Source: Butyricimonas faecihominis
GTDB taxonomy: Bacteria; Bacteroidota; Bacteroidia; Bacteroidales; Marinifilaceae
Direction of reading: 5' to 3'
NCBI RefSeq assembly: GCF_033096445.1
Contig: NZ_AP028155.1
Location: 3,353,880 to 3,417,879, forward strand
DNA length: 64,000 nt
Shown: positions 1 to 64,000 of the stretch, piece by piece
How the letters are laid out: each line of letters starts with the position of its first letter
How positions within the stretch are numbered: the stretch's first letter is position 1
Translations under genes and position numbers: made by a program
The notes under the pieces: model-generated
The model's input: the letters and a program-made list of their open reading frames with translations, nothing else
The model's database searches: none
What the model was told of the DNA's origin: nothing

Positions 1-274
1 AGAATTCGAATTGGAAATGATTGACTACGGTGCCGACGAAATCTTCGAGGACGAAGAAAATCACGTGATCATCTACGGTTCTTTCGAAGCATTCGGAGCT
101 ATTCAAAAATATTTGGAAGATAACCACTATGAAATGGTCAGCGGAGAATTCGAGCGTATCCCTCTTGATACAAAAGAATTAACCGACGAACAAAGAGAAA
201 CCGTGGACAAATTGCTGGAAAAATTAGAAGAAGATGATGACGTAACTAACGTTTATCACAACATTAAAGAATAA
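1..274 (+). CDS. yebC: YebC/PmpR family regulator, C-terminal part (5' truncated by window edge)
   Basis: The reading frame is open from base 2, so this is the tail of a gene that starts before the window. The visible 90 residues match the last domain of the YebC/PmpR family: an acidic stretch, a 'GSFEAFGAIQKYLE' segment, an 'IPLDTKELTDEQ' segment, and the typical ending 'LEEDDDVTNVYHN'. YebC proteins are cytoplasmic; they were described as transcriptional regulators, and more recent work links the family to relief of ribosome stalling at proline-rich stretches. The first ATG seen (base 11) is internal and should not be taken as the start. A tRNA-Lys follows 73 bases downstream. The family call is firm; whether this is the YebC or PmpR subtype cannot be told from the tail. 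Confidence 0.9.
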   Translation, partial: EFELEMIDYGADEIFEDEENHVIIYGSFEAFGAIQKYLEDNHYEMVSGEFERIPLDTKELTDEQRETVDKLLEKLEEDDDVTNVYHNIKE

Positions 275-347
275 TTTTCTTGCAGATTAAAAAATATTGT
301 TGCATATTTGCACCCGCAAAACGGTTAAAAGCCCTTGCAACAAGGAA

Positions 348-420
348 GACTTCGTAGCTCAGCTGGTAGAGCAATTGACTCTTAATCAATGGGCCGTGGG
401 TTCGAGTCCCACCGAGGTCA
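348..420 (+). tRNA. tRNA-Lys (anticodon CTT)
   Basis: A full cloverleaf can be drawn. The acceptor stem GACTTCG pairs with CGAGGTC (one G-T pair). The D arm reads TAGCTCAGCTGGTAGAGCA, the anticodon stem is ATTGA/TCAAT around loop CTCTTAA (anticodon CTT, reading AAG), and the T arm GTGGG-TTCGAGT-CCCAC is perfect. The discriminator base is A at 420 and CCA is not encoded. The gene stands alone, with a strong hairpin terminator just after it. Its 3' half is duplicated in decayed form at 1163-1210, suggesting past use as an integration target. Confidence 0.97.
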
Positions 421-425
421 CCGAA

Positions 426-459
426 GAAACCACCTATTTTCATAGGTGGTTTTCTTTTT
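426..459 (+). terminator. Rho-independent terminator of tRNA-Lys
   Basis: An 11-bp stem, GAAACCACCTA (426-436) with TAGGTGGTTTC (443-454, with the T run beginning inside it), closes a loop of six bases and is followed by TTTTT (455-459). It begins six bases after the tRNA ends. The T run overlaps the -33 element of the mntA promoter. Confidence 0.85.
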
Positions 460-487
460 GTTTTGTCCTCAACAATGCCTATATTTG
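457..487 (+). promoter_or_regulatory. Bacteroidetes-type promoter of mntA-hepT
   Basis: TTTG (457-460), 19 bases, then TATATTTG (480-487) matches the Bacteroidales -33/-7 consensus (TTTG, N19-20, TAnnTTTG). The MntA ATG at 506 lies 18 bases after the -7 box, so the leader is very short. This placement also supports 506 as the start rather than the upstream in-frame ATG at 446, which lies in the terminator. Confidence 0.7.
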
Positions 488-505
488 CAGAAAGAGAACA
501 ATAGT

Positions 506-802
506 ATGAAACAGACTATTATCAATAAACTAAGAGAATTTTTCACACTACAACCCGTGGAAAAGGTATGGATTTTTGGCTCTTACTCTCGTGGGGAAGA
601 ATCAAAAGAAAGTGATATTGATATACTTGTCCGTTTTGACAAGAGTGCGAATGTTACTCTTTTTAAATACATTAGCATCGTGAACGCTCTACAATCCCTT
701 CTCCGCAAGAAAATTGATCTCGTGGAAGAGGGACAACTAAAAGATTTTGCGAAAGATTCGGCAGAACAAGATAAAATATTAATCTATGAGAGAAAAGCCT
801 AA
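506..802 (+). CDS. mntA: MntA-type nucleotidyltransferase antitoxin
   Basis: This 98-residue minimal nucleotidyltransferase is the antitoxin half of a HEPN/MNT (type VII) toxin-antitoxin pair. The diagnostic GSX10DXD motif is present exactly: Gly25-Ser26, ten residues, Asp37-Ile-Asp39, inside 'GSYSRGEESKESDIDILV'. In studied MntA proteins this site AMPylates the HepT toxin on a tyrosine beside its active site and so silences it. The start at 506 is chosen because the upstream in-frame ATG (446) lies in the tRNA terminator and the promoter ends at 487. The 3' end overlaps hepT by 17 bases, which implies translational coupling. The pair sits between tRNA-Lys and a decayed tRNA 3' copy, so it was probably acquired by integration. 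Confidence 0.9.
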   Translation: MKQTIINKLREFFTLQPVEKVWIFGSYSRGEESKESDIDILVRFDKSANVTLFKYISIVNALQSLLRKKIDLVEEGQLKDFAKDSAEQDKILIYERKA

Positions 803-1133
803 AGATATTAATCGTTTATCTCATATAATCGAGGCTATCGACAATCTGTTCGAGTTCACGAAAGATATCAGTTTTGAAGAATATAAAAACAATAAAATTC
901 TCCGATTTGCTATAATCAAAAACTTGGAAATTATTGGCGAAGCCGCCTATCTACTCACGAATGAATTTAAAGAAAAGCATCCCGAAATTGAATGGAAAAT
1001 TATTATTGGAATGCGTCATGTCCTAGTACACGGTTATTATCAAATTAGCGACGAAATGGTATGGGCAACCATACAAACCGAATTGCAACCGTTAAAAGAG
1101 AAAATTGAGCAATATAAACGAGAATTGGAGTAA
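786..1133 (+). CDS. hepT: HepT-like HEPN ribonuclease toxin (DUF86)
   Basis: This 115-residue all-alpha protein carries the HEPN catalytic motif RX4HXY: Arg77, His82 and Tyr84 in 'MRHVLVHGYY'. HepT toxins of this family cleave RNA; the tyrosine of the motif is the residue AMPylated by the MntA partner. 'NLEIIGEAA' around residues 46-54 is also typical of DUF86. The ATG at 786 lies within mntA (17-base overlap), so the two are co-translated. All catalytic residues are intact, so the toxin is probably active. The 3' end runs into AT-rich DNA about 30 bases before the tRNA-Lys remnant. Confidence 0.9.
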   Translation: MREKPKDINRLSHIIEAIDNLFEFTKDISFEEYKNNKILRFAIIKNLEIIGEAAYLLTNEFKEKHPEIEWKIIIGMRHVLVHGYYQISDEMVWATIQTELQPLKEKIEQYKRELE

Positions 1134-1162
1134 AAAAGATAACACAGACAAAAAGTGGATCC

Positions 1163-1210
1163 ATTGACTCTTAATCAATGTGCCACGAGTTCGAGTCCTT
1201 TGCGACCTCA
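1163..1210 (+). repeat. Decayed duplicate of the tRNA-Lys 3' half (att-like site)
   Basis: Bases 1163-1180 repeat 18 bases of the tRNA anticodon arm (374-391) without change: ATTGACTCTTAATCAATG. The match continues with substitutions through the T loop (TTCGAGTCC) to an acceptor end ACCTCA at 1205-1210. No 5' half is present, so this is not a tRNA. The tRNA-Lys and this copy bracket mntA-hepT, giving a 790-base unit with the form of a small tRNA-integrated island. The truncated BRO-type gene on the other strand stops matching its family at this point. Confidence 0.75.
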
Positions 1211-1656
1211 ATGCTTTTCAAACGTTGATTTATCCAAGTGACAGAATAACCTTTACGATGATAATATTCCATCAACCGTTCAATCCCTTTTTCCGGATCA
1301 TCCACCTCTTCCAGCCGTTTCCGTGCAATTTCTGCCAACCACAATTTAAAGGGCTCGGCTTTGGGAGAAGGTATGGATTGTATTAAACGAAAAAGTTGCT
1401 CGACATCGGCCACATCTGTCTTGTAAAATTTTCCATCAGAAGATTGCATTTTCAGTTGTCCGAAAAAATCGGACAACTGACTCCCCTCCTTTTTTAGCTT
1501 ACGCTTAAGGTCACCCCAATATTTCCGAGGGCGTTCATTCCCTGTTAAAACTTGAATAACATCAATGATTGATATATACCATTTTTCAGATTCATTATCC
1601 TAAACGGTTCGAATCTTTTTATCTTCAAACAATTTGATCGCATTTTCTTTTGTCAT
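1171..1656 (-). pseudogene. BRO-N/phage antirepressor-type gene, broken
   Basis: Read on the minus strand from ATG 1656, the product starts 'MTKENAIKLFEDKKIRTV', meets an in-frame TAG at 1602-1600 where family members have Trp ('RTVWDNESEKWY'), then continues in the same frame through 'VIQVLTGNERPRKYWGDLK' to 'LSDFFGQLKMQSSDGKFY', 'LFRLIQSIPSPKAEPFKLW' and 'GYSVTWINQRLKSIEV'. These are recognisable parts of the BRO/antirepressor proteins common in Bacteroidales genomes and prophages. After 'SIEV' the frame runs into the tRNA-Lys remnant, so the C-terminal half is missing. It thus has one nonsense mutation and a 3' truncation by the tRNA-like junction. Translation from the internal ATG at 1476 could still give a 101-residue fragment, but function is unlikely. 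Confidence 0.75.
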
Positions 1657-2228
1657 AAGGCATCAATTTATAATATATAAACATACGAAAAATATCAGAA
1701 ATCTTCTCTCCCAAATAGATATAATCTAGATAAGATATGAATATGTTTCTAATATCTTATCCTAAAAAAGTTTGCTCCTAATCATCTCTCTATTTCAGTC
1801 ACCCCAACCTCTCATCACAAAATTACAGATCAAGAATAGACGCATCTCAACAAATACTCTAATACATAATACTTTCTCTTGTATCTCTCCGTTATGTATT
1901 CGTTATCCGATTGTTAAAGCATAGCTATAGAAACGAAGAGATAACGAAAAGATAAGGGAGACATAATAATAGGATGTAAGTAATAGTAGGGCGAAAGAAA
2001 GTAGCAGCAAGGGTATAAAGCCAGAACTAGGGGAAATCCCACGGAGAACCTAGGGAAATAATCCCTCTTGTTCGAAACTCATTCGAAACTTCTTCGTAGT
2101 TCAAACATAACGGAATGATTAAGTTCTGAGTAAGCATGGAATGATCTCTGAGGGAGCGAGATTATTTGGGTTAAATTACCGCTTTATTGGGGTTGGATTA
2201 GGGTAATGACACGAACAGTTCAAATAGA
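1657..2228. other. Non-coding stretch with an imperfect inverted repeat
   Basis: No credible gene is seen. An imperfect inverted repeat has arms 1882-1907 and 1940-1965 (22 of 26 positions pair; the ends read TATCTCTCC and GGGAGACATA). A short direct repeat TTCGAAACT occurs near 2074-2093. A similar but unrelated-sequence long hairpin is at 26452-26538. Confidence 0.5.
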
Positions 2229-2633
2229 TTACTGCTTTTTCCTTTCCGCTTTGCCTTTCTTTTCCTTTTCCACCCTCTTTTTCCGTCCTTTTTCCTCTGC
2301 ATCCTTTATCATCTTTTCATTTCTTATTCTTACTTTGGGATGCAAATCCATGTATTCTTCAATAGTATCCACTTCCACGTAAGGAGAAGGCATAAAATCT
2401 GCAATCGAGCATTTGAAAATCTTAGCAAGTTCATTAAGTTGATTTAAATTGTATTTTGCAGTATATTTGGGACTCTCGGCATAAAATACGTAAGTAGGAC
2501 TTAATCTCAATTCCATGCAAAGTTTTCTTTGGCTCATTTTCGCAGCTATCCTATATTCTTTAACTTTATTGATAACATAAAGTTCTATTTCCGTGTTCTT
2601 GATCTTTCCTTTATTTTCCTGTTTTGGTGTCAT
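2229..2633 (-). CDS. Small XRE-like HTH regulator, paralogue A
   Basis: This 134-residue cytoplasmic protein has an HTH-type core: 'IELYVINKVKEYRIAAKMSQRKLCMEL', then 'LSPTYVFYAESPKY' and 'YNLNQLNELAKIFKCSIADFMP'. It ends in a very basic Lys/Arg/Glu-rich tail (last about 35 residues). Paralogue B at 2783-3112 shares this core and the 'YNLNxxNEIAK' helix. The ATG at 2633 is preferred over the in-frame ATG at 2660 because the DNA just before it (AATTAATTTTTTT then ATG) matches the leader before paralogue B. The DNA or partner it recognises is unknown. The basic tail suggests nucleic-acid contact, but that is inference. Confidence 0.6.
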   Translation of the reverse strand: MTPKQENKGKIKNTEIELYVINKVKEYRIAAKMSQRKLCMELRLSPTYVFYAESPKYTAKYNLNQLNELAKIFKCSIADFMPSPYVEVDTIEEYMDLHPKVRIRNEKMIKDAEEKGRKKRVEKEKKGKAERKKQ

Positions 2634-2782
2634 TTCAAAAAAAATTAATTGATCAACCATGTTTTGTCAATTCCGGAAATCGTAGATTCAATTAGAAAAT
2701 GCAACTAAAGAATCGCATTGGAGAAGATAGTATTATTTCTTTATTTCATTTTTGTATCAAACTTATTCTTTTGTTCTGCCTA

Positions 2783-3112
2783 CTATTCCGGTTTTGGATC
2801 ATATTTTTTTCTTTGTTTTGGATGCTTTTCCCAGTACTCTTCAATGCAATCTGTTTTTAGATATTGAGGAGGAAAAAGGCTGGCAATAGGCACATCAAAA
2901 TATTTGGCGATTTCATTAATGTGATTTAAATTATATTTTTCCTCTCGCTGTAATCTCTCTGCATGTCCAACAAAAGAGCTGTCTAATTTTAGCTCTAATG
3001 ATAATTTTTCTTGGCTCAGATTTGCAGCTTTTCTCAACTCTTTTACTTTATTAATCACGTATAGTTCGATCTCAGTTTTGGTTGTTCTGTTTTCAGTTTC
3101 CGTTGTTATCAT
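2783..3112 (-). CDS. Small XRE-like HTH regulator, paralogue B
   Basis: This 109-residue protein has the core 'IELYVINKVKELRKAANLSQ' followed by 'EKLSLELKLDSSFVGHAER', which fits an XRE-type helix-turn-helix (LSQ...LS...SSFVGHAER), then 'YNLNHINEIAKYFDVPIASLFPP', the usual end of such domains. The tail 'IEEYWEKHPKQRKKYDPK' parallels paralogue A. The two genes lie in tandem 149 bases apart, which suggests a local duplication followed by divergence. Upstream, 48 bases before the start, is a palindrome (3160-3178) that could be an operator. No toxin or phage gene beside them shows what they control. Confidence 0.7.
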   Translation of the reverse strand: MITTETENRTTKTEIELYVINKVKELRKAANLSQEKLSLELKLDSSFVGHAERLQREEKYNLNHINEIAKYFDVPIASLFPPQYLKTDCIEEYWEKHPKQRKKYDPKPE

Positions 3113-3159
3113 TTTGAAAAAAATTAATAGTAAAGGAAATATTTTTATTAAAATATTTA

Positions 3160-3187
3160 CAGGGGTTATTACCCTGTATTACCTTTG
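3160..3187 (+). promoter_or_regulatory. Dyad operator-like repeat abutting a -7 box
   Basis: ACAGGG (3160-3165), seven bases, CCCTGT (3173-3178) is a perfect dyad, and TACCTTTG (3180-3187) directly after it fits the TAnnTTTG -7 box for plus-strand transcription. The dyad would lie between the -33 and -7 elements, a usual place for a repressor site. It lies just upstream of HTH paralogue B, which reads the other way. The -33 match is weak, so the promoter part is uncertain. Confidence 0.4.
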
Positions 3188-3738
3188 TACTATTAATATT
3201 GTGGGATTTCTTAATGTTAACTATATAGATATATAAGCTCAAGAGATCAGATAAAATCCTTTGAACCTGAATATATCGGAATGAATAACAACATTTGATA
3301 GAACTATAAATTATTAACTAAATCAAGAAACTATGGGAAAATTATATTTGAAAAACGTGTTACTATTGGTTTATAGTAAGCCTTGGGACATTAAATCCCA
3401 TAATTTGCACTTTAAAATCTTTACTATAATGTTTAAATGATCAAGACTATAGGCATTATTAGTTGATCCATCTTCTATTTTTTAGATGAATGACTAGCTT
3501 ATATTCATGCAATCAGTTAAATATTTTTGACTAATATCTTTTTCTTTACGATAGATAATTACTTGATTTATTGCAGACTTTATCATTTCTAATTTTTATA
3601 AAGGAATAATTTTGGAGCTCATCAATGACAGCCTATAAGGTGTTTTAAAGGAAAATAAAAACGGGAGAGTATTCAAAGTTTCTCAGGCCACGAATACATC
3701 TTCCCGTCGCTAATTCAAATTAATTAACAATCAAAATT
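3188..3738. other. Long AT-rich leader region upstream of SusC; possible 35-residue ORF
   Basis: No gene of normal size is seen. A 35-codon ORF (3333-3440, plus strand, beginning MGKLYLKNVLLLVYSK) follows an 'aaatcaagaaact' stretch, but I recognise no family and it may be chance. The rest is AT-rich and probably holds the promoter and leader of the SusC operon that starts at 3739. I cannot place that promoter with confidence. Confidence 0.35.
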
Positions 3739-6700
3739 ATGAAAAAAAATCCACAAACAAAAGCGAGGCAAAAAAGAGTACTCGCACTCGTGAAAACAAA
3801 ATTTCCCCGAAGACGAAAGGGATGGGGACTTATCGTATTACCATTTTTATGCTGTTTACCCTTATTGTCGAACGCAAATTACACAAGGCATCACCCGGAA
3901 ATGAACAAGCTTTCCATGTCAGAAAGTCCAACAAATGACACGAAAAAAGAGACCATCGTCATCCGGGGAATCGTGAAAGACAAAGAGGGAACCCCTCTAC
4001 CGGGAGTGACGATCTTGATAAAGGGTTCAACCGTCGGAGTGTCCACGGATGTGAAAGGTGAATACGTGATGAACGTGGAAAAACGAGATTCTCTAGTCCT
4101 ATCATTCTCGTTCGTGGGGATGAAGACGAAAGAGGTAAAGTGGACCGGCCAACAAACGTTGAATGTCGTGCTAGAAGAAGATGTAAGCGAAGTAGAAGAG
4201 GTTGTCGTTATCGGTTACGGAACAACAACCAAAAAAGATTTGACCGGATCAGTGGCAAGCTTTGACTCCCAGATTATCGAAGAATCGACAGCGACAAGCG
4301 TGGCCCACATGATGCAAGGCCAGATTCCCGGTCTGAGTATTCTGGCAGGAGACGGGGCGCCCGGTAGCCCTGCCCGGTTAGAGATCCGGGGCGTCCCGTC
4401 ACTAAGCGGGGCAACCTCTCCTTTAATCGTGGTGGATAACGTCCCGATGACAAGTGATTTTGACATCAACGAGTTGAACCCGGATGATATTCAGAGTATC
4501 GACATACTGAAAGGAGCCTCTTCCGCCGCCATTTATGGTTCAAGAGCCGCAGCCGGGGTCATCATGATCATGACGAAAGGCGGCAGACGAGACCAGAAAC
4601 CGGTAATCAATTACAGCTATGATTACAGCATAACGAGCCTCGTTTCCGACGTGAATACGTTGACCACGGACGAGTTCAAAATGCTAGTCATGGAAGCCGT
4701 CCGCAATGGAGCAAAAGCGGAAGGATATGACGATATTACCAAATACTCCAAATACGCAACGTTTGCCGCATCGGATTTCTTCGGGGAGGCTAATACCCCG
4801 TGGATGAAATACATCATGCGGGACGGTTCCAAACAGCAGCATAAAGTTTCCATCCGGGGAGGCGGCAGTTCCTTCGGGTATAACGCCTCTTTGGGCTACA
4901 CGGATGAGCTGGGACAAGTGAAAGGAACGAATTACGAGAGATACACGTATGACATCGGTTTCAACGCCGATATTAATAAATGGATTCGGGCCACCGTGAA
5001 AGTCTCCGGAACTCTATCCGACAGGTTAAGCAATAATGCAGGCCTATCCACCGCGGCGAAAGCCCGTCCCGATATAAAGGCTTACAATGACGACGGTTCC
5101 TTGTATTTACATTCATATCTCTATTCAGGGCGCACCTATTATGTCGTGAACCCGATTATCGAAATGGAAGAAAACACCACGGAGAGCGAAGATCACAACG
5201 TACGGCTCACGGGAAATCTGGAATTTCGAATTTTACCCGAACTGAACCTGATCACCCAATACACGTACCAAACCCGGAAGGGGGAACGTTACGCTTACCA
5301 GTCCAGCCGCACACAGGCAGGTAGCGGCTACTGGGGAGACCAAAAAGGTTTCGGAAGAAAAACACATAGCAAAACCGATAGTAAAGAACTCGAAATACGC
5401 TTGTCCTACATGAAGGATTTTGGAGAGAATCACAAATTAACCGCCATGCTGGCAAGTAATTATAACGACGAGGAACAGGAGTATTACACGCTATCCATGA
5501 CTGATTTCCCGGATGACTACGTACAGAACGCAATATGGCAAGGAGCTAATCCCTATAAATACGGGGCGGTAAACGGTAGTGCCAGCGGATCCGTGCTATT
5601 ATCTTTCGTGGGAAGAATCGAGTATAAATTCATGGATCGTTACCTCGTGACCGGGACAATACGTTCGGACGGTTCATCCAAGTTCTCCCCGAAATACAGA
5701 TGGGGAACCTTCCCGTCATTTGCGGCGGCGTGGATCGTTTCCGAGGAGAACTTCTTGAAAGATTCCCAAGGACTATCTTTTTTGAAAATCCGTGCCGGAT
5801 GGGGAAAAACGGGTAATGGTTGGGTCGGAGAATACGGATGGAGAACCTTGTATTCCTCTACCGATTATCAGAATATGCCGGCAACGATACCGAGCCAGAT
5901 CGGGAATAACGAATTGAAATGGGAGTCGACCAAACAATATGATTTAGGGTTAGACTTCGGCTTTTTGAAGAACCAGAGAATAAGAGGTTCCTTAGGTTTC
6001 TACAAGAAGACCACGAAAGGCCTGCTATACCCTTTCACCATGGCATTGAGTACCGGGATGGAATCAACCAGCGTGAATTTCGCCAACATCGAGAACAAGG
6101 GAGTAGAATTTGACATCTCGGCCACGATCATCCAAAACAAGGATTGGAATTGGTCTTTCGGTTTCAATATCGGGAAGAACAAAAACAAAATTACCGGACT
6201 TGATGCGGAATACATCTCTGCCCCCGGGCAGACCTACCTAAGTAACACGGTTATCCGGGAAGGAGAATCACTGGGATTAATCTATGGATTTGAAACTGAC
6301 GGGGTATTCCGTTCTCAAGCTGAAATTGACTACTACGAATCACTGAACCCGGACTATCAATATCAAGAGCAATATTCTTACCGGAAAACCATTCCCGGAG
6401 ATTTGAAATTTGTCGATCAGGACGGTGACGGCCGGGTAAATAAAGTATACGGGAACCACGAGGATAAAATCGTGTTAGGATGTTCCCGCCCGGATTTCGA
6501 AGGAGGGTTCAACACCCGTTTAAGCTGGAAAGGCCTCACCCTTAGCGTGCAGGGAACGTTCAGTTACGGGGCGCAAAAGGCATGGACGGCAGAGGCTAAT
6601 CAATTCTGTTTTGCCTCCACGGGGACAGCGAACGTGCTGGACGTTGCGCTGAAACGCTGGACCCCGGAAAACCCGGATAGCAATTACCCGTGCGTGCGGC

Positions 6701-6993
6701 TGGATTTCTACAACAATGATTTTACAGACTTCTCCGTCTATAACGCCTCGTATCTTAAAATACAAAACGTCAACTTGGAATACAGGTTCCCCAAGTATAT
6801 CGTGGACAAGACAAAGATATTCGGGAACATCAGTGTTTTCGCCTCCGCAAATAACGTGTATACCTTCACGTCCTATCCCGGCCCCTCTCCCGAATCGTGG
6901 AGCAGTGATGCAATCCAAGGAGCCTCGGTCGACACGGAGGCTTACCCAAAAACCAGAACGTTCAATTTCGGAGTGAAAGTAACCATTAAATGA
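3739..6993 (+). CDS. SusC/RagA-family TonB-linked outer-membrane protein (no STN domain)
   Basis: This 1084-residue outer-membrane barrel imports a ligand with its SusD partner, driven by TonB. A basic N-terminus precedes a signal segment at about residues 29-47 (hydrophobic, ending SNA). A carboxypeptidase-regulatory-like domain follows at about 75-155 ('IRGIVKDKEGTPLPGVTILI', 'FSFVGMKTKEVKW'), then the plug with the SusC signature 'NPDDIQSIDILKGASSAAIY' at about 250, and a C-terminal barrel ending 'TRTFNFGVKVTIK'. Unlike the three SusC genes on the minus strand, there is no STN domain and no ECF sigma/FecR pair nearby, so it should not signal through FecR. The SusD start follows closely. 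No substrate can be told, as no degradative enzyme is in the operon. GC content is visibly higher than in the flanking regulators. Confidence 0.95.
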   Translation: MKKNPQTKARQKRVLALVKTKFPRRRKGWGLIVLPFLCCLPLLSNANYTRHHPEMNKLSMSESPTNDTKKETIVIRGIVKDKEGTPLPGVTILIKGSTVGVSTDVKGEYVMNVEKRDSLVLSFSFVGMKTKEVKWTGQQTLNVVLEEDVSEVEEVVVIGYGTTTKKDLTGSVASFDSQIIEESTATSVAHMMQGQIPGLSILAGDGAPGSPARLEIRGVPSLSGATSPLIVVDNVPMTSDFDINELNPDDIQSIDILKGASSAAIYGSRAAAGVIMIMTKGGRRDQKPVINYSYDYSITSLVSDVNTLTTDEFKMLVMEAVRNGAKAEGYDDITKYSKYATFAASDFFGEANTPWMKYIMRDGSKQQHKVSIRGGGSSFGYNASLGYTDELGQVKGTNYERYTYDIGFNADINKWIRATVKVSGTLSDRLSNNAGLSTAAKARPDIKAYNDDGSLYLHSYLYSGRTYYVVNPIIEMEENTTESEDHNVRLTGNLEFRILPELNLITQYTYQTRKGERYAYQSSRTQAGSGYWGDQKGFGRKTHSKTDSKELEIRLSYMKDFGENHKLTAMLASNYNDEEQEYYTLSMTDFPDDYVQNAIWQGANPYKYGAVNGSASGSVLLSFVGRIEYKFMDRYLVTGTIRSDGSSKFSPKYRWGTFPSFAAAWIVSEENFLKDSQGLSFLKIRAGWGKTGNGWVGEYGWRTLYSSTDYQNMPATIPSQIGNNELKWESTKQYDLGLDFGFLKNQRIRGSLGFYKKTTKGLLYPFTMALSTGMESTSVNFANIENKGVEFDISATIIQNKDWNWSFGFNIGKNKNKITGLDAEYISAPGQTYLSNTVIREGESLGLIYGFETDGVFRSQAEIDYYESLNPDYQYQEQYSYRKTIPGDLKFVDQDGDGRVNKVYGNHEDKIVLGCSRPDFEGGFNTRLSWKGLTLSVQGTFSYGAQKAWTAEANQFCFASTGTANVLDVALKRWTPENPDSNYPCVRLDFYNNDFTDFSVYNASYLKIQNVNLEYRFPKYIVDKTKIFGNISVFASANNVYTFTSYPGPSPESWSSDAIQGASVDTEAYPKTRTFNFGVKVTIK

Positions 6994-7000
6994 TTTGATT

Positions 7001-8410
7001 ATGAACAAGATATTTTTATATAGTTTATTGTTTCTCTTTGCAATAACGGGATGTGACAGTATGTTCGATGATGAACTTCCCCCGCATGAATTAGTCGGGG
7101 AAAATGCGATCACGAACGAGACTTCCGCGGAAACAGCGTTAAACGGCATCTTCTCGAATTTACAGGGTTACGGGACGATGAGTGCAAATTACATTTGCGA
7201 CAACGAGTACCGCACGGGATTATTAACTGGGACCTACCGGGGAACATTCGAGACGGACGGCCTGCTAGGTTTCAAATTGACTGAAGAATACTCGTACGTT
7301 GCCGATCCTTGGGAATTAGCTTACAAGATGGTAAACGCGGCAAATAATTTCATCTATTACGTGGAAAAATTATCCGAGAACCTATTTGGCGAGAACCGGA
7401 AAACGGAAATGCTGGCAGAGGCCAAATTTGCCCGAGCATTCGGCCACGCGTTCCTACTAAGAAGATACGGGTATTTCTGGGATATAAACAGCCCTCTCGG
7501 ACCGATCATCCGTCTGGAACCTTCATCCATCTCGAATAATAGCATGGGACGTAGTTCCGTGAAAGAGAGTTATGAAAAAATATTCGAGGACCTAGACTAC
7601 GCGATACTGCACGGTCCCCGGTTTTATTCCAAATACCGCTCCTGCGCGACAACGGCCAAAGCTTTTAAAGCGGATATTCTAATGAATCGCGGAGAAGAGG
7701 GTGACTATGCGGAAGCGATTCGATTGGCAAATGAAGTGATTGCCAGTGATGAGTTCGGATTGGAAGACAAATACGGAGATATTTTTGCCAACGGGTATTC
7801 TTCAAAAGAGTTGATGTTCACGAGACATATCAAGACTCCACCTAGCATGGATGATAACGTGGGCAGCCTGTTCAAAATGTTCGGTGGTGCAACCTATAAA
7901 CCGACAGAGATGTATTTCGAGATTCTGACCCAAGACGATAAGCGTTATGAGGCGACTTTCGACTCCGTGATGCTTGGCAACGGGACGGCTGCACGAAAGA
8001 CGCAGGTGTGGAAGAAACATTACGTCACGTCCGGCGATTGCCCGATGTACTACATGCGGGTAGCCCAGATGTACCTGATCAAGGCCGAGGCCATGGCTCG
8101 CACGAATGCCTCCATAAAGGATTGTCTGGACGTGCTGAATGTCCTGCGTCTTCGTTCCGGTAACACGACTTTTGAGGCGGCCGATTACAGTTCCCTGTCA
8201 GACGTGCTGGAAGAGGTGTTCCGGGAGAATGTACGGGAAATCGGGATGGAAAACGGGGCCATTTTCTACCTCGCCGTGAGATATTCCGAGGGCGGTCGTC
8301 GAAAGTTAAAGGACATGAACCCGAACTTCGAGCATGACGATCAATTATGTTTCCCTATTCCGAAAGCCGAATTGGAACACAATTTCGTAGTAGAGCAAAA
8401 ACCTTTATAA
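7001..8410 (+). CDS. SusD/RagB-family outer-membrane lipoprotein
   Basis: This 469-residue lid protein pairs with the SusC just upstream. The signal peptide ends in the lipobox 'FAITGC' (Cys at about 20). The body has SusD features: 'SAETALNGIFSNLQGY' near the start, TPR-like helices such as 'MLAEAKFARAFGHAFLLRRY', and the C-terminal 'MYYMRVAQMYLIKAEAMA' and 'DVLNVLRLR' segments. The ATG at 7001 is preferred over the TTG at 6995; it lies seven bases after the SusC stop, so the pair is tightly coupled. Surface exposure is expected for this family. The ligand is unknown. Confidence 0.93.
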   Translation: MNKIFLYSLLFLFAITGCDSMFDDELPPHELVGENAITNETSAETALNGIFSNLQGYGTMSANYICDNEYRTGLLTGTYRGTFETDGLLGFKLTEEYSYVADPWELAYKMVNAANNFIYYVEKLSENLFGENRKTEMLAEAKFARAFGHAFLLRRYGYFWDINSPLGPIIRLEPSSISNNSMGRSSVKESYEKIFEDLDYAILHGPRFYSKYRSCATTAKAFKADILMNRGEEGDYAEAIRLANEVIASDEFGLEDKYGDIFANGYSSKELMFTRHIKTPPSMDDNVGSLFKMFGGATYKPTEMYFEILTQDDKRYEATFDSVMLGNGTAARKTQVWKKHYVTSGDCPMYYMRVAQMYLIKAEAMARTNASIKDCLDVLNVLRLRSGNTTFEAADYSSLSDVLEEVFRENVREIGMENGAIFYLAVRYSEGGRRKLKDMNPNFEHDDQLCFPIPKAELEHNFVVEQKPL

Positions 8411-8421
8411 TACCAGACAAC

Positions 8422-9363
8422 ATGATGAAAATGAATATATTAAAAAACGGATTCCAAGCATTAATTATTATGTCATTGATGGTTGCCTGCTCACTCGGTG
8501 ACGTGTTGGAACCCTCCGATGGAGTAAGCATGGCGTTAATGGAAACGGTTGACACGGTGGTAGCCCTGCCGGGAGACACGATAAGTTCCAAGTTCATAGC
8601 GTCGACCAACGGGACTACTTTACGTCGCATTGAAATCGTGGAAAAGAGCCATGATTTCAATGAATTGAAGGATTCTATCCGGTTTGCTCTAGTGGATGAA
8701 ACACTGGAACTGACGGTAGACGAAGAGGGATATTTATCCCGTCCCGTTTCCACCGTGATGATGATTTACCCCGTTATCGTACCCAATGACAAAGCCATCG
8801 TGGGCGAAGTGCTTAGCATGACCTTCAAAGCGTATAATGACAAGGGAAAATCCGGAAGTATAAAATCCTCGTTCAAGATCGTGAACTATGTTCGAAACAC
8901 GAGTTGGTTATGGTTGTATAAACTTGCCGGCAAAACCCAAGGAAGTATGTTTTTTAATCCGGCAAAATACAAGGCCTATTCGAATAGCAGTTTCGGGACA
9001 CACAAGGACGAGATCGACGTGGCGGCCTACACGGCAAGCGACGGGAAACACTATTTCCTGAACCCGGCCAACAAGGAAACGCAAAACCTGTTCGTGGCAG
9101 ACGGAATGGATTATGATGCATCAACCATGCGAACGACAAAGTTCATCCCATTGGATGCTGTCAATTTTGACCTTGCTGGGGACGCTGAACTGGAACGGAT
9201 GGACTTCTCGAAAGCCGTGGATAAAGTCGAAGTGACAACCGGAAGTGTCATCGGTTTCGAGAACCAAGACGGACGACGGGGAATTATGAACGTGAAAATA
9301 TCATCTTCCATCTACCCGACGATCCAGTGTAAATTTCAAGCGGTGGCTAAAAAACAAGAATGA
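8422..9363 (+). CDS. Lipoprotein of unknown family in a SusCD operon
   Basis: This 313-residue protein has a signal peptide with lipobox 'SLMVACSL', so it is a lipoprotein. The start at 8422 (MMKMNILKNG) is chosen because the longer ORF start at 8347 would overlap SusD by 64 bases and has no signal peptide in place. After the anchor there is a beta-rich segment ('VVALPGDTISSKFIASTNGT', 'IKSSFKIVNYVRNTSW'). The second half ('TASDGKHYFLNPANKETQN', then an Asp-rich stretch) resembles a binding domain. I do not recognise the family. It holds the place that DUF4843/PKD-like lipoproteins hold in the minus-strand loci, and is likely a surface ligand-binding accessory (inference). Confidence 0.7.
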   Translation: MMKMNILKNGFQALIIMSLMVACSLGDVLEPSDGVSMALMETVDTVVALPGDTISSKFIASTNGTTLRRIEIVEKSHDFNELKDSIRFALVDETLELTVDEEGYLSRPVSTVMMIYPVIVPNDKAIVGEVLSMTFKAYNDKGKSGSIKSSFKIVNYVRNTSWLWLYKLAGKTQGSMFFNPAKYKAYSNSSFGTHKDEIDVAAYTASDGKHYFLNPANKETQNLFVADGMDYDASTMRTTKFIPLDAVNFDLAGDAELERMDFSKAVDKVEVTTGSVIGFENQDGRRGIMNVKISSSIYPTIQCKFQAVAKKQE

Positions 9364-9380
9364 TTTAATCCCGAAATATC

Positions 9381-10220
9381 ATGAAGAACATATTTATAAT
9401 CATTATTTTAACGTTCTGCCCTCTCGCCAATCTACTCGCACAGGACAAGTACGAGGTGTTCAGAAAGGAGATGTCCCTCATCGAGAAACAAGAGAATGAA
9501 TATCGAAAAGTAATTTGGGGTGAAAACGATTTTTCCCAAGGCTACAAAGACAGCATTTATAAAAAACATCAAGTACTGGTGAAAGAAAAGGTCGAGTTTG
9601 CCAAGAACGCCATTCGAGAGAATAGAGATGACGAACGATTCTTGAAAGTGTTGGATATTTATGTACGTAATTTCTTATCCTTAGATGAATTTGAAACCGA
9701 ACTGAAAAGTTTTTCAACCAAGGTACAGAAAACGGAAACCTGTCAACGTTACTTCGAGTTTATCAAGTACGCGAGAATAAATGTCCCCGGCAAACAATGT
9801 ATTGATTTCGAGATGAAAGGCCATAACGGGGAAACCATAAAATTCTCGGATGTGTATAAAAAACACAAGCTTGTTCTTGTTGATTTCTGGGCATCTTGGT
9901 GTGGGGCGTGTCGGGCAACCATGCCCTCCATTAAAAAGATGTATGAAGTCTATCATGAAAAAGACGTCGAAGTAGTCAGCGTGTCGCTAGATGACAATAA
10001 AGAGGCGTGGGAAAAAGCTTATAAAGAAGAAAATATTCCTTGGATAGACGGGAGCAACCTGTTAGGATGGAAAGATCCTGTCGCCCTTTGGTATGCTATC
10101 CGGGGAATACCGCACAAGGTGCTGGTGGACCAGCACGGGATTATCGTCGCTAGTGGCTTTCATCAACTAGGTAGCTTGGAACATGAAATAGATGAATATC
10201 TTCATTCGCATAAAAATTGA
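9381..10220 (+). CDS. TlpA/ResA-like thiol-disulfide oxidoreductase
   Basis: This 279-residue exported protein ends the first SusCD operon. A signal peptide (residues 1-20, ending LLAQ) targets the periplasm. A helical region of about 110 residues precedes the thioredoxin fold, which starts 'GKQCIDFEMKGHNGETIKFS' and holds the active site 'FWASWCGACRATM' with Cys174 and Cys177 (CGAC, against the common CGPC). The cis-proline region reads 'IRGIPHKVLVDQHG'. Such proteins usually reduce disulfides or serve cytochrome c maturation, but none of those partners are here. It starts 18 bases after the upstream lipoprotein, so it is co-transcribed with SusC/SusD. Confidence 0.88.
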   Translation: MKNIFIIIILTFCPLANLLAQDKYEVFRKEMSLIEKQENEYRKVIWGENDFSQGYKDSIYKKHQVLVKEKVEFAKNAIRENRDDERFLKVLDIYVRNFLSLDEFETELKSFSTKVQKTETCQRYFEFIKYARINVPGKQCIDFEMKGHNGETIKFSDVYKKHKLVLVDFWASWCGACRATMPSIKKMYEVYHEKDVEVVSVSLDDNKEAWEKAYKEENIPWIDGSNLLGWKDPVALWYAIRGIPHKVLVDQHGIIVASGFHQLGSLEHEIDEYLHSHKN

Positions 10221-10225
10221 TACTT

Positions 10226-10260
10226 AAAGGAGATATCTCTTTATGAGATACCTCCTTTTT
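10226..10260. terminator. Bidirectional terminator between convergent operons
   Basis: Arms AAAGGAG-a-TATCTC and GAGATA-c-CTCCTTT surround TTTAT and are followed by a T run to 10260. The stem lies six bases after the TlpA stop at 10220 and also faces the convergent minus-strand operon ending at 10304, so it may serve both. Confidence 0.8.
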
Positions 10261-10303
10261 ACTCGTTTAGTTTATATTTCACCTCGATAATACAAACGAT
10301 TCA

Positions 10304-11476
10304 TTATGACATTCTTACTTTCGGAGCCTGCTGTTCTAATTCATTTGCTTCGTCTACCTCTCCCAGCACTCTCAATATACGAGCTTTCACTTTCATGTAT
10401 TCAGACTTGTAATAACCAGAAGGAGCTGATTCCATCAATTTATCCAACCAAGCATTTGCCTCGTTCATGAATGTTTCATTTCCACAAGTCTCAACATGAC
10501 GCAAGAAGTTTCGAATAAAGTCCAACTTATCCTGCGGGGTATAGAAAATACCGTATTGGAGGGAGCGATACATTTCGTCCAACATACCACGAATGTCTCC
10601 TGTTTTCAAATAAGCCGCTGCATAGAGGGATGCCACATACTGGGGCACTTTGGGCAGGGGCTGAGTAAAAAGATAGGCAAGCAATTGGTCATAGCGTTGC
10701 TGATTGAATACACCTTTATCAGGCGTCCACCAAACGAAACTAGATACGGCACTTTTCAAAGTGTAATCCATAAAAATATCAATGGTATCGCGAGAAACAA
10801 TATGAGAGAAACGGTAGCGATTTGCAGCCACTTTTTTCAATATTGGAGAAAGAGGATCTGAAAGATTTCGAATAATAATATCCCAAGTTTCACGAGTATA
10901 AAACTCGGTATCGGAAAGCCCATTGATATACTCCGAAACCACCTTTTTTTGCAACTGTGGACGATATGCCTTGAATAACACATCAATGTACTGTTTTACG
11001 AAAGTACGGTCTCGGTCACCAGCGTCATAGCGCATTTGGAAATCAAGTAAAGTTTGTTCTCCTTTTAATGCTTTCTTACCATTTTGAATAAATTCGGATG
11101 CTTGCTGGTTGCCCACTACACAATGTTTCAACATCCCGTCTTTATCCACATACAACAAAGTGGGAAAAGCGGCAACGCCATATTTCCGAGCCAATTCCGG
11201 ACCTTCACCTTTTTCCATGTCAATTTGAAAACAGATAAAGTTTACGTTATAGAAATCCGCTACACTATCTTGTGTGAAGATATTTTTTGCCAACATTTTA
11301 CAAGGACCACACCAAGAGGTGTAACAGTCGACAAATATCATTTTCTTCTCTTTTTTTGCCATCTTTAGCATTTGTTCCCAATTTCCTTCCCGGAACTCGA
11401 TGGAGCGGTTCTGCGCCCCTATCTCATCAAAGAGACAGAGACTGCAGACCAATAATATATATTGAATTATTTTCAT
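10304..11476 (-). CDS. Exported thioredoxin-fold protein at the end of a SusCD operon
   Basis: This 390-residue protein has a signal peptide (residues 1-21, ending GAQ), then a thioredoxin domain of the DsbD-C/thioredoxin-7 kind: 'KKMIFVDCYTSWCGPCK' with Cys56 and Cys59 (CGPC), and 'YGVAAFPTLLYVDKDG' with the cis-Pro. A helical C-terminal region of about 250 residues follows, which looks like repeat-type helices. It is the last gene of the operon that starts with the ECF sigma factor at 20564; the gap to the PKD-like gene is 12 bases. The domain order (thioredoxin first, helices after) is the reverse of the TlpA-like protein at 9381. The substrate is unknown. Confidence 0.85.
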   Translation of the reverse strand: MKIIQYILLVCSLCLFDEIGAQNRSIEFREGNWEQMLKMAKKEKKMIFVDCYTSWCGPCKMLAKNIFTQDSVADFYNVNFICFQIDMEKGEGPELARKYGVAAFPTLLYVDKDGMLKHCVVGNQQASEFIQNGKKALKGEQTLLDFQMRYDAGDRDRTFVKQYIDVLFKAYRPQLQKKVVSEYINGLSDTEFYTRETWDIIIRNLSDPLSPILKKVAANRYRFSHIVSRDTIDIFMDYTLKSAVSSFVWWTPDKGVFNQQRYDQLLAYLFTQPLPKVPQYVASLYAAAYLKTGDIRGMLDEMYRSLQYGIFYTPQDKLDFIRNFLRHVETCGNETFMNEANAWLDKLMESAPSGYYKSEYMKVKARILRVLGEVDEANELEQQAPKVRMS

Positions 11477-11488
11477 TATTGTGTTGTA

Positions 11489-13057
11489 CTAATTTCGTTC
11501 ACGATATATGACATCTTTCACAATACCGAATCCGTCGTAGGAACGGTAAACAGAGGCATTCTGCGAAGAGGTAACAGGTAATTCCAACATACGGACATGA
11601 CCTTTCAAAGCATTATCACCAATAGTCTCCTTACTACCGACAATTAAACGATATTGCATTTCTCCACTACCTGCCGGTTTCGAATAATCTCCCATTACAA
11701 AAATATTGAACTTCAACATGGTGATTTCCTCTCCTGAAAACTGAGTAACAATTTCGTCACTCTCCATCTTAATGGGCAACAAACGGCATGCTTTTGAATT
11801 GATATTATAGCAATATATTTTGTTATCAACTGCATAATACAAATCGTAGTCTCGCGGATGTACGGCAAAAGCTGTTGCCCGTTCGATCTCAGGAGCATCC
11901 AGTTGATAATAATGCCCACTCACTTGAGCAACGTAATTAGAATTACCAACCTCTATTCCATATATCCAAAGCTTTCCGGCGTTGTCTTTCAATATTGTAT
12001 ATGTTTCCCCTTTACTACCATGCATCGTGTTAGACATATGGACAAAACTTTTACCTGTAGTAAAAGAAAATACTTTTTCCTCTGCCGATGGCTTTTGCAC
12101 CTTATTCATATCACTCGTGACCTGTACAAAACGCTGATTTGTCTCATCATATAAAATTGCAGTACCACCATAAGTGTTGTAATAAATACCAGACATTCCT
12201 ATTGCTGGAGCAACATCAAAATAGTCCGTCTCACCATCAAGTTTATTTAAGCGCATTCCGTATATTGCTCCAGCTATTGTCCCCTTTCCATACACACCAT
12301 CCTTTCCTATGCAAAGGCGACAATCCCCATAAGTTCCAACTATACAAGTAGGAACAAAACCATCGCGCCACTCTGCAAACTCATACATCAAATCATTTTC
12401 ATAATCATAGCTGAAATCATCATCATCCAATTTTGCTTGCGCCTCTTCTGCAAGGAAATAAACAGGACGAGGTGCAGACATTCCTCCTAACAAATGAAGC
12501 GACTTCGGTCCCTTAAATTCTCGCAACGGACTATCAGCCCAAAGGTTTCTGATTATTTTTTCTTCAGGCGTAGAGGTCGAGATCATGTCCAAATGCGAAA
12601 ATCCTTCTGAATCCTCTGACAAAACCAACCAACCTTCATAGGTGGCAGAGGTCACTTGTAAATCAAACCCTTGACGCCAAGTAACTCCCGATGTTTTATC
12701 TTCCACCAGCAAATAAACGGTGTATTTTGCTTCCGGTAATTGCACAAAATATTTCAAGTCTAACCGATTGCTGTCCAAATCAAAGGTTGTCGCACCATCC
12801 ACCGAACCGGATTTCACTACTGCTTGCCATTTAAGCGAATAATTATTTAAATCTTTCCCCTCCAAAGAACCTTCTATCACAGGAGTTACCCGCACGGTAT
12901 CCACCAAACGATAGGCATATTGCATTTCTTCTGGAAAACCGGAAAAGGTCACTTGATTAATTTCCGAGTAATCATAATTCCCCAAATCCTTGTAGCAGCT
13001 GGTGAATGATAGTACACCAAGCACGAACAAGAGAACATATTTCAATTTTTCCATCAT
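11489..13057 (-). CDS. PKD-like family lipoprotein
   Basis: This 522-residue lipoprotein has signal peptide 'LLFVLGVLSFTSCYKDLGNY'. The 'CYKDLGNYDY' start and the two beta-sandwich-like repeats that follow ('YSLKWQAV', 'YTVYLLVEDKTSGVTWRQGF') are typical of the PKD-like family of Bacteroidetes SusCD loci. The C-terminal half ('LHLLGGMSAPRPVYFL', 'AVHPRDYDLYYAVDNKIYCY') looks like a beta-propeller-type region. It lies between a DUF4843-type lipoprotein and the thioredoxin, and has a clear paralogue in the same place at 29555-31000. It is probably surface exposed and ligand binding; no enzymatic motif is seen. Confidence 0.85.
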   Translation of the reverse strand: MMEKLKYVLLFVLGVLSFTSCYKDLGNYDYSEINQVTFSGFPEEMQYAYRLVDTVRVTPVIEGSLEGKDLNNYSLKWQAVVKSGSVDGATTFDLDSNRLDLKYFVQLPEAKYTVYLLVEDKTSGVTWRQGFDLQVTSATYEGWLVLSEDSEGFSHLDMISTSTPEEKIIRNLWADSPLREFKGPKSLHLLGGMSAPRPVYFLAEEAQAKLDDDDFSYDYENDLMYEFAEWRDGFVPTCIVGTYGDCRLCIGKDGVYGKGTIAGAIYGMRLNKLDGETDYFDVAPAIGMSGIYYNTYGGTAILYDETNQRFVQVTSDMNKVQKPSAEEKVFSFTTGKSFVHMSNTMHGSKGETYTILKDNAGKLWIYGIEVGNSNYVAQVSGHYYQLDAPEIERATAFAVHPRDYDLYYAVDNKIYCYNINSKACRLLPIKMESDEIVTQFSGEEITMLKFNIFVMGDYSKPAGSGEMQYRLIVGSKETIGDNALKGHVRMLELPVTSSQNASVYRSYDGFGIVKDVIYRERN

Positions 13058-13069
13058 ATTCCTGTTTAT

Positions 13070-13786
13070 TTATTGATACAAAAAGTCTCCCATTCTCATC
13101 TCCTTGTCACCGTCCATTATCGGGTGCTCATCCAAATAGGCCTTCATGTAATTAGCAATGTAACTTATACGTCCGGATCCCATGTAAGAAGCGGAGAGGA
13201 AAGAAGTACGCGGGATTTCCATGACTGTACAAATAGTCTCGAATTTGAGGGGAGAAAAGGTGCCGAAATAATACACGTTCCAAGTATTGGGGGCTTCTTT
13301 CATCACGTTATTGAACAGAATACGGTGCGTAGTCTTCGAATAGACAACAGCCGAACCGCTAGTAAGCACATCATCCTCATAGTACAAATGGAAATCATTA
13401 TTTTCTACTAATTCTAAAATCACTTCCTTGTCCGATTCATCATTCGGGCGTTTCACCACAACAGGTATCACGCAAGAAGTTTCTCCACTCGGTACTTCAT
13501 AGCGTTCAGCCAAAGTTTCGTAATCTTCTCCCGCCGTGGCATTCTTTTCTACTAACTTCACTTCCACATAACGGCTCACACCTTCTTCCACATCACCCAT
13601 CACGGTAATCTCTACCGATACAGTATCCACATCCTCATCCAAATAGGCAAAGGAAACTACCGTAGAATCTACCTCCATATTTATGTACGCGACATTTTGT
13701 CCAGACCAAGTGTCGATCTTTTGTTCACAACCTACCAAGCTTAACAAGCAAGTCAAGGCCAAACATAATAATATAGTCTTATTCAT
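13070..13786 (-). CDS. DUF4843-type lipoprotein
   Basis: This 238-residue lipoprotein has lipobox 'LLSLVGCEQK'. The Calx-beta-like region 'VSVEITVMGDVEEGVSRYVE', 'NATAGEDYETL' and 'IPVVVKRPNDESDKEVILEL' matches the DUF4843 family found directly after SusD in many Bacteroidetes SusCD clusters. The C-terminus ends 'HPIMDGDKEMRMGDFLYQ'. The spacing is 18 bases from SusD and 12 bases to the PKD-like gene, so one transcript is likely. Its paralogue is at 31015-31737. The function is unknown; an accessory surface subunit of the SusCD complex is an inference from position only. Confidence 0.8.
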   Translation of the reverse strand: MNKTILLCLALTCLLSLVGCEQKIDTWSGQNVAYINMEVDSTVVSFAYLDEDVDTVSVEITVMGDVEEGVSRYVEVKLVEKNATAGEDYETLAERYEVPSGETSCVIPVVVKRPNDESDKEVILELVENNDFHLYYEDDVLTSGSAVVYSKTTHRILFNNVMKEAPNTWNVYYFGTFSPLKFETICTVMEIPRTSFLSASYMGSGRISYIANYMKAYLDEHPIMDGDKEMRMGDFLYQ

Positions 13787-13804
13787 AATACATTACGTTT
13801 TAAG

Positions 13805-15250
13805 TCATCTAAAATCCGTTTCACTTTGCGGCAAAGGCAAAACATATTTAGTATCATTCATTTCCACATTACCACCGGAGAACGCTGAAAGGATACTTGA
13901 CCTATTCATCCGTTTGTAATAAAAAAACAGCTGTCCTTCTCCCCAAAACTCCTTTTGATATTCGTTCAGCAATGTACTCTCCAGCTGGGAAGCGGAGGTC
14001 AACAATTCAACTCCACGATTATCCAGTACAAGATTGATACTTTCCAATGCATCAGTTTCATTTTCGGCTGTCTCAGCAATGATATAATACATCTCTGACA
14101 TACGAATCATCGGTAGTAAATCGGCGTAATAAGCATCGGTTTCCAAATCAGAATATTTATAGAAACATCTATTGGTGTGTCCTGATGCTACTTTCCAATT
14201 AGACTCATAACGCCAATCATTCAACGCTAGCGTACCGAAAATTTTTTCCAAATAGGTAGAAGGAGTAAGCCACATTTGGTCATCTTTCAAATCCGGAGTG
14301 AAATAATCGGTAAAGATTTTATCACGGTTCGGATATTGTAAAGCAAATACCAATTCCGATGAAAATATCCTATCAGGTTTCTGGCCATCGGTCACTTGAG
14401 ATTTTGTGGTAAAGGGGAAATATTGTTCCTGCACTGCTACAACTTCACGAGCTGCTGCCAATGCTTCACTAAACATCTCTGCATACAAATACACTCGTGC
14501 CTGAAGAGCTTTCACCGCATAATAGTTCAAACGAAATGTCCGATAATGCCAGAAATTCTCTCCCTCCGTTGCACCTTCCTCCAATAGCGGCCCTTGTTCA
14601 ATAATGGGATCATTAGCTAGACGCCTTTCAGCTTCCTTTAAATCATCAATAACATATTCCAACACTTCCGAAGCTGGCAACAAATCCGTACCGGACAATA
14701 CAAATTCTTTGTTATAAGGAATGGCACGTCCCTCTTTGTTAGTTTTGTAAACAGGACCAAACAAGCGGAATAAATCGAAATGCAACATGGCACGCAACGC
14801 ATAAGCCTCACCTGTAATCCAATTATATTGATCACCCGTGAACAAATTCTTTTTCTCATCGGCATTTTTTAATAATGTATTCACGTTGGCAATCAGAGCA
14901 TATCCTTTTTCCCAAATACCGGCGAAATTAGATTTCGAGTAATCGGTCGTGTAATCAAATTGTCCCAAACTATTCAAATTCTGCATGGTACCATAATTGG
15001 CAAATTTATAACGCTGCGCCAATACTTCCACAGTACCTACCTGCAGGTCTCCTCCATACAGATTGGAACTACACAATTCGACATACACGCCATTCAACCC
15101 TTGACGAAATCCTTCTTCTGAAGTAAACATTTGTTCCTCCGCCACCTGATCCACCGGTTGTACATCCAACCAATCCGTACATCCAGTAAGCGACCACAAA
15201 GCGATACCCAAAACACCGATTTTAATATATTTATCAAACTTCATAATCAT
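13805..15250 (-). CDS. SusD/RagB-family lipoprotein
   Basis: This 481-residue protein has lipobox 'WSLTGCTDWLDVQP', and 'CTDWLDVQPVDQVAEEQMF' with 'EEGFRQGLNGVYVEL' is typical of SusD. Further family signs are 'GEAYALRAMLHFDLFRLFGP' (about 150) and 'LLPMIRMSEMYYIIAETAEN' near the C-terminus. It starts six bases after the SusC stop. The ORF opens ATGATTATGAAG; the second ATG (15244) has a better placed GGA upstream and may be the true start. It forms the lid of the SusC pore encoded at 15257-18604. The SusD at 31739-33166 is its positional and sequence paralogue. Confidence 0.92.
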   Translation of the reverse strand: MIMKFDKYIKIGVLGIALWSLTGCTDWLDVQPVDQVAEEQMFTSEEGFRQGLNGVYVELCSSNLYGGDLQVGTVEVLAQRYKFANYGTMQNLNSLGQFDYTTDYSKSNFAGIWEKGYALIANVNTLLKNADEKKNLFTGDQYNWITGEAYALRAMLHFDLFRLFGPVYKTNKEGRAIPYNKEFVLSGTDLLPASEVLEYVIDDLKEAERRLANDPIIEQGPLLEEGATEGENFWHYRTFRLNYYAVKALQARVYLYAEMFSEALAAAREVVAVQEQYFPFTTKSQVTDGQKPDRIFSSELVFALQYPNRDKIFTDYFTPDLKDDQMWLTPSTYLEKIFGTLALNDWRYESNWKVASGHTNRCFYKYSDLETDAYYADLLPMIRMSEMYYIIAETAENETDALESINLVLDNRGVELLTSASQLESTLLNEYQKEFWGEGQLFFYYKRMNRSSILSAFSGGNVEMNDTKYVLPLPQSETDFR

Positions 15251-15256
15251 CCGATT

Positions 15257-18200
15257 TTAAAAAGTTACAGATACAGATGCCGATACCATACGCGCAAAAG
15301 GATATTCGATACCTCGTTCCTCTTTCACACTTGATATCCGGAACACATCATTCATATTCACCTGCAAACGCAAGGCTGAAAAACCGGCTTTTTCAATCCA
15401 TTCTTTTGGGAAATCATAACCGGCTGAAAAAGACTCCCCTTTCAGGAAATTAGAACGCTGCACAAAACGCGAAGACATTTGTGTTGTCTCGGTTAGAGAG
15501 ATTCCCTTGAACCGGGCGTGTTGTCCGGGCTTTTCCCAACGGTTATACAATGCACGCTTATCTTGGTTGTATTTCAAGTTTTCTTCGGAAATATTTTCCA
15601 CTTTAGTATACAATGCCTCGTTGAAGACATCACCTCCCAAACTATAGCGTAGATGTGCAGAGAAGGAAAATCCTTTATAATACAGCGTAGTACCAATAAC
15701 TCCTTCCAAATCAGGTTCTGTATCTCCTACTTGGACCTCATCTTTTGTCTCATACGTATAAGTATATGTACCATCTTTTTTCAAAAATACTTCTTTACCA
15801 CTCGCTGGGTCTATTCCCAAAGAGCGTACTGCCCACAATGCAGTAGGACTACCGCCATCGTAATAACGCACTAAGCTTGTATTTTCATTTTGCGCATTAA
15901 ACTGACTCAAGCTATTGCCAATATTCCGGTATTCAGACTTTTGGTGACGGAAATTCAAACTCAGATTCCAGTTGATACCTTCCTCCGGGCGGTAAATCGG
16001 CGAATATTTAACCGTAGCACTGTACCCCGTGTTCCATTGCTCTCCGATATTTGTAGCTATCGTTTTTGTACCAACCGAAGAAGGCAAACCGATTACAGCC
16101 AACAATGGGTCGGTTCTTTTCTGATAATAGTCGAAGTTTATATTGAAACGATTCCTCAACAAAGCAATATCAGCACCCACATTCATGTCTAATGTTTTTT
16201 GCCATTTCAAGTCGGGATTACCAAATGCATCTACCAATAAACTTGTTCCAAAGTTATTAGAACTCCAATTATTAAAAGAATACGTGGTATACGATTGATA
16301 AGCATCAAAATTTTGATTACCAGGATTACCGATTGATGCCCTCACTTTCAATAAGGTCATCCATTCAGCATTTTGCAAGAAGCTTTCGTTGTGAATATTC
16401 CATGCCACCCCTACCGACCACGTTTCGGTATAACGTTTATTACTCCCAAAAACCGAAGCTCCATCTAAACGAATATTTGCATCAAACAAATAGCGGTTGT
16501 CGAAAGCATACCCCATATTCAAATACCAACTGTTGGAGCGGGTAACCGTTTCCGTGTAGTCCGGTTTACCGCCATTCGGGAAACTGGTGGCAAAAGACGG
16601 ACGGGTAAAATCACCTACAGGAAAGCCCACCGCCTCGAAAGCCTCTGTCTTCAACTCAGACGAACGGAAGTTCGCCCCCAATACAGCATTTAATTGATGT
16701 ACGTCATTGAACAATTTACCATAAGTCACAGTTAACTCCCCATCATAGATCCAAGTATCGTAATCCGTCGATTTATAACTCCCCCGTTGGGTTTGAGCCA
16801 CACCATCAAAAGAAGTATGCTCAGGGGATAGAAAATACTCAGCCTTTTCCGATTTTTTCTCCAAACTGATACGCCCTCGTACCATCACTTCTTCCACTGG
16901 ACGGTATTCTGCATTAAATTTATTGATAAAGCTCATACCTTTTTGACGATCATAACTGTTCAGACTTGCATTGTACAATGGATTCTCAACCGTATAGTGC
17001 TGTCGATTAACAGTATAATATTCTTCTAAATAACGGGTAACATTGCCATTTTCGTCATATTTTTCAAAATAAGGATTTGCTTTTGCATACTCTGAAAAAT
17101 TTACCGTCGGATTTTCTTTTTTCGTATAATCAAATGACATCTTGTTGAAAAAACGGAATTTTCCTTTTCGATAATTCAACTCAAAATTCATACCGATAAC
17201 GTCATTTCCCGAATTTTTCATCACTCCGTCTGTTCCATTATAGGTAACACCCAAACCATAACGTACTGCATTGTCACCTCCTTCTGCATAAATATTGTGT
17301 TTATGCACCAATGCCACTCGTAACGGTTCACTTAACCAATAAGTATTAACTCCTCTTGCTACATTCGCACGATGAAGATTATACAAACTATCCAGAAATA
17401 ATTGTTCTTGGGCATCATATGTATAATCCGATTTGTAAAAACCAGCTTTCTGTTCAAATTCCAATTTCTCACGTGCATTCATCAAATTATAATCCGACAA
17501 ATCGGGAATAGACAAAGAAAAATTACCATTGTATGACACTCGAAATGTTCCTGGTTCAGGCTGTTTAGTCTCAATCACAACAACGCCATTTGCAGCTTTC
17601 GAACCATACAAAGCCGTGGACGCAGCATCTTTCAATATTGTTACAGATTGCACACGGTCCATATTCAAATTTACCACCGTTTGCAAATCAGTCTCGAAAC
17701 CATCAAGGATAAACAATGGCTGATTCGGATCAGTATCATATTGTTCTTTCAATCCTACAACACTACTTTTACCACGAATTTCGATATCCGGTAAGCGATT
17801 AGGGTCAGAACCATAATCATTATTCTCCATAATCACGAAAGAAGGATCTAGTGTCTTCAAACTCTGAATCAAATTTTGTGTTCCAACCATCTTCAACTCT
17901 TCTTTCTTGAATGTAGCAGTGGAACCCGTAAAACTCTCTTTTTTACGCTGAAAAATACCAGTCACGACCACCTCATCCATCTCACTTACCTCATCTTCCA
18001 GCGTGATGTTAAGTTCTGATTGACCAGCCCATTTCACCTCCTTCGTTTTCATTCCCACAAACGAAAATATCAGAGTAACAGTATCCTGTTTTAGAATATT
18101 CATGGAATAATTTCCATCCATATCGGTCGCAGTCCCTACACTCGTCCCTTTAATCATAACTGTCACCCCAGGTAAAACGCCACCTTTTGAATCTTTCACC

Positions 18201-18604
18201 ACTCCTTTAAGAACCACGCTTTCCTTCTTCTCCGGTTCATTATTAACCTTCTTGACAGAGATCAGGATTGTCTGATCTTCAATCTCATATTGTAAAGATG
18301 TATTTCGTAAACACAACTTCAACACATCTTCTACCGAGGCTTCACTTACTTTCAAACTCACATTTTTCACCCCTTGTACATCCTGTTTATTATACAAAAT
18401 ATAATACCCAGATTGTGCATGTAACTCTTTTAACACCTGTTCCAAGCTTACATCTTGAACCTCCATCTTAATTTGTTTCTGACTATACGTCGGTATTGCA
18501 AACGCAAACACCGGCAACAACACCATAAGCATAACAAGTTTCATCACTAGCATTTTTTTTCCACGCCATCGCCATGGATGGAGAATTAATTCATCTTTTT
18601 TCAT
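15257..18604 (-). CDS. SusC/RagA-family TonB-linked outer-membrane protein with STN domain
   Basis: This 1115-residue protein has, in order, a signal peptide (about 18-42, ending IPTYSQ), an STN (secretin/TonB N-terminal) domain at about 45-115 ('IKMEVQDVSLEQVLKELHAQ'), a carboxypeptidase-regulatory-like domain ('LKGVVKDSKGGVLPGVTVMI'), a plug with 'MDRVQSVTILKDAASTALYG', and the barrel ending 'FARMVSASVSVTF'. In this protein class the STN domain contacts the FecR anti-sigma factor; here fecR and an ECF sigma gene lie directly upstream, completing the signalling set. The barrel partner is the SusD at 13805. The Carboxypept-reg domain is very like that of the SusC at 3739 ('SFVGMKTKEVKW' is shared). 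The ligand is unknown. Confidence 0.95.
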   Translation of the reverse strand: MKKDELILHPWRWRGKKMLVMKLVMLMVLLPVFAFAIPTYSQKQIKMEVQDVSLEQVLKELHAQSGYYILYNKQDVQGVKNVSLKVSEASVEDVLKLCLRNTSLQYEIEDQTILISVKKVNNEPEKKESVVLKGVVKDSKGGVLPGVTVMIKGTSVGTATDMDGNYSMNILKQDTVTLIFSFVGMKTKEVKWAGQSELNITLEDEVSEMDEVVVTGIFQRKKESFTGSTATFKKEELKMVGTQNLIQSLKTLDPSFVIMENNDYGSDPNRLPDIEIRGKSSVVGLKEQYDTDPNQPLFILDGFETDLQTVVNLNMDRVQSVTILKDAASTALYGSKAANGVVVIETKQPEPGTFRVSYNGNFSLSIPDLSDYNLMNAREKLEFEQKAGFYKSDYTYDAQEQLFLDSLYNLHRANVARGVNTYWLSEPLRVALVHKHNIYAEGGDNAVRYGLGVTYNGTDGVMKNSGNDVIGMNFELNYRKGKFRFFNKMSFDYTKKENPTVNFSEYAKANPYFEKYDENGNVTRYLEEYYTVNRQHYTVENPLYNASLNSYDRQKGMSFINKFNAEYRPVEEVMVRGRISLEKKSEKAEYFLSPEHTSFDGVAQTQRGSYKSTDYDTWIYDGELTVTYGKLFNDVHQLNAVLGANFRSSELKTEAFEAVGFPVGDFTRPSFATSFPNGGKPDYTETVTRSNSWYLNMGYAFDNRYLFDANIRLDGASVFGSNKRYTETWSVGVAWNIHNESFLQNAEWMTLLKVRASIGNPGNQNFDAYQSYTTYSFNNWSSNNFGTSLLVDAFGNPDLKWQKTLDMNVGADIALLRNRFNINFDYYQKRTDPLLAVIGLPSSVGTKTIATNIGEQWNTGYSATVKYSPIYRPEEGINWNLSLNFRHQKSEYRNIGNSLSQFNAQNENTSLVRYYDGGSPTALWAVRSLGIDPASGKEVFLKKDGTYTYTYETKDEVQVGDTEPDLEGVIGTTLYYKGFSFSAHLRYSLGGDVFNEALYTKVENISEENLKYNQDKRALYNRWEKPGQHARFKGISLTETTQMSSRFVQRSNFLKGESFSAGYDFPKEWIEKAGFSALRLQVNMNDVFRISSVKEERGIEYPFARMVSASVSVTF

Positions 18605-18680
18605 ACATTTGTTTAATTTTTACTTAATGCTCGCATCAAATGCCAATCCGAGGCGAGTTTTAAAATTACAATAGTCCGGT

Positions 18681-18705
18681 AAGTCCTTAAAAACTTAGCG
18701 GACTT
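18681..18705 (-). promoter_or_regulatory. Stem-loop at the fecR stop codon / susC leader
   Basis: AAGTCC (18681-18686) pairs with GGACTT (18700-18705). The fecR TAA (18697-18695) lies in the loop. Stem-loops at the same fecR-susC junction also occur at 36661-36689 and 51004-51028. The stem is short; its meaning comes mainly from the repeat at three loci. Confidence 0.4.
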
Positions 18706-19870
18706 CTTTTATTACAATCTTTTTACCTTCTATCAAATAATCAATATTTTGAGTTTTTTTCAACATACCCAATATCTTAGAAATATTCTCGTATTTTCGA
18801 ATTACCCCATAAAATATTTTTTCTTTCAATTCCGGTGTTTCAATAATAATATCCACATCATACCAACGGGCCAATTTCTTCATTATAGTAACCAAATCTT
18901 CCTCGTCAAAAATGAAAAGTTTATCTTTCCATCCGATATAATTCTCAACATTTACTTCCCGCATAGATATCTTTCCAATATTCTTATCCATTTCCGCCTG
19001 ATGCCCCGGTGTCAACAAAACAGTTTTATCAGATTGATCCAACACTACCCGTACACTACCCGAGACCAAAGTTGTCTGCACTTTAGCTTCATCCCCATAA
19101 GCCATCACATTAAATGAAGTTCCTAAAACACATACACTCTGTCCTCCCCCATGTACTTCAAAAGGCTTGTCAGAAGGAGAAACTTCAAAATAAGCCTCTC
19201 CCTCAAGATACACCTCTCGTTTTTCCCCGATAAAACTAACCGGATATCGTAAACGGGTATCAGAATTTAGCCATACCCGAGAACCATCGGATAAGATCAG
19301 TTGATATTCGCCTCCCCGGGGAATAATAATGGTGTTATATTCCAGAGCGGATGGATTACCCGAGTGGCCTTGTTTATAGGCAAGACGATTGGAATCATTC
19401 GTTACTACAGTTCCTTCCAATTGTAATTGCCCTAGATTTTTCCCTAGACCTAGTTCCAGTTTCCGCCCGTCAGCCATCTCTAGCACGGCACATTCTTTAC
19501 CAGGAATAATATCTGTAGCTAACGGAGATATTTCTTCTTTCTCCATCATGAATAAAAATACACTTCCGGCAATAAGTGGTATTAATAAAATTGCAGCAAT
19601 TTGTTTTACCCGCCGAATAAGACGAATACGCTTTCCCTGTTTACCTACTGAAAACATTACTCGTTCTTTCAATGCTTCTAATGAATAATTTTCATATTCT
19701 TGCAACCGCCCCATCAAATAATTCCGCTCTACCAGCCGTTCATAAAATAGTCGGTGCTCGTCACTCTCATGGATCCATTCCTCCAACATCTTTTCCTCCT
19801 CTTGCTGAATAGTACCATTCAACCGAGCTACAACCCATGAGGCTATTTTCAAATTATTATCATCATGCAT
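18695..19870 (-). CDS. FecR-family anti-sigma factor
   Basis: This 391-residue single-pass inner-membrane regulator has a cytoplasmic N-terminal part of about 85 residues ('EEKMLEEWIHESDEHRLFYE') that should bind the ECF sigma factor. A membrane segment follows at about 90-107 ('IAAILLIPLIAGSVFLFMM'), then a periplasmic FecR domain ('YNTIIIPRGGEYQLILSDGS', 'RVWLNSDTRLRYPVSF', 'YLEGEAYFEV', 'VLGTSFNVMAY'), and a C-terminal DUF4974-like domain ('KLARWYDVDI', 'FYGVIRKYENISKIL'). It lies between the sigma gene and the STN-SusC gene. In studied cases, ligand-loaded SusC acts through STN on FecR to release the sigma. Confidence 0.93.
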   Translation of the reverse strand: MHDDNNLKIASWVVARLNGTIQQEEEKMLEEWIHESDEHRLFYERLVERNYLMGRLQEYENYSLEALKERVMFSVGKQGKRIRLIRRVKQIAAILLIPLIAGSVFLFMMEKEEISPLATDIIPGKECAVLEMADGRKLELGLGKNLGQLQLEGTVVTNDSNRLAYKQGHSGNPSALEYNTIIIPRGGEYQLILSDGSRVWLNSDTRLRYPVSFIGEKREVYLEGEAYFEVSPSDKPFEVHGGGQSVCVLGTSFNVMAYGDEAKVQTTLVSGSVRVVLDQSDKTVLLTPGHQAEMDKNIGKISMREVNVENYIGWKDKLFIFDEEDLVTIMKKLARWYDVDIIIETPELKEKIFYGVIRKYENISKILGMLKKTQNIDYLIEGKKIVIKEVR

Positions 19871-19955
19871 ACCCTGTCATTTTTACATTTCACACAAAGA
19901 ACGACCACACTTCTCAAAAAGATGACAAGAAGCAGATTTTTTTTCAAAAAAAAAT

Positions 19956-20564
19956 TCAATTAAATAAATCCACCATTCCCAAAAGTACCAAAAGAATACC
20001 CATGCTAAAGCGTTTTTTTAATACAGCCATAGCTCTCTGTTTCTGAGTCCGAACCGTATTGATCGATATAGATAACGAATCTGCTATTTCCTGATTACTT
20101 AATCCTTCCAATCCTAATCGGAATACACGTCTACATTCTGGAGGTAATTCGTCAATTGCCCGATAAATTTCCCCGAGCACCTCTTCTTCAATCATTTTCT
20201 CATCCAAAGAATCCTCACTTAACTCTTGTATCAACGCCGCTTCATGTTTATGAACGACCTGCTCATGCTTTAATAAATCCAAACATTTATTACGAGCCGT
20301 CTGGTAAAGAAAAACCCGAATCGGAAGTAAGGACATAAAATCTTGACGTCTCTCCCACAGGGTTACGAAACTTTCCTGCACAATATCTTCAGAGAAAGTA
20401 CTATTCTTAAGAATTGAATTACAATAAAAATAAAGAGATTTCCCATATGTATCCAAGAAAAAAGCAAAAGCATACTCATCACCATCCTGTAATCGCCTTA
20501 CAAGGTAGTCCACATTATGCTTAAACTTTCTATATCGCATCTCCTTATCCATCAAACACTCCAT
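19956..20564 (-). CDS. ECF RNA polymerase sigma factor
   Basis: This 202-residue protein has region 2 near 'RLQDGDEYAFAFFLDTYG', with 'SEDIVQESFVTLWERRQDF' as the -10 recognition helix area. Region 4 follows with 'AIDELPPECRRVFRLGLEGL' and the helix-turn-helix 'LSNQEIADSLSISINTVRTQ'. It is the first gene of the operon and should recruit polymerase to the promoter of the SusC gene downstream when FecR releases it. An internal ATG at 20552 (MDKEMRY) is an alternative start. CATCTTTG at 20590-20583, one base off TAnnTTTG, is the likely -7 box. Confidence 0.93.
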   Translation of the reverse strand: MECLMDKEMRYRKFKHNVDYLVRRLQDGDEYAFAFFLDTYGKSLYFYCNSILKNSTFSEDIVQESFVTLWERRQDFMSLLPIRVFLYQTARNKCLDLLKHEQVVHKHEAALIQELSEDSLDEKMIEEEVLGEIYRAIDELPPECRRVFRLGLEGLSNQEIADSLSISINTVRTQKQRAMAVLKKRFSMGILLVLLGMVDLFN

Positions 20565-20744
20565 TTCTAATCATGGATGAAACAAAGATGCGAAAAAAAA
20601 CATATAAAAAAAAATTGTCCAAAATGAACACAGCCAAAGACAATACAATAAAACATTATGAATCAAAACAATCGACATATCGTCAATAACAAACGATTTC
20701 TCCTAAATATACAATTTAGACACTAGTGAAATACGTTTAACAAA

Positions 20745-21683
20745 TTAACAAGTCGGCTTTCTCTTTATCGGGAGTTTCGGGAAAAGTTTCCTAAAACGTA
20801 CTAAATAAGTCGTAACATTACTTCCCGCAACGATAATGGTCACGGCAAAAACAATCATCATAATACCACATCCCACTCTCACGGTTAAAGGTTCCCCGAA
20901 AACCGTCACCCCGAAAAATACCGCTGTCAAAGGCTCCAAAGCCCCTAAAATAGCGGTTGGGGTCGAACCGATATACTGGATGGCCTGAGTGGTACAAAGA
21001 AATGATATAGCAGTCGGGAACACGGCCAAGGCAACCAAATTACCCCACAGATACCACGTGTCTACCACACGCAGACTGGCCCCAAAATCAACACGAACCA
21101 AAAACAGAGACAACCCGAAAACTAAAACATAGAACGTCAGCTTCAGTGTCGCAATCTCTCGCAACAAGGGTCTATTCACAGCGACAATGTAAATGGCATA
21201 TGACAAGGCCGAGGCGATAACGAGAATCACTCCCGTCAGACTCAACACCGAACCATCCTCCCCCTTGTAAAGCAAGGCAATACCACCCAACGCCAGCATG
21301 ATACACAAAATTGTTTGTAACGTCAGTTTCTCTTTAAAGAGAAAGGCCATGATTAAGGCTACCATGATCGGGTAAACGAACAACAAGGTCGATGCAATAC
21401 CGGCTGCCATGTAATTATAACTCTGAAACAAGGTAAGTGACGAGAGTGCCACCAGCAATCCCATGATAATTAACGGAAGTATTTCTTTTCGCTTCAATTT
21501 GAAATCTCTTCCCCGCAACTTAATCATCGCACCCAACACCGGGATAGCAAACAAGTACCTGAAAAAAAGAACTGAATCCGGGTTCATCCCCGCCTCGTAC
21601 AGGGGAAGGGCAAACAAGGGATTCATCCCGTAAGTTGCTGCCGCAATGACCCCTAACACGTATCCTTTAGCTTTTACATTCAT
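20745..21683 (-). CDS. EamA/DMT-family membrane transporter
   Basis: This 312-residue inner-membrane protein has about ten hydrophobic helices arranged as two EamA repeats: 'YVLGVIAAATYGMNPLFALP' begins the first and 'LTGVILVIASALSYAIYIVA' the second. Each ends in a helix of the kind 'ALEPLTAVFFGVTVFGEPLT'. EamA proteins export amino acids, metabolites or other small molecules; the substrate cannot be told here. A basic tail ('KLFPKLPIKRKPTC') follows the last helix. It is a single gene, transcribed divergently from the beta-galactosidase. A TATCTTTG -7 box (21720-21713) lies 30 bases before the start. Confidence 0.9.
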   Translation of the reverse strand: MNVKAKGYVLGVIAAATYGMNPLFALPLYEAGMNPDSVLFFRYLFAIPVLGAMIKLRGRDFKLKRKEILPLIIMGLLVALSSLTLFQSYNYMAAGIASTLLFVYPIMVALIMAFLFKEKLTLQTILCIMLALGGIALLYKGEDGSVLSLTGVILVIASALSYAIYIVAVNRPLLREIATLKLTFYVLVFGLSLFLVRVDFGASLRVVDTWYLWGNLVALAVFPTAISFLCTTQAIQYIGSTPTAILGALEPLTAVFFGVTVFGEPLTVRVGCGIMMIVFAVTIIVAGSNVTTYLVRFRKLFPKLPIKRKPTC

Positions 21684-21712
21684 AACTGTAAATGATTACA
21701 TTAAATTGGCAA

Positions 21713-21720
21713 CAAAGATA
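21713..21720 (-). promoter_or_regulatory. -7 box of the EamA gene
   Basis: On the minus strand the site reads TATCTTTG, a full TAnnTTTG match 30 bases before the ATG at 21683. No clear TTG is found at the expected -33 distance. Confidence 0.45.
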
Positions 21721-21836
21721 TAGTTTTGTTTGTCATCATGAATGATCATTCTGTTCAAATTATTTTCTTGACACACGCTATATTGAAGGTTTGAAGAAAC
21801 AGATTACCACTTTTAACAAAAAAACACTATCTTTAG

Positions 21837-25094
<3,258 letters not shown>

Positions 25095-25100
25095 AAAATA

Positions 25101-25134
25101 AATGAAGTCGTACTTTCATCGGTACGACTTCATT
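25101..25134. terminator. Strong hairpin terminator after beta-galactosidase
   Basis: AATGAAGTCGTAC (25101-25113) pairs perfectly with GTACGACTTCATT (25122-25134) around an eight-base loop, seven bases after the stop. There is no long T run, but the 13-bp stem is strong. It may also end transcription of the convergent sigma remnant. Confidence 0.7.
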
Positions 25135-25138
25135 CATC

Positions 25139-25400
25139 TCACACGATTCTCATGATCTGCAACCAGAAAAATAAACCACCTAGGCGACTCTTTAATCTAT
25201 AAATAGCCTCCCTTTTACAAGCTCGCACGTCTTTTTCCGGAAGAGAAAGAATTTCTGCAATTTCCTTGTTATTCCTACCTTGAAAGTATAACCAAAATAT
25301 CTCCCTGCAATCTTCAGGTAATTCCGTAATAGCTAAATACAACTCTTGATAAATATCTTCCCGTACCAAATTAAAACCCTTTCGTCCAAATGATCACGGA
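25139..25400 (-). pseudogene. ECF sigma factor remnant (region 4 only)
   Basis: The frame 'LVREDIYQELYLAITELPED', 'CREIFWLYFQGRNNKEIAEI', 'LSLPEKDVRACKREAIYRLK' is the C-terminal half of an ECF sigma and aligns closely to the intact sigma at 52303 ('LMREEIYRELYLAVRELPDR'). Region 2 is absent: the same frame has a TGA just upstream (about 25399). The only start available is TTG at 25369, giving 76 residues. The promoter is kept (25401-25431) and is almost the same as that of the 52303 gene, so the internal part was deleted rather than the gene being cut at an end. A region-4-only peptide could still be made, but it cannot act as a normal sigma. Confidence 0.75.
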
Positions 25401-25431
25401 CAAATATAAAACATTCTTTCCAACAAACAAA
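25401..25431 (-). promoter_or_regulatory. Intact promoter in front of the sigma remnant
   Basis: On the minus strand TTTG (25431-25428), 19 bases, TATATTTG (25408-25401). The same layout is before the sigma gene at 52866, and flanking bases are similar (GACAAATATAAAA on the plus strand in both). Confidence 0.65.
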
Positions 25432-25670
25432 ACCCTATATAGTGGATAAAGTTTATAGACTGATAAAGAATGTAAAGTTAGCCCTAAAACAGGAACAAGT
25501 TGAAAAAATTAAACAGGATTTATTCCTGCGCAAGGCCTTAAGTTCTCTACCCACAAAGAGACCTCCGCACATATTTCCAGCACAATTTCTTTTGTTTTCT
25601 ACACGACCTGCATAACCAATCAAGGCATCAATTGACTCAAAAGTATTTTCAAATGAGTCTGAAAAAAGAA

Positions 25671-26153
25671 TCACTCGTTCAACAATTTATCTCTTTCCGC
25701 TCTCAAAACCATTTCCAAATCTACCCATTCTGGGTACCTGTTACTTTTAAGATACCAAATTCCATTTTCAAACAAGTAAATGTAATCTTCCTCCTTTTCT
25801 GGCATTTCATCATACACTATTGGTTTTTCATCAGTCCAAACGCCATCCGGATAACAAATATATTGCATCAGCATCGTTCCAAGAATAGAAGATACATTAC
25901 CACCTAATAATAGATTTATAATCTTATCGTAATCATTATAGATATAATACAAATACACGCCCATTCCCGATGGATAACTATCGTAATTATGATAGATCAT
26001 AATGTACCTTTTAGACAATTCAACCCACTCTACTTTATCCACCCCAGCCATATCACAAGTAATTCCAAGTGGTAGACGTGAAGGTTCAAATTTCATCTTT
26101 TTACCAATATCTTCGTCTTTCAACTTTAATACAATACTTGCTCTCGTACTCAT
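25671..26153 (-). CDS. Small 'MSTRA'-type protein of unknown function
   Basis: This 160-residue cytoplasmic protein starts 'MSTRASIVLKLKDEDIG' and has 'RYIMIYHNYDSYPSGMGVYL' near its middle. The combination of MSTR(A/S) at the N-terminus and an aromatic 'HxDGYP/DSYPxG' motif is seen in a loose group of phage, plasmid and conjugative-element proteins, whose role is not known. The C-terminal part ('IYLFENGIWYLKSNRYPEW') is rich in aromatic residues. It stands alone with its own promoter (26183-26213), in a region of non-coding and remnant DNA, which fits a former mobile element. No signal peptide or membrane segment is seen. The family link is from memory of the motif only. Confidence 0.55.
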   Translation of the reverse strand: MSTRASIVLKLKDEDIGKKMKFEPSRLPLGITCDMAGVDKVEWVELSKRYIMIYHNYDSYPSGMGVYLYYIYNDYDKIINLLLGGNVSSILGTMLMQYICYPDGVWTDEKPIVYDEMPEKEEDYIYLFENGIWYLKSNRYPEWVDLEMVLRAERDKLLNE

Positions 26154-26182
26154 GATTATTCTCGTGTTTAAACTTCTACAAG

Positions 26183-26213
26183 CAAAAGTATGAATATTTT
26201 ACTTGAATATCAA
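26183..26213 (-). promoter_or_regulatory. Promoter of the MSTRA-type gene
   Basis: On the minus strand TTG (26213-26211), 20 bases, TACTTTTG (26190-26183). The ATG at 26153 lies 29 bases downstream. Confidence 0.55.
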
Positions 26214-26778
26214 TTTATATTAACGTGAGTTCGATATAAGAACAGATTTATATCCCTGAATAATACGAGTATAGCATTACACGAGAGAGAAAACCGCCGT
26301 GAGAACACGCTCCAATGTTTCAATGTAGCGCCTCCTCCCCCGTCCAAATACGTACATTTAGCTTGGAAATCTTGATGTTTCAGACACGAATAACGAGATC
26401 TGTCAAAATGCAATTCCTAGGGAAATACCGGGGAAGAACCGTAGAAGATAGGGATCACCTTCGGTTCACTCTCGGTACACCTTCGTTACACTCTCGCTCA
26501 CAAGCAACCAAAGACCGAGAATGAACCGGAAGTGATCCAAGAGTATCCCGGAAGTACCCTCTTCCATCCTTAGGAAAACTAAAAGATAAAAGTTGATGAA
26601 ACCTGTCACTTGCTAACCTGTAACTCGCCGAAGGCGAATCCCGACTGGGATCTAAATGCTCGCCCGATTATCGCCACCATTTTAACAGATAGAAAACAAA
26701 AATAACATACTCGAATATCCCGTCAACCGGACCAATAACGAGCCTATTCATGCTCAAGAATAATATTTCGGGCCACTA
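26214..26778. other. Non-coding stretch with a long imperfect inverted repeat
   Basis: No credible gene is seen on either strand. The main structure is an inverted repeat with arms 26452-26476 and 26514-26538 (22 of 25 pair; outer end GGATCAC/GTGATCC, inner end CTCGGT/ACCGAG) and a 37-base loop. The loop begins with a rough tandem copy of the left arm (ACACCTTCGTTACACTCTCGC). Further on, CTCGCCGAAGGCGA near 26627 is a small palindrome. This may be the remains of a small mobile or repeat element. Confidence 0.5.
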
Positions 26779-26802
26779 TATCCCCGGCAAAAGCCGGGGA
26801 TA
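26779..26802 (-). terminator. Hairpin at the end of the second redox SusCD operon
   Basis: TATCCCCGGC (26779-26788) pairs perfectly with GCCGGGGATA (26793-26802) around AAAA. It lies 16 bases after the stop of the last TlpA-like gene (26819). The stem is very GC-rich; no T run follows on the minus strand. Confidence 0.65.
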
Positions 26803-26818
26803 AGGGATACATCACCTA

Positions 26819-28189
26819 TTATTTAATATGCTGATTAATATACTCTATAATCTTGGAAGAAGAGGGTCTTGGAGCATCCAAGGAAATAATTCTTCCTTTC
26901 TTATCGAAGAATAAGAAACGGGGAATTCCATCAATATCATACTCTTGACATAGGGTCGATTGGAAATTATCCGGGCAAATAAATTGTTTCCATTCCGGTT
27001 TATCTGCTGCCAGTTTCTTTTTCCATTTCTTTTGATTCTCGTCCAACGAGATACTCAGAAATTCAATCTTCTTATTCTTGGCATAATGTTTCACCAATTT
27101 CTCCATATAAGGAATTTCCATGCAACATGGTCCGCACCAAGTAGCCCACACGTCAATATAAACAGCTTTCCCCTTAAAATCGGACAAATGACATTTTTTC
27201 CCATTAACATCTGTCATCTCAAAATCAATAGCCGGCGCACCGGGCATCATGTTTATATAGTGATCATACACTTTCTGCATCTCGGAGTGATCTACCGTGT
27301 CAGTGGAAACCCGTTTATAAACCTCGAACACCTCGGTCATATCTTTTGGAGCTTGTTTTAAATAATAATCAACAAGACTATTGGCCATGTCATTAATGAT
27401 TTCCTGATTCGTGAATATTTGAGTCAAGGCATTCAAATGATACACAACTCTATTTTGTTCTTTTCCTGCCGGATGACGTTGAAGATACCAGCGAACATAT
27501 CTCTCGGCCATCTCCATATTATCCGGATCATTCCGGTCGAATGCCTCTACCCAACGAACAAAATCAGCGTCTTCCCGGGGTTTTGACCAAGCATGACGGA
27601 ATAAATATACCGGAATAAATTGATCAATCACATCCATCATCATTCTTTTAAAAGCCAAGCTTTTTATCTTTACCAAATTAGACTTTACTCTATCAACATC
27701 TTCCAGATAAGCCTCTCTGTATTCGGCAAAACTCATCGTATCCAGCATCTCAAAAGGCCAAGCATCGTATTGCCAACGGTCGAATTCTTTCATAAAACAA
27801 AAACAATCTGCATTATCCCCAACATAATTTACTTCCGGGACATACGCATCATCCTCTTCATTCTTTTCTTTATGAAATGAAATTGTCAGATCAGCCTTCA
27901 TCCCATTTTCAAGGAAAAGAGCCACAAAACAAGCATACTTCTCAAACGATAAAAAAGCTCGAATCGGCTTTTCCACATCCACGTTATAAACAAATTCTCC
28001 AACATCACTAACTTGAAGAGTATCGATCATTTTTACCCCTCCTCCCACATAATAAATCACTGTCACGTTCCCACCAACAAAATCATAGATTCTCCCTCGA
28101 ATATAACCAGAATCTTGATTTTTTGCCATACAATCAATTCCCACTAATAAAGAGACAACTAATATCACAAATAATTTCAAGTTTTTCAT
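26819..28189 (-). CDS. TlpA-like thioredoxin-fold protein (second of a pair)
   Basis: This 456-residue exported protein has a signal peptide ending about 'GIDCMA' (possibly a lipobox: Cys at 20). An N-terminal beta-sandwich (DUF4369-like, 'GYIRGRIYDFVGGNVTVIYY') is followed by a helical middle and a C-terminal thioredoxin domain starting 'GAPAIDFEMTDVNGKKCHLS', with active site 'VWATWCGPCCMEI' (Cys352, Cys355, plus Cys356) and 'YDIDGIPRFLFFDKKG'. The start at 28189 is chosen because its ATG shares one base with the stop of the preceding gene (TGATG), a sign of translational coupling; the longer ORF would overlap it by 43 bases. A structural paralogue of the gene before it. Confidence 0.85.
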   Translation of the reverse strand: MKNLKLFVILVVSLLVGIDCMAKNQDSGYIRGRIYDFVGGNVTVIYYVGGGVKMIDTLQVSDVGEFVYNVDVEKPIRAFLSFEKYACFVALFLENGMKADLTISFHKEKNEEDDAYVPEVNYVGDNADCFCFMKEFDRWQYDAWPFEMLDTMSFAEYREAYLEDVDRVKSNLVKIKSLAFKRMMMDVIDQFIPVYLFRHAWSKPREDADFVRWVEAFDRNDPDNMEMAERYVRWYLQRHPAGKEQNRVVYHLNALTQIFTNQEIINDMANSLVDYYLKQAPKDMTEVFEVYKRVSTDTVDHSEMQKVYDHYINMMPGAPAIDFEMTDVNGKKCHLSDFKGKAVYIDVWATWCGPCCMEIPYMEKLVKHYAKNKKIEFLSISLDENQKKWKKKLAADKPEWKQFICPDNFQSTLCQEYDIDGIPRFLFFDKKGRIISLDAPRPSSSKIIEYINQHIK

Positions 28190-29553
28190 CACTGTATTTG
28201 ATTTAAATATTTTTCCAATAATGTAATACACTCCGGTTCAGAAGGACGAACAAATGAATACGCAATAAAACGCCCCTCCCGGTCTAGCAACATGAAATGA
28301 GGTATACCTTCAATTCGATACTCTTTTCCTAAAAAATCATTCGTTTTTTTGTCCACAATATACTGTTTCCAAGTCGGTTTCTCCTTTTCTAAAAATTTTT
28401 TCCATACATTCACGTTATTATCAATTGCTATACTAATAATTTCCACTTGATCATCTTTTTTAAAATGCTCTTTCAATTTCGCCATATAAGGTAGCTCATC
28501 ACGGCAAGGAGCGCACCAAGTTGCCCAAACATCTAACAACAAAAATTTTCCCCTAAAATCCGATAATTTATATTTTTTCCCGTCTTCCCCGGTTAACTCA
28601 AAATCTGGGGCTACTTTTCCTCTCATCAAATTCCCATTCACTCGGATATATTCGTTATACTCTCCACGTGCTGTTTCCTTTAATATTTCATCCGTGCATA
28701 TGGAATTATAGTACTCGTAGGCATCCTGTAAACTTAACACGCCGGGCCTGTTCAAATAGCTTAGAAATCTGGAAGTAACATATCGATTTTTCATCTCTTG
28801 GTCAGTCACCAGCGATCCGATAATTTCTAAACTTTTTTTCGGAAAATCATTCCAATCCAAGTCTGTCACTTGACTCATACTCCACCCAATCATATATTCC
28901 AAAAGTTCTTCGTTACAACTCAACGAATCGTTCCAATTTATGGATTTTACAAAATCCAAAAAATCCACATCTTTTACACTATCTCCTACATGAGACAGGT
29001 ACCATGAAAACCGCTGATTTTGAAGATTTAGATAGGCTTTTTTTGCCAATTGCTCACGATTTTTTTTATTCGTAATCTGATTTCCTAAAATTCTTAATTC
29101 TTTTTCTTTTTCATCGACTTTCAACTTGAAATCTTTGAATTTAAGAGCAGATATCTCGGGAGAATACCATTCCTGTGAATTTTCAATAGATCGTAAAGCA
29201 AACAGATATTTATTCTCTTTTTCACAATCTCCAGAAAAACTAATCTCCATCGATTGTTGAGGTAGTAATGTCAATTCTATATTCACACGACTTCCTTTTG
29301 CTAAAAATACCGGTATCCAAGGATTATAACCTTTCACGGACAATTCATAAATCACTCCATTCTGTGTTTCCATAGGAATGTACTCAAATTCCCCTCTCTC
29401 ATTCACTTTCAGAGTGTCTCGTTTTAAACTACCTTGCACGGCAATCCGTATCAAAGCTCCATTATCATTAACCACTCCTTTCAGAATCGTCTGATGGCTT
29501 GATTGACAAGCCATACAAACGATTAAAAATGCTAAAATACACAACCGATTCAT
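28189..29553 (-). CDS. TlpA-like thioredoxin-fold lipoprotein (first of a pair)
   Basis: This 454-residue protein has lipobox 'LIVCMACQSS' (Cys at 16), so it is likely membrane-anchored in the periplasm or outer membrane. A DUF4369-like N-terminal domain ('LKGVVNDNGALIRIAVQGSL', about 25-110), a helical middle, then the thioredoxin domain with 'VWATWCAPCRDEL' (Cys347, Cys350; CAPC) and 'YRIEGIPHFMLLDREG' follow. Start 29553 is chosen for the lipobox spacing and because it follows the PKD-like stop by one base (TAAGATG). The N-terminal extension in the longer ORF has no signal features. It overlaps the next TlpA gene by one base. The two genes together replace the single thioredoxin of the paralogous operon at 10304. 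Confidence 0.87.
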   Translation of the reverse strand: MNRLCILAFLIVCMACQSSHQTILKGVVNDNGALIRIAVQGSLKRDTLKVNERGEFEYIPMETQNGVIYELSVKGYNPWIPVFLAKGSRVNIELTLLPQQSMEISFSGDCEKENKYLFALRSIENSQEWYSPEISALKFKDFKLKVDEKEKELRILGNQITNKKNREQLAKKAYLNLQNQRFSWYLSHVGDSVKDVDFLDFVKSINWNDSLSCNEELLEYMIGWSMSQVTDLDWNDFPKKSLEIIGSLVTDQEMKNRYVTSRFLSYLNRPGVLSLQDAYEYYNSICTDEILKETARGEYNEYIRVNGNLMRGKVAPDFELTGEDGKKYKLSDFRGKFLLLDVWATWCAPCRDELPYMAKLKEHFKKDDQVEIISIAIDNNVNVWKKFLEKEKPTWKQYIVDKKTNDFLGKEYRIEGIPHFMLLDREGRFIAYSFVRPSEPECITLLEKYLNQIQ

Positions 29554-29554
29554 C

Positions 29555-31000
29555 TTATTTATTATATTCAAAATCAACGACTCTACCACATATATTATTA
29601 AAATGATTTTCCTCCTCCAGACTCCCATTACTACTCATCCGTAGATAATAAATCGAACCGGATTTTGCTTTCCCGGAGCCATTACTTACTCCCACGTACA
29701 AACGATTAGGGTTCTCGGAACGGTCAAATTCAATATAATCTATTTTGTTTCCTTCCTCAAAACCGTCATACGTTGCCAACACGTTTCCCGTCACTGTACT
29801 CATGCAAACAATTTTGTTCTGATAGCCATAATAAAGGAAATCAATATCTTTAGAGGAAACGGCAAAACAGGTAGCCTCCCCAATATCGGTCTGGTTCAAA
29901 TCGACCTTCCGAATCGGGATAACCCGAATATAAGAATTATAAAAATCATCATCGTATTCCACTCTTTTCTGTGCCGCAATCACGAAATGATGCCCATCAG
30001 CATCCTCCATCACCGCCCGCACGTTATCCTCGAAAGCTACCCCATAAACCATCGTGGCCTCCATTGCCGCCGGATTGAAAGCACCTGAGGCCGATTCCAC
30101 GGAAATCATTTTCCCGTAATCATCGTATATAAACCGCTTACCTTTCTGGTCATAGAAAAAAGGATCGTTCGATTCGTACATGGAAAATGGTGCAGCCTCA
30201 TAATCTCCTTTCACCTGCGGATCATACTTGACAAACATATCCTCAACAAAAGAAAGATTACGAGTATATACTCTCCCACTCATGATGACATATTCGTTAT
30301 ACCCATACATATTTTTACACAGACACTCCATCACGCAAGGATCCGGGGCAAAATAAAACATCTCGGAGAAATCCATCATGTAAGAAAAATCCGTAGGCTC
30401 TATCACCTTTGATCCATCACCTGTTGATATGACAACCAATCCTTTGGTAAACTCGCCCTCGCCCGTGTAAAAAATTCCCCGGGGAGACCTTCCGGCTACT
30501 TCCCCGTTCACCTTCTCATACGCATCCTCCGTGACCGTATTCACAACATTGATAAATGTCACGTTAGCATTACCTTCTACCTCACTCAATACCATTAATC
30601 CCTTGGAATAGGAATTGACAATCGTCAGGTCTGTTTCTACAGAATAGGAAACTCCGGTTTCCTTGTCTGTTACAATATATCTCATCGTATACTCCCCGGT
30701 AACAGATTCGACTTCAATATCCAAATCCTTTTTGAAAGAAAGCGTATCCGGGTCTGCGGCATTATTTACTCGCCAGATATACCACAAATACTCGTAATGA
30801 TCCTCCGAAAATCCATCTTTTGCGGTTATTGTCACCGGGATTTTCAAGGATGAGAATTGTTCCACAGTATAGTCTTTCTCTATCCCCTGAACAACTAAAT
30901 CATTCAACGGGGTATAATCATAATCCCCTTTATCTTCCGTACAGGCTCCCACGCAAAGTACCAGAATACTCCATATAATTAATTGAATCTTTTTCATCAT
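29555..31000 (-). CDS. PKD-like family lipoprotein
   Basis: This 481-residue lipoprotein has lipobox 'LVLCVGACTEDKGDYDYTPL'. The 'C..DKGDYDY' start matches 'CYKDLGNYDY' in the paralogue at 11489. Ig/PKD-like repeats ('YLWYIWRVNN', 'YTMRYIVTDKETGVSYSVET') and then 'SKGLMVLSEVEGNANVTFIN' and 'CFAVSSKDIDFLYYGYQNKI' parallel the paralogue. The start at 31000 (MMKKIQL) is chosen by the signal peptide; the ORF start at 31024 would overlap the upstream stop. Gene order (SusD, DUF4843, PKD-like, thioredoxin) is the same as at 10.3-20.6 kb. Confidence 0.85.
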   Translation of the reverse strand: MMKKIQLIIWSILVLCVGACTEDKGDYDYTPLNDLVVQGIEKDYTVEQFSSLKIPVTITAKDGFSEDHYEYLWYIWRVNNAADPDTLSFKKDLDIEVESVTGEYTMRYIVTDKETGVSYSVETDLTIVNSYSKGLMVLSEVEGNANVTFINVVNTVTEDAYEKVNGEVAGRSPRGIFYTGEGEFTKGLVVISTGDGSKVIEPTDFSYMMDFSEMFYFAPDPCVMECLCKNMYGYNEYVIMSGRVYTRNLSFVEDMFVKYDPQVKGDYEAAPFSMYESNDPFFYDQKGKRFIYDDYGKMISVESASGAFNPAAMEATMVYGVAFEDNVRAVMEDADGHHFVIAAQKRVEYDDDFYNSYIRVIPIRKVDLNQTDIGEATCFAVSSKDIDFLYYGYQNKIVCMSTVTGNVLATYDGFEEGNKIDYIEFDRSENPNRLYVGVSNGSGKAKSGSIYYLRMSSNGSLEEENHFNNICGRVVDFEYNK

Positions 31001-31014
31001 TTTCCATGTTAATT

Positions 31015-31737
31015 TTACAACCAAGGTTCGATAGCAAGGCCATTTTCATCTAAAATCGGATAATTTTCATAGAAGAAATTATCCATATATTTCCCATACG
31101 CTTTCCAAATACCATAATTTGTTCTATACTCATCTGAATCTTGTGGGAAATCCCTCCCTAACTTCCGAATGCAATATTCATGTTTTACCCTAGAATAAGG
31201 TCCGAAAATGCCATCCATGTACATATCTTCCCAGTAATAAGGACGTGTCAGGACATTGGAAATAATTACCCGCACAGTTGTACGGGCTGTAAGCCCCAGT
31301 TCCAAATCATCCGAAGGTTCCAAGTCCAGAACTAACTGAAAAGCCTCTTCCTCCAAACGAGGATCTTTATTATACAAGACGACGGGTATATTCATACTAA
31401 AAGCCTCCGCCGGAAGAATATACTCTTCCTCCAACGCCGCATAATGTATCCCTTCTTGAGCCGTCGTCTTTCCCGAATTAACAACCACCCGAACATGACG
31501 TTCGTAATTCACGGCCTCCCCCATCAGGTTGACCTGTACGTTCAAAGTCTGCGAATCTCCGTCTTTCCCCGCAAAAGAGTACACGATACTATCCCTCGTA
31601 TCACTCCATGAACTCGGATTTACCTGAAAATAAACAGCCCCGTTACTATCGAAATCTGTTTTATCATTCTCTTGACAAGCAACCAACCCGACCAATAATC
31701 CTAGAATTATATAATATAGCTTTTTCATAGTATCCAT
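31015..31737 (-). CDS. DUF4843-type lipoprotein
   Basis: This 240-residue lipoprotein has lipobox 'LVGLVACQEN'. A Calx-beta-like segment ('LNVQVNLMGEAVNYERHVRV', 'TTAQEGIHYAAL', 'NIPVVLYNKDPRLEEEAFQL') matches the DUF4843 family and its paralogue at 13070. The ATG at 31737 lies one base after the SusD stop; the ATG at 31728 (MKKLYY) with GGA before it is an alternative. The longer ORF start (31788) lies inside SusD. Function unknown; always placed between SusD and the PKD-like gene in this window. Confidence 0.8.
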   Translation of the reverse strand: MDTMKKLYYIILGLLVGLVACQENDKTDFDSNGAVYFQVNPSSWSDTRDSIVYSFAGKDGDSQTLNVQVNLMGEAVNYERHVRVVVNSGKTTAQEGIHYAALEEEYILPAEAFSMNIPVVLYNKDPRLEEEAFQLVLDLEPSDDLELGLTARTTVRVIISNVLTRPYYWEDMYMDGIFGPYSRVKHEYCIRKLGRDFPQDSDEYRTNYGIWKAYGKYMDNFFYENYPILDENGLAIEPWL

Positions 31738-31738
31738 T

Positions 31739-33166
31739 TTATTGAATATTACCAAATTCCAATTCATTATCCGGCATCGGGAATACATACGTTGCCCGGT
31801 TCATCGTTTGTGCCGTGAAAGGAATTGTTGTCATGTTTTGCCGTTTATAGAAATAAAAGAGCTGCCCCTCGGCGATAAATTCTTTTTGGTATTCTTTCCG
31901 GAGTTCTTCCAATAAATTGGCATCAGCCGGTAAAGGATTTCCCGCATATCCCCGGAAACCGCGTAATGTTTCAAGAAAACGTATATCCCCGGAAGCCTCT
32001 GCCGCGATCAAGTACATTTCCGACAATTTCAACAAAGGAATCCGGTTACCCGTGATATACTTGATCACGTACTCTGTTTTGGAACCCGAAGGAATATCGA
32101 ACAATCGCTTACTCCGTACATCAAGATCCAATCCTGTTCCTCCAAAGATTCCCAATTTTCGTTCTTCCCCGACAACACAGGCATAAGTTGCCAAATCTTT
32201 AAAATACAAGTCTGAACGCCCTTTTTTCAAATCGTAAACGTAAAGGGAGGTGATATACTCATGCCGTCCTACACTCTCAACAAAAGTATATTTAGAGGGT
32301 TCGTCCTGTAAAATCTTATCCGTGACACAGGCAAAACGTCCCGAATGGATCACCTCTTCGGCACACGCCAAAGCGTTCGTCATGTCCTCCTTGTACAAGT
32401 ACACCCGGGCCATCAAGGACGTCACCCCATAATAGTTGAAACGGGATTTACGATACAACCAGAACCCGTCATCCGTGACATAATCATCCGCCGAGTACTC
32501 GTCCTCCTCTTCGTACTCTCCAAACGACGGGCCGATCGGATCCACCGGACGCAATAACTCTTGCGCTTTCTTTAAATCTCCTAGAATCAAATCCAACGTC
32601 GCAGCAACGGTTGATCGCGTCACGACCTGATTAGTCGCCTCTTTCACGTAAGGAATCCCCGGATCGTTCGCTCCCATCTTATAAGAAGGTGCGAATCCCC
32701 GCAAAAGGTCAAAATGCAAGAAAGCCCGTAATGCCAAAGCCTCTCCCTCAACCAAGGGACGGACCTTTTCACTCAAAACACCACCGTGTTTAGAGATGTT
32801 TTGTAATAGATAATTACAATTCGCAATCGCGTAGTAATTAGAACTCCAAAGTGTGTCCACCACTTTTTTTATAGTTTCATCTTGATAATCATATACCAGC
32901 GCTTTATTATAATCGTACACGACCGATGAATAGGTCTGTGACAATATGTCCAAGAATCCCATCGTGGAGTTCCCTCCATAAGTATCCGTACGTCCCATCA
33001 AGGCATATATACCAATCAACGCATCCCGGAATCCCGACTCCGACGTGAAAAGATCATCTTCCTTCACTTGAGATTTAGGACGTACATCCAGCCAATCGCT
33101 ACATCCCATGCAAAATAACAATACTAGTAATGCAGCATATCTAAATATCTTCTTCATAACATCCAT
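31739..33166 (-). CDS. SusD/RagB-family lipoprotein
   Basis: This 475-residue protein has lipobox 'LLFCMGCSDWLDVRPKSQVK', followed by 'ESGFRDALIGIYALMG' and 'VEGEALALRAFLHFDLLRGF', all typical of SusD. The C-terminus ('IPLLKLSEMYLIAAEASGD', 'YVFPMPDNELEFGNI') also fits. The start region reads ATGGATGTTATGAAG; as with SusD at 15250 and the DUF4843 gene at 31737, a second ATG with GGA upstream may be used. It is the partner of the SusC at 33179 and is paralogous to the SusD at 13805. Confidence 0.92.
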   Translation of the reverse strand: MDVMKKIFRYAALLVLLFCMGCSDWLDVRPKSQVKEDDLFTSESGFRDALIGIYALMGRTDTYGGNSTMGFLDILSQTYSSVVYDYNKALVYDYQDETIKKVVDTLWSSNYYAIANCNYLLQNISKHGGVLSEKVRPLVEGEALALRAFLHFDLLRGFAPSYKMGANDPGIPYVKEATNQVVTRSTVAATLDLILGDLKKAQELLRPVDPIGPSFGEYEEEDEYSADDYVTDDGFWLYRKSRFNYYGVTSLMARVYLYKEDMTNALACAEEVIHSGRFACVTDKILQDEPSKYTFVESVGRHEYITSLYVYDLKKGRSDLYFKDLATYACVVGEERKLGIFGGTGLDLDVRSKRLFDIPSGSKTEYVIKYITGNRIPLLKLSEMYLIAAEASGDIRFLETLRGFRGYAGNPLPADANLLEELRKEYQKEFIAEGQLFYFYKRQNMTTIPFTAQTMNRATYVFPMPDNELEFGNIQ

Positions 33167-33178
33167 TTTTTCATTTCG

Positions 33179-36100
33179 TTAAAACCTGACTTGCAAACCG
33201 ATACTAAAATTACGGGCAAAAGGATAGTCTATTCCCCTTTCCTGTTTTACAGAGGAAGCATGGAACACGTCATTCATATAAAACATCGCTTTCAAGCGTT
33301 TAATTCCCAATCGTTTCAAACGGGCCACGCCAAATTCGTATGCCACATTCAAAGTCGCCAGTTCCAAATAATTATAATCCTCAACGAAACGGGATGTCGG
33401 ACGAGTGACATAGCCGACATTCATCCCGTCATAAGTCTCCGAGAATGCCGCGAAACGTACCTTATCACCCGGTTTTTGCCAACGTTCTTCGAAAGCCCGG
33501 CGATCCACGTTATAACGCAAATCCACGTCCTGCACCTTATCCACTAACGTTTGATTATACATTTGCCCCCCAATTCGATACCGGAAAGTCATGTTCAACG
33601 ACAGGCCTTTCCACGTAAAATTTGTACCGAAAGTCCCTTCCACATCCGAATCCGTACACCCGCCAATGGCATAATTGGCTGTTGACCATTCCGACACGAT
33701 GTCGCCATTCCGGGCTTTAAATATTTCATTACCGGTAGCCGGATCGATTCCCAACGATTGGTTCACCCAGATAGAATTCATGGAAGCTCCTTCCATGTAA
33801 CGAACCCTCGGGCGATTCACGCCATCCTTCTGTTCTCCCGTTGCTGTCAACTCATCCTGTGTCTCGTTGTAAGCCCGCAAGGCATTTGAAATCTTCAACA
33901 ATTTATTCTTATTATGAATCGCAGACCCATTCACGCTCCAATAAAGAGAGTTTTTCTGATTTTTCAAAATAGCCACCTTCAGGTTTAACTCCCATCCCCG
34001 GTTTTCCACTTCTCCCAGATTATCCATGTAAGAAGAAAAGCCTAAAGACGGTGGCAAGGTTACGGCCGTTAACACATCTTTGGAAGTCTTGATATAATAA
34101 TCTGCGGACAAATCAATCCGATCGCCCCACAGGGTCAAATCCACACCATAATTCTGTTGTAACGTACGTTGCCATGAAAGATCCCGGTTTCCCATCGCCA
34201 TCACGATCGCCCCCACGGCGTAGTGATAACGTTCCCCAGTCAGGTACCCGTAAGTTGTTATCGCCTGATACGGGTCATAATTCTGACTTCCGGTCAACCC
34301 GTAGGAACCCCTGATCTTTAATTGTTGCAGCCAATTCACATTCTTCAGAAATTTCTCATGATGCAAATTCCATCCCAAACCTGCTGACCAAAAAGGAGCC
34401 CAACGGTTATCCGAACCAAACTGGGAAGAGGCATCCTCACGGAAAGAAAGATCCACCAAGAAACGCTCGTCATAACTATAATTCAAATTCCCGAGAAAAC
34501 CGACCAAACGAGAGGTATATTCATCCCCCTCCGGAGAACCCGATTTCTCGTATTGAGTGGCAAAACTGATGTAGTCCAAATTCTCATTCGGAAAACCTTC
34601 CGTCCTCACGGTAAATGATTTTGTCTGGTTTTGCTGCACATTCCATCCCAGATTTGAATTAATCACATGTTTCTGATGCCGCCAGAAATAGCTCAAAACG
34701 ACACTGGCATCATAACTGAAATTATCTCCCCTCGAAGCCGTGTAGGATCCCCGACGATCAAAATCATCCCCGGTATATTCCGCAAAATCAGTATGCTTGG
34801 CAGGTTTAAACACATCCTCGAATGTATTTTGAAGCGTAAAAGAGAAACTGCCCTTCAAACGTAATCCTTCCAAAATATACCAATCGATCCCGAACAAATT
34901 CGTCAAATCATTATACCCGGACTCGTCCGTCACGTTTAAAGTCGCGTTATACAAAGGGTTATAAATAAACAAACTTCGAACTGTCGGATGCCAACGATCA
35001 TCCTGATCCACCGTGTAAATCAAATTACCCTCTTCATCCTTGTATTTCACGTAAGGATTCATTTTCGTGTATTCACTGAAACTTCCATAAGGAGAGTTCT
35101 TTGCCTTTACCCGGGAATAATTCAACTGATTCCTAAAAGTCAATCCTTTATAGATATATTGTAATTCCATCCCCAACCCGATACGTTCACGCCCGGACTC
35201 CTTCATCACACCGGGAGTATTATTATAATTCACCTCCATCGCGTAACGGATATAATCGTTTCCCCCATCCAATCGCAAAGAGTGTTTATGAGCAAGCGTC
35301 ACGTTATTCAACGGTTTGTCCAACCAATAGGTATTTACACCTTCCCGGACATTAGCTAAACGATAATTATAAGCCTCATCCATGTACACCTTATCGGAGA
35401 ATTTATCCTGAGTATAATGAAGTCGTTTGGAAATATCATACATTCCTGACAATACTTCCAAGTTCAGTTTCTCTTCGGCATTACACAAATTATAGTCCGT
35501 CAGATCAGCCGCATAAAAAGTCATATCCCCATTATAACTTACCGACATCTTCCCACCGGCAGGAGCCACCGTCGTGATAACCACCACCCCGTTCGAGGCC
35601 CGAGAACCGTAGATAGCCGTGGCCGCGGCATCTTTCAATAACGTGATCGTGGCCACCCGATAAGGATCCATATCAAACACTTTCTCCGCAGTAGTTTCAA
35701 ACCCGTCAACAATAAATACCGGCATATTGGGATTCCCGGAATACTCGTCCCGAACCCCGCTAATACTCCCGGCTCCCCGGATCTGGAAATCCGGAATGGC
35801 ATTCGGATTCGAACCCATCTGGTTATTCGCTAACTTCACAAACGATGGATCAATATTTTGCAAAGCACTCAGGATATTCTGATTTCCACCCTGTTGCAAT
35901 TCCTCCGCCGTGATCGTACGGGCAGCCCCGGTAAAACTATTTTTTGCCTGAGTATAATATCCCGTTACAATCACGTCATCCAACTCACTCACGACATCCT
36001 TCATCACAACGTTAATTCCAGTCTGTTTGCCCACCACCACCTCTTTCGTCTCCATGCCGACCATGGTGAAAACCAAAATATGATTTTCTTTTCCCTCGGG

Positions 36101-36607
36101 TAATGTCAATGAATATTTTCCATCCATGCCGGTAGCCGTTCCCAGTTGAGTTCCTTTCACAATCACGGTTACCCCCGGTAAAGCTTCCCCTTTCTCATCC
36201 GTCACCCGACCGGTAATCTTGATTTCCTTTTTTTGTTGATTCAAGGCAAGCTTACGGACAATCACGATTTTATCGACAATCTCGTAATCAAAACCATTCT
36301 GACGTAACACTTGATCCAAAACCTGTTTCAATGTCGCATCTTTCAATTCAACACTCTTCACTTTGAGATTTTCCAAACTTTCTCTACGATACACGAACTC
36401 GTAATCCGTGTTCGCCTTTAAATATTCCAGCACGTTTTCAAGCATCTCGTCATGGAATACCACATCCATTTTTTGTTCTTGCGAGTAACCCATGGCACTA
36501 ACAGAACCAAACGCAACAAGCAAAATAAGAACTTTCAATGTCATAACTAACAGAATTTTTCGCAATCTTCTCCCAAGAAGACTACACGTCATACTCTTTT
36601 TTTTCAT
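33179..36607 (-). CDS. SusC/RagA-family TonB-linked outer-membrane protein with STN domain
   Basis: This 1142-residue protein starts 'MKKKSMTCSLLGRR'; the ATG at 36607 fits the basic n-region and the signal segment 'LILLVAFGSVSAMGYSQ'. An STN domain (about 48-115, 'MDVVFHDEMLENVLEYLKAN'), a Carboxypept-reg-like domain ('ITGRVTDEKGEALPGVTVIV'), a plug with 'RVATITLLKDAAATAIYGSR', and the barrel ending 'ARNFSIGLQVRF' follow. FecR and sigma genes lie directly upstream, so the full signalling set is present. It resembles the SusC at 15257 through most of its length ('HASSVKQERGIDYPFAR' against 'RISSVKEERGIEYPFAR'), marking the two operons as paralogues. Confidence 0.95.
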   Translation of the reverse strand: MKKKSMTCSLLGRRLRKILLVMTLKVLILLVAFGSVSAMGYSQEQKMDVVFHDEMLENVLEYLKANTDYEFVYRRESLENLKVKSVELKDATLKQVLDQVLRQNGFDYEIVDKIVIVRKLALNQQKKEIKITGRVTDEKGEALPGVTVIVKGTQLGTATGMDGKYSLTLPEGKENHILVFTMVGMETKEVVVGKQTGINVVMKDVVSELDDVIVTGYYTQAKNSFTGAARTITAEELQQGGNQNILSALQNIDPSFVKLANNQMGSNPNAIPDFQIRGAGSISGVRDEYSGNPNMPVFIVDGFETTAEKVFDMDPYRVATITLLKDAAATAIYGSRASNGVVVITTVAPAGGKMSVSYNGDMTFYAADLTDYNLCNAEEKLNLEVLSGMYDISKRLHYTQDKFSDKVYMDEAYNYRLANVREGVNTYWLDKPLNNVTLAHKHSLRLDGGNDYIRYAMEVNYNNTPGVMKESGRERIGLGMELQYIYKGLTFRNQLNYSRVKAKNSPYGSFSEYTKMNPYVKYKDEEGNLIYTVDQDDRWHPTVRSLFIYNPLYNATLNVTDESGYNDLTNLFGIDWYILEGLRLKGSFSFTLQNTFEDVFKPAKHTDFAEYTGDDFDRRGSYTASRGDNFSYDASVVLSYFWRHQKHVINSNLGWNVQQNQTKSFTVRTEGFPNENLDYISFATQYEKSGSPEGDEYTSRLVGFLGNLNYSYDERFLVDLSFREDASSQFGSDNRWAPFWSAGLGWNLHHEKFLKNVNWLQQLKIRGSYGLTGSQNYDPYQAITTYGYLTGERYHYAVGAIVMAMGNRDLSWQRTLQQNYGVDLTLWGDRIDLSADYYIKTSKDVLTAVTLPPSLGFSSYMDNLGEVENRGWELNLKVAILKNQKNSLYWSVNGSAIHNKNKLLKISNALRAYNETQDELTATGEQKDGVNRPRVRYMEGASMNSIWVNQSLGIDPATGNEIFKARNGDIVSEWSTANYAIGGCTDSDVEGTFGTNFTWKGLSLNMTFRYRIGGQMYNQTLVDKVQDVDLRYNVDRRAFEERWQKPGDKVRFAAFSETYDGMNVGYVTRPTSRFVEDYNYLELATLNVAYEFGVARLKRLGIKRLKAMFYMNDVFHASSVKQERGIDYPFARNFSIGLQVRF

Positions 36608-36660
36608 ACATTTGTAAAGTATTACATTAAACATTCATCTGCGACCAACAGATGTTTGGT

Positions 36661-36689
36661 AAAGGGGGAATCGACCAAATTCCCCTTTT
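36661..36689 (-). promoter_or_regulatory. Stem-loop between fecR and susC
   Basis: AAAGGGGGAAT (36661-36671) pairs with ATTCCCCTTT (36679-36688; one G bulged) and lies five bases after the fecR TAA (36696-36694). It is a good hairpin, with a T run only on the plus-strand side. On the minus strand it is preceded by a run of A. Confidence 0.5.
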
Positions 36690-36693
36690 TTAT

Positions 36694-37866
36694 TTATTGA
36701 TAAACAGTAACAGATTGATTTTTCACGTTAAACTTCACTTCACCCGTTTTCTCCAATATATCCAAAACCGACTCGAAAGAAGCATAACGAGGAATTTTAC
36801 CCTTAAACGTAGCCTCCTTTAAAGACGCGTTCTGATAGAAAACCGTAAAATCGTACCAACGAGCTAGTTTCGACATAATCTCCTCCAAGGTATGATTCTC
36901 CAACACGAACATCCCGTTTCGCCAGCTTATGACCTCCGCCACGTTTACCTTCCGGGTGTACATCTTTTCATCATTCACCACGGATTGCATTCCCGGATCA
37001 AGAATCACGGTCTGACCGTCGGCATCCACCTTCACTTTCCCACTGACCAAAGTGGTATAAGTGTTCTTCTCTCCCGGATAGGCATCCACGTTAAACTCAG
37101 TTCCTAACACTTCCACAGTCTGTTTTTTCACGACAACACGGAAAGGCTTTCTCTCATCCTTCGTCACTTTAAAATACCCCTCTCCCTCTAATTCCACCTC
37201 TCGTTTATCATTTCCAAAAGTAACCGGATATTTCAATTTAGAATCGGCATTCAGCCAAACTCGGGTTCCATCGGACAAAATCAAGTCAAACTCGGCCCCC
37301 TTGGGAACTTCAATCGTATTATAGGCCAATTGCGCTTGCTGTGGCAAATTCTCTGCCGAGTAAGACAATGTTGATTCTCCGGTCTTCTTTACCAAAATTC
37401 CAGCCTCTTCAAAATCCCCCTTCAAACTATCCAACAACATTGTAGTCCCGTCATCTAACCTTAACACGGGACGTTGTGGTTTCATCAAAGCGATTGCCAC
37501 CTGTTCCTTTACAGGTTCTTCTGTTTCCCTCTCGAACAAATATAAGCTACTGAACACGGCCACTACAAATACTGCCGCCACTGCTCCCCAACGTAAAACC
37601 CGTAATCTTACCTCTTTCTTACGTTGGAGCTGCACTCGCTTCTCCATATCCAGTAATGCCTTCCGACGACCGATTCTTTGGTAGTTTTTAAAACCAACTT
37701 CTAGGAATGCTCCATCTTGCCAGCGATCGTACAACAGCTTATTTTCCGGAGAAACTTCTCTCCATTCCTCCAGCTCCCGAAGTTCTTCTTCAGAAAGCTG
37801 TCCTACTCGCTGTCGGGCAAGTAATCCGGCTATTCGAAACCATTTTTCGTTCTCACGCGTAATCAT
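36694..37866 (-). CDS. FecR-family anti-sigma factor
   Basis: This 390-residue protein has a cytoplasmic part with 'GQLSEEELRELEEWREVSPE', a membrane segment at about 88-108 ('RWGAVAAVFVVAVFSSLYLF'), a FecR domain ('YNTIEVPKGAEFDLILSDGT', 'RVWLNADSKLKYPVTFGN', 'VELEGEGYFKV', 'VLGTEFNVDAYPG'), and the C-terminal DUF4974-like domain ('IMSKLARWYDFTVFY', 'FKGKIPRYASFESVL'). It links the STN domain of the SusC at 33179 to the sigma at 37949. Confidence 0.93.
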   Translation of the reverse strand: MITRENEKWFRIAGLLARQRVGQLSEEELRELEEWREVSPENKLLYDRWQDGAFLEVGFKNYQRIGRRKALLDMEKRVQLQRKKEVRLRVLRWGAVAAVFVVAVFSSLYLFERETEEPVKEQVAIALMKPQRPVLRLDDGTTMLLDSLKGDFEEAGILVKKTGESTLSYSAENLPQQAQLAYNTIEVPKGAEFDLILSDGTRVWLNADSKLKYPVTFGNDKREVELEGEGYFKVTKDERKPFRVVVKKQTVEVLGTEFNVDAYPGEKNTYTTLVSGKVKVDADGQTVILDPGMQSVVNDEKMYTRKVNVAEVISWRNGMFVLENHTLEEIMSKLARWYDFTVFYQNASLKEATFKGKIPRYASFESVLDILEKTGEVKFNVKNQSVTVYQ

Positions 37867-37948
37867 GCAATCATTTTTTTAATCCCCCCTATAACGCAAC
37901 ACCCCTCAAAAGGGGCAATAGAAAATTGAAGTTTTTTCAAAATAATTT

Positions 37949-38494
37949 CTATAAGCCTGAAAATAAGAATAGAAACAAAGAAGGTTCTAGTTTTTTACGC
38001 AAGAAATCCAAGGCCGTCGCCTTGTATTTTTTCACGGAGCTATCGGATAAACCTAATTTTTCTGCAATCTCCACGTTCTTTAACCCCTCCATAAAGCTCA
38101 TTTCAAAAACGATTCTTGCCTTCTCCGGCAACTCCTCGATAGCGCTATACAACAATGTCTGAGCCTCTTGATCAATCACCGAATTGGCAAAACAAGATGC
38201 ATCCTCCAACTCCCGGACATACCGCTCCCTAGCTGAATTTTTCCGGTGAATACTAATGATGTCATTTTTGATCGCCATGTAAAGAAAAGCCTTGAACGTG
38301 TACACGGAATCGAATTTATTTCTTCTTTCCCAAGCACTGAAAATGGCATTTTGCACGCAATCCTCTGCCAAAAACTCGCTTTCCTCCCCCAAATACTTGA
38401 TGGCATACAAGATTAATCCCGGGTAAACATTCCGATACAACAAATCCAACTTTCCTCGCTGGAAATCAATTAATATCTGTGCATTCCAATTCAC
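37949..38494 (-). CDS. ECF RNA polymerase sigma factor
   Basis: This 181-residue protein has region 2 ('FLAEDCVQNAIFSAWERRNK', 'FKAFLYMAIKNDIISIHRK') and region 4 with helix-turn-helix 'LKNVEIAEKLGLSDSSVKKY'. It heads the operon sigma-FecR-SusC-SusD-DUF4843-PKD-TlpA-TlpA. A palindrome of the family described at 52929 lies 99 bases upstream of its start, just after the last gene of the neighbouring ABC locus. Confidence 0.92.
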   Translation of the reverse strand: MNWNAQILIDFQRGKLDLLYRNVYPGLILYAIKYLGEESEFLAEDCVQNAIFSAWERRNKFDSVYTFKAFLYMAIKNDIISIHRKNSARERYVRELEDASCFANSVIDQEAQTLLYSAIEELPEKARIVFEMSFMEGLKNVEIAEKLGLSDSSVKKYKATALDFLRKKLEPSLFLFLFSGL

Positions 38495-38592
38495 TTGTCA
38501 AGTTTTACCGTGTAAACTTACATAAAAATCTTTGATTTTTTATATTACCTCTACAAAGAGAAAACAAGAATAGTAATTGGAGTAATATTTAA

Positions 38593-38629
38593 CGACTGAC
38601 TACTTTATAAGTTACAAAGTAGTCAGTCG
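38593..38629. repeat. Palindrome, family copy 1 (likely terminator)
   Basis: CGACTGACTACTTTATAA, G, TTACAAAGTAGTCAGTCG: 18-bp arms with one mismatch around a single central base. The core matches copies at 52929-52963 and 54133-54167. It begins 17 bases after the stop of the GldFG gene at 38646 (minus strand), which fits a terminator. It is unusual that no T run follows. Confidence 0.7.
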
Positions 38630-38645
38630 CATCATTTCATTTAAA

Positions 38646-40952
38646 TCAATATCGATTCCTACGAATACATATCACCGCCCCGGAAACGGCTAACACGATC
38701 GCAATTCCCCAAACTAAAAACATCCTTACCCAAAAAGCTCCTTCTTGAGTAGTAGAAATTTTAGTATCCGTCACCTTAGGATAGTTAAAATACAATGGGG
38801 CCTGTCCATGTGTCATCCAATCACTAAGCACCCAATTCATCGCAGAAGGACTATGCCCCCGGAAACCCTGTCGCCCCTGTACCAGCTCCCGATTACTCAT
38901 CCAATCGGCATCACCCGCAATAAAAATACGTTGTTCACGGTCCTCAACCTGACGAGTTAATCCCAGCACGGTAGTATTTGACCCGACAAACTCTCCTTTT
39001 GCTGCATCAGGCTCAATAGGTCCCATAATCCAGTCAACCTTTCCCACTTTATTCCACGAATCCAGAGCACTTTCCATCATCGGGACCACACGAAAATCGC
39101 TTGTTCCCGTAACCTTTAATGCCGTAACTCCATTCATGGCCAACGCTTGTAGGCCAAAAGGATAGTGCCGTCCGTGAAAAAGAGCTCTTCCCTCGGGAGT
39201 AAATCTACTGCATACCACGTTTGCCAACTCGATGACGGGTTTCTCAGCCAAACATCCTGTCATCATGCTCACGCCAAAACGATCCAATAACGGCTGAACT
39301 GTAGCCTGAGTTTCTGGCTCTACTAGCAAGATCAAGTTTCCCCCACGAGCAATATAAGCATCCAGATGAGCCAACTCTTGAGACGTATAAACCTGTTTCG
39401 GATCAGCAATCAGTAATATCGAGAGTGATTCAGGTACAGGTTGGTCAAGTCCGATTTCCATCCCGTCAATTCCTTGATTTAACCAAGAATACCGATTAAA
39501 AATACTCGTTGCTACCCGTTCATAACCACGGTTGCTACTATCATGAATAGAACGTTCTCCATGTCCCGTGACCACCCCTATTTTAGGCATACCACCCAAC
39601 AACCGTTTAAAAGCCACCATAAACTCCTGAGGAGTAGGTAGAGGAGGAATATCATCAAAGATACGCAATACACTGCGCTGCCCGTTCAACTCGAAAAAGC
39701 GGACCAGCCGGTAATGCTCCGGTGCAAGATCCACGATTTGATCCATCTCTTCTTTCGTTTTGAAGATAGAAAAATCCACCCGACTCAACCGGGCAATCTC
39801 CCGTGCCGTTTCATCAAATGTCAGATTAGCCTTCATCCTCTGTATTTGGTGAGGCTTATCCGTCGGGGCATAATAATAGACATATTTAAGGTCAATGTCC
39901 GGTTTAAACCGGACATACTTATCAAAACTAGCCCTATCCTTTGAAATATTGGCAGGTAAAGCTAGAGACCGATAAGGATCCATTAAATTCACATACGTCG
40001 TGATCGTTAATTTCCCTTGATCTTTCAACGCCAGAATAATATCACGACATTCTTTCGTGATCGTGTTCACGTTATTTTCCGTGGAATCAAAATAACAGCG
40101 TAAAACCGGACAATTAGAAATCCACCCGCATAAAACAATAACACTCAGGATACCTACGTAATAAAGTACCTTACGCCACACCGGATAATGATAACGCCCC
40201 AACCACAATTTCAAAATTGTAAAACAGAGGAATAACAGCGTTATCGCCACAAAATATACTACATTCTGACTGGTCAATAATCCATCCAAAAACACTTTTA
40301 TCCGCCCGGAAAGAGACAACCAAGTTGTAATCTCCCGGATACCATCCCAATTTTGCCCGTAACTCCCGATTCGTTCCAAAACGATAAAAACCACGAAAGA
40401 ACCAATCGCTGCCACCACGGGATAGCGAGTCAAGGACGACATAAACAAGCCGATAGCGGAATAGGTTGCCATCGTCAAAAACATTCCCAGAAAAGCGACC
40501 CAAATGCGAGCATAGGCAAAATTCTCTATGCTAATTCCCCCGTAAATCACAAAGATCATCCATACCCCAAGTAGCACCAACGCATACACCAACATCGAAA
40601 AAAACTTACCAATAACTACCTGAATGGTACTCACCGGGGAAGAATCCAGTAACTTTATAGATCCACTCGCCAATTCCCGACTGAATAACCCCATGGTCAG
40701 CAATGGAAAATAAATATAGAGATAACGCATCCCTGCATGAAAAACACCCCATCCATGATAATCCCGGCTAAAAAACCAATAGGTAAGCCCCGGCATTTGC
40801 TGCCCCTCTGCCACGGCTTTAGCCACACTATCCAAAGTATCACAAAAAGCGACAGAACACTGTATGGTGAAAACCACTAAAATCAGCCAAGCAATCGGAG
40901 AATAAAACAACGATTGTAACTCGGCTTTCATTATATAATATACCTGTTTCAT
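38646..40952 (-). CDS. GldF-GldG fusion-type ABC permease, second copy
   Basis: This 768-residue inner-membrane protein has an ABC-2 type permease half (about 1-300) with several hydrophobic helices, and the motif 'SRELASGSIKLLDSSPVS', which is typical of GldF. A large extracytoplasmic GldG-like half follows (about 300-735: 'GVVTGHGERSIHDSSNRGYE', 'ILLIADPKQVYTSQELAHLD'), ending in a last membrane helix ('WGIAIVLAVSGAVICI'). The start at 40952 follows the upstream stop by seven bases with AGAG before it; the longer ORF would overlap. It pairs with the paralogue at 40960 and the ATPase at 43272. In gliding bacteria GldA-F-G serves motility, but no other gld genes are here. Confidence 0.85.
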   Translation of the reverse strand: MKQVYYIMKAELQSLFYSPIAWLILVVFTIQCSVAFCDTLDSVAKAVAEGQQMPGLTYWFFSRDYHGWGVFHAGMRYLYIYFPLLTMGLFSRELASGSIKLLDSSPVSTIQVVIGKFFSMLVYALVLLGVWMIFVIYGGISIENFAYARIWVAFLGMFLTMATYSAIGLFMSSLTRYPVVAAIGSFVVFIVLERIGSYGQNWDGIREITTWLSLSGRIKVFLDGLLTSQNVVYFVAITLLFLCFTILKLWLGRYHYPVWRKVLYYVGILSVIVLCGWISNCPVLRCYFDSTENNVNTITKECRDIILALKDQGKLTITTYVNLMDPYRSLALPANISKDRASFDKYVRFKPDIDLKYVYYYAPTDKPHQIQRMKANLTFDETAREIARLSRVDFSIFKTKEEMDQIVDLAPEHYRLVRFFELNGQRSVLRIFDDIPPLPTPQEFMVAFKRLLGGMPKIGVVTGHGERSIHDSSNRGYERVATSIFNRYSWLNQGIDGMEIGLDQPVPESLSILLIADPKQVYTSQELAHLDAYIARGGNLILLVEPETQATVQPLLDRFGVSMMTGCLAEKPVIELANVVCSRFTPEGRALFHGRHYPFGLQALAMNGVTALKVTGTSDFRVVPMMESALDSWNKVGKVDWIMGPIEPDAAKGEFVGSNTTVLGLTRQVEDREQRIFIAGDADWMSNRELVQGRQGFRGHSPSAMNWVLSDWMTHGQAPLYFNYPKVTDTKISTTQEGAFWVRMFLVWGIAIVLAVSGAVICIRRNRY

Positions 40953-40959
40953 ACTACTC

Positions 40960-43275
40960 TTATTGTTTATTTCGACGATAATACAACATAAACCCAAGGA
41001 ATGCCATGAAAGCCGGAATAAACCATTCGTACAAATAATATATCCATTCCAAATCCTTGTCCCTGAAATTCAGGTTGCCATCGTCCACCCATCCTCTCGA
41101 CGTGTTTACCGGAGCCTTACTATACACCAACCAGCTCATCGCTGTCGAGGCAAACCCTCCGGGATTCGGGTATAGTCCTTGATAATTAGTAGAGAGTCCG
41201 ATATTACTCATCCATTCGGCATCAGCCGTCACCACTACCCGTTGTTCCTTCCCCTCAACCTGACGCCTTAATCCTGTAGCCGTCACGTAAGGTCTGGCAA
41301 TCTCTCCAAGGGAAACATCCGGTTTTAATTCTCCTTCAAGCAAATTCACCTTCTCACGCTTCAACCAACTGTCGGGAGATGATGCGAATAAGGGAAACAC
41401 CTCAAAACGACATCTTGAAGAGTCAACGAGAAGCGTTGTTGTCATCTTCAAGGGCAAAGAATAGCCTGCCCTTATCCAACTCTTTAACCCCGGAAGTATC
41501 TCAAAAGCCGATGGTAAAACAGAACAAATAGCGATATGCGGCAACGGTTCATCATTCAAATGCGGTTCAACCAGATACCCCTCGGCAAAACGAAGTCCTA
41601 AAGGATTGGCAATCTCATTCATTACTTTTTCATTCCCGGCATCCCCCATCAACAACAAGTTTCCCCCTTGTTCTACATACTCATAGACCATCTTTAATTC
41701 CTCTTTATCATATTCCTCCAACGGGTTGGCAATAACCAATACCGCTGTATTTTCGGGCAATTCACCCTCGCTAACAGACACCGACTGAACTTTATACCCT
41801 TGGTTTATAAAAGAAGCCCGAATATACGGCGTATTAAACATCGCATCATACCCGTCCCTCAACTTAGAGGTAATGTCGGGAGCCCCACGCCCAGTCAGGT
41901 AAACAATCAACGGTAAATCCTGTGTCATCCCTTTAAATGCGGCAGAAATCTCGGCCTCTGAAGGAAGTACTTGATTATCCTCGAACAATCGTAAAGGACG
42001 TGGTTCCTTTCCTTCAATCTCGATAATCTTAATCACCGGATTTTCCTCTTGCCCCAAATTCACGGGACACAGTTTCTGAGCCTCCGCTGCCGATATCACC
42101 TTTGAGGGATCAAGGCCCTCAATAGAAGCAATTCTTTTAGCCGCAGAATCCAAGCCTATACTCGGTATATATATATTTGCCGCCTGACTAAAAAAACGGG
42201 TTCCCCCATAATAATAAACATATTCCAACTCCATATCCGGGTGAAACCGAGTATATTGCTCAAAACGGGCATACTCTGTATTTACACTCCGAGGCATACT
42301 GAACCCGCTGTTTTTATGCAATATATTAACAAACGTAGTGATCTTTACATGTCCCTTCACTCTCTCCATAATCTCTTGGCTGGCAACTGTAAGCGTGTTC
42401 CTCTTATCCTCCGTTCCATCAGCATAAAATTTAAACATCGGACGAGAAGACACGTATCCCAAAAACAACACGACGATCACAACCCCGACATAAACACTAC
42501 ATTTCTTCCAGAAGGACCACGATAACTTTGCAAACCGCAACTTTAACCACGTCAAGGTCACACACAAACCAATGATCAAAAGGTAATAAAACACGTCAGC
42601 ACTCGCAATCACCCCCTGTAAAAAGCTAATAATACGGGAACTAATAGAAAGCCAGTGAGTAATATCACGCATAAAAGCGTACTCCTGCCATATACTCCCA
42701 ACCATATTCAATGCCGCCAAAACCCCGAAAGTTCCCACGGCTGCCACGATCGGATAAATGGAAAGTGACGACATGAAAAGACCGATTGCCGAGTATGTAC
42801 ACATGAGTAAATACATTCCCAACAACCCCGTGAAAATAGCCTTCATTTCCAGATTCTCCACGGTAAATATACCCAGTATTACAGGAATAAATAAAACAAC
42901 AATCAGTAACAACGAGAAAATACACATCGAAAAGTACTTCCCCAACACCACCTGCCAAGTACTAACAGGCGAAGAATCCAACAATTTTATACTACCACTA
43001 CTCAATTCCCGACTAATCAATCCCATCGTCAACAAAGGGAAAAAACAATATAACGTGTCCAAAATAGCCGCATAAATCCCATACTGATCAATATACAACC
43101 TACGGGTAACATGCCCTATCGAATCACCTAGTTCCTGAGTTCGGACCAACAAGTCAAACTTATCGTAAAAGACATTAAACACCCAGATTCCCAGTACTAC
43201 CAGCATTAACCAAGCCAACGGTGAGAAGAAAAGCGTTTGTAATTCCGCTTTGGTTATTTTCCAAATTAATTTCAT
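40960..43275 (-). CDS. GldF-GldG fusion-type ABC permease, first copy
   Basis: This 771-residue paralogue of the following gene has the same layout: permease half with 'SRELSSGSIKLLDSSPVSTW' and about six to eight hydrophobic helices in the first 300 residues, a GldG-like soluble half ('PLIVYLTGRGAPDITSKLRD', 'AVLVIANPLEEYDKEELKMV', 'GGNLLLMGDAGNE'), and a last helix ('WFIPAFMAFLGFMLYY'). Its ATG overlaps the ATPase stop by four bases (ATGA). Two different permeases in tandem suggest a heterodimeric transporter with one ATPase. The transported compound is unknown. Confidence 0.87.
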   Translation of the reverse strand: MKLIWKITKAELQTLFFSPLAWLMLVVLGIWVFNVFYDKFDLLVRTQELGDSIGHVTRRLYIDQYGIYAAILDTLYCFFPLLTMGLISRELSSGSIKLLDSSPVSTWQVVLGKYFSMCIFSLLLIVVLFIPVILGIFTVENLEMKAIFTGLLGMYLLMCTYSAIGLFMSSLSIYPIVAAVGTFGVLAALNMVGSIWQEYAFMRDITHWLSISSRIISFLQGVIASADVFYYLLIIGLCVTLTWLKLRFAKLSWSFWKKCSVYVGVVIVVLFLGYVSSRPMFKFYADGTEDKRNTLTVASQEIMERVKGHVKITTFVNILHKNSGFSMPRSVNTEYARFEQYTRFHPDMELEYVYYYGGTRFFSQAANIYIPSIGLDSAAKRIASIEGLDPSKVISAAEAQKLCPVNLGQEENPVIKIIEIEGKEPRPLRLFEDNQVLPSEAEISAAFKGMTQDLPLIVYLTGRGAPDITSKLRDGYDAMFNTPYIRASFINQGYKVQSVSVSEGELPENTAVLVIANPLEEYDKEELKMVYEYVEQGGNLLLMGDAGNEKVMNEIANPLGLRFAEGYLVEPHLNDEPLPHIAICSVLPSAFEILPGLKSWIRAGYSLPLKMTTTLLVDSSRCRFEVFPLFASSPDSWLKREKVNLLEGELKPDVSLGEIARPYVTATGLRRQVEGKEQRVVVTADAEWMSNIGLSTNYQGLYPNPGGFASTAMSWLVYSKAPVNTSRGWVDDGNLNFRDKDLEWIYYLYEWFIPAFMAFLGFMLYYRRNKQ

Positions 43276-44240
43276 ACCAACTCTTTTTTCCCGATTCGAC
43301 TTTTCCCAGACAACTGGGCAAATACCTCATCCAAAGATCCCCGTTCCAGATTAATCTCCGTTAATTTCCATCCACCTTCAACTGAGGCACAAACAACCCG
43401 ATCCGCTATATCCGTTGCATCTGAAAAGAAAAGACGGTATCTCTTCTCTGTCAGCTTATCAACCCGTTTTATGGATGGCAACGAAGCCAATACATTCACG
43501 TCAGGAGCCGCATCCAGCGTGATCACCAAAGAATTCGGTTCTATATAATTGTCAAACTCTTCTATCGTCCCGGAAAACACGCACTTTCCTTGCGTGATCA
43601 TAATGATATTCTCACAACTTAATTGTACTTCCGGCAAAATATGCGTTGAAATAATTACTGCCCGGTCCACGGCAATCTCCTTGATCAGATTTCTGATTTC
43701 CACGATCTGAATAGGATCCAAACCATTCGTCGGCTCATCAAACACCACCACCTTAGGATTATGAATAATTGCCTGAGCAATTCCAACCCGTTGCTGGTAT
43801 CCCCCGGACAAATTCTTCAACAAACGCTTTCTAAAATGCGCAATACCACAACGTTCTTTCGCTGCCTCCACGGCCTGATGTACCTCCTTCCCATCCATTC
43901 GCCTCAAATGGGCGCAAAAATGGAGATATTCATCCACCGTCATATCCGGATTCAAAGGTGGTTTCTGGGGTAGAAAACCGATATATTTCTTTGCCTCTAT
44001 CGGGTGTTCCCTCAAATTTATCCCATTAATATAAATGTTCCCCGAAGTCTGATTCAATACACCACACATAATATTCATCGTGGTCGACTTTCCTGCACCA
44101 TTCGCTCCCAACAATCCCAAAACTCCCCGATTCCTGATTTCAAAACTCAAATCCTGTACAGCCCACTGCGTGGTGTAACGATGGTACAGGTTTTCCACTT
44201 TTACAATTGCTTCTGACATCTCTTTGTTTTTTACATTCAT
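43272..44240 (-). CDS. GldA-like ABC transporter ATP-binding subunit
   Basis: This 322-residue ATPase has Walker A 'GLLGANGAGKSTTMN', the Q loop region 'IGFLPQKPPL', signature 'LSGGYQQRVGIAQA', Walker B 'VVVFDEPTNGLDP' and the switch His in 'IISTHILPEV'. A C-terminal domain of about 90 residues ('LVITLDAAPDVNVLASL') follows, as in drug- and Gld-type exporters. The ATG at 44219 (MSEAIVKVE) may be the true start in place of 44240. It energises the two GldF-GldG fusions that follow in the same operon. All nucleotide-binding motifs are intact. Confidence 0.93.
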   Translation of the reverse strand: MNVKNKEMSEAIVKVENLYHRYTTQWAVQDLSFEIRNRGVLGLLGANGAGKSTTMNIMCGVLNQTSGNIYINGINLREHPIEAKKYIGFLPQKPPLNPDMTVDEYLHFCAHLRRMDGKEVHQAVEAAKERCGIAHFRKRLLKNLSGGYQQRVGIAQAIIHNPKVVVFDEPTNGLDPIQIVEIRNLIKEIAVDRAVIISTHILPEVQLSCENIIMITQGKCVFSGTIEEFDNYIEPNSLVITLDAAPDVNVLASLPSIKRVDKLTEKRYRLFFSDATDIADRVVCASVEGGWKLTEINLERGSLDEVFAQLSGKSRIGKKELV

Positions 44241-44258
44241 ACATACAATACGAGAGTA

Positions 44259-44419
44259 TGTGTCCCGAAAAAACGGGACACACCTCTAGTTTATAAAGTC
44301 TATAAAGTCAAACCTTCGGTTCTGAAAGTTCATAAAGTCCCAAAGGACTACAGTAAACCTTGTCCGAAGAACTCCCGTGACCTTATGAACTTTATGAACC
44401 TTATAGACTTTATGAACTC
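44259..44419 (-). repeat. Intercistronic hairpin and period-9 inverted repeat block
   Basis: Two structures fill the gap between the lipoprotein (44430) and the ABC ATPase (44240). TGTGTCCCG (44259-44267) pairs perfectly with CGGGACACA (44274-44282). From about 44289 to 44416 the DNA holds several copies of a TATAAAGT/CATAAAGT unit, on the plus strand at the left (TATAAAGTCTATAAAGTC) and inverted at the right (GACTTTATGAACT), so the block can fold into one long imperfect hairpin (18 of 20 pairs at the outer end). It may set the relative level of lipoprotein and ABC mRNA (inference). Confidence 0.6.
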
Positions 44420-44429
44420 ATTTTATTCA

Positions 44430-45551
44430 TTACATAGATTCTCTCACGGCATCCACATCAAACCCAGCCTCTTCCAATATATTCTTCAACAATCTAAATC
44501 GTTCGATTACGAAAGGAAATCCCGTATATAGCCCTTTAAACTCTTCTAGGGAATACGTGAAAACAGCCGCCATATACGAGTCAAGATCAGCCTCTTTGCT
44601 CGGCATCCAATAAGAATTCAACACCAGAATCCCATACGCCTCTGGACGACATCTCGCATATTCGTTACGCCATGTTGTTTCATTCGTTTTGGCAGCCTCC
44701 CGAACAGCTATCTCATTAATACATCGAACATATTCCGGATCGTCCTCCGTCAATTCTCCATTACCAACACGAATATCCAATTCTGCCTTCAAGATTCTCA
44801 AAGAATCCATATCCTGTTGATAATTTTCGATATACTCTATATTAGTCAGCACCTCCGAATAAAAGGGGAACATGGCACTGGAATTCCCATAATAGGAACT
44901 TCCCCACGGACTACTGGAATAAGCGGCTAAGGCCACCTCTGCCACTTCATAGAACGGGTCAACTAAATTCTCGATCTTTTTTGCACAAGTCTGGTTAACA
45001 AATTCCGCCCGGTACAATTTTTTCGATTCTGCATTATTTGCAAAATCGGCCAGGGAAATCCCTAAGAAATTAAACCCGCGATATACCTTTTTAGCACTAT
45101 TACTCACATAGAAAGTCTCCGTAATCATAATCGCCGGAATATGCACTTCCGCACTCTTTACAAAAGGCAATAACGAGGCATCTAAAAAATCTAACAACGG
45201 CAATAATCTCGCCTTTCCTGTCCCCGTACTTACATCCACTGGGGTCCAAGTCACCCGATTCGTGTAGGAAGACGTGGTCATATTGTAACTCAGATCCAAC
45301 ACTTCATAATGATAAACAATATTCCCGACAGAATCCCGGCGTCCCCGGTCCTCCCGTCCTAGTGTATCATTATAAAACACCCCAATTTCATAACCTTTCC
45401 AGATGTCATATATTTTCTGATCCACAACATCTATGTTCTCCTTTGCTACGATCTCAAACCAGTTCTTTACCTCCGTCGGTCTCAACTCCGCCTCATCCGA
45501 ACAACTGGTAAAAAACAACAAGCCTAAACTATATAATAATAACTTTCTCAT
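44430..45551 (-). CDS. Lipoprotein of unknown function between SusD and the ABC genes
   Basis: This 373-residue lipoprotein has lipobox 'LGLLFFTSCSDEAELRPTEV'. The body is alpha/beta: 'YEIGVFYNDTLGREDRGRRD', 'VLDLSYNMTTSSYTNRVTWT', 'LLPLLDFLDASLLPFVKSAE', and a helical C-terminal half. The place after SusD and the general order of segments recall the SusD-linked putative zinc metallopeptidases of Bacteroidetes, but the HExxH site of that family is absent, so it is at best an inactive relative. It starts 12 bases after the SusD stop. Most likely it is an accessory binding subunit at the outer membrane (inference). Confidence 0.65.
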   Translation of the reverse strand: MRKLLLYSLGLLFFTSCSDEAELRPTEVKNWFEIVAKENIDVVDQKIYDIWKGYEIGVFYNDTLGREDRGRRDSVGNIVYHYEVLDLSYNMTTSSYTNRVTWTPVDVSTGTGKARLLPLLDFLDASLLPFVKSAEVHIPAIMITETFYVSNSAKKVYRGFNFLGISLADFANNAESKKLYRAEFVNQTCAKKIENLVDPFYEVAEVALAAYSSSPWGSSYYGNSSAMFPFYSEVLTNIEYIENYQQDMDSLRILKAELDIRVGNGELTEDDPEYVRCINEIAVREAAKTNETTWRNEYARCRPEAYGILVLNSYWMPSKEADLDSYMAAVFTYSLEEFKGLYTGFPFVIERFRLLKNILEEAGFDVDAVRESM

Positions 45552-45562
45552 CTTCTTGATTT

Positions 45563-47209
45563 TTAGTTTTTAACGACACCGTTTCCTCGCTCAAAGTTAT
45601 ACAGCACTGGAAAACAATAATTAATTACATCCTCAGGTACAGGAATCATCCAATCCCCCTTCAATGTATTATCATAAGCCTTCAATGTATAACTTCCTTC
45701 CAAAACCGCCTCACTCGTAGTACGAGTATGCCATTCATGTTTCACTTGAATCGTCTGTTTATGAACAGAATTCACGGCATACCGACGTAAATCGAACCAC
45801 CGATGTCCCTCAAAACATAACTCCTTCTGCCGTTCCCGACGAATAAATTCAATCAAACCACTCCCGCTGGCAGGTATGGCCGGTACAACCGTGTACCGTG
45901 TTTCCAAAAACTGACGCATCGTTTCCACCGCTCCTGCATCTCCCGCACAAGCCTGAGCCTCTGCCTTATTCAAAACCACCTCAGCATAACGGATAGAGGC
46001 AACTTCATTAAAATCCATCCCTTCCACAACAGGCATGACCGGAGTCCCCGTGATCGGATCTGTTTCTACAATCGCCTCATTAATAGCCGCCCGATATTTA
46101 CGGGAAACCAAATAATTCTTCTGATAGGAACGAGCAAAAAAAGCACTATATCTCACATCATTTGCATCAAACAACTGTAATAACTCATCCGAAACGACAT
46201 ACGAATCCCCCATCACGTAAGCCACGTCAATGTAACCATACTGAAGATTCCCGTTTTCATCAATCCAAGAAGAATAGGTTTTACTCACGTATCCGGTACC
46301 CCCATGCACATAACTCATAACTTCCCTTCCTTGAGTATAAATCACCTCCGGTAAAGAAGCCGTCAAAAATGCTTCCCCACTTCCGGGAGTATAGCGACTA
46401 GCTAAATTATACAGAGTATATCCTTCCACCTTATTAGCCGCTTTTACCGCCAAATCGTACTCTTCCATATAAAGATATACCCGACTCAACAAGGCATAAG
46501 CCGCAGCTGCCGTTACATGAACCTTTGATTCCAATACAGACCCTTGCTCCAACAACGTTGCCGCTTGAGTCAAATCACGCACGATCTGTTGATAAACCTC
46601 TCCGGTACTCGCCCTTGCAAACTTTTTATCTTCAATGGCAGGATCAAGCTTTAAGGTCACGCTTGCCCCGTCATTCAAATTACTTTTGTCATAAGCTGCC
46701 CCGTAAATATTTGCCAACATGAAATAATTCCAAGCCCTCAAATAATAACATTCTCCCAGCACCCTAGATAATTGTTCTCTTTCCGCGTCTTTCTTAATCT
46801 TACAATTAGGAGCCTCTTCAAGGATAGAATTAAGAACAGAGATACGAGTATAGAAACTGGCCCATTCTCCATCACTCCGTGCAACACCGGTATAAGAAGT
46901 AAAAGGATTCTCGGCCCAGATATAAAACCCGGCCATCTTCTCCCACACTTGATCACTCTTGCTAACAGAACTGTTAGGAACCGGCATCTCTTTCGATTCG
47001 TCAGCCATGATATGCAAGTAAGCCATCGCTCCCGTGGCAGAAATGCTCCCGACATTTCGAGTGAGATAGCCACCGCCCAGTAATAATTCGTCCAAATCGT
47101 CCACTGACTCCACGTAAGTCGAGTTTTGCGAATACTCTTCTAGGAAATCACCGCAAGAAGAGCAAAAGAAAAACAAAACCACCAACAGATATAATATATT
47201 TTTCATCAT
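45563..47209 (-). CDS. SusD/RagB-family lipoprotein
   Basis: This 548-residue protein has lipobox 'VLFFFCSSCGDFLEEYSQNS'. SusD features are 'SVDDLDELLLGGGYL', 'LGECYYLRAWNYFMLANIYG', 'AAAYALLSRVYLYMEEYDLA', 'IRYAEVVLNKAEAQACAGD' and, near the C-terminus, 'FIRRERQKELCFEGHRWFDL', which is a clear SusD hallmark. It lies nine bases after SusC. It belongs to a different SusD branch from the two at 13805 and 31739 (longer, with the 'EGHRWFDLRR' motif). Confidence 0.94.
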   Translation of the reverse strand: MMKNILYLLVVLFFFCSSCGDFLEEYSQNSTYVESVDDLDELLLGGGYLTRNVGSISATGAMAYLHIMADESKEMPVPNSSVSKSDQVWEKMAGFYIWAENPFTSYTGVARSDGEWASFYTRISVLNSILEEAPNCKIKKDAEREQLSRVLGECYYLRAWNYFMLANIYGAAYDKSNLNDGASVTLKLDPAIEDKKFARASTGEVYQQIVRDLTQAATLLEQGSVLESKVHVTAAAAYALLSRVYLYMEEYDLAVKAANKVEGYTLYNLASRYTPGSGEAFLTASLPEVIYTQGREVMSYVHGGTGYVSKTYSSWIDENGNLQYGYIDVAYVMGDSYVVSDELLQLFDANDVRYSAFFARSYQKNYLVSRKYRAAINEAIVETDPITGTPVMPVVEGMDFNEVASIRYAEVVLNKAEAQACAGDAGAVETMRQFLETRYTVVPAIPASGSGLIEFIRRERQKELCFEGHRWFDLRRYAVNSVHKQTIQVKHEWHTRTTSEAVLEGSYTLKAYDNTLKGDWMIPVPEDVINYCFPVLYNFERGNGVVKN

Positions 47210-47217
47210 CTCTAAAA

Positions 47218-50200
47218 TTAGAAATTAACATTCAAACTAACAGAATAAGTCGGACGTACCGAGATATTTACCATGCTACTCGTACCCGATTGTTCCGGGT
47301 TCTGCCCTTTCAGTTTCTTGTCACAAATCGTGAATAAATTTGTTGCTGACAAAGAGATATAAGCACTCGTCATTCCCACTTTCTGAATCAATTCCTTGTC
47401 AAACACGTAACGGAAACTCAAAGATTGCAAACGTAAATAGTCACCTCGTACTACCCGTAGATCAGAATAATCATACAATTCATATTTGGATGCGTTCGTA
47501 CTCGTAATTGGTGTCCAAGCCGAATAACCGCGCCACCATCCGTAGTCCAATGCCACATCCGCAGAATTACCTTGAGCCGTCAGGCTGGTACGGATTCCCG
47601 GAATATTGGTGTTCTTCTCATCTCCGGGACCTCTCCAACGATTCACGAACTCTTTTCTCAAATTGTTATGAGGCTTCGGATTCACCGCACTATAATCCCC
47701 GGAACAAAGTTTAAACATCCGAATCTTATTCCCGATACTATAAGCCAGATTAAAAGAAAGACTGAAATTACGATAGGCAATATAATTATTTAAACCTCCC
47801 TGCAAAGTCGGCACCCTCGTCCCGGACTCTCCCAACACTTCCATCCAAACATCTTTCTTATCCGACAAAGCCATCTCGTTATATTTCTCGATTAACTCAT
47901 CTTTAAGCTCGTCTTCTAAACCTTTGAATGTCGGAATACCCATTTTATCCAAACCATTGAACCGATAAGAATAGAACGTATTCAACGGAGTACCGGCAAT
48001 ATAAGCGTTTCCGTCCAACAAATCCTTTACCGTAATCTCATCCTGTAACGTCTTGTTATTCTTATTAATAGCCGTATTTACTAATTTATTCAAAGTTTGC
48101 CCGATCTGCGGATCAATTCTCCATACAAAACCCCGTTTGCCGCCTTTACCTGAAAGGGCATTGTCAATCGCGGTGAAATACAATGCTAATTCAACCCCTT
48201 TATTCTCAACATCTCCCGCGTTCACCACGTAATTCGTGATACCATTCTGACTGGCCACCTTTTTAGACAGGAAAGCATCTTTTGTCTTCTTGTAGAAGAA
48301 AGCAAATGACCCGTTAATCTTGCCATGCAGGAAACTAAAATCAAGTCCCACGTTATAAGAATGTGTTTTTTCCCATTTCAAATTCGGATTCGGATAAGCT
48401 CCAATCGTCGATGCAAACCCTCCTAACGTTTCATTATAATCCCCCTTCTTGATAATTAGCCGAGTAGGTTGATTATTCATCATATTTCCTTGTAAACCAT
48501 ACGACAAGCGAAGTGCCAAATTTTCAATCCAATCTATATCCTTCAAAACATCATTTGAAATATTCCACCTCCCGGATATAGACCACACGGGAAATAATTT
48601 TTCGTTACTCCGACTACCGAAAGCATTCGACCAATCCGCACGGGCATTGAAATTCAAAATATAACGGTCATCATAACCGTAAGTAAGCGTCAAGAACCCG
48701 GACATCAAATTCGTCAACTGATCCGTGTACACCGGATTATTATTCGCGTTCCACCGATGATAAGCATAATAAGCTTCGAAATCAGCCGGTTGATTGATGG
48801 TGTAAGTCGGGAACGTTTTTCCCCGATCCTTATAATATCCTCTCACCTCTTCCGCAACCCCGTTATACTCCGTCGAAGACAACTCATATCCCAACATGAC
48901 ATTCGTGAAATGTTGCCGTTCCATCCCCAAGTATTTACTATAATCTGCCTGCAAACGTAACGTGTAACTATTATTTTTCGTCGTGATCGTTTTCAACGTT
49001 CCCCCAAAAGGACAAGTCGAAGCATATTTTGACTGATTCGCTCGCAAAAGAGCCGTGTGATTCGAATCCTCACCAAACCACTCCTCCTCATTCGTGTAAT
49101 TAAACTGATAAGACCCTGTTCCGATCAATTTAAAATCCTCCGTAAACTTGTATTGTAACTGCCCCGTGATAGAAACAGAGTATTGATCTATATACCGGCT
49201 GGAATTCTTCATTTCATCCACAATATTAAATTGGGAATACATACTCCCATCTTTCTTGTACCGCCAATACTCCCCATCTTCACCATAAAGAGGAATGGCA
49301 CGGTTCATACTATGGGCATAACTCATCACATTCAACTCATCCGGATTATACTTTTTATTCGTCACACTCCCGTTGATACCAAACTGGGCAGAAAACTTGT
49401 CATAGGTCGCTGTCAATTTCAAAGCCGAAGAATATCGTTTATTCTCTTCTCCTTTCACGTTTCCTTGTTCATCAGCATACCCGATTGAAGCATAATAACG
49501 AACATCCTGTGATCCCCCGCTTATACTCAATGAATGATTGTGAGAGAACACATCTTTTGTCAAAATCTTCAACCAATCCGTATTCATAGTTTCATACCAT
49601 TGAGACTGTCGCTTGAATTCATCATAACTGATTGAACTATCCATGAAATAATCCAAATACGCTTTCTCGTACCCAATCCAATCCGAAATACCGTCATACA
49701 CACCATTATAGCGAACTCCCATTTCCATCAATTCCCGTGATACATCAACCCTCTCCTTAGAATTCATCATATAAAAACCTCGATCCGTGTATCGGGGACG
49801 TTGCGTAAATGTACCACTCATCGAATAAGAAACTGTCGGAGCTCCTATTTTTCCCATTTTCGTGGTAATCACAATAACTCCATTGGCTGCACGAGCCCCG
49901 TAGAGCGCCGTAGCCGATGCATCTTTCAACACGTCAATTCGCTCTATATCATTCGGGTTCAAACCGGAAATCGCATTTCCCAACAGATTCACAAAGTCCA
50001 AATCATTCAGTTGAGCCGGGTCCACGTTCACCGGATCCTGTTGTATGATTCCATCCACTACCCAAACCGGTTCTTGACTTCCCAGAATAGTTGATGTTCC
50101 CCGGATTCGTAACTTGGGAGCTGCACCTACTTGGCCCGTATTCTGCATAAATGTCAATCCCGGAATACGCCCTTCCAACATCATATCAATCCGGTTACTC

Positions 50201-50931
50201 CCCGGCACATCAATGTCATCCATCTTCACGGTATTCACGGCACTCGTCAAGTGTCGTTTGTCGATCTGTTGGTAACCTGTCACCACAACCTCCCCAATCT
50301 CCTTCAAATCCTCTTCCAACACTACGTTAAGACTATCGGATGTTTCCGTGAAACGGACCCGCTTGTTTTTAAAACCCACAAAAGAAAATTCCAAAAAACC
50401 CTCTCGCACGGGTAACATCAACGTGAATACACCCATGCTATTAGTTGCCGTTCCCACGGTAGTACCTTCCAATCGTACCGTCACCCCGGGTAGTACCTGT
50501 TTCTTCTCATCAGTCACCTTTCCCGCAACTCTTAACATAGACTGTTGCTGTTGTCCCTGAATCTCATCTGCCCGACGTTTTACCACGATAATATTCCCTT
50601 TAAAACTATAGGTCAGATCCGTACCCTCGAATAAACGTACCAACACCGTTTCCACAGTTTCATCTTTTACCTCAACAGACACCTTACCCAAACTATTTGT
50701 CTGTTCAGTATTAAAAATAAAATGCAAATTTGTTTGTCGCTGAATCTCATCCAGTAACATCTTCACCGTCACCTCTTTCATCTTTAAACTAACCCGCTCT
50801 TGCTGGGCAAATGAACTTGCCGAAAGAGAAAAGGTGAAACAAGACAATAAAACGAGACACATTCTCATAATTTTCCACAATTTACGCCAACATCCCGAAA
50901 GGGATCGAAGGCAAATCCGATTTTTTTCCAT
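47218..50931 (-). CDS. SusC/RagA-family TonB-linked outer-membrane protein with STN domain
   Basis: At 1237 residues this is the longest SusC here. The ATG at 50931 (MEKNRICLRS) is chosen by the signal segment 'MCLVLLSCFTFSLSASSFAQ' that follows. STN domain (about 45-110, 'SLKMKEVTVKMLLDEIQRQT'), Carboxypept-reg-like domain ('VAGKVTDEKKQVLPGVTVRL'), plug with 'NPNDIERIDVLKDASATALY', and the barrel ending 'RPTYSVSLNVNF' follow. FecR and sigma genes lie upstream, so FecR-type signalling is expected. Downstream are SusD, a lipoprotein, and an ABC system rather than enzymes. Confidence 0.95.
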   Translation of the reverse strand: MEKNRICLRSLSGCWRKLWKIMRMCLVLLSCFTFSLSASSFAQQERVSLKMKEVTVKMLLDEIQRQTNLHFIFNTEQTNSLGKVSVEVKDETVETVLVRLFEGTDLTYSFKGNIIVVKRRADEIQGQQQQSMLRVAGKVTDEKKQVLPGVTVRLEGTTVGTATNSMGVFTLMLPVREGFLEFSFVGFKNKRVRFTETSDSLNVVLEEDLKEIGEVVVTGYQQIDKRHLTSAVNTVKMDDIDVPGSNRIDMMLEGRIPGLTFMQNTGQVGAAPKLRIRGTSTILGSQEPVWVVDGIIQQDPVNVDPAQLNDLDFVNLLGNAISGLNPNDIERIDVLKDASATALYGARAANGVIVITTKMGKIGAPTVSYSMSGTFTQRPRYTDRGFYMMNSKERVDVSRELMEMGVRYNGVYDGISDWIGYEKAYLDYFMDSSISYDEFKRQSQWYETMNTDWLKILTKDVFSHNHSLSISGGSQDVRYYASIGYADEQGNVKGEENKRYSSALKLTATYDKFSAQFGINGSVTNKKYNPDELNVMSYAHSMNRAIPLYGEDGEYWRYKKDGSMYSQFNIVDEMKNSSRYIDQYSVSITGQLQYKFTEDFKLIGTGSYQFNYTNEEEWFGEDSNHTALLRANQSKYASTCPFGGTLKTITTKNNSYTLRLQADYSKYLGMERQHFTNVMLGYELSSTEYNGVAEEVRGYYKDRGKTFPTYTINQPADFEAYYAYHRWNANNNPVYTDQLTNLMSGFLTLTYGYDDRYILNFNARADWSNAFGSRSNEKLFPVWSISGRWNISNDVLKDIDWIENLALRLSYGLQGNMMNNQPTRLIIKKGDYNETLGGFASTIGAYPNPNLKWEKTHSYNVGLDFSFLHGKINGSFAFFYKKTKDAFLSKKVASQNGITNYVVNAGDVENKGVELALYFTAIDNALSGKGGKRGFVWRIDPQIGQTLNKLVNTAINKNNKTLQDEITVKDLLDGNAYIAGTPLNTFYSYRFNGLDKMGIPTFKGLEDELKDELIEKYNEMALSDKKDVWMEVLGESGTRVPTLQGGLNNYIAYRNFSLSFNLAYSIGNKIRMFKLCSGDYSAVNPKPHNNLRKEFVNRWRGPGDEKNTNIPGIRTSLTAQGNSADVALDYGWWRGYSAWTPITSTNASKYELYDYSDLRVVRGDYLRLQSLSFRYVFDKELIQKVGMTSAYISLSATNLFTICDKKLKGQNPEQSGTSSMVNISVRPTYSVSLNVNF

Positions 50932-51003
50932 ACTTTTGTAATTGATAGTTAGATTATTTACCAATAGACCCCACACAATAAGGTTTATCGGAGATTAAAC
51001 TAG

Positions 51004-51028
51004 CGGAAGGTGCTTCCAACGCCTTCCG
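51004..51028 (-). promoter_or_regulatory. Stem-loop between fecR and susC
   Basis: CGGAAGG (51004-51010) pairs with CCTTCCG (51022-51028) five bases after the fecR TAA (51035-51033). It is the third such stem at a fecR-susC junction in this window, and again the T run lies on the plus-strand side. Confidence 0.5.
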
Positions 51029-51032
51029 TTTT

Positions 51033-52199
51033 TTATTTGGTAACAATAATAATTCGTTCTTTTATCGAAAATTTCACTCCCGTAGCCTCCGTGATTGCAT
51101 CCAGAATATCTCGAATCTCTTTATAGCGTCCCAAGTGTCCGGAGAAATGAAGTTGTTTCACACTGTCTGTCTCATAGAACACATCCACATCATACCACAG
51201 CGAAAGTGTGTTCATAATTTGTTCTAAACTCTCCTCCTCAAAAGCAAATATACCCTTCGTCCACGCCACATATTGCTGGACATCCACGCTCCTAACTTCA
51301 ATCTCTCCACGCTCTCGATTAAAACGAGCCCAACTACCCGGAGATAATATATGTTCATAATTCGGTAATTTAATCCCGACTCTCCCTTCCACTAAAACAG
51401 TCTGAATCCCCCCTTCTTTATGCGTATTCACATTAAAAGAAGTCCCGTAAACCTTGATCTGCATTCCATCCATTTCCACGTAAAAAGGTCGTGTACTATC
51501 TTTTTGAACTTCGAAATAAGCCTCTCCGTCCAAATAAACTTTTCGCTCCTGTTTCCCGAACGTCACGGGATATCTCAAGTTCGTGGCAGAATTCAATATC
51601 ACGGATGTCCCATCGGACAACGTTAAACGGAACTCTCCTCCCCGGGGAGTCTTCAGTGTATTATATTTCAATTTCTCTTCTCTCGAAACAACATCATTGT
51701 CGTACACTAACCCTTTATTTGTCTGTCTGGCCTTCAATCCCTTGTCAACTTCAATTTCCCCTTGTTTCATGTCTTGTAGGGCCAGCGTTGCTCCTCCCGG
51801 AAGTACCAGCATAGCTTTAACCTGTCCCGGTTCAATCACCTTACTAATCAAGGTGTTCTCCGCTTTCTCTTCTCGGTTCAACAACCAGACGGAAAGTCCC
51901 ACCGCTACCGGTACGGCTATCACCGCCGCATATCTCAATGCTCGCCTCCATAAAGACCGTCGTTTCGGCTGAACCTGTTGTTCAAAACGTCGCCATCCCT
52001 TTTCCATATCAATCCGGCAAAACTCAGGAAACTCCTCCGCAAACCGTCCTTCTTCCTTCATCTCTTCAAAAAAACGACGGTTTCCCTCGCTCTCCTCTAC
52101 CCAACGTTCCAACTCTTGTCGTTCCTCCTCAGAAATAACACCGGACAAATAAAGTCGAATCATTCGAACTATTTTCTCATTAAAGATTTCCATATCCAT
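51033..52199 (-). CDS. FecR-family anti-sigma factor
   Basis: This 388-residue protein has a cytoplasmic sigma-binding part ('YLSGVISEEERQELERWVEE'), a membrane segment at about 88-107 ('YAAVIAVPVAVGLSVWLL'), a FecR domain ('YNTLKTPRGGEFRLTLSDGT', 'VILNSATNLRYPVTFG', 'YLDGEAYFEV', 'VYGTSFNVNTH'), and a DUF4974-like C-terminus ('IMNTLSLWYDVDVFYE', 'FSGHLGRYKEIRDIL'). The start may be the second ATG (52193). It is coupled to the STN-SusC at 47218 and the sigma at 52303. Confidence 0.93.
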   Translation of the reverse strand: MDMEIFNEKIVRMIRLYLSGVISEEERQELERWVEESEGNRRFFEEMKEEGRFAEEFPEFCRIDMEKGWRRFEQQVQPKRRSLWRRALRYAAVIAVPVAVGLSVWLLNREEKAENTLISKVIEPGQVKAMLVLPGGATLALQDMKQGEIEVDKGLKARQTNKGLVYDNDVVSREEKLKYNTLKTPRGGEFRLTLSDGTSVILNSATNLRYPVTFGKQERKVYLDGEAYFEVQKDSTRPFYVEMDGMQIKVYGTSFNVNTHKEGGIQTVLVEGRVGIKLPNYEHILSPGSWARFNRERGEIEVRSVDVQQYVAWTKGIFAFEEESLEQIMNTLSLWYDVDVFYETDSVKQLHFSGHLGRYKEIRDILDAITEATGVKFSIKERIIIVTK

Positions 52200-52302
52200 T
52201 CTCTAATTTTGCACCACATACGACGAGTATCCCAAAAAGGGGTAAGTGGAAAAAGACTTTTTTCAAGAAAAATTTATAGTCCGAACGAAAAGTAGGCTAG
52301 AA

Positions 52303-52866
52303 TCAAAGCACCCGGAACATAACTAATAGGACAAATAAATTCCCCATCCGCTCTTTCAAGAAACGAACAGCATTCTTTTTATGGGTTTTAACCGTTTCTA
52401 TGGAAAGGGACAATAATTCGGCAATCTCCTCATTTTTTTTACCTTTTAGATGCAATTCAAATACTTCCCGACAACGATCAGGCAATTCACGAACAGCCAA
52501 ATACAACTCCCGGTAAATCTCCTCTCGCATCAAATTATATTCCCGTTCCCTCTCATCATCATGATTGGCAAGCTGGTAAGCAAGATACCGATTTTCTACC
52601 GCTTTGTGCTTTAAATAATCCAGACACCTATTCTGAACCGCATCATACAGAAATGCCCTGAATCCATGAAAAGAATTATATTCCTTCGAACTTTCCCAGA
52701 TCGCCACGAAAACTTCTTGCACCACATCCTCAGCTACTTCCCGCTGACGGACACGTTTCATGGCATACAGCACAAGATAATTATAGAAGTGTTCGAACAA
52801 AATCCGAAACGCTCCTACTTCCTTGGCATTAATTTGCTGAATAAATTTATCTTCTGAAATATCCAT
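52303..52866 (-). CDS. ECF RNA polymerase sigma factor
   Basis: This 187-residue protein has region 2 ('REVAEDVVQEVFVAIWESSK', 'FRAFLYDAVQNRCLDYLKHK') and region 4 ('LPDRCREVFELHLKGKKNEE', then 'LLSLSIETVKTHKKNAVRFL'). It heads the SusCD-ABC operon. The promoter at 52890-52920 is a close match to the consensus. The region-4 remnant at 25139 is its nearest relative in the window, including the promoter. Confidence 0.93.
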   Translation of the reverse strand: MDISEDKFIQQINAKEVGAFRILFEHFYNYLVLYAMKRVRQREVAEDVVQEVFVAIWESSKEYNSFHGFRAFLYDAVQNRCLDYLKHKAVENRYLAYQLANHDDEREREYNLMREEIYRELYLAVRELPDRCREVFELHLKGKKNEEIAELLSLSIETVKTHKKNAVRFLKERMGNLFVLLVMFRVL

Positions 52867-52889
52867 TCACTCCCTAATTGGATTCTTGA

Positions 52890-52920
52890 CAAATATAAAA
52901 TATTCCAACTAAGAAACAAA
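52890..52920 (-). promoter_or_regulatory. Promoter of the ECF sigma gene of the SusCD-ABC locus
   Basis: On the minus strand TTTG (52920-52917), 19 bases, TATATTTG (52897-52890); the ATG at 52866 is 23 bases downstream. As this is the housekeeping consensus, the sigma gene is probably transcribed without its own product. Confidence 0.7.
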
Positions 52921-52928
52921 ATCCAGCG

Positions 52929-52963
52929 AACTGATTATTTTGTAAGTTACAAAATAATCAGTT
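52929..52963. repeat. Palindrome, family copy 2
   Basis: A 35-base near-perfect palindrome: AACTGATTATTTTGTAA, G, TTACAAAATAATCAGTT. It lies ten bases after the stop of the AAA ATPase gene (52973) and just upstream of the sigma promoter. The copy at 54133-54167 differs by one base, so the ATPase gene lies between two almost identical palindromes. Confidence 0.85.
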
Positions 52964-52972
52964 CTATCATTT

Positions 52973-54103
52973 TCACTTAAACCAATCCCGTTTCAACCAC
53001 GCCTCGAACAGAGGATCTTGAAATGTGATTTCATTTCCTCTCACATCAATTACTTCCCGTTCCATAAGAGCTTGCTTTATTCTAACCACATTTCCGGAAG
53101 TACCAATCCGATAAGCCTGTAATGTTTGTTTTGAACTTAATTGCTTTTCTCCCGCTATTAATGCCTTCAAAAAACCGAGCTGGGCATTACTAAACGTTTC
53201 CATGCTATTCAGAAAAAGTAGGCTCAACTGGTCAATCAACCCATTATACGCTTCCTTAACAACAGATGGCACGACTAACTTCTCTGTCCTAAGCCACACC
53301 TGTTGAGCCAATTGCTGCACATAATACGGGTGCTTATCGACCAATCCCACCAATAACTGAATTTCATCCCGTTCGATAACCTTATTAGTCGTTTGGAATT
53401 TTTGTCGGATAAACGGGACCCACTCTTCCGTTTCTATTTTTTGAAGAAACATTAAGTCTCCAAACTTATAAAAAGGCATTGAAACATTCGCAAAAACATC
53501 CATCAACATGTGTCGCTTGCTACCAAACAAGCAATAAGCAACGTGTGCGTGTCGCTGCCAATGGGCCCTCAACTTCTTTTGAAACGCCAAAGAATCCCCG
53601 AAATTAGCCACGTTCTGAAATTCATCAATACAAATAATTAAACGAATATTTTTAGATACAGCCAAAACCTCTGCCAAGTCCAGAATATCATCCGGATTAC
53701 GTTTCAATTCCTCCAACCCAATTCCAAAAGACAGCTCACTTTCCACATCAGCCGTAAAAGAAATCCGGGGGATCAAGCGGGCAAGGAAGTTTTTGGCATT
53801 CATCGCTATTTCTTCCCACTTGGAAGATACAGATGTTAAAACTTTTTTCGCCAATAACGTATAAAACTCCTCTTCTTCCCTCACGTTAAAAAGGTCAATC
53901 ATGCATAATTTCACATCTCCTTCAGACGCTAGGAGTTGTTTGGCAGCATGCGTTACTAGCGATGATTTTCCCCAACGACGAGGAGAAATAATAATCGTAT
54001 TTGTCAGACTTCTGAAATTCTGCAACAAACGTTCTGTTTCCACTCGCCGATCCGTGAAATTCTGATCCGTAGCTATTTTCCCAAAAACAAAAGGCGTTTC
54101 CAT
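52973..54103 (-). CDS. AAA ATPase of the archaeal-type ATPase family
   Basis: This 376-residue cytoplasmic protein has Walker A 'SPRRWGKSSLV' (about 41-51), Walker B 'RLIICIDEFQNVANFGDS', and a sensor-like 'YCLFGSKRHMLMDVF'. A lid and winged-helix-like C-terminal region follows ('DKHPYYVQQLAQQVW', 'SAQLGFLKAL'-like helices, ending 'FQDPLFEAWLKRDWF'). Such MNS/STAND-like ATPases are widespread in Bacteroidales, often as stand-alone genes of unknown function. Here it is a single gene with its own promoter inside a palindrome. It is distinct from the decayed ATPase at 58214. Confidence 0.85.
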   Translation of the reverse strand: METPFVFGKIATDQNFTDRRVETERLLQNFRSLTNTIIISPRRWGKSSLVTHAAKQLLASEGDVKLCMIDLFNVREEEEFYTLLAKKVLTSVSSKWEEIAMNAKNFLARLIPRISFTADVESELSFGIGLEELKRNPDDILDLAEVLAVSKNIRLIICIDEFQNVANFGDSLAFQKKLRAHWQRHAHVAYCLFGSKRHMLMDVFANVSMPFYKFGDLMFLQKIETEEWVPFIRQKFQTTNKVIERDEIQLLVGLVDKHPYYVQQLAQQVWLRTEKLVVPSVVKEAYNGLIDQLSLLFLNSMETFSNAQLGFLKALIAGEKQLSSKQTLQAYRIGTSGNVVRIKQALMEREVIDVRGNEITFQDPLFEAWLKRDWFK

Positions 54104-54125
54104 ATTTATTCGTTTTATTCTAGAA

Positions 54126-54157
54126 CAAATATAACTGATTATTTTGTAAGTTACAAA
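54126..54157 (-). promoter_or_regulatory. Promoter of the AAA ATPase gene, built into a palindrome
   Basis: On the minus strand TTTG (54157-54154), 20 bases, TATATTTG (54133-54126). The -33 element and the whole spacer lie inside the palindrome at 54133-54167; the start codon is 23 bases downstream. Confidence 0.6.
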
Positions 54158-54167
54158 ATAGTCAGTT
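54133..54167. repeat. Palindrome, family copy 3
   Basis: AACTGATTATTTTGTAA, G, TTACAAAATAGTCAGTT, one base different from copy 2. It starts 27 bases after the radA stop (54194), so it may terminate radA, and it also supplies the -33 element of the AAA ATPase gene. Confidence 0.85.
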
Positions 54168-54193
54168 CATAAAATATAATATGGATAAACGAT

Positions 54194-55558
54194 TTAGCTA
54201 AATAACTCCCGACAAATATCTCTCACCCGGGAAACAAATCTCACTTTTATATGTGCGGGAACTTTTGTCAGCGCTTTCTTATTTCCCGCCGGAACAAATA
54301 TTTGTTGGAATCCGAGTTTTTCAGCCTCCAGTATTCGTTGTTCTATACGACTCACGGCACGAATCTCTCCCGACAAGCCAACTTCTCCGGCAAATACGGT
54401 ATTCGTGGGTATCGGAGCATCTATATTTGAAGAAAGAACCGCCATCACGACCCCTAAATCCAAAGCCGGGTCACTCACCCGTATTCCTCCGGCAATATTC
54501 AAGAACACATCCTTCGCTGCCAACCGGAAACCCACCCGTTTTTCCAACACGGCAAGCAACATATTCAATCGTCGCGTATCAAAGCCCGTTGCAGACCGCT
54601 GGGGCGTCCCGTAAGCTGCCGTGCTAACCAAAGCCTGCACTTCCAATAAAATCGTTCTAACGCCTTCCATGGTGGCAGAAACAGCGACTCCACTCAAATC
54701 TTGGTCATGATTGGATAGCAACAGCTCGGAAGGATTGGCCACCTGTCGCAAACCGGATTGTAACATCTCGTAGATTCCGATTTCGGAAGTCGAACCAAAA
54801 CGGTTCTTCATAGAGCGCAAAATACGGTACATATGTTGCTGATCACCCTCAAATTGCAGGACAGTATCCACCATATGTTCCAGAATCTTCGGACCGGCCA
54901 ACTGACCGTCTTTCGTGATATGCCCGATCAAAATAGTCGTAATCGTATTTTCTTTCGAGTAACGCAGCAACACGTTAGTACATTCCCGGATTTGCGATAA
55001 ACTCCCCGGAATGGCATCCACACTCTCTGTTGCCAGCGTTTGTATAGAGTCAATAATCAATAATTTCGGTTCAAGCGCACGGGAATGTTCCAATACCGTT
55101 TCCAACGAGTTCCCCGAAAGGAACAGGCAATCGTCATTCTCCGCCCCCAATCGTTGCGCCCGCATCTTGATCTGCGACACGCTCTCCTCCCCGGAGACAT
55201 ACAGAACTTTCCCACATCGATTATGTAAGGCAAATTGCAGTACCAACGTCGATTTACCGATACCCGGTTCTCCTCCCAGTAGAATCATAGAACCCGGTAC
55301 GATTCCACCTCCCAACACCCGGTTCAGTTCTCCATCTCCGGTATCCATACGCTCATCCGCATTCGCCTTCACCTCCGACAACTTCAAAGGCCGTGAAGAA
55401 CTCGCCCCCACGATAGAAGCCACCCGGTTTCCTTTGGTAGAAACTTCCACCTCTTCCACAAAACTATTCCACTCCCCGCAAGTAGAGCATTTCCCAACCC
55501 ACTTGGATTCCTTTGCCCCACAATTCTGACAAACGTACACGGTTTTTGTTTTAGCCAT
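54194..55558 (-). CDS. radA: DNA repair protein RadA
   Basis: This 454-residue RecA-like ATPase drives branch migration in recombination. The N-terminal zinc finger has Cys10, Cys13, Cys24 and Cys27 ('CQNC', 'CSTC'). Walker A is 'GEPGIGKST' (96-104), Walker B is in 'PKLLIIDSIQT', and the RadA-specific 'KNRFGSTSE' motif is present. A Lon-like C-terminal domain follows (about 295-450, 'DPALDLGVVMAVLSSNIDAP'). The ATG at 55558 (MAKTKTVYVC) is chosen as the family start; the longer ORF adds unrelated residues. Core gene with all motifs intact. Confidence 0.97.
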   Translation of the reverse strand: MAKTKTVYVCQNCGAKESKWVGKCSTCGEWNSFVEEVEVSTKGNRVASIVGASSSRPLKLSEVKANADERMDTGDGELNRVLGGGIVPGSMILLGGEPGIGKSTLVLQFALHNRCGKVLYVSGEESVSQIKMRAQRLGAENDDCLFLSGNSLETVLEHSRALEPKLLIIDSIQTLATESVDAIPGSLSQIRECTNVLLRYSKENTITTILIGHITKDGQLAGPKILEHMVDTVLQFEGDQQHMYRILRSMKNRFGSTSEIGIYEMLQSGLRQVANPSELLLSNHDQDLSGVAVSATMEGVRTILLEVQALVSTAAYGTPQRSATGFDTRRLNMLLAVLEKRVGFRLAAKDVFLNIAGGIRVSDPALDLGVVMAVLSSNIDAPIPTNTVFAGEVGLSGEIRAVSRIEQRILEAEKLGFQQIFVPAGNKKALTKVPAHIKVRFVSRVRDICRELFS

Positions 55559-55642
55559 ACAATTGAAAATTGGAAATTGAAATAAGCCATCTAAATAATA
55601 ACCTCTCCTCACCTAATAGGGGAAACCACTTGGTAATCAACT

Positions 55643-55663
55643 CTCCCCCTGTGTAAGGGGGAG
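55643..55663. repeat. GC-rich hairpin repeat upstream of radA
   Basis: CTCCCCCT (55643-55650) pairs with AGGGGGAG (55656-55663), followed by TCGGTGGGGGTAG. This motif has the look of a dispersed intergenic repeat, but only one copy is in the window. It lies between PBP1A and radA and may end PBP1A transcription. Confidence 0.5.
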
Positions 55664-55756
55664 TCGGTGGGGGTAGTTCTCAAATAAAACTTTTTCAATA
55701 TCGTTATTCTTACTATATTTTCTATAAATCAGATTATCAACAAAATGAATTTTCAA

Positions 55757-58090
55757 TTAATCAAAGATTTCATCTGAAGAATCGTAATCCGTCATTCCCT
55801 CTCGATCCGCATCCCCACAATCAAGCACATGATTTACCCCGTTCGGTTTCTGGAAATCACTTTGCGGTACGGCAAGAGATTTATCCGCATATACTTTCTG
55901 CATAAACAAAGCCCAAATCGGAAGTGCCATACTGGCTCCCTGTCCATTCGCCAAATTCTGGAAATGGATAGAACGATCTTCCGCACCTACCCAAACCCCT
56001 CCGGCAAGATCAGGTGTAATTCCGATAAACCAACCATCAGAGTGATTCTGCGTCGTTCCAGTCTTTCCCCCGATCTGGTTCTTAAAACCATACCGAAAAC
56101 GCAAACGACGACCCGTTCCTTCATCCACAACCCCCTGCAACAAATTCGCCATCAGGAATGCCGTATTTTCAGTAATCACCTCTCTGGATTCCGGGTAGAA
56201 ATTCGCCAGCACGTTACCATACTTATCCTCAATTTTAGTCACCATCATCGGTGCATTATATACCCCTTTATTCGCATATATCGAGAATGCCCCGACCATC
56301 TCTTTCACGGAAACCTCGGAAGAGCCCAAGAAAATTGCGGGAACCGGGTCTATAAAACTCGTGATTCCCATCCGGTGAGCCATTTGCACGACGGCCTCCG
56401 GGGTAAATTGTTTCAATACCCAACCGGAAATATTATTCACCGAATTTGCCAATCCCCATTTCAAAGTCACCATCTCACCTTCCCGCTTATCCGTGGAATT
56501 ACGAGGCGTCCAAGTCGTCCCGTCCGGCAAGACAAACGTCTGTTGCACGTTCAACACTTGATCACAAGGTCCCAACCCCTCCTGCATCGCCAACGTGTAA
56601 AGAATCGGCTTGATCGTTGAACCGATCTGTCTTTTTCCGGTACTTACCATATCATACTGGAAATAACGATAATCCGGTCCTCCCACGTACGCCTTGATTC
56701 GGCCCGAAGAAGGTTCCATCGCCATGAATCCGGCCCGGAAGAATGACTTGTAATGTTTCAATGAATCCAACGGACTCATCACGGTATCCCGTACACCTTT
56801 CCACGTGAAAACAGACATCGGAATCGCTTTATCAAAGGATTTCTTTATCTCTTGGAAACTCTTACCCGCCTTATTCATTGACCGATAGCGCTCGGTACGA
56901 CGGATAGAAGTATTCAAAATATCATTGATCTCGGAAACCGTCAAATCATTCGAAAAAGGCGGATGAGCTTTTCTACTTCTCTCGGCCATAAATGCCGGCT
57001 GCAACGTTCCTCCCAGATGTTCCGTCACGGCCTCCTCCGCATATTTCTGCATCCGGGAATCCAATGTTGTATAAATCTTTAGCCCGTCCGTGTAAATATT
57101 ATAATGCGAACCGTCTGATTTCAAATTCTTGTTGCACCACCCGTAAAGCGGATTCGTCTCCCAAGCCAAAGAATCTACCGCATACTGGTCTTTACTCCAC
57201 TTGCTGTAATTTCTTTTATCCGGTTTGGATGCTGTCATGTATAACCGCAAATATTCCCGGAAATACGTCGCAATACCCTCTTTATGATCCTCCTTGTGAA
57301 AGTCCAACCCCAAAGGCAGAACCTTCAAAGAATCAAATTCAGCCCGTGAAATCTTGTCATATTTCAACATCTGTCCCAACACCACATTCCGGCGTCCCAA
57401 CGTCTTCTCTTCTCTGCGTACCGGGTTAAAAAGTGAAGGATTTTTAGCCATTCCCACCAACATGGCGGCTTGTTCCACCTTCAAAGAATCGGGTGTTGTC
57501 GAAAAATATATGTTTGCGGCAGAGTTAATACCAACGGCCAAGTTCAAAAAGTCAAACTTATTGAGATACATCGTGATAATCTCTTCCTTCGTATAGCTCT
57601 TCTCCAATTTCACCGCAATCACCCACTCCCGGAATTTACGCACGGCTAACTCCATGAAATTCTGATTCGCCTCCCGAGGAAACAACATCTTTGCCAACTG
57701 TTGCGTGATCGTACTACCACCTCCGGCAGAAGAATTCCCGGTCAACATCCCCTGTGCTACCCGGAACAATCCCCGCACATCAATACCACTATGATCATAG
57801 AAACGCACATCCTCCGTGGCAATCAAAGCATCAATAACACTCTGAGGAATATCCTTATAATCCATGTACCGACGGTTCTCACTCCCCTCGAAATACTTCC
57901 CTAAAATCTTCCCGTCCTCGGAATAAATCTCCGTGGCAAATTTATTCTTGGGGTTCTCCAACTCCTCGAACGTGGGCATAAAACCTAATTTACCCGCCGA
58001 AACTAGGTAGAAAAAGAAAAACACACCCGCAACAAAAACAATAAATAGCCCCCAGAAAATGGCAAAGTCTTTCCAATATCTTTTAAACAT
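55757..58090 (-). CDS. Class A penicillin-binding protein (PBP1A type)
   Basis: This 777-residue bifunctional peptidoglycan synthase has a short cytoplasmic part and a membrane anchor at about 12-32 ('FAIFWGLFIVFVAGVFFFFY'). The GT51 glycosyltransferase domain has 'ATEDVRFYDHSGID', 'GGSTITQQLAKMLF' and 'KEEIITMYLNKFDF'. The transpeptidase domain has active-site Ser in 'GSTIKPILYTLA', 'SVNN' as the SxN motif, and 'GGKTGTTQNHSDGWFIG' as the KTG motif. The start is set at ATG 58090; a GTG lies directly before it. Core cell-wall gene, complete. A TAACTTTG -7 box lies at 58123-58116. Confidence 0.95.
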   Translation of the reverse strand: MFKRYWKDFAIFWGLFIVFVAGVFFFFYLVSAGKLGFMPTFEELENPKNKFATEIYSEDGKILGKYFEGSENRRYMDYKDIPQSVIDALIATEDVRFYDHSGIDVRGLFRVAQGMLTGNSSAGGGSTITQQLAKMLFPREANQNFMELAVRKFREWVIAVKLEKSYTKEEIITMYLNKFDFLNLAVGINSAANIYFSTTPDSLKVEQAAMLVGMAKNPSLFNPVRREEKTLGRRNVVLGQMLKYDKISRAEFDSLKVLPLGLDFHKEDHKEGIATYFREYLRLYMTASKPDKRNYSKWSKDQYAVDSLAWETNPLYGWCNKNLKSDGSHYNIYTDGLKIYTTLDSRMQKYAEEAVTEHLGGTLQPAFMAERSRKAHPPFSNDLTVSEINDILNTSIRRTERYRSMNKAGKSFQEIKKSFDKAIPMSVFTWKGVRDTVMSPLDSLKHYKSFFRAGFMAMEPSSGRIKAYVGGPDYRYFQYDMVSTGKRQIGSTIKPILYTLAMQEGLGPCDQVLNVQQTFVLPDGTTWTPRNSTDKREGEMVTLKWGLANSVNNISGWVLKQFTPEAVVQMAHRMGITSFIDPVPAIFLGSSEVSVKEMVGAFSIYANKGVYNAPMMVTKIEDKYGNVLANFYPESREVITENTAFLMANLLQGVVDEGTGRRLRFRYGFKNQIGGKTGTTQNHSDGWFIGITPDLAGGVWVGAEDRSIHFQNLANGQGASMALPIWALFMQKVYADKSLAVPQSDFQKPNGVNHVLDCGDADREGMTDYDSSDEIFD

Positions 58091-58115
58091 CACTTCTCGT
58101 TTTTATTTTAGCATA

Positions 58116-58123
58116 CAAAGTTA
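58116..58123 (-). promoter_or_regulatory. -7 box of the PBP1A gene
   Basis: TAACTTTG on the minus strand, 25 bases before the ATG at 58090. No good -33 element is found. Confidence 0.4.
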
Positions 58124-58213
58124 GAAAATTAAATTTATATCTCTACCGATCAAGAAGAATCTCTCCCTGCTCTTTCATAAAAACGATCAAAACTTCTTGA
58201 AATCTTAAGAGTT

Positions 58214-59449
58214 TTATTCCACAATCCACTTCTCAATATTTCGTGTCTTGTTGTCGAAGTTAATACCGATCTTGAACAATTGACGGGAATCAGTCTCGAA
58301 CGGAGAAAGCCGTTTTATTCTCGTTCATTATAAATATGAGATAAGAAATTTATCAAACCATTCTTTCACCTCTCGGTTTGGAGTTCCCAATGTGTAAATA
58401 CCAAATTCTAAATCGTAATCCTTGATGGTGAGGTATCCGTTTTAGTAAAGAGCCGAGATCAAATTATCGTCCATATCATTTAATCCATTGGCATCTGTTG
58501 TCCAAGATACTACCCTTCTCCGGTTATAATGGTTCTGTTTCAGCAACTCGACAAGGTAAGTCGGGGTTCCCGTCTCGAACCAGTAACTACCGAATTTCAT
58601 CTTGTCAAACGTGTTCAACACGCTAAACGGGTTATAAATACCTTCAGAGTTTTCAGCAAAATGGTAACCATCGTATGACTCTTTTAGTCGATCACACGTT
58701 TCCTCGTACGTTAATCCTTGGGCAGAGGCTAACCGATGAATGTCATCCTTGAAATAATGATGAATTTCTTCTTCGGTCATCCCGCATAAAGCGACGTACC
58801 GTTCGTCCATGGAAATATCGTTCAAGTTGTTAAGATCACTGAACACGCTGACTTTCCCGAACTTGGTAACACCCGTGAGCAAAGCGAACTTAATATCCCC
58901 ATCCATCGTTTTAAGGACCCCGTAAAACGGTTTCAAGGTATTACGAAATTCTCGTTGTAATTCCTCATTACCAATGGCCTGTAACATGGGTTTATCGTAC
59001 TCATCAACAAGAATGACCGCCCGTTGCCCGGTTAACTCGTGGGTCCAGCGAATAATCCCAGCGAATCGTAGCGAGAAAGACACTTCCGAGGGTTCTGATC
59101 CATACTCCTTTTCCCAACGGATTAGAACATTATTAAGAATATTTCCCAAACTTTCAACCGAGTCGTATTTCTCTATGTTCAAGTCAAGATGCAAGATCGG
59201 ATGTCGTACTCATTCCTTCTCCAACTCCTCCATCGCGAGACCTTGAAATAATTCCCGTTTCCCCCGAAAATAAGCTTCAAGTGTTGAAATGAGCAAACTT
59301 TTCCCGAAACGACGCGGACGACTCAAGAAATAGTACCGCCCTGTTTTCACAAGCCGATAAATTAACCTTGTTTTGTCCACGTAGAGATACCCGTCTTTCC
59401 GAAAGCTCTCAAAATTTTGAATACCGATAGGGTATAATCTGTCGCTCAT
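58214..59449 (-). pseudogene. AAA-ATPase/PD-(D/E)XK nuclease family gene, decayed
   Basis: The frame starts at ATG 59449 with 'MSDRLYPIGIQNFESFRKDG' and Walker A-like 'SRPRRFGKSLLISTLEAYF', which mark the AAA-ATPase-like (DUF1703-type) family. It meets TGA at 59212-59210 where Trp is expected ('EKE*VRHPILHLDL'), goes on through 'AVILVDEYDKPMLQAIG' and 'FALLTGVTKFGKVSVFSDLN', meets TAA at 58444-58442 (probably a former Gln codon), continues 'NGYLTIKDYDLEFGIYTLGT' to stops at 58330 and 58327, and then the family C-terminus 'FKIGINFDNKTRNIEKWIVE' ends at 58214, still in the same frame. Roughly 120 codons, most of the nuclease domain, are missing. The promoter is still intact. Confidence 0.88.
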
Positions 59450-59765
59450 CTTCTTCCTTATATTTATCTAACAAATATAGGAATTTTCAATAGAAAAACA
59501 AAATAGTTTCCATTCATACTGGAAACTATTTTTCATTTATACTGGAAGCTATTTTTCTTTGAAATCACGTTCCATCTTGCTTCGAACTTAAGATATTTCA
59601 AAACATGACTGAACCACTTCTGAATATAGTATTATAAATCAAATAAAAATCATTTTTCCTTAAAAAAATCAGACAATTTATTCCATAAAATATTCCCTCA
59701 TTTAGTAATAACATATATAGAACTTTCTTTATCCAATAAAAGCAAACCATAAAAACAGAAATACT
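59450..59765. other. Upstream region with promoter, hairpin and a tandem repeat
   Basis: On the minus strand TTTG (59502-59499), 19 bases, TATATTTG (59479-59472) is a full promoter for the pseudogene. A hairpin AAATAGTTTCC (59501-59511)/GGAAACTATTT (59521-59531) touches its -33 element. Its right arm is part of a tandem repeat TACTGGAAACTATTTTTC / TACTGGAAGCTATTTTTC (59518-59535 and 59540-59557). The remaining bases to 59765 are AT-rich with no gene seen. Confidence 0.6.
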
Positions 59766-60851
59766 TTATTTTTTCTTATTTTTTTTTAATAATTCCGCTA
59801 TCTTCTTACGGAGATCATTACCCCGAAGTCCTTTGGCAACAATACGGTTCTCCGCATCAATTAGAAAAATTGTAGGAAGATCATTCACCATATAGAGACG
59901 GGCAACAAGAGAATCAAAACCTCTTAAATCTAAACCGTTTATCCATACCATACCATCCAAACCTATAGTATTCTTCCATTTAACCCGGTCATCGTCAAGT
60001 GAAATACTGATAATCTCTAAACCTTGTGGACGATATTGCGAATAAAGTTTCACTAACTCAATATTATCTTGCCGGCAAGAAGGATCTGTTGAAAGCCAGA
60101 AGTACACTAATTTCAACTTGGCGGGGATATCATACAACGAGAACAAACTACCATCAGGCTTTTCTACCGTGAAATTCGGGGCAACTTTTCCCTCAACCAA
60201 TTTTGCATACTGATCTAAGGCTGCAGCGATCTGTTTACCTGGAATCGTAGCGCGAGCTCCTTCTCCCAAAAGTTCATACTTTAAACGTAATTCCTCTTCT
60301 GTTTCCTTGAGGATACCCAAAGCAATCACATATACAGTGGCATATTCGTCAGGATTCGCCTTGATCAAATTCAGCGTGGCATTCACCGACATTTCGTAGG
60401 CTTTATTCACCTGATTTTGCAAAGCTTGAATGTTTGCTCCTGGTTGTTGAGCTTCTGCCACAATCTTAGCCTGTTCTGAGACAAAAGATTGGCTAATTCG
60501 AGTGTAATGAGTCAACAATTCTTGCTGTCGCCCACCTTGGATCAACGCCCCATTATCATTTACGTTAATCATAAAATTCGTGTTTTCAAGAATCAAGGGA
60601 ATCATCCCATTCCCATCAGACAGTGTAATATAAACCGCCACGGGACCGTTTACTTTTCCCGTAAAAACAAATACTCCATTCTTAATTTGAGTTATTCCTA
60701 ATGTATCCGATTTACCCTTTTCACCATTTATCAACAATACCTTACCATCCGGTACACCACTGATTTTACCACTAATTTGATAGCCTTCTTGAGCTTTACA
60801 AGTGACCGAGAAGATTATCACTACATTAATCAGCAATACAATTATTTTCAT
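59766..60851 (-). CDS. Thioredoxin-like protein of TlpA type lacking the first active-site Cys
   Basis: This 361-residue exported protein has a signal peptide ending 'SVTCKAQ', then a DUF4369-like domain ('YQISGKISGVPDGKVLLING', about 22-110), a helical middle, and a thioredoxin fold ('GKVAPNFTVEKPDGSLFSLY'). The active-site loop is 'FWLSTDPSCRQDN' in place of 'FWASWCGPCRKEN': the first Cys is replaced by Asp256, the second is kept as Cys259. The cis-Pro segment 'YMVNDLPTIFLIDAENRI' is normal. It cannot do standard dithiol exchange; a one-Cys role or binding role is possible. The start is set at 60851 by the signal peptide. It is the last gene of a lipoprotein cluster that begins outside the window. 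Confidence 0.83.
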   Translation of the reverse strand: MKIIVLLINVVIIFSVTCKAQEGYQISGKISGVPDGKVLLINGEKGKSDTLGITQIKNGVFVFTGKVNGPVAVYITLSDGNGMIPLILENTNFMINVNDNGALIQGGRQQELLTHYTRISQSFVSEQAKIVAEAQQPGANIQALQNQVNKAYEMSVNATLNLIKANPDEYATVYVIALGILKETEEELRLKYELLGEGARATIPGKQIAAALDQYAKLVEGKVAPNFTVEKPDGSLFSLYDIPAKLKLVYFWLSTDPSCRQDNIELVKLYSQYRPQGLEIISISLDDDRVKWKNTIGLDGMVWINGLDLRGFDSLVARLYMVNDLPTIFLIDAENRIVAKGLRGNDLRKKIAELLKKNKKK

Positions 60852-61041
60852 CCTTAAAAAAATTAACAACAACAAATTTTCTATTACAGTCATCCTTATT
60901 TATACTAAAATATCAGTTTCCAGATGAATATATTTTCCTTCTACAAAAATCCTCTCACATAATAATCTATCATTAAATTTACATGAAAATACAAGCCGGG
61001 GATAAAAACCCGGCCCGTAATATTCACTGAAACACGCTATT

Positions 61042-62679
61042 TTAGAAAGGGATAAAAGCTCCCAAACGTAAACTAAACAACGGAGATCCATCTGATGTCG
61101 CATTAACATATTGATTAACAATAGTCAATCGGACATACTGTACAGATTTTTGCAAAACTTCCGGCACATATATAAATGTAGTTTCCCCGGGAGTATTTCC
61201 AATATTTATCCCTCCATTTTCGTATGTAGCATTCTCCCATTCGTAACCATCCTTAGATACCTCTATTTTCAAAGAAGGTAACAGATATTTGATATCAGTT
61301 TGAGTCCCTTGAGTAGGCTGCACAATTTTAAATCCTTTCACTACCATAGGTTTTTTCATATCAAATTTCACCTCAAAAACTTTCACACTCGATGTCAGTC
61401 CCGGTTCGAAATAAAATTTCGGGTCATCAATCAGCAAATTTGCAGCCCCATTTGTTTTGTAACCATTATAAACCGTATCAGTACAAGTGACCTCCCAACC
61501 CGTCGTATCTAATGGTACAACCTTCGGTAAAGTATTTGTATTTTTCATCTCACTCAATAACCCTGGCTTGATCTTACCCATAAATTCCATCGTAGTAATG
61601 GAAACTGATTCAAAATCATTACCAAAATAATGATTATTATAACGTTCCACGGTAAAACCCTCACGAGAATCTTTCAAAAATTGCAATGTTAATAATCCTT
61701 TATAAACGTCTGTAGTACTCACATTCATGCTCGTGTATCCATCTATCATATAACGATTTTTTCCAAGAATTACTTTTTTCAAATTTGGGAAATATAACAA
61801 ATCTTGGAATGAAGCCATATCATAATCTAATTCAATTGTTTCCACTGAATTAATAATTTCATCCGTCACTCCACCATATTGTTTTAACAACAACTGTGAA
61901 AATCCTGCTGACCATACCTGTTCATCTTTTAACAAGGTTGCATCTTCGAAATTAATCTCATCGATACAATTCGGTAATTTCCCTTTCCGTTGTATTTTTA
62001 TCTCTTTCGAGAAATCAATTCCTGGCTCTCCTTCCCCCGGGATTAAGAAATAATAATCTCGCCCAAAATCAATTTCCCCAAACAAAGACAACCGTAATCC
62101 CATATGCTCTTTGATATTCCAAGTATGCTGTTCTCCATCACTACCCCAGTACACAAGATTCATCTCACTTATATTCTCATTTACATCATCTAATATCACG
62201 GCTAATCTACCATTCAACGGATAGAAATTAATAATCCCGCGAGTAAAAGTTTGTAAATCCTCATGACTTTCAGTGTATGGACGAGCATAAGCAGATTCCA
62301 CAATAGATTCCGTACTATCAACAGAAATATTACTCACAGTCACAGTATAAACTGCATTTGCGAGATTCTCCAGATAACAAGAATCTACTAAATTATTATT
62401 TTCGACAACATCCTTCGGTCGTAAAAAGAGTACATGCGATTCTGAATCTGATTCTGCCTTCCAAGTTACTTTGACATGATCTATATTTGCATCCAGATTT
62501 CCTTTCCATTTCACTTTTAGCCGTTTCCAACCCGGTAGAACTTCTAGATTCGAACATTTTCCCACATAATGAATTCTACCATTACCGGCATATTCATCGT
62601 AAGTATCCTCAAGATCCTCACATCCCACGATAAAAAGTACCGCAAATAGCCATACAATATAATATAATTTTTTCTTCAT
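61042..62679 (-). CDS. DUF4998-type lipoprotein with C-terminal discoidin-like domain
   Basis: This 545-residue lipoprotein has lipobox 'FAVLFIVGCEDLEDTYDEYA'. The start 'RIHYVGKCSNLEVLPGWKRL' followed by 'VKVTWKA' is typical of DUF4998 proteins of SusCD loci. The middle ('FQDLLYFPNLKKVILGKNRY') looks like a short leucine-rich-type segment. The C-terminal 150 residues ('FYFEPGLTSSVKVFEVKFDM', 'LPSLKIEVSKDGYEWENATY', 'YVRLTIVNQYV') fit an F5/8 type C (discoidin) sugar- or surface-binding domain. It follows the DUF4959-type gene by 24 bases. A surface binding role is likely; no enzyme motif is seen. Confidence 0.78.
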   Translation of the reverse strand: MKKKLYYIVWLFAVLFIVGCEDLEDTYDEYAGNGRIHYVGKCSNLEVLPGWKRLKVKWKGNLDANIDHVKVTWKAESDSESHVLFLRPKDVVENNNLVDSCYLENLANAVYTVTVSNISVDSTESIVESAYARPYTESHEDLQTFTRGIINFYPLNGRLAVILDDVNENISEMNLVYWGSDGEQHTWNIKEHMGLRLSLFGEIDFGRDYYFLIPGEGEPGIDFSKEIKIQRKGKLPNCIDEINFEDATLLKDEQVWSAGFSQLLLKQYGGVTDEIINSVETIELDYDMASFQDLLYFPNLKKVILGKNRYMIDGYTSMNVSTTDVYKGLLTLQFLKDSREGFTVERYNNHYFGNDFESVSITTMEFMGKIKPGLLSEMKNTNTLPKVVPLDTTGWEVTCTDTVYNGYKTNGAANLLIDDPKFYFEPGLTSSVKVFEVKFDMKKPMVVKGFKIVQPTQGTQTDIKYLLPSLKIEVSKDGYEWENATYENGGINIGNTPGETTFIYVPEVLQKSVQYVRLTIVNQYVNATSDGSPLFSLRLGAFIPF

Positions 62680-62703
62680 AATTTGAATGATTGTTCATTT
62701 ACA

Positions 62704-64000
62704 CTATTCAGCCTTCACACTTACTTCCAATTCATTAAAGGTCACGTATTCCAAAGGATTTTCTTCCCTTAAAACACCCCACCGAGGATAATTGAATGTG
62801 TCCTCGATCACAAAAATCAAGTATCGATAACTATCTCCTGTGTAATTGCAACGCATATCCAAACACACTGGATCTGTAGCAGCAATATCCTCAATAGTTG
62901 AAATAATTTTACCCCCATCCACAAAACCATAATTCATGTCATCCGTAAATTTTGCCCAAGAAGATTCCCAAGAGTTAGGATTATAGTCAAGCCGAAAGAG
63001 CCGCACACAAGAACTCAAATTTACCGTTTCCGGATTTTCATTAGTGCCGTAAAGAGCAACTTTACAAGGAAGTCTTGTACGATAAGCACCATTCCAAAGT
63101 TCCTTCAATAATGCAGGAGCACTTCCAGATGTTGTTGGCCAAACAGTATAATAATTCAAGTAAGCATACAGCCGTACCGCAGCCGGAACTTTTTCCTTAC
63201 GTAAATCTATAATGAAACGTTCCCCAAATGCACCTGGTCCAGCCGCAAAAGTTGCATATTTATATTTTGCATTAGTATTCTTATTACGATAAAATACCTC
63301 TCCTTTCCGATCCCCATCAAACAAATACTTCTCTCCCAGTGCATATTCTTCTCGTTCTATTATTTTTCCTGTAAATTTGAAATCGAAATCGCCATATTTT
63401 AAAGTATCCATATACAAAGCGGGTAGTCCTTCAAAAATTTGTTGTTTGACACGATACCCCCGGTAATCCTCCGTCCGAACGACAACCGTATTATTTTCAG
63501 AAGTTTGTTTCAAAACAAAATTGAGCGTATCACCTCCCTCTACAATAGGACTAGTCATCACCAAAATCGTATCGGGTCGTTGGGTTAAGGGATTCGTTCC
63601 AAGATAAAACACATGTACCAAACCACTTACCACCTCTGGAGAGGAATACATCATCGAAAAACCACCCCAAAATGAATTCACCTTTAAATTATCAAAAAAA
63701 GATACTGGGGCCGAATCCTCCGTGTCGAACGTAAACTCCATTGGACTAGACTCTTCACCTCTATCGTTAAAAAAAGTAACCAATGCCGGTACATTCTCCC
63801 GTTTTTCATTAAAACCAAGTAACAAGAGTGAGTCGCTCAAATAAGTCCCCGATAAAACCATCTCCATCCCTCGAACATCATTATACCGTACTCGTATTCC
63901 AGCTACTTCAGGATTACGAGGTAAATAATAATTCATGACAGCACCTCCCGGAACTGGTCGGAAGCTAAGGTCTTTCCGAAATTCGACAGGTACATCGAAT
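62704..64000 (-). CDS. DUF4959/DUF5000-type SusCD-associated protein (5' end beyond window)
   Basis: The frame is open to the window edge, so the gene continues beyond 64000; the ATG at 63936 is internal. The segment just before it, 'FRPVPGGAVMNYYLPRNPEV', matches the DUF4959 family start motif (PGGAV..Y.LP), followed by 'GLRV'-type beta repeats ('GMEMVLSGTYLSDSLLLLGF'). A DUF5126-like middle ('ALVTFFNDRGEESSPMEFTF') and a DUF5000/discoidin-like C-terminal region ('FGERFIIDLRKEKVPAAVRL', 'YRYLIFVIEDTFNYPRWG') follow. These three domains often occur together after SusD in Bacteroidetes loci, so SusC and SusD genes are expected just outside the window. Confidence 0.8.
   Translation of the reverse strand, partial: FDVPVEFRKDLSFRPVPGGAVMNYYLPRNPEVAGIRVRYNDVRGMEMVLSGTYLSDSLLLLGFNEKRENVPALVTFFNDRGEESSPMEFTFDTEDSAPVSFFDNLKVNSFWGGFSMMYSSPEVVSGLVHVFYLGTNPLTQRPDTILVMTSPIVEGGDTLNFVLKQTSENNTVVVRTEDYRGYRVKQQIFEGLPALYMDTLKYGDFDFKFTGKIIEREEYALGEKYLFDGDRKGEVFYRNKNTNAKYKYATFAAGPGAFGERFIIDLRKEKVPAAVRLYAYLNYYTVWPTTSGSAPALLKELWNGAYRTRLPCKVALYGTNENPETVNLSSCVRLFRLDYNPNSWESSWAKFTDDMNYGFVDGGKIISTIEDIAATDPVCLDMRCNYTGDSYRYLIFVIEDTFNYPRWGVLREENPLEYVTFNELEVSVKAE

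Follow-up and report, generated by a model that had tools for sequence, protein, structure and literature searches.

Exported thioredoxin-fold proteins are coupled to SusC/D importer genes in Butyricimonas faecihominis, possibly for reduction of disulfide-linked peptide ligands

Genes for SusC/D-type importers and for thioredoxin-fold proteins are coupled in the genome of Butyricimonas faecihominis beyond what chance would give. To measure this coupling we counted SusD domains, using PF07980 only, that were followed on their own strand, at a distance of up to 6 kb, by a thioredoxin-fold domain, and found 59 of 105 as compared to a mean of 6.0 and a maximum of 18 in 1000 rotations. Counted from the thioredoxin side, 86 of the 129 thioredoxin-fold domains in this 4.85-Mb genome were located within 6 kb downstream of SusD (rotation mean 8.0, maximum 32), and when only Thioredoxin_8 matches were used 42/105 SusD domains were still coupled (rotation mean 4.7, maximum 15). 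Plug frames shorter than 1000 aa (16/128) were removed from the SusC list of the coupling count, leaving the other lists unaffected, and about 20 of the 118 FecR_C matches in the genome fell inside SusC-length frames. Co-occurrence no higher than chance would have spoken against the original prediction; co-occurrence was instead far above chance in this genome, and the arrangement recurred in other genomes.

The window, a stretch of 64,000 nucleotides (NZ_AP028155.1, positions 3,353,880 to 3,417,879), touches five SusC/D-type clusters, A to E, with susC and susD homologues adjacent in each (in E just past the window edge). Four of the five end in exported thioredoxin-fold proteins, one each in A, B and E and two in C, and all five such proteins of the window matched a thioredoxin-fold family above cut-off. 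Operon A (3739-10220, plus strand) encodes a SusC-like TonB-dependent transporter (3739..6993; Pfam Plug, CarbopepD_reg_2), a SusD-like lipoprotein (6995..8410; SusD-like_3, SusD_RagB), an accessory lipoprotein without a Pfam family (8347..9363; 338 aa counted from the first start codon) and an exported TlpA-like protein with the motif CGAC (9381..10220; Thioredoxin_8, AhpC-TSA). Operon B (10304-20564, minus strand) carries an ECF sigma factor (19956..20564), a FecR-type anti-sigma factor (18695..19870), SusC with an STN domain (15257..18604) and SusD (13805..15250), followed by a DUF4843 lipoprotein (PF16132; 13070..13786), a PKD_2 lipoprotein with a lipobox (PF16407; 11489..13057) and a 390-aa exported thioredoxin (10304..11476; Thioredoxin, Thioredoxin_7). 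This last protein has CGPC near its N terminus and a long C-terminal extension, and its top PDB match was 2kuc, a putative disulphide-isomerase.

Operon C (26819-38494, minus strand) repeats the cassette of operon B, with an ECF sigma factor (37949..38494) and SusC with an STN domain (33179..36634), FecR (36694..37866), SusD (31739..33166), which is outside the 105 because its sole match is PF14322, and the DUF4843 (31015..31788) and PKD_2 (29555..31024) lipoproteins. It then ends in two tandem TlpA-like paralogues of 28% identity, the first with CAPC (28189..29628; PDB relatives 2lja, 2lrn, 1jfu and 1st9) and the second with CGPC (26819..28231). Cluster E (59766-64000, minus strand) has SusD and SusC immediately beyond the window, then a DUF4959-like protein (62704..63936; 22.2 bits against a cut-off of 32.9, 463 aa once read past the window), a DUF4998 lipoprotein (61042..62679; also a weak F5_F8_type_C match below its cut-off) and, as its last gene, a DUF4369-TlpA protein (59766..60893). 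The active site of this protein is DPSC, with the first Cys lost, so we did not count it among the active oxidoreductases; CxxC was retained in the other three thioredoxin-ended clusters. Pfam matches and motifs bore out the predicted ends of A, B, C and the 59.8-64 kb cluster. Cluster D (44430-52866) is without a thioredoxin, and a GH2 beta-galactosidase (21864-25094, plus strand) lies between operons B and C on the opposite strand. Operons A, B and C and the in-window part of E gave no match to a CAZyme family or to any other family of hydrolases.

To assess recurrence in other genomes, the best 80 of 296 PKD_2 relatives (79 loci) were retained by similarity to the PKD_2 protein of the window. 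The PKD_2 gene could not be called in two loci (L063, L096), and in the remaining 77, a non-random sample as they were picked by this similarity, the gene directly after PKD_2 was a thioredoxin in 62. At least six of the other 15 (L047, L051, L060, L072, L075 and L084) stop near a contig end, making the absence of a thioredoxin uncertain there. The slot in the 62 loci held the TlpA type in 31, the N-terminal type in 27, both in 2 and short genes without CxxC in 2. As two architectures occupy the same slot, the conserved feature is an exported CxxC thioredoxin. Among the 65 thioredoxin-fold proteins of the window and the fetched regions, a subset as compared to the 129 domains of the genome, CxxC was intact in 60 and lost in 5, including that of cluster E, and a hydrophobicity heuristic (not SignalP) predicted 45 SPI-like and 20 lipobox-like export signals with none lacking both. 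The TlpA-like proteins share the thioredoxin fold, predicted export and, where it is intact, CxxC with the TlpA/ResA/DsbE thiol-disulfide oxidoreductases, but they have long N-terminal extensions and their genes lie behind a SusC/D importer.

The window operons resemble polysaccharide utilization loci in their SusC/SusD pair, lipoproteins and, in B and C, ECF/FecR type regulation, but differ in having no carbohydrate-active enzyme and an exported thioredoxin at the operon end. The original prediction placed thioredoxins in place of degradative enzymes, and this held for the window operons and for most of the thioredoxin-bearing DUF4843 cassettes fetched from the B. faecihominis genome, but not for some sister cassettes, where a thioredoxin and a peptidase or glycosidase occur in one operon or chain. 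Thioredoxin-bearing sister cassettes carried S9 (L002, L067), S46 (L064), M3 (L059), M16 (L052, L130, L131), Asp protease (L052, L106), S8 with two Asp proteases (L141, L142), GH29 (L020, L119) or GH92 (L093, L100). Three single-frame fusions were also found: a thioredoxin with DPP-IV/S9 located behind two Met-zincins (L140), a thioredoxin with a retropepsin-like protease (L124) and GH92 with TlpA (L100). Peptidases were present without a thioredoxin as well, as Met-zincins in L039 and L113 and M16 in L143. In ten Flavobacterium loci PKD_2 was followed by a thioredoxin, an Asp protease, TlpA and M16, with DsbD next in nine; L052 was scanned singly and the others were judged from gene lengths and family counts. 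The loci include one from a strain of Flavobacterium johnsoniae (L080). The M16 and DsbD family counts derive from this one operon recurring in the ten loci.

The non-thioredoxin downstream proteins numbered 89, of which 72 were aligned and 17 excluded by eye (genes of the following operon, housekeeping-looking genes and pieces near locus ends), and their family counts cover the first 25 of 53 families. When 20 downstream proteins from other genomes were scanned singly, 12 were a peptidase, glycosidase or DsbD and 8 were otherwise, some plainly housekeeping. Within the B. faecihominis genome, where downstream proteins were partly annotated, no hydrolase enrichment with thioredoxin was seen among the fetched DUF4843 cassettes, as an annotated hydrolase was present in 3/22 with a thioredoxin (L002 S9, L015 amidohydrolase, L020 GH29) and in 4/18 without (L029, L030, L035, L039). 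Six of seven Asp_protease_2 matches, one of the seven being below the curated cut-off, lay near both SusD and a thioredoxin, a count reached in 0/2000 rotations. For M16 alone and S9 alone the observed counts were reached in 222/2000 and 931/2000 rotations, neither being significant. These rotation counts are descriptive, since the distances (12 kb, 5 kb) were picked after examples had been seen; 15 M16_C and 13 S9 matches were hand-merged into 9 and 11 genes, with one below-cut-off S9 gene match retained.

We tentatively propose, at slightly less than an even chance, that these are TonB-driven SusC/D cassettes with a built-in reductive step, in which reductases in the periplasm would reduce disulfide-linked peptides or glycopeptides after their import. 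The sequences show the order of the genes and its recurrence, CxxC, companion enzymes, fusions, one full DsbD gene and, by the heuristic, export signals; we infer disulfides in the imported ligand, the direction of electron flow and the action of the thioredoxin on the ligand. SusC/D and surface lipoproteins (DUF4843, PKD_2 and others) would bind and import peptides, glycopeptides or protein fragments, in part with disulfide links, and DsbD would keep the cassette thioredoxin, of either the N-terminal or the TlpA type, reduced in the periplasm. The reduced thioredoxin would then break ligand disulfides and periplasmic peptidases and glycosidases would finish the substrate, these hydrolases being supplied from elsewhere in the genome for the window cassettes and from the same operon or chain in some sister cassettes. 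The DsbD reductive pathway fits in that the genome has its one full DsbD gene and the Flavobacterium operon includes DsbD, but differs in that a single DsbD would serve many cassette thioredoxins. No VKOR match was found in the genome. For the predicted import of a disulfide-bearing ligand such as Cys-rich peptides or glycoproteins, the sister-cassette peptidases, GH92/GH29, DsbD and the thioredoxin-hydrolase fusions are indirect support. Counting against the proposed reductive step are the lack of a hydrolase in the window operons, the missing enrichment of hydrolases with thioredoxin in this genome, the peptidases that occur without a thioredoxin, the M16 and S9 counts and the five thioredoxins that lost CxxC.

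RagAB of Porphyromonas imports peptides, and SusC of operon C matched RagA (PDB 6sli) over residues 144-1028 with E 9.3e-58; however, an unspecified SusC homologue, 8aa4, scored better (E 9.6e-70), so the ligand class is not readable from the SusC sequence. We know of no thioredoxin gene behind RagAB. The model of the operon C DUF4843 lipoprotein (mean pLDDT 91.8) has a Calx-beta-like sandwich and C-terminal helices, and the strand-rich PKD_2 model (mean pLDDT 93.9) in our reading combines a sandwich domain with a propeller, its top fold match being 4r5o (BT1487) with TM 0.41 to the query and rmsd 13.3. The fold searches returned propeller and Calx-beta matches that name no ligand. Among solved structures phmmer gave no match for DUF4843 and only 2xdh (E 0.91) for PKD_2, for which a profile found nothing below E 0.06.

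Cys pairs in the partner lipoproteins, and redox control of the surface lipoproteins, had also been suggested. Greater Cys richness of the accessory lipoproteins in thioredoxin cassettes was rejected, as Cys numbers were alike with and without thioredoxin (Mann-Whitney p = 0.24 for DUF4843 and 0.52 for PKD_2). Redox control found no support either, since Cys number showed no difference with thioredoxin and the cassette lipoproteins bear surface-type signals that the thioredoxins mostly lack. The same counts bear on a reading we consider unlikely, that the thioredoxins mature or repair the exported proteins of their own cassette, keeping Cys of SusC, SusD, lipoproteins and hydrolases reduced or isomerising wrong disulfides during periplasmic passage. 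Such proteins do cross the periplasm and PKD_2 proteins have a mean of 5.2 mature Cys with thioredoxin and 4.7 without, but neither DUF4843 nor PKD_2 proteins differ in Cys number according to thioredoxin presence, SusC of operon B has one Cys in total and FecR of operon C has zero, and fusions to peptidases and GH92 are not readily accounted for.

General envelope thiol defence, in which a large TlpA family acts against oxygen or oxidised thiols and has spread by residing in SusC/D operons, is in our judgement improbable. Proteins of the TlpA kind are widespread in the phylum, and this abundance, the 129 domains in the genome and the lack of an annotated hydrolase in most of its thioredoxin cassettes would agree with such a role. 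However, location of two thirds of the domains behind SusD, the presence in many cassettes of a thioredoxin of their own, always in the slot after PKD_2, and the thioredoxin-hydrolase fusions argue against it. Uptake of a metal, heme or siderophore, with the thioredoxin either reducing a metal complex or readying a CxxCH site to bind heme, is very unlikely. Ferric citrate uptake follows the ECF/FecR/TonB logic, which would favor it. So would the TlpA gene in the table of the P. intermedia iron stimulon, though the passage seen does not place this gene in a SusC/D operon (PMC10434189). Annotated sister-cassette proteins included no heme, siderophore or metal partner, and several of these cassettes had peptidases and glycosidases. 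Redox sensing, in which the thioredoxin would form or break a disulfide and so gate signalling from SusC via FecR to the ECF sigma factor, is likewise very unlikely. ECF and FecR genes and a SusC with an STN domain are present in cassettes B and C and speak for it, but FecR of operon C has no Cys and SusC of operon B a single one, and operon A has a TlpA though its SusC is without an STN domain and no FecR_C match lies nearby.

A broader form of the built-in reductive step, which we hold possible but somewhat less probable than not, is that reductive protein-utilisation loci occur phylum-wide, each joining SusC/D to a dedicated periplasmic, DsbD-fed disulfide reductase that works with, or is fused to, peptidases and deglycosylating enzymes and opens to Bacteroidota the use of disulfide-stabilised proteins such as mucin and plant or host defence peptides. 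If true, the reductive protein-utilisation locus would stand beside the polysaccharide utilization locus as its counterpart for thiol chemistry. No description of SusC/D-thioredoxin coupling as a system was found among the open-access papers searched. SusC/D systems are mostly taken for glycan importers; with over half of the counted SusD domains upstream of a thioredoxin (59/105), the substrates of many SusC/D pairs may be proteins or glycoproteins that contain disulfides. Disulfide links occur in mucin, in immunoglobulins and in many storage and defence proteins of plants, and a step dedicated to reduction would matter for the access of gut Bacteroidota to protein nitrogen and mucin backbones.

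Pfam scans and translations bore out the gene calls of the original prediction for the SusC/D clusters of the window. Cluster A (3739-10220, +) was ordered SusC-SusD-lipoprotein-TlpA with the active site CGAC, and cluster B (10304-20564, -) was ordered ECF-FecR-SusC-SusD-DUF4843-PKD_2-thioredoxin with CGPC. Cluster C (26819-38494, -) repeated the cassette seen in B and had a tandem pair of TlpA-like proteins behind it (CAPC and CGPC), with 28% identity to each other. Within the window, cluster E (59766-64000, -) encoded a DUF4959-like protein (match below cut-off), a DUF4998 protein and a DUF4369-TlpA protein with DPSC at the active site; upstream, beyond the window edge, were SusD, SusC and a 387-aa gene coinciding with a FecR_C match. 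Cluster D (44430-52866) combined a SusC/D pair with ECF and FecR genes, and the Pfam scan of the window detected no thioredoxin in it. ABC transporter genes downstream of D on the same strand (38646-44240, -) encode an ATPase and two membrane proteins with ABC_transp_aux, which we take to resemble GldA/GldF/GldG; comparable ATPase and membrane genes directly followed PKD_2 in the sister loci L025, L032 and L033 and were further downstream in L029. An EamA transporter gene (20745-21683, -) and a GH2 beta-galactosidase gene (21864-25094, +) lie between B and C. The nucleotidyltransferase and HepT-like genes at 446-1133 (+), adjoining tRNA-Lys (348-422), look like a toxin-antitoxin pair.

The coupling of importer and thioredoxin genes that had been read from the window was compared with chance across this genome (single contig, 4.85 Mb) using 1000 random rotations of thioredoxin positions. 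SusD (PF07980) gave 105 matches, and Thioredoxin_8 (89) and Thioredoxin (118) matches were merged into 129 thioredoxin-fold domains. A same-strand thioredoxin-fold domain was present within 6 kb downstream of 59/105 SusD genes, above every rotation (mean 6.0, maximum 18), and 86/129 thioredoxin-fold domains were behind a SusD (rotation mean 8.0, maximum 32). Counts were 54/105 at 4 kb (rotation mean 4.4, maximum 15) and 61/105 at 8 kb (mean 7.7, maximum 20). Coupling was independent of DUF4843, as a thioredoxin was found within 8 kb for 20/35 SusD genes with DUF4843 directly downstream and 41/70 without. Of the 42 DUF4843 matches, 24 had a thioredoxin no more than 6 kb away and the other 18 had none in that range; PKD_2 gave 38 matches. 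In regions fetched for other SusD genes, SusC-SusD was followed by one accessory protein of ~300-390 aa, by two small ones, or by the thioredoxin directly. Two SusD matches read through in-frame stops (C1:884823-885578, one TAG and one TAA; C1:4591473-4591970, one TGA and one TAG), and some cassettes may thus be decaying. With 118 FecR_C matches (~20 inside frames of SusC length) and 128 Plug matches in 4.85 Mb, the ECF/FecR/TonB-dependent repertoire of this genome was also very large.

A species-genome collection was scanned with the PKD_2 alignment. The best 80 of 296 relatives represented 79 loci, 77 with a callable PKD_2 gene; the closest were in Odoribacter and Bacteroides MAGs, which suggests an Odoribacteraceae-like host for the window. 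The gene after PKD_2 matched cassette thioredoxins (blastp E < 1e-5) in 62 of these 77 loci, in genera including Bacteroides, Phocaeicola, Prevotella, Butyricimonas, Odoribacter, Dysgonomonas, Flavobacterium, Aestuariibaculum and Parachryseolinea. Twelve of the other 15 had no further gene by a 300-base rule and three had another gene first, two of these being pieces at contig ends and one a Met-zincin (L113). The 62 thioredoxins comprised 31 with a C-terminal CxxC (TlpA type), 27 N-terminal, two with both and two short genes without CxxC; these last two look split, and another piece matching thioredoxin lay behind each. The occupation of one slot by different exported thioredoxin forms suggests that thiol chemistry is what selection keeps there.

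Hydrolases were found in cassettes of this genome both with and without a thioredoxin. Cassettes with one carried S9 (L002), GH29 (L020), M16 (L130, L131), an amidohydrolase (L015), a TldD-like protein (L122) and a DsbD N-terminal-domain protein (L011). Two operons (L141, L142) each combined thioredoxins with an S8 subtilase and a pair of retropepsin-like proteases, and in L140 two Met-zincins preceded a Trx-S9 fusion. Cassettes without a thioredoxin carried two S9 (L035), Met-zincins (L039), M28 with glycosidases (L029), a GH29 relative (L030) or M16 (L143). An annotated hydrolase was present in 3/22 DUF4843 cassettes with a thioredoxin vs 4/18 without, some downstream proteins being unannotated, and therefore no link of hydrolases to thioredoxin was seen among these 40 fetched cassettes. 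Nine of 27 M16, S9 and Asp_protease_2 genes, two of them fusion genes themselves, were near both SusD and thioredoxin (rotation mean 1.56, 9 reached in 0/2000). This signal came mainly from Asp_protease_2 (6/7, one of the seven below cut-off; 0/2000); neither M16 (2/9, 222/2000) nor S9 (1/11, 931/2000) alone was significant in this genome. A protein of ~1100 aa lay between the accessory proteins and TlpA in L122 and L125, the L122 copy matching PmbA/TldD domains.

In other genomes, 20 downstream proteins scanned singly comprised seven peptidases (Asp protease and M16 in L052, M3 in L059, S46 in L064, S9 in L067, Asp protease in L106, Met-zincin in L113), three glycosidases (GH92 in L093 and L100, GH29 in L119), two DsbD or DsbD_N proteins (L052, L044) and eight others (L054, L066, two in L098, L077, L079, L103, L112). 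Among the matches listed for 72 proteins scanned together were 11 Asp_protease_2, 10 M16, 9 DsbD_TM, 10 DsbD_N, 7 S9 and 3 GH92. One operon in ten Flavobacterium loci accounts for the M16 and DsbD_TM matches and, judged from gene lengths, for every Asp protease except one. This operon encodes PKD_2, Trx, Asp protease, TlpA and M16, with DsbD in nine; the tenth (L062) is truncated at the locus end. Extra open frames preceded M16 in L062 (two) and L116 (one).

Fusion of a thioredoxin with a hydrolase was seen in three chains, each read from a single assembly: Trx (CGPC) with DPP-IV/S9 in L140 (1067 aa if translated from the first start codon; thioredoxin part 32% identical to B_Trx, the thioredoxin of cluster B, over 192 residues), Trx (CGPC) with a retropepsin-like protease in L124 (783 aa, in a cluster resembling E), and GH92 with TlpA in L100 (1199 aa, Bacteroides MAG). 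Their union in one chain suggests that both parts may act on one common substrate.

By our own heuristic for export and lipobox calls, not SignalP, a lipobox was present in 42/42 DUF4843 and 41/41 PKD_2 proteins examined in this genome (PKD_2 39/41 by a stricter rule), and 65 thioredoxin-fold proteins divided into 45 resembling ordinary secreted proteins and 20 with a lipobox-like site. In this phylum, acidic residues behind the lipobox Cys act as a surface-export signal for lipoproteins. At least two at +2 to +6 were found in 39/42 DUF4843 and 35/41 PKD_2 proteins, and two in 2/20 lipobox-like thioredoxins. Given how scarce surface-type signals were among them, the cassette thioredoxins probably reside in the periplasm, where they would encounter the ligand once it has been imported. 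The predicted PKD_2 structure was strand-rich (mean pLDDT 93.9), with BT1487 (4r5o) the best solved match (TM 0.41 to query) in a list rich in beta-propellers; we read it as a putative sandwich domain plus propeller. The DUF4843 model was a Calx-beta-like sandwich with C-terminal helices (mean pLDDT 91.8). Both folds would fit a surface binding role and name no ligand.

CxxC was kept in 60/65 thioredoxin-fold proteins. The five losses were E_TlpA, the TlpA of cluster E (59766-60893), L123_5, L125_6 and L126_10 in clusters that are E-like in gene order and size, and L134_5; the clusters of the first four share a SusD of ~645 aa. Redox control of the surface lipoproteins, also proposed in the original prediction, was not supported: mature Cys counts were alike in cassettes with vs without thioredoxin (DUF4843 1.33 vs 1.72, p = 0.24; PKD_2 5.22 vs 4.67, p = 0.52), and C_FecR (the FecR of cluster C) and B_SusC (the SusC of cluster B), with 0 and 1 Cys, cannot form an internal disulfide. 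This genome encodes one full DsbD, which combines the N-terminal and membrane domains with a C-terminal thioredoxin, and has one additional DsbD_TM match below cut-off and no VKOR match. The single full DsbD, the lack of a VKOR match and the DsbD inside the Flavobacterium operon favor reduction as the probable redox step.

The open-access literature searched yielded no description of the SusC/D-thioredoxin combination; its parts are ordinary and their combination is recurrent. Our preferred reading, in which the substrate is tentatively inferred from gene order, is that these cassettes may serve SusC/D import of peptides or glycopeptides with a built-in reductive step.
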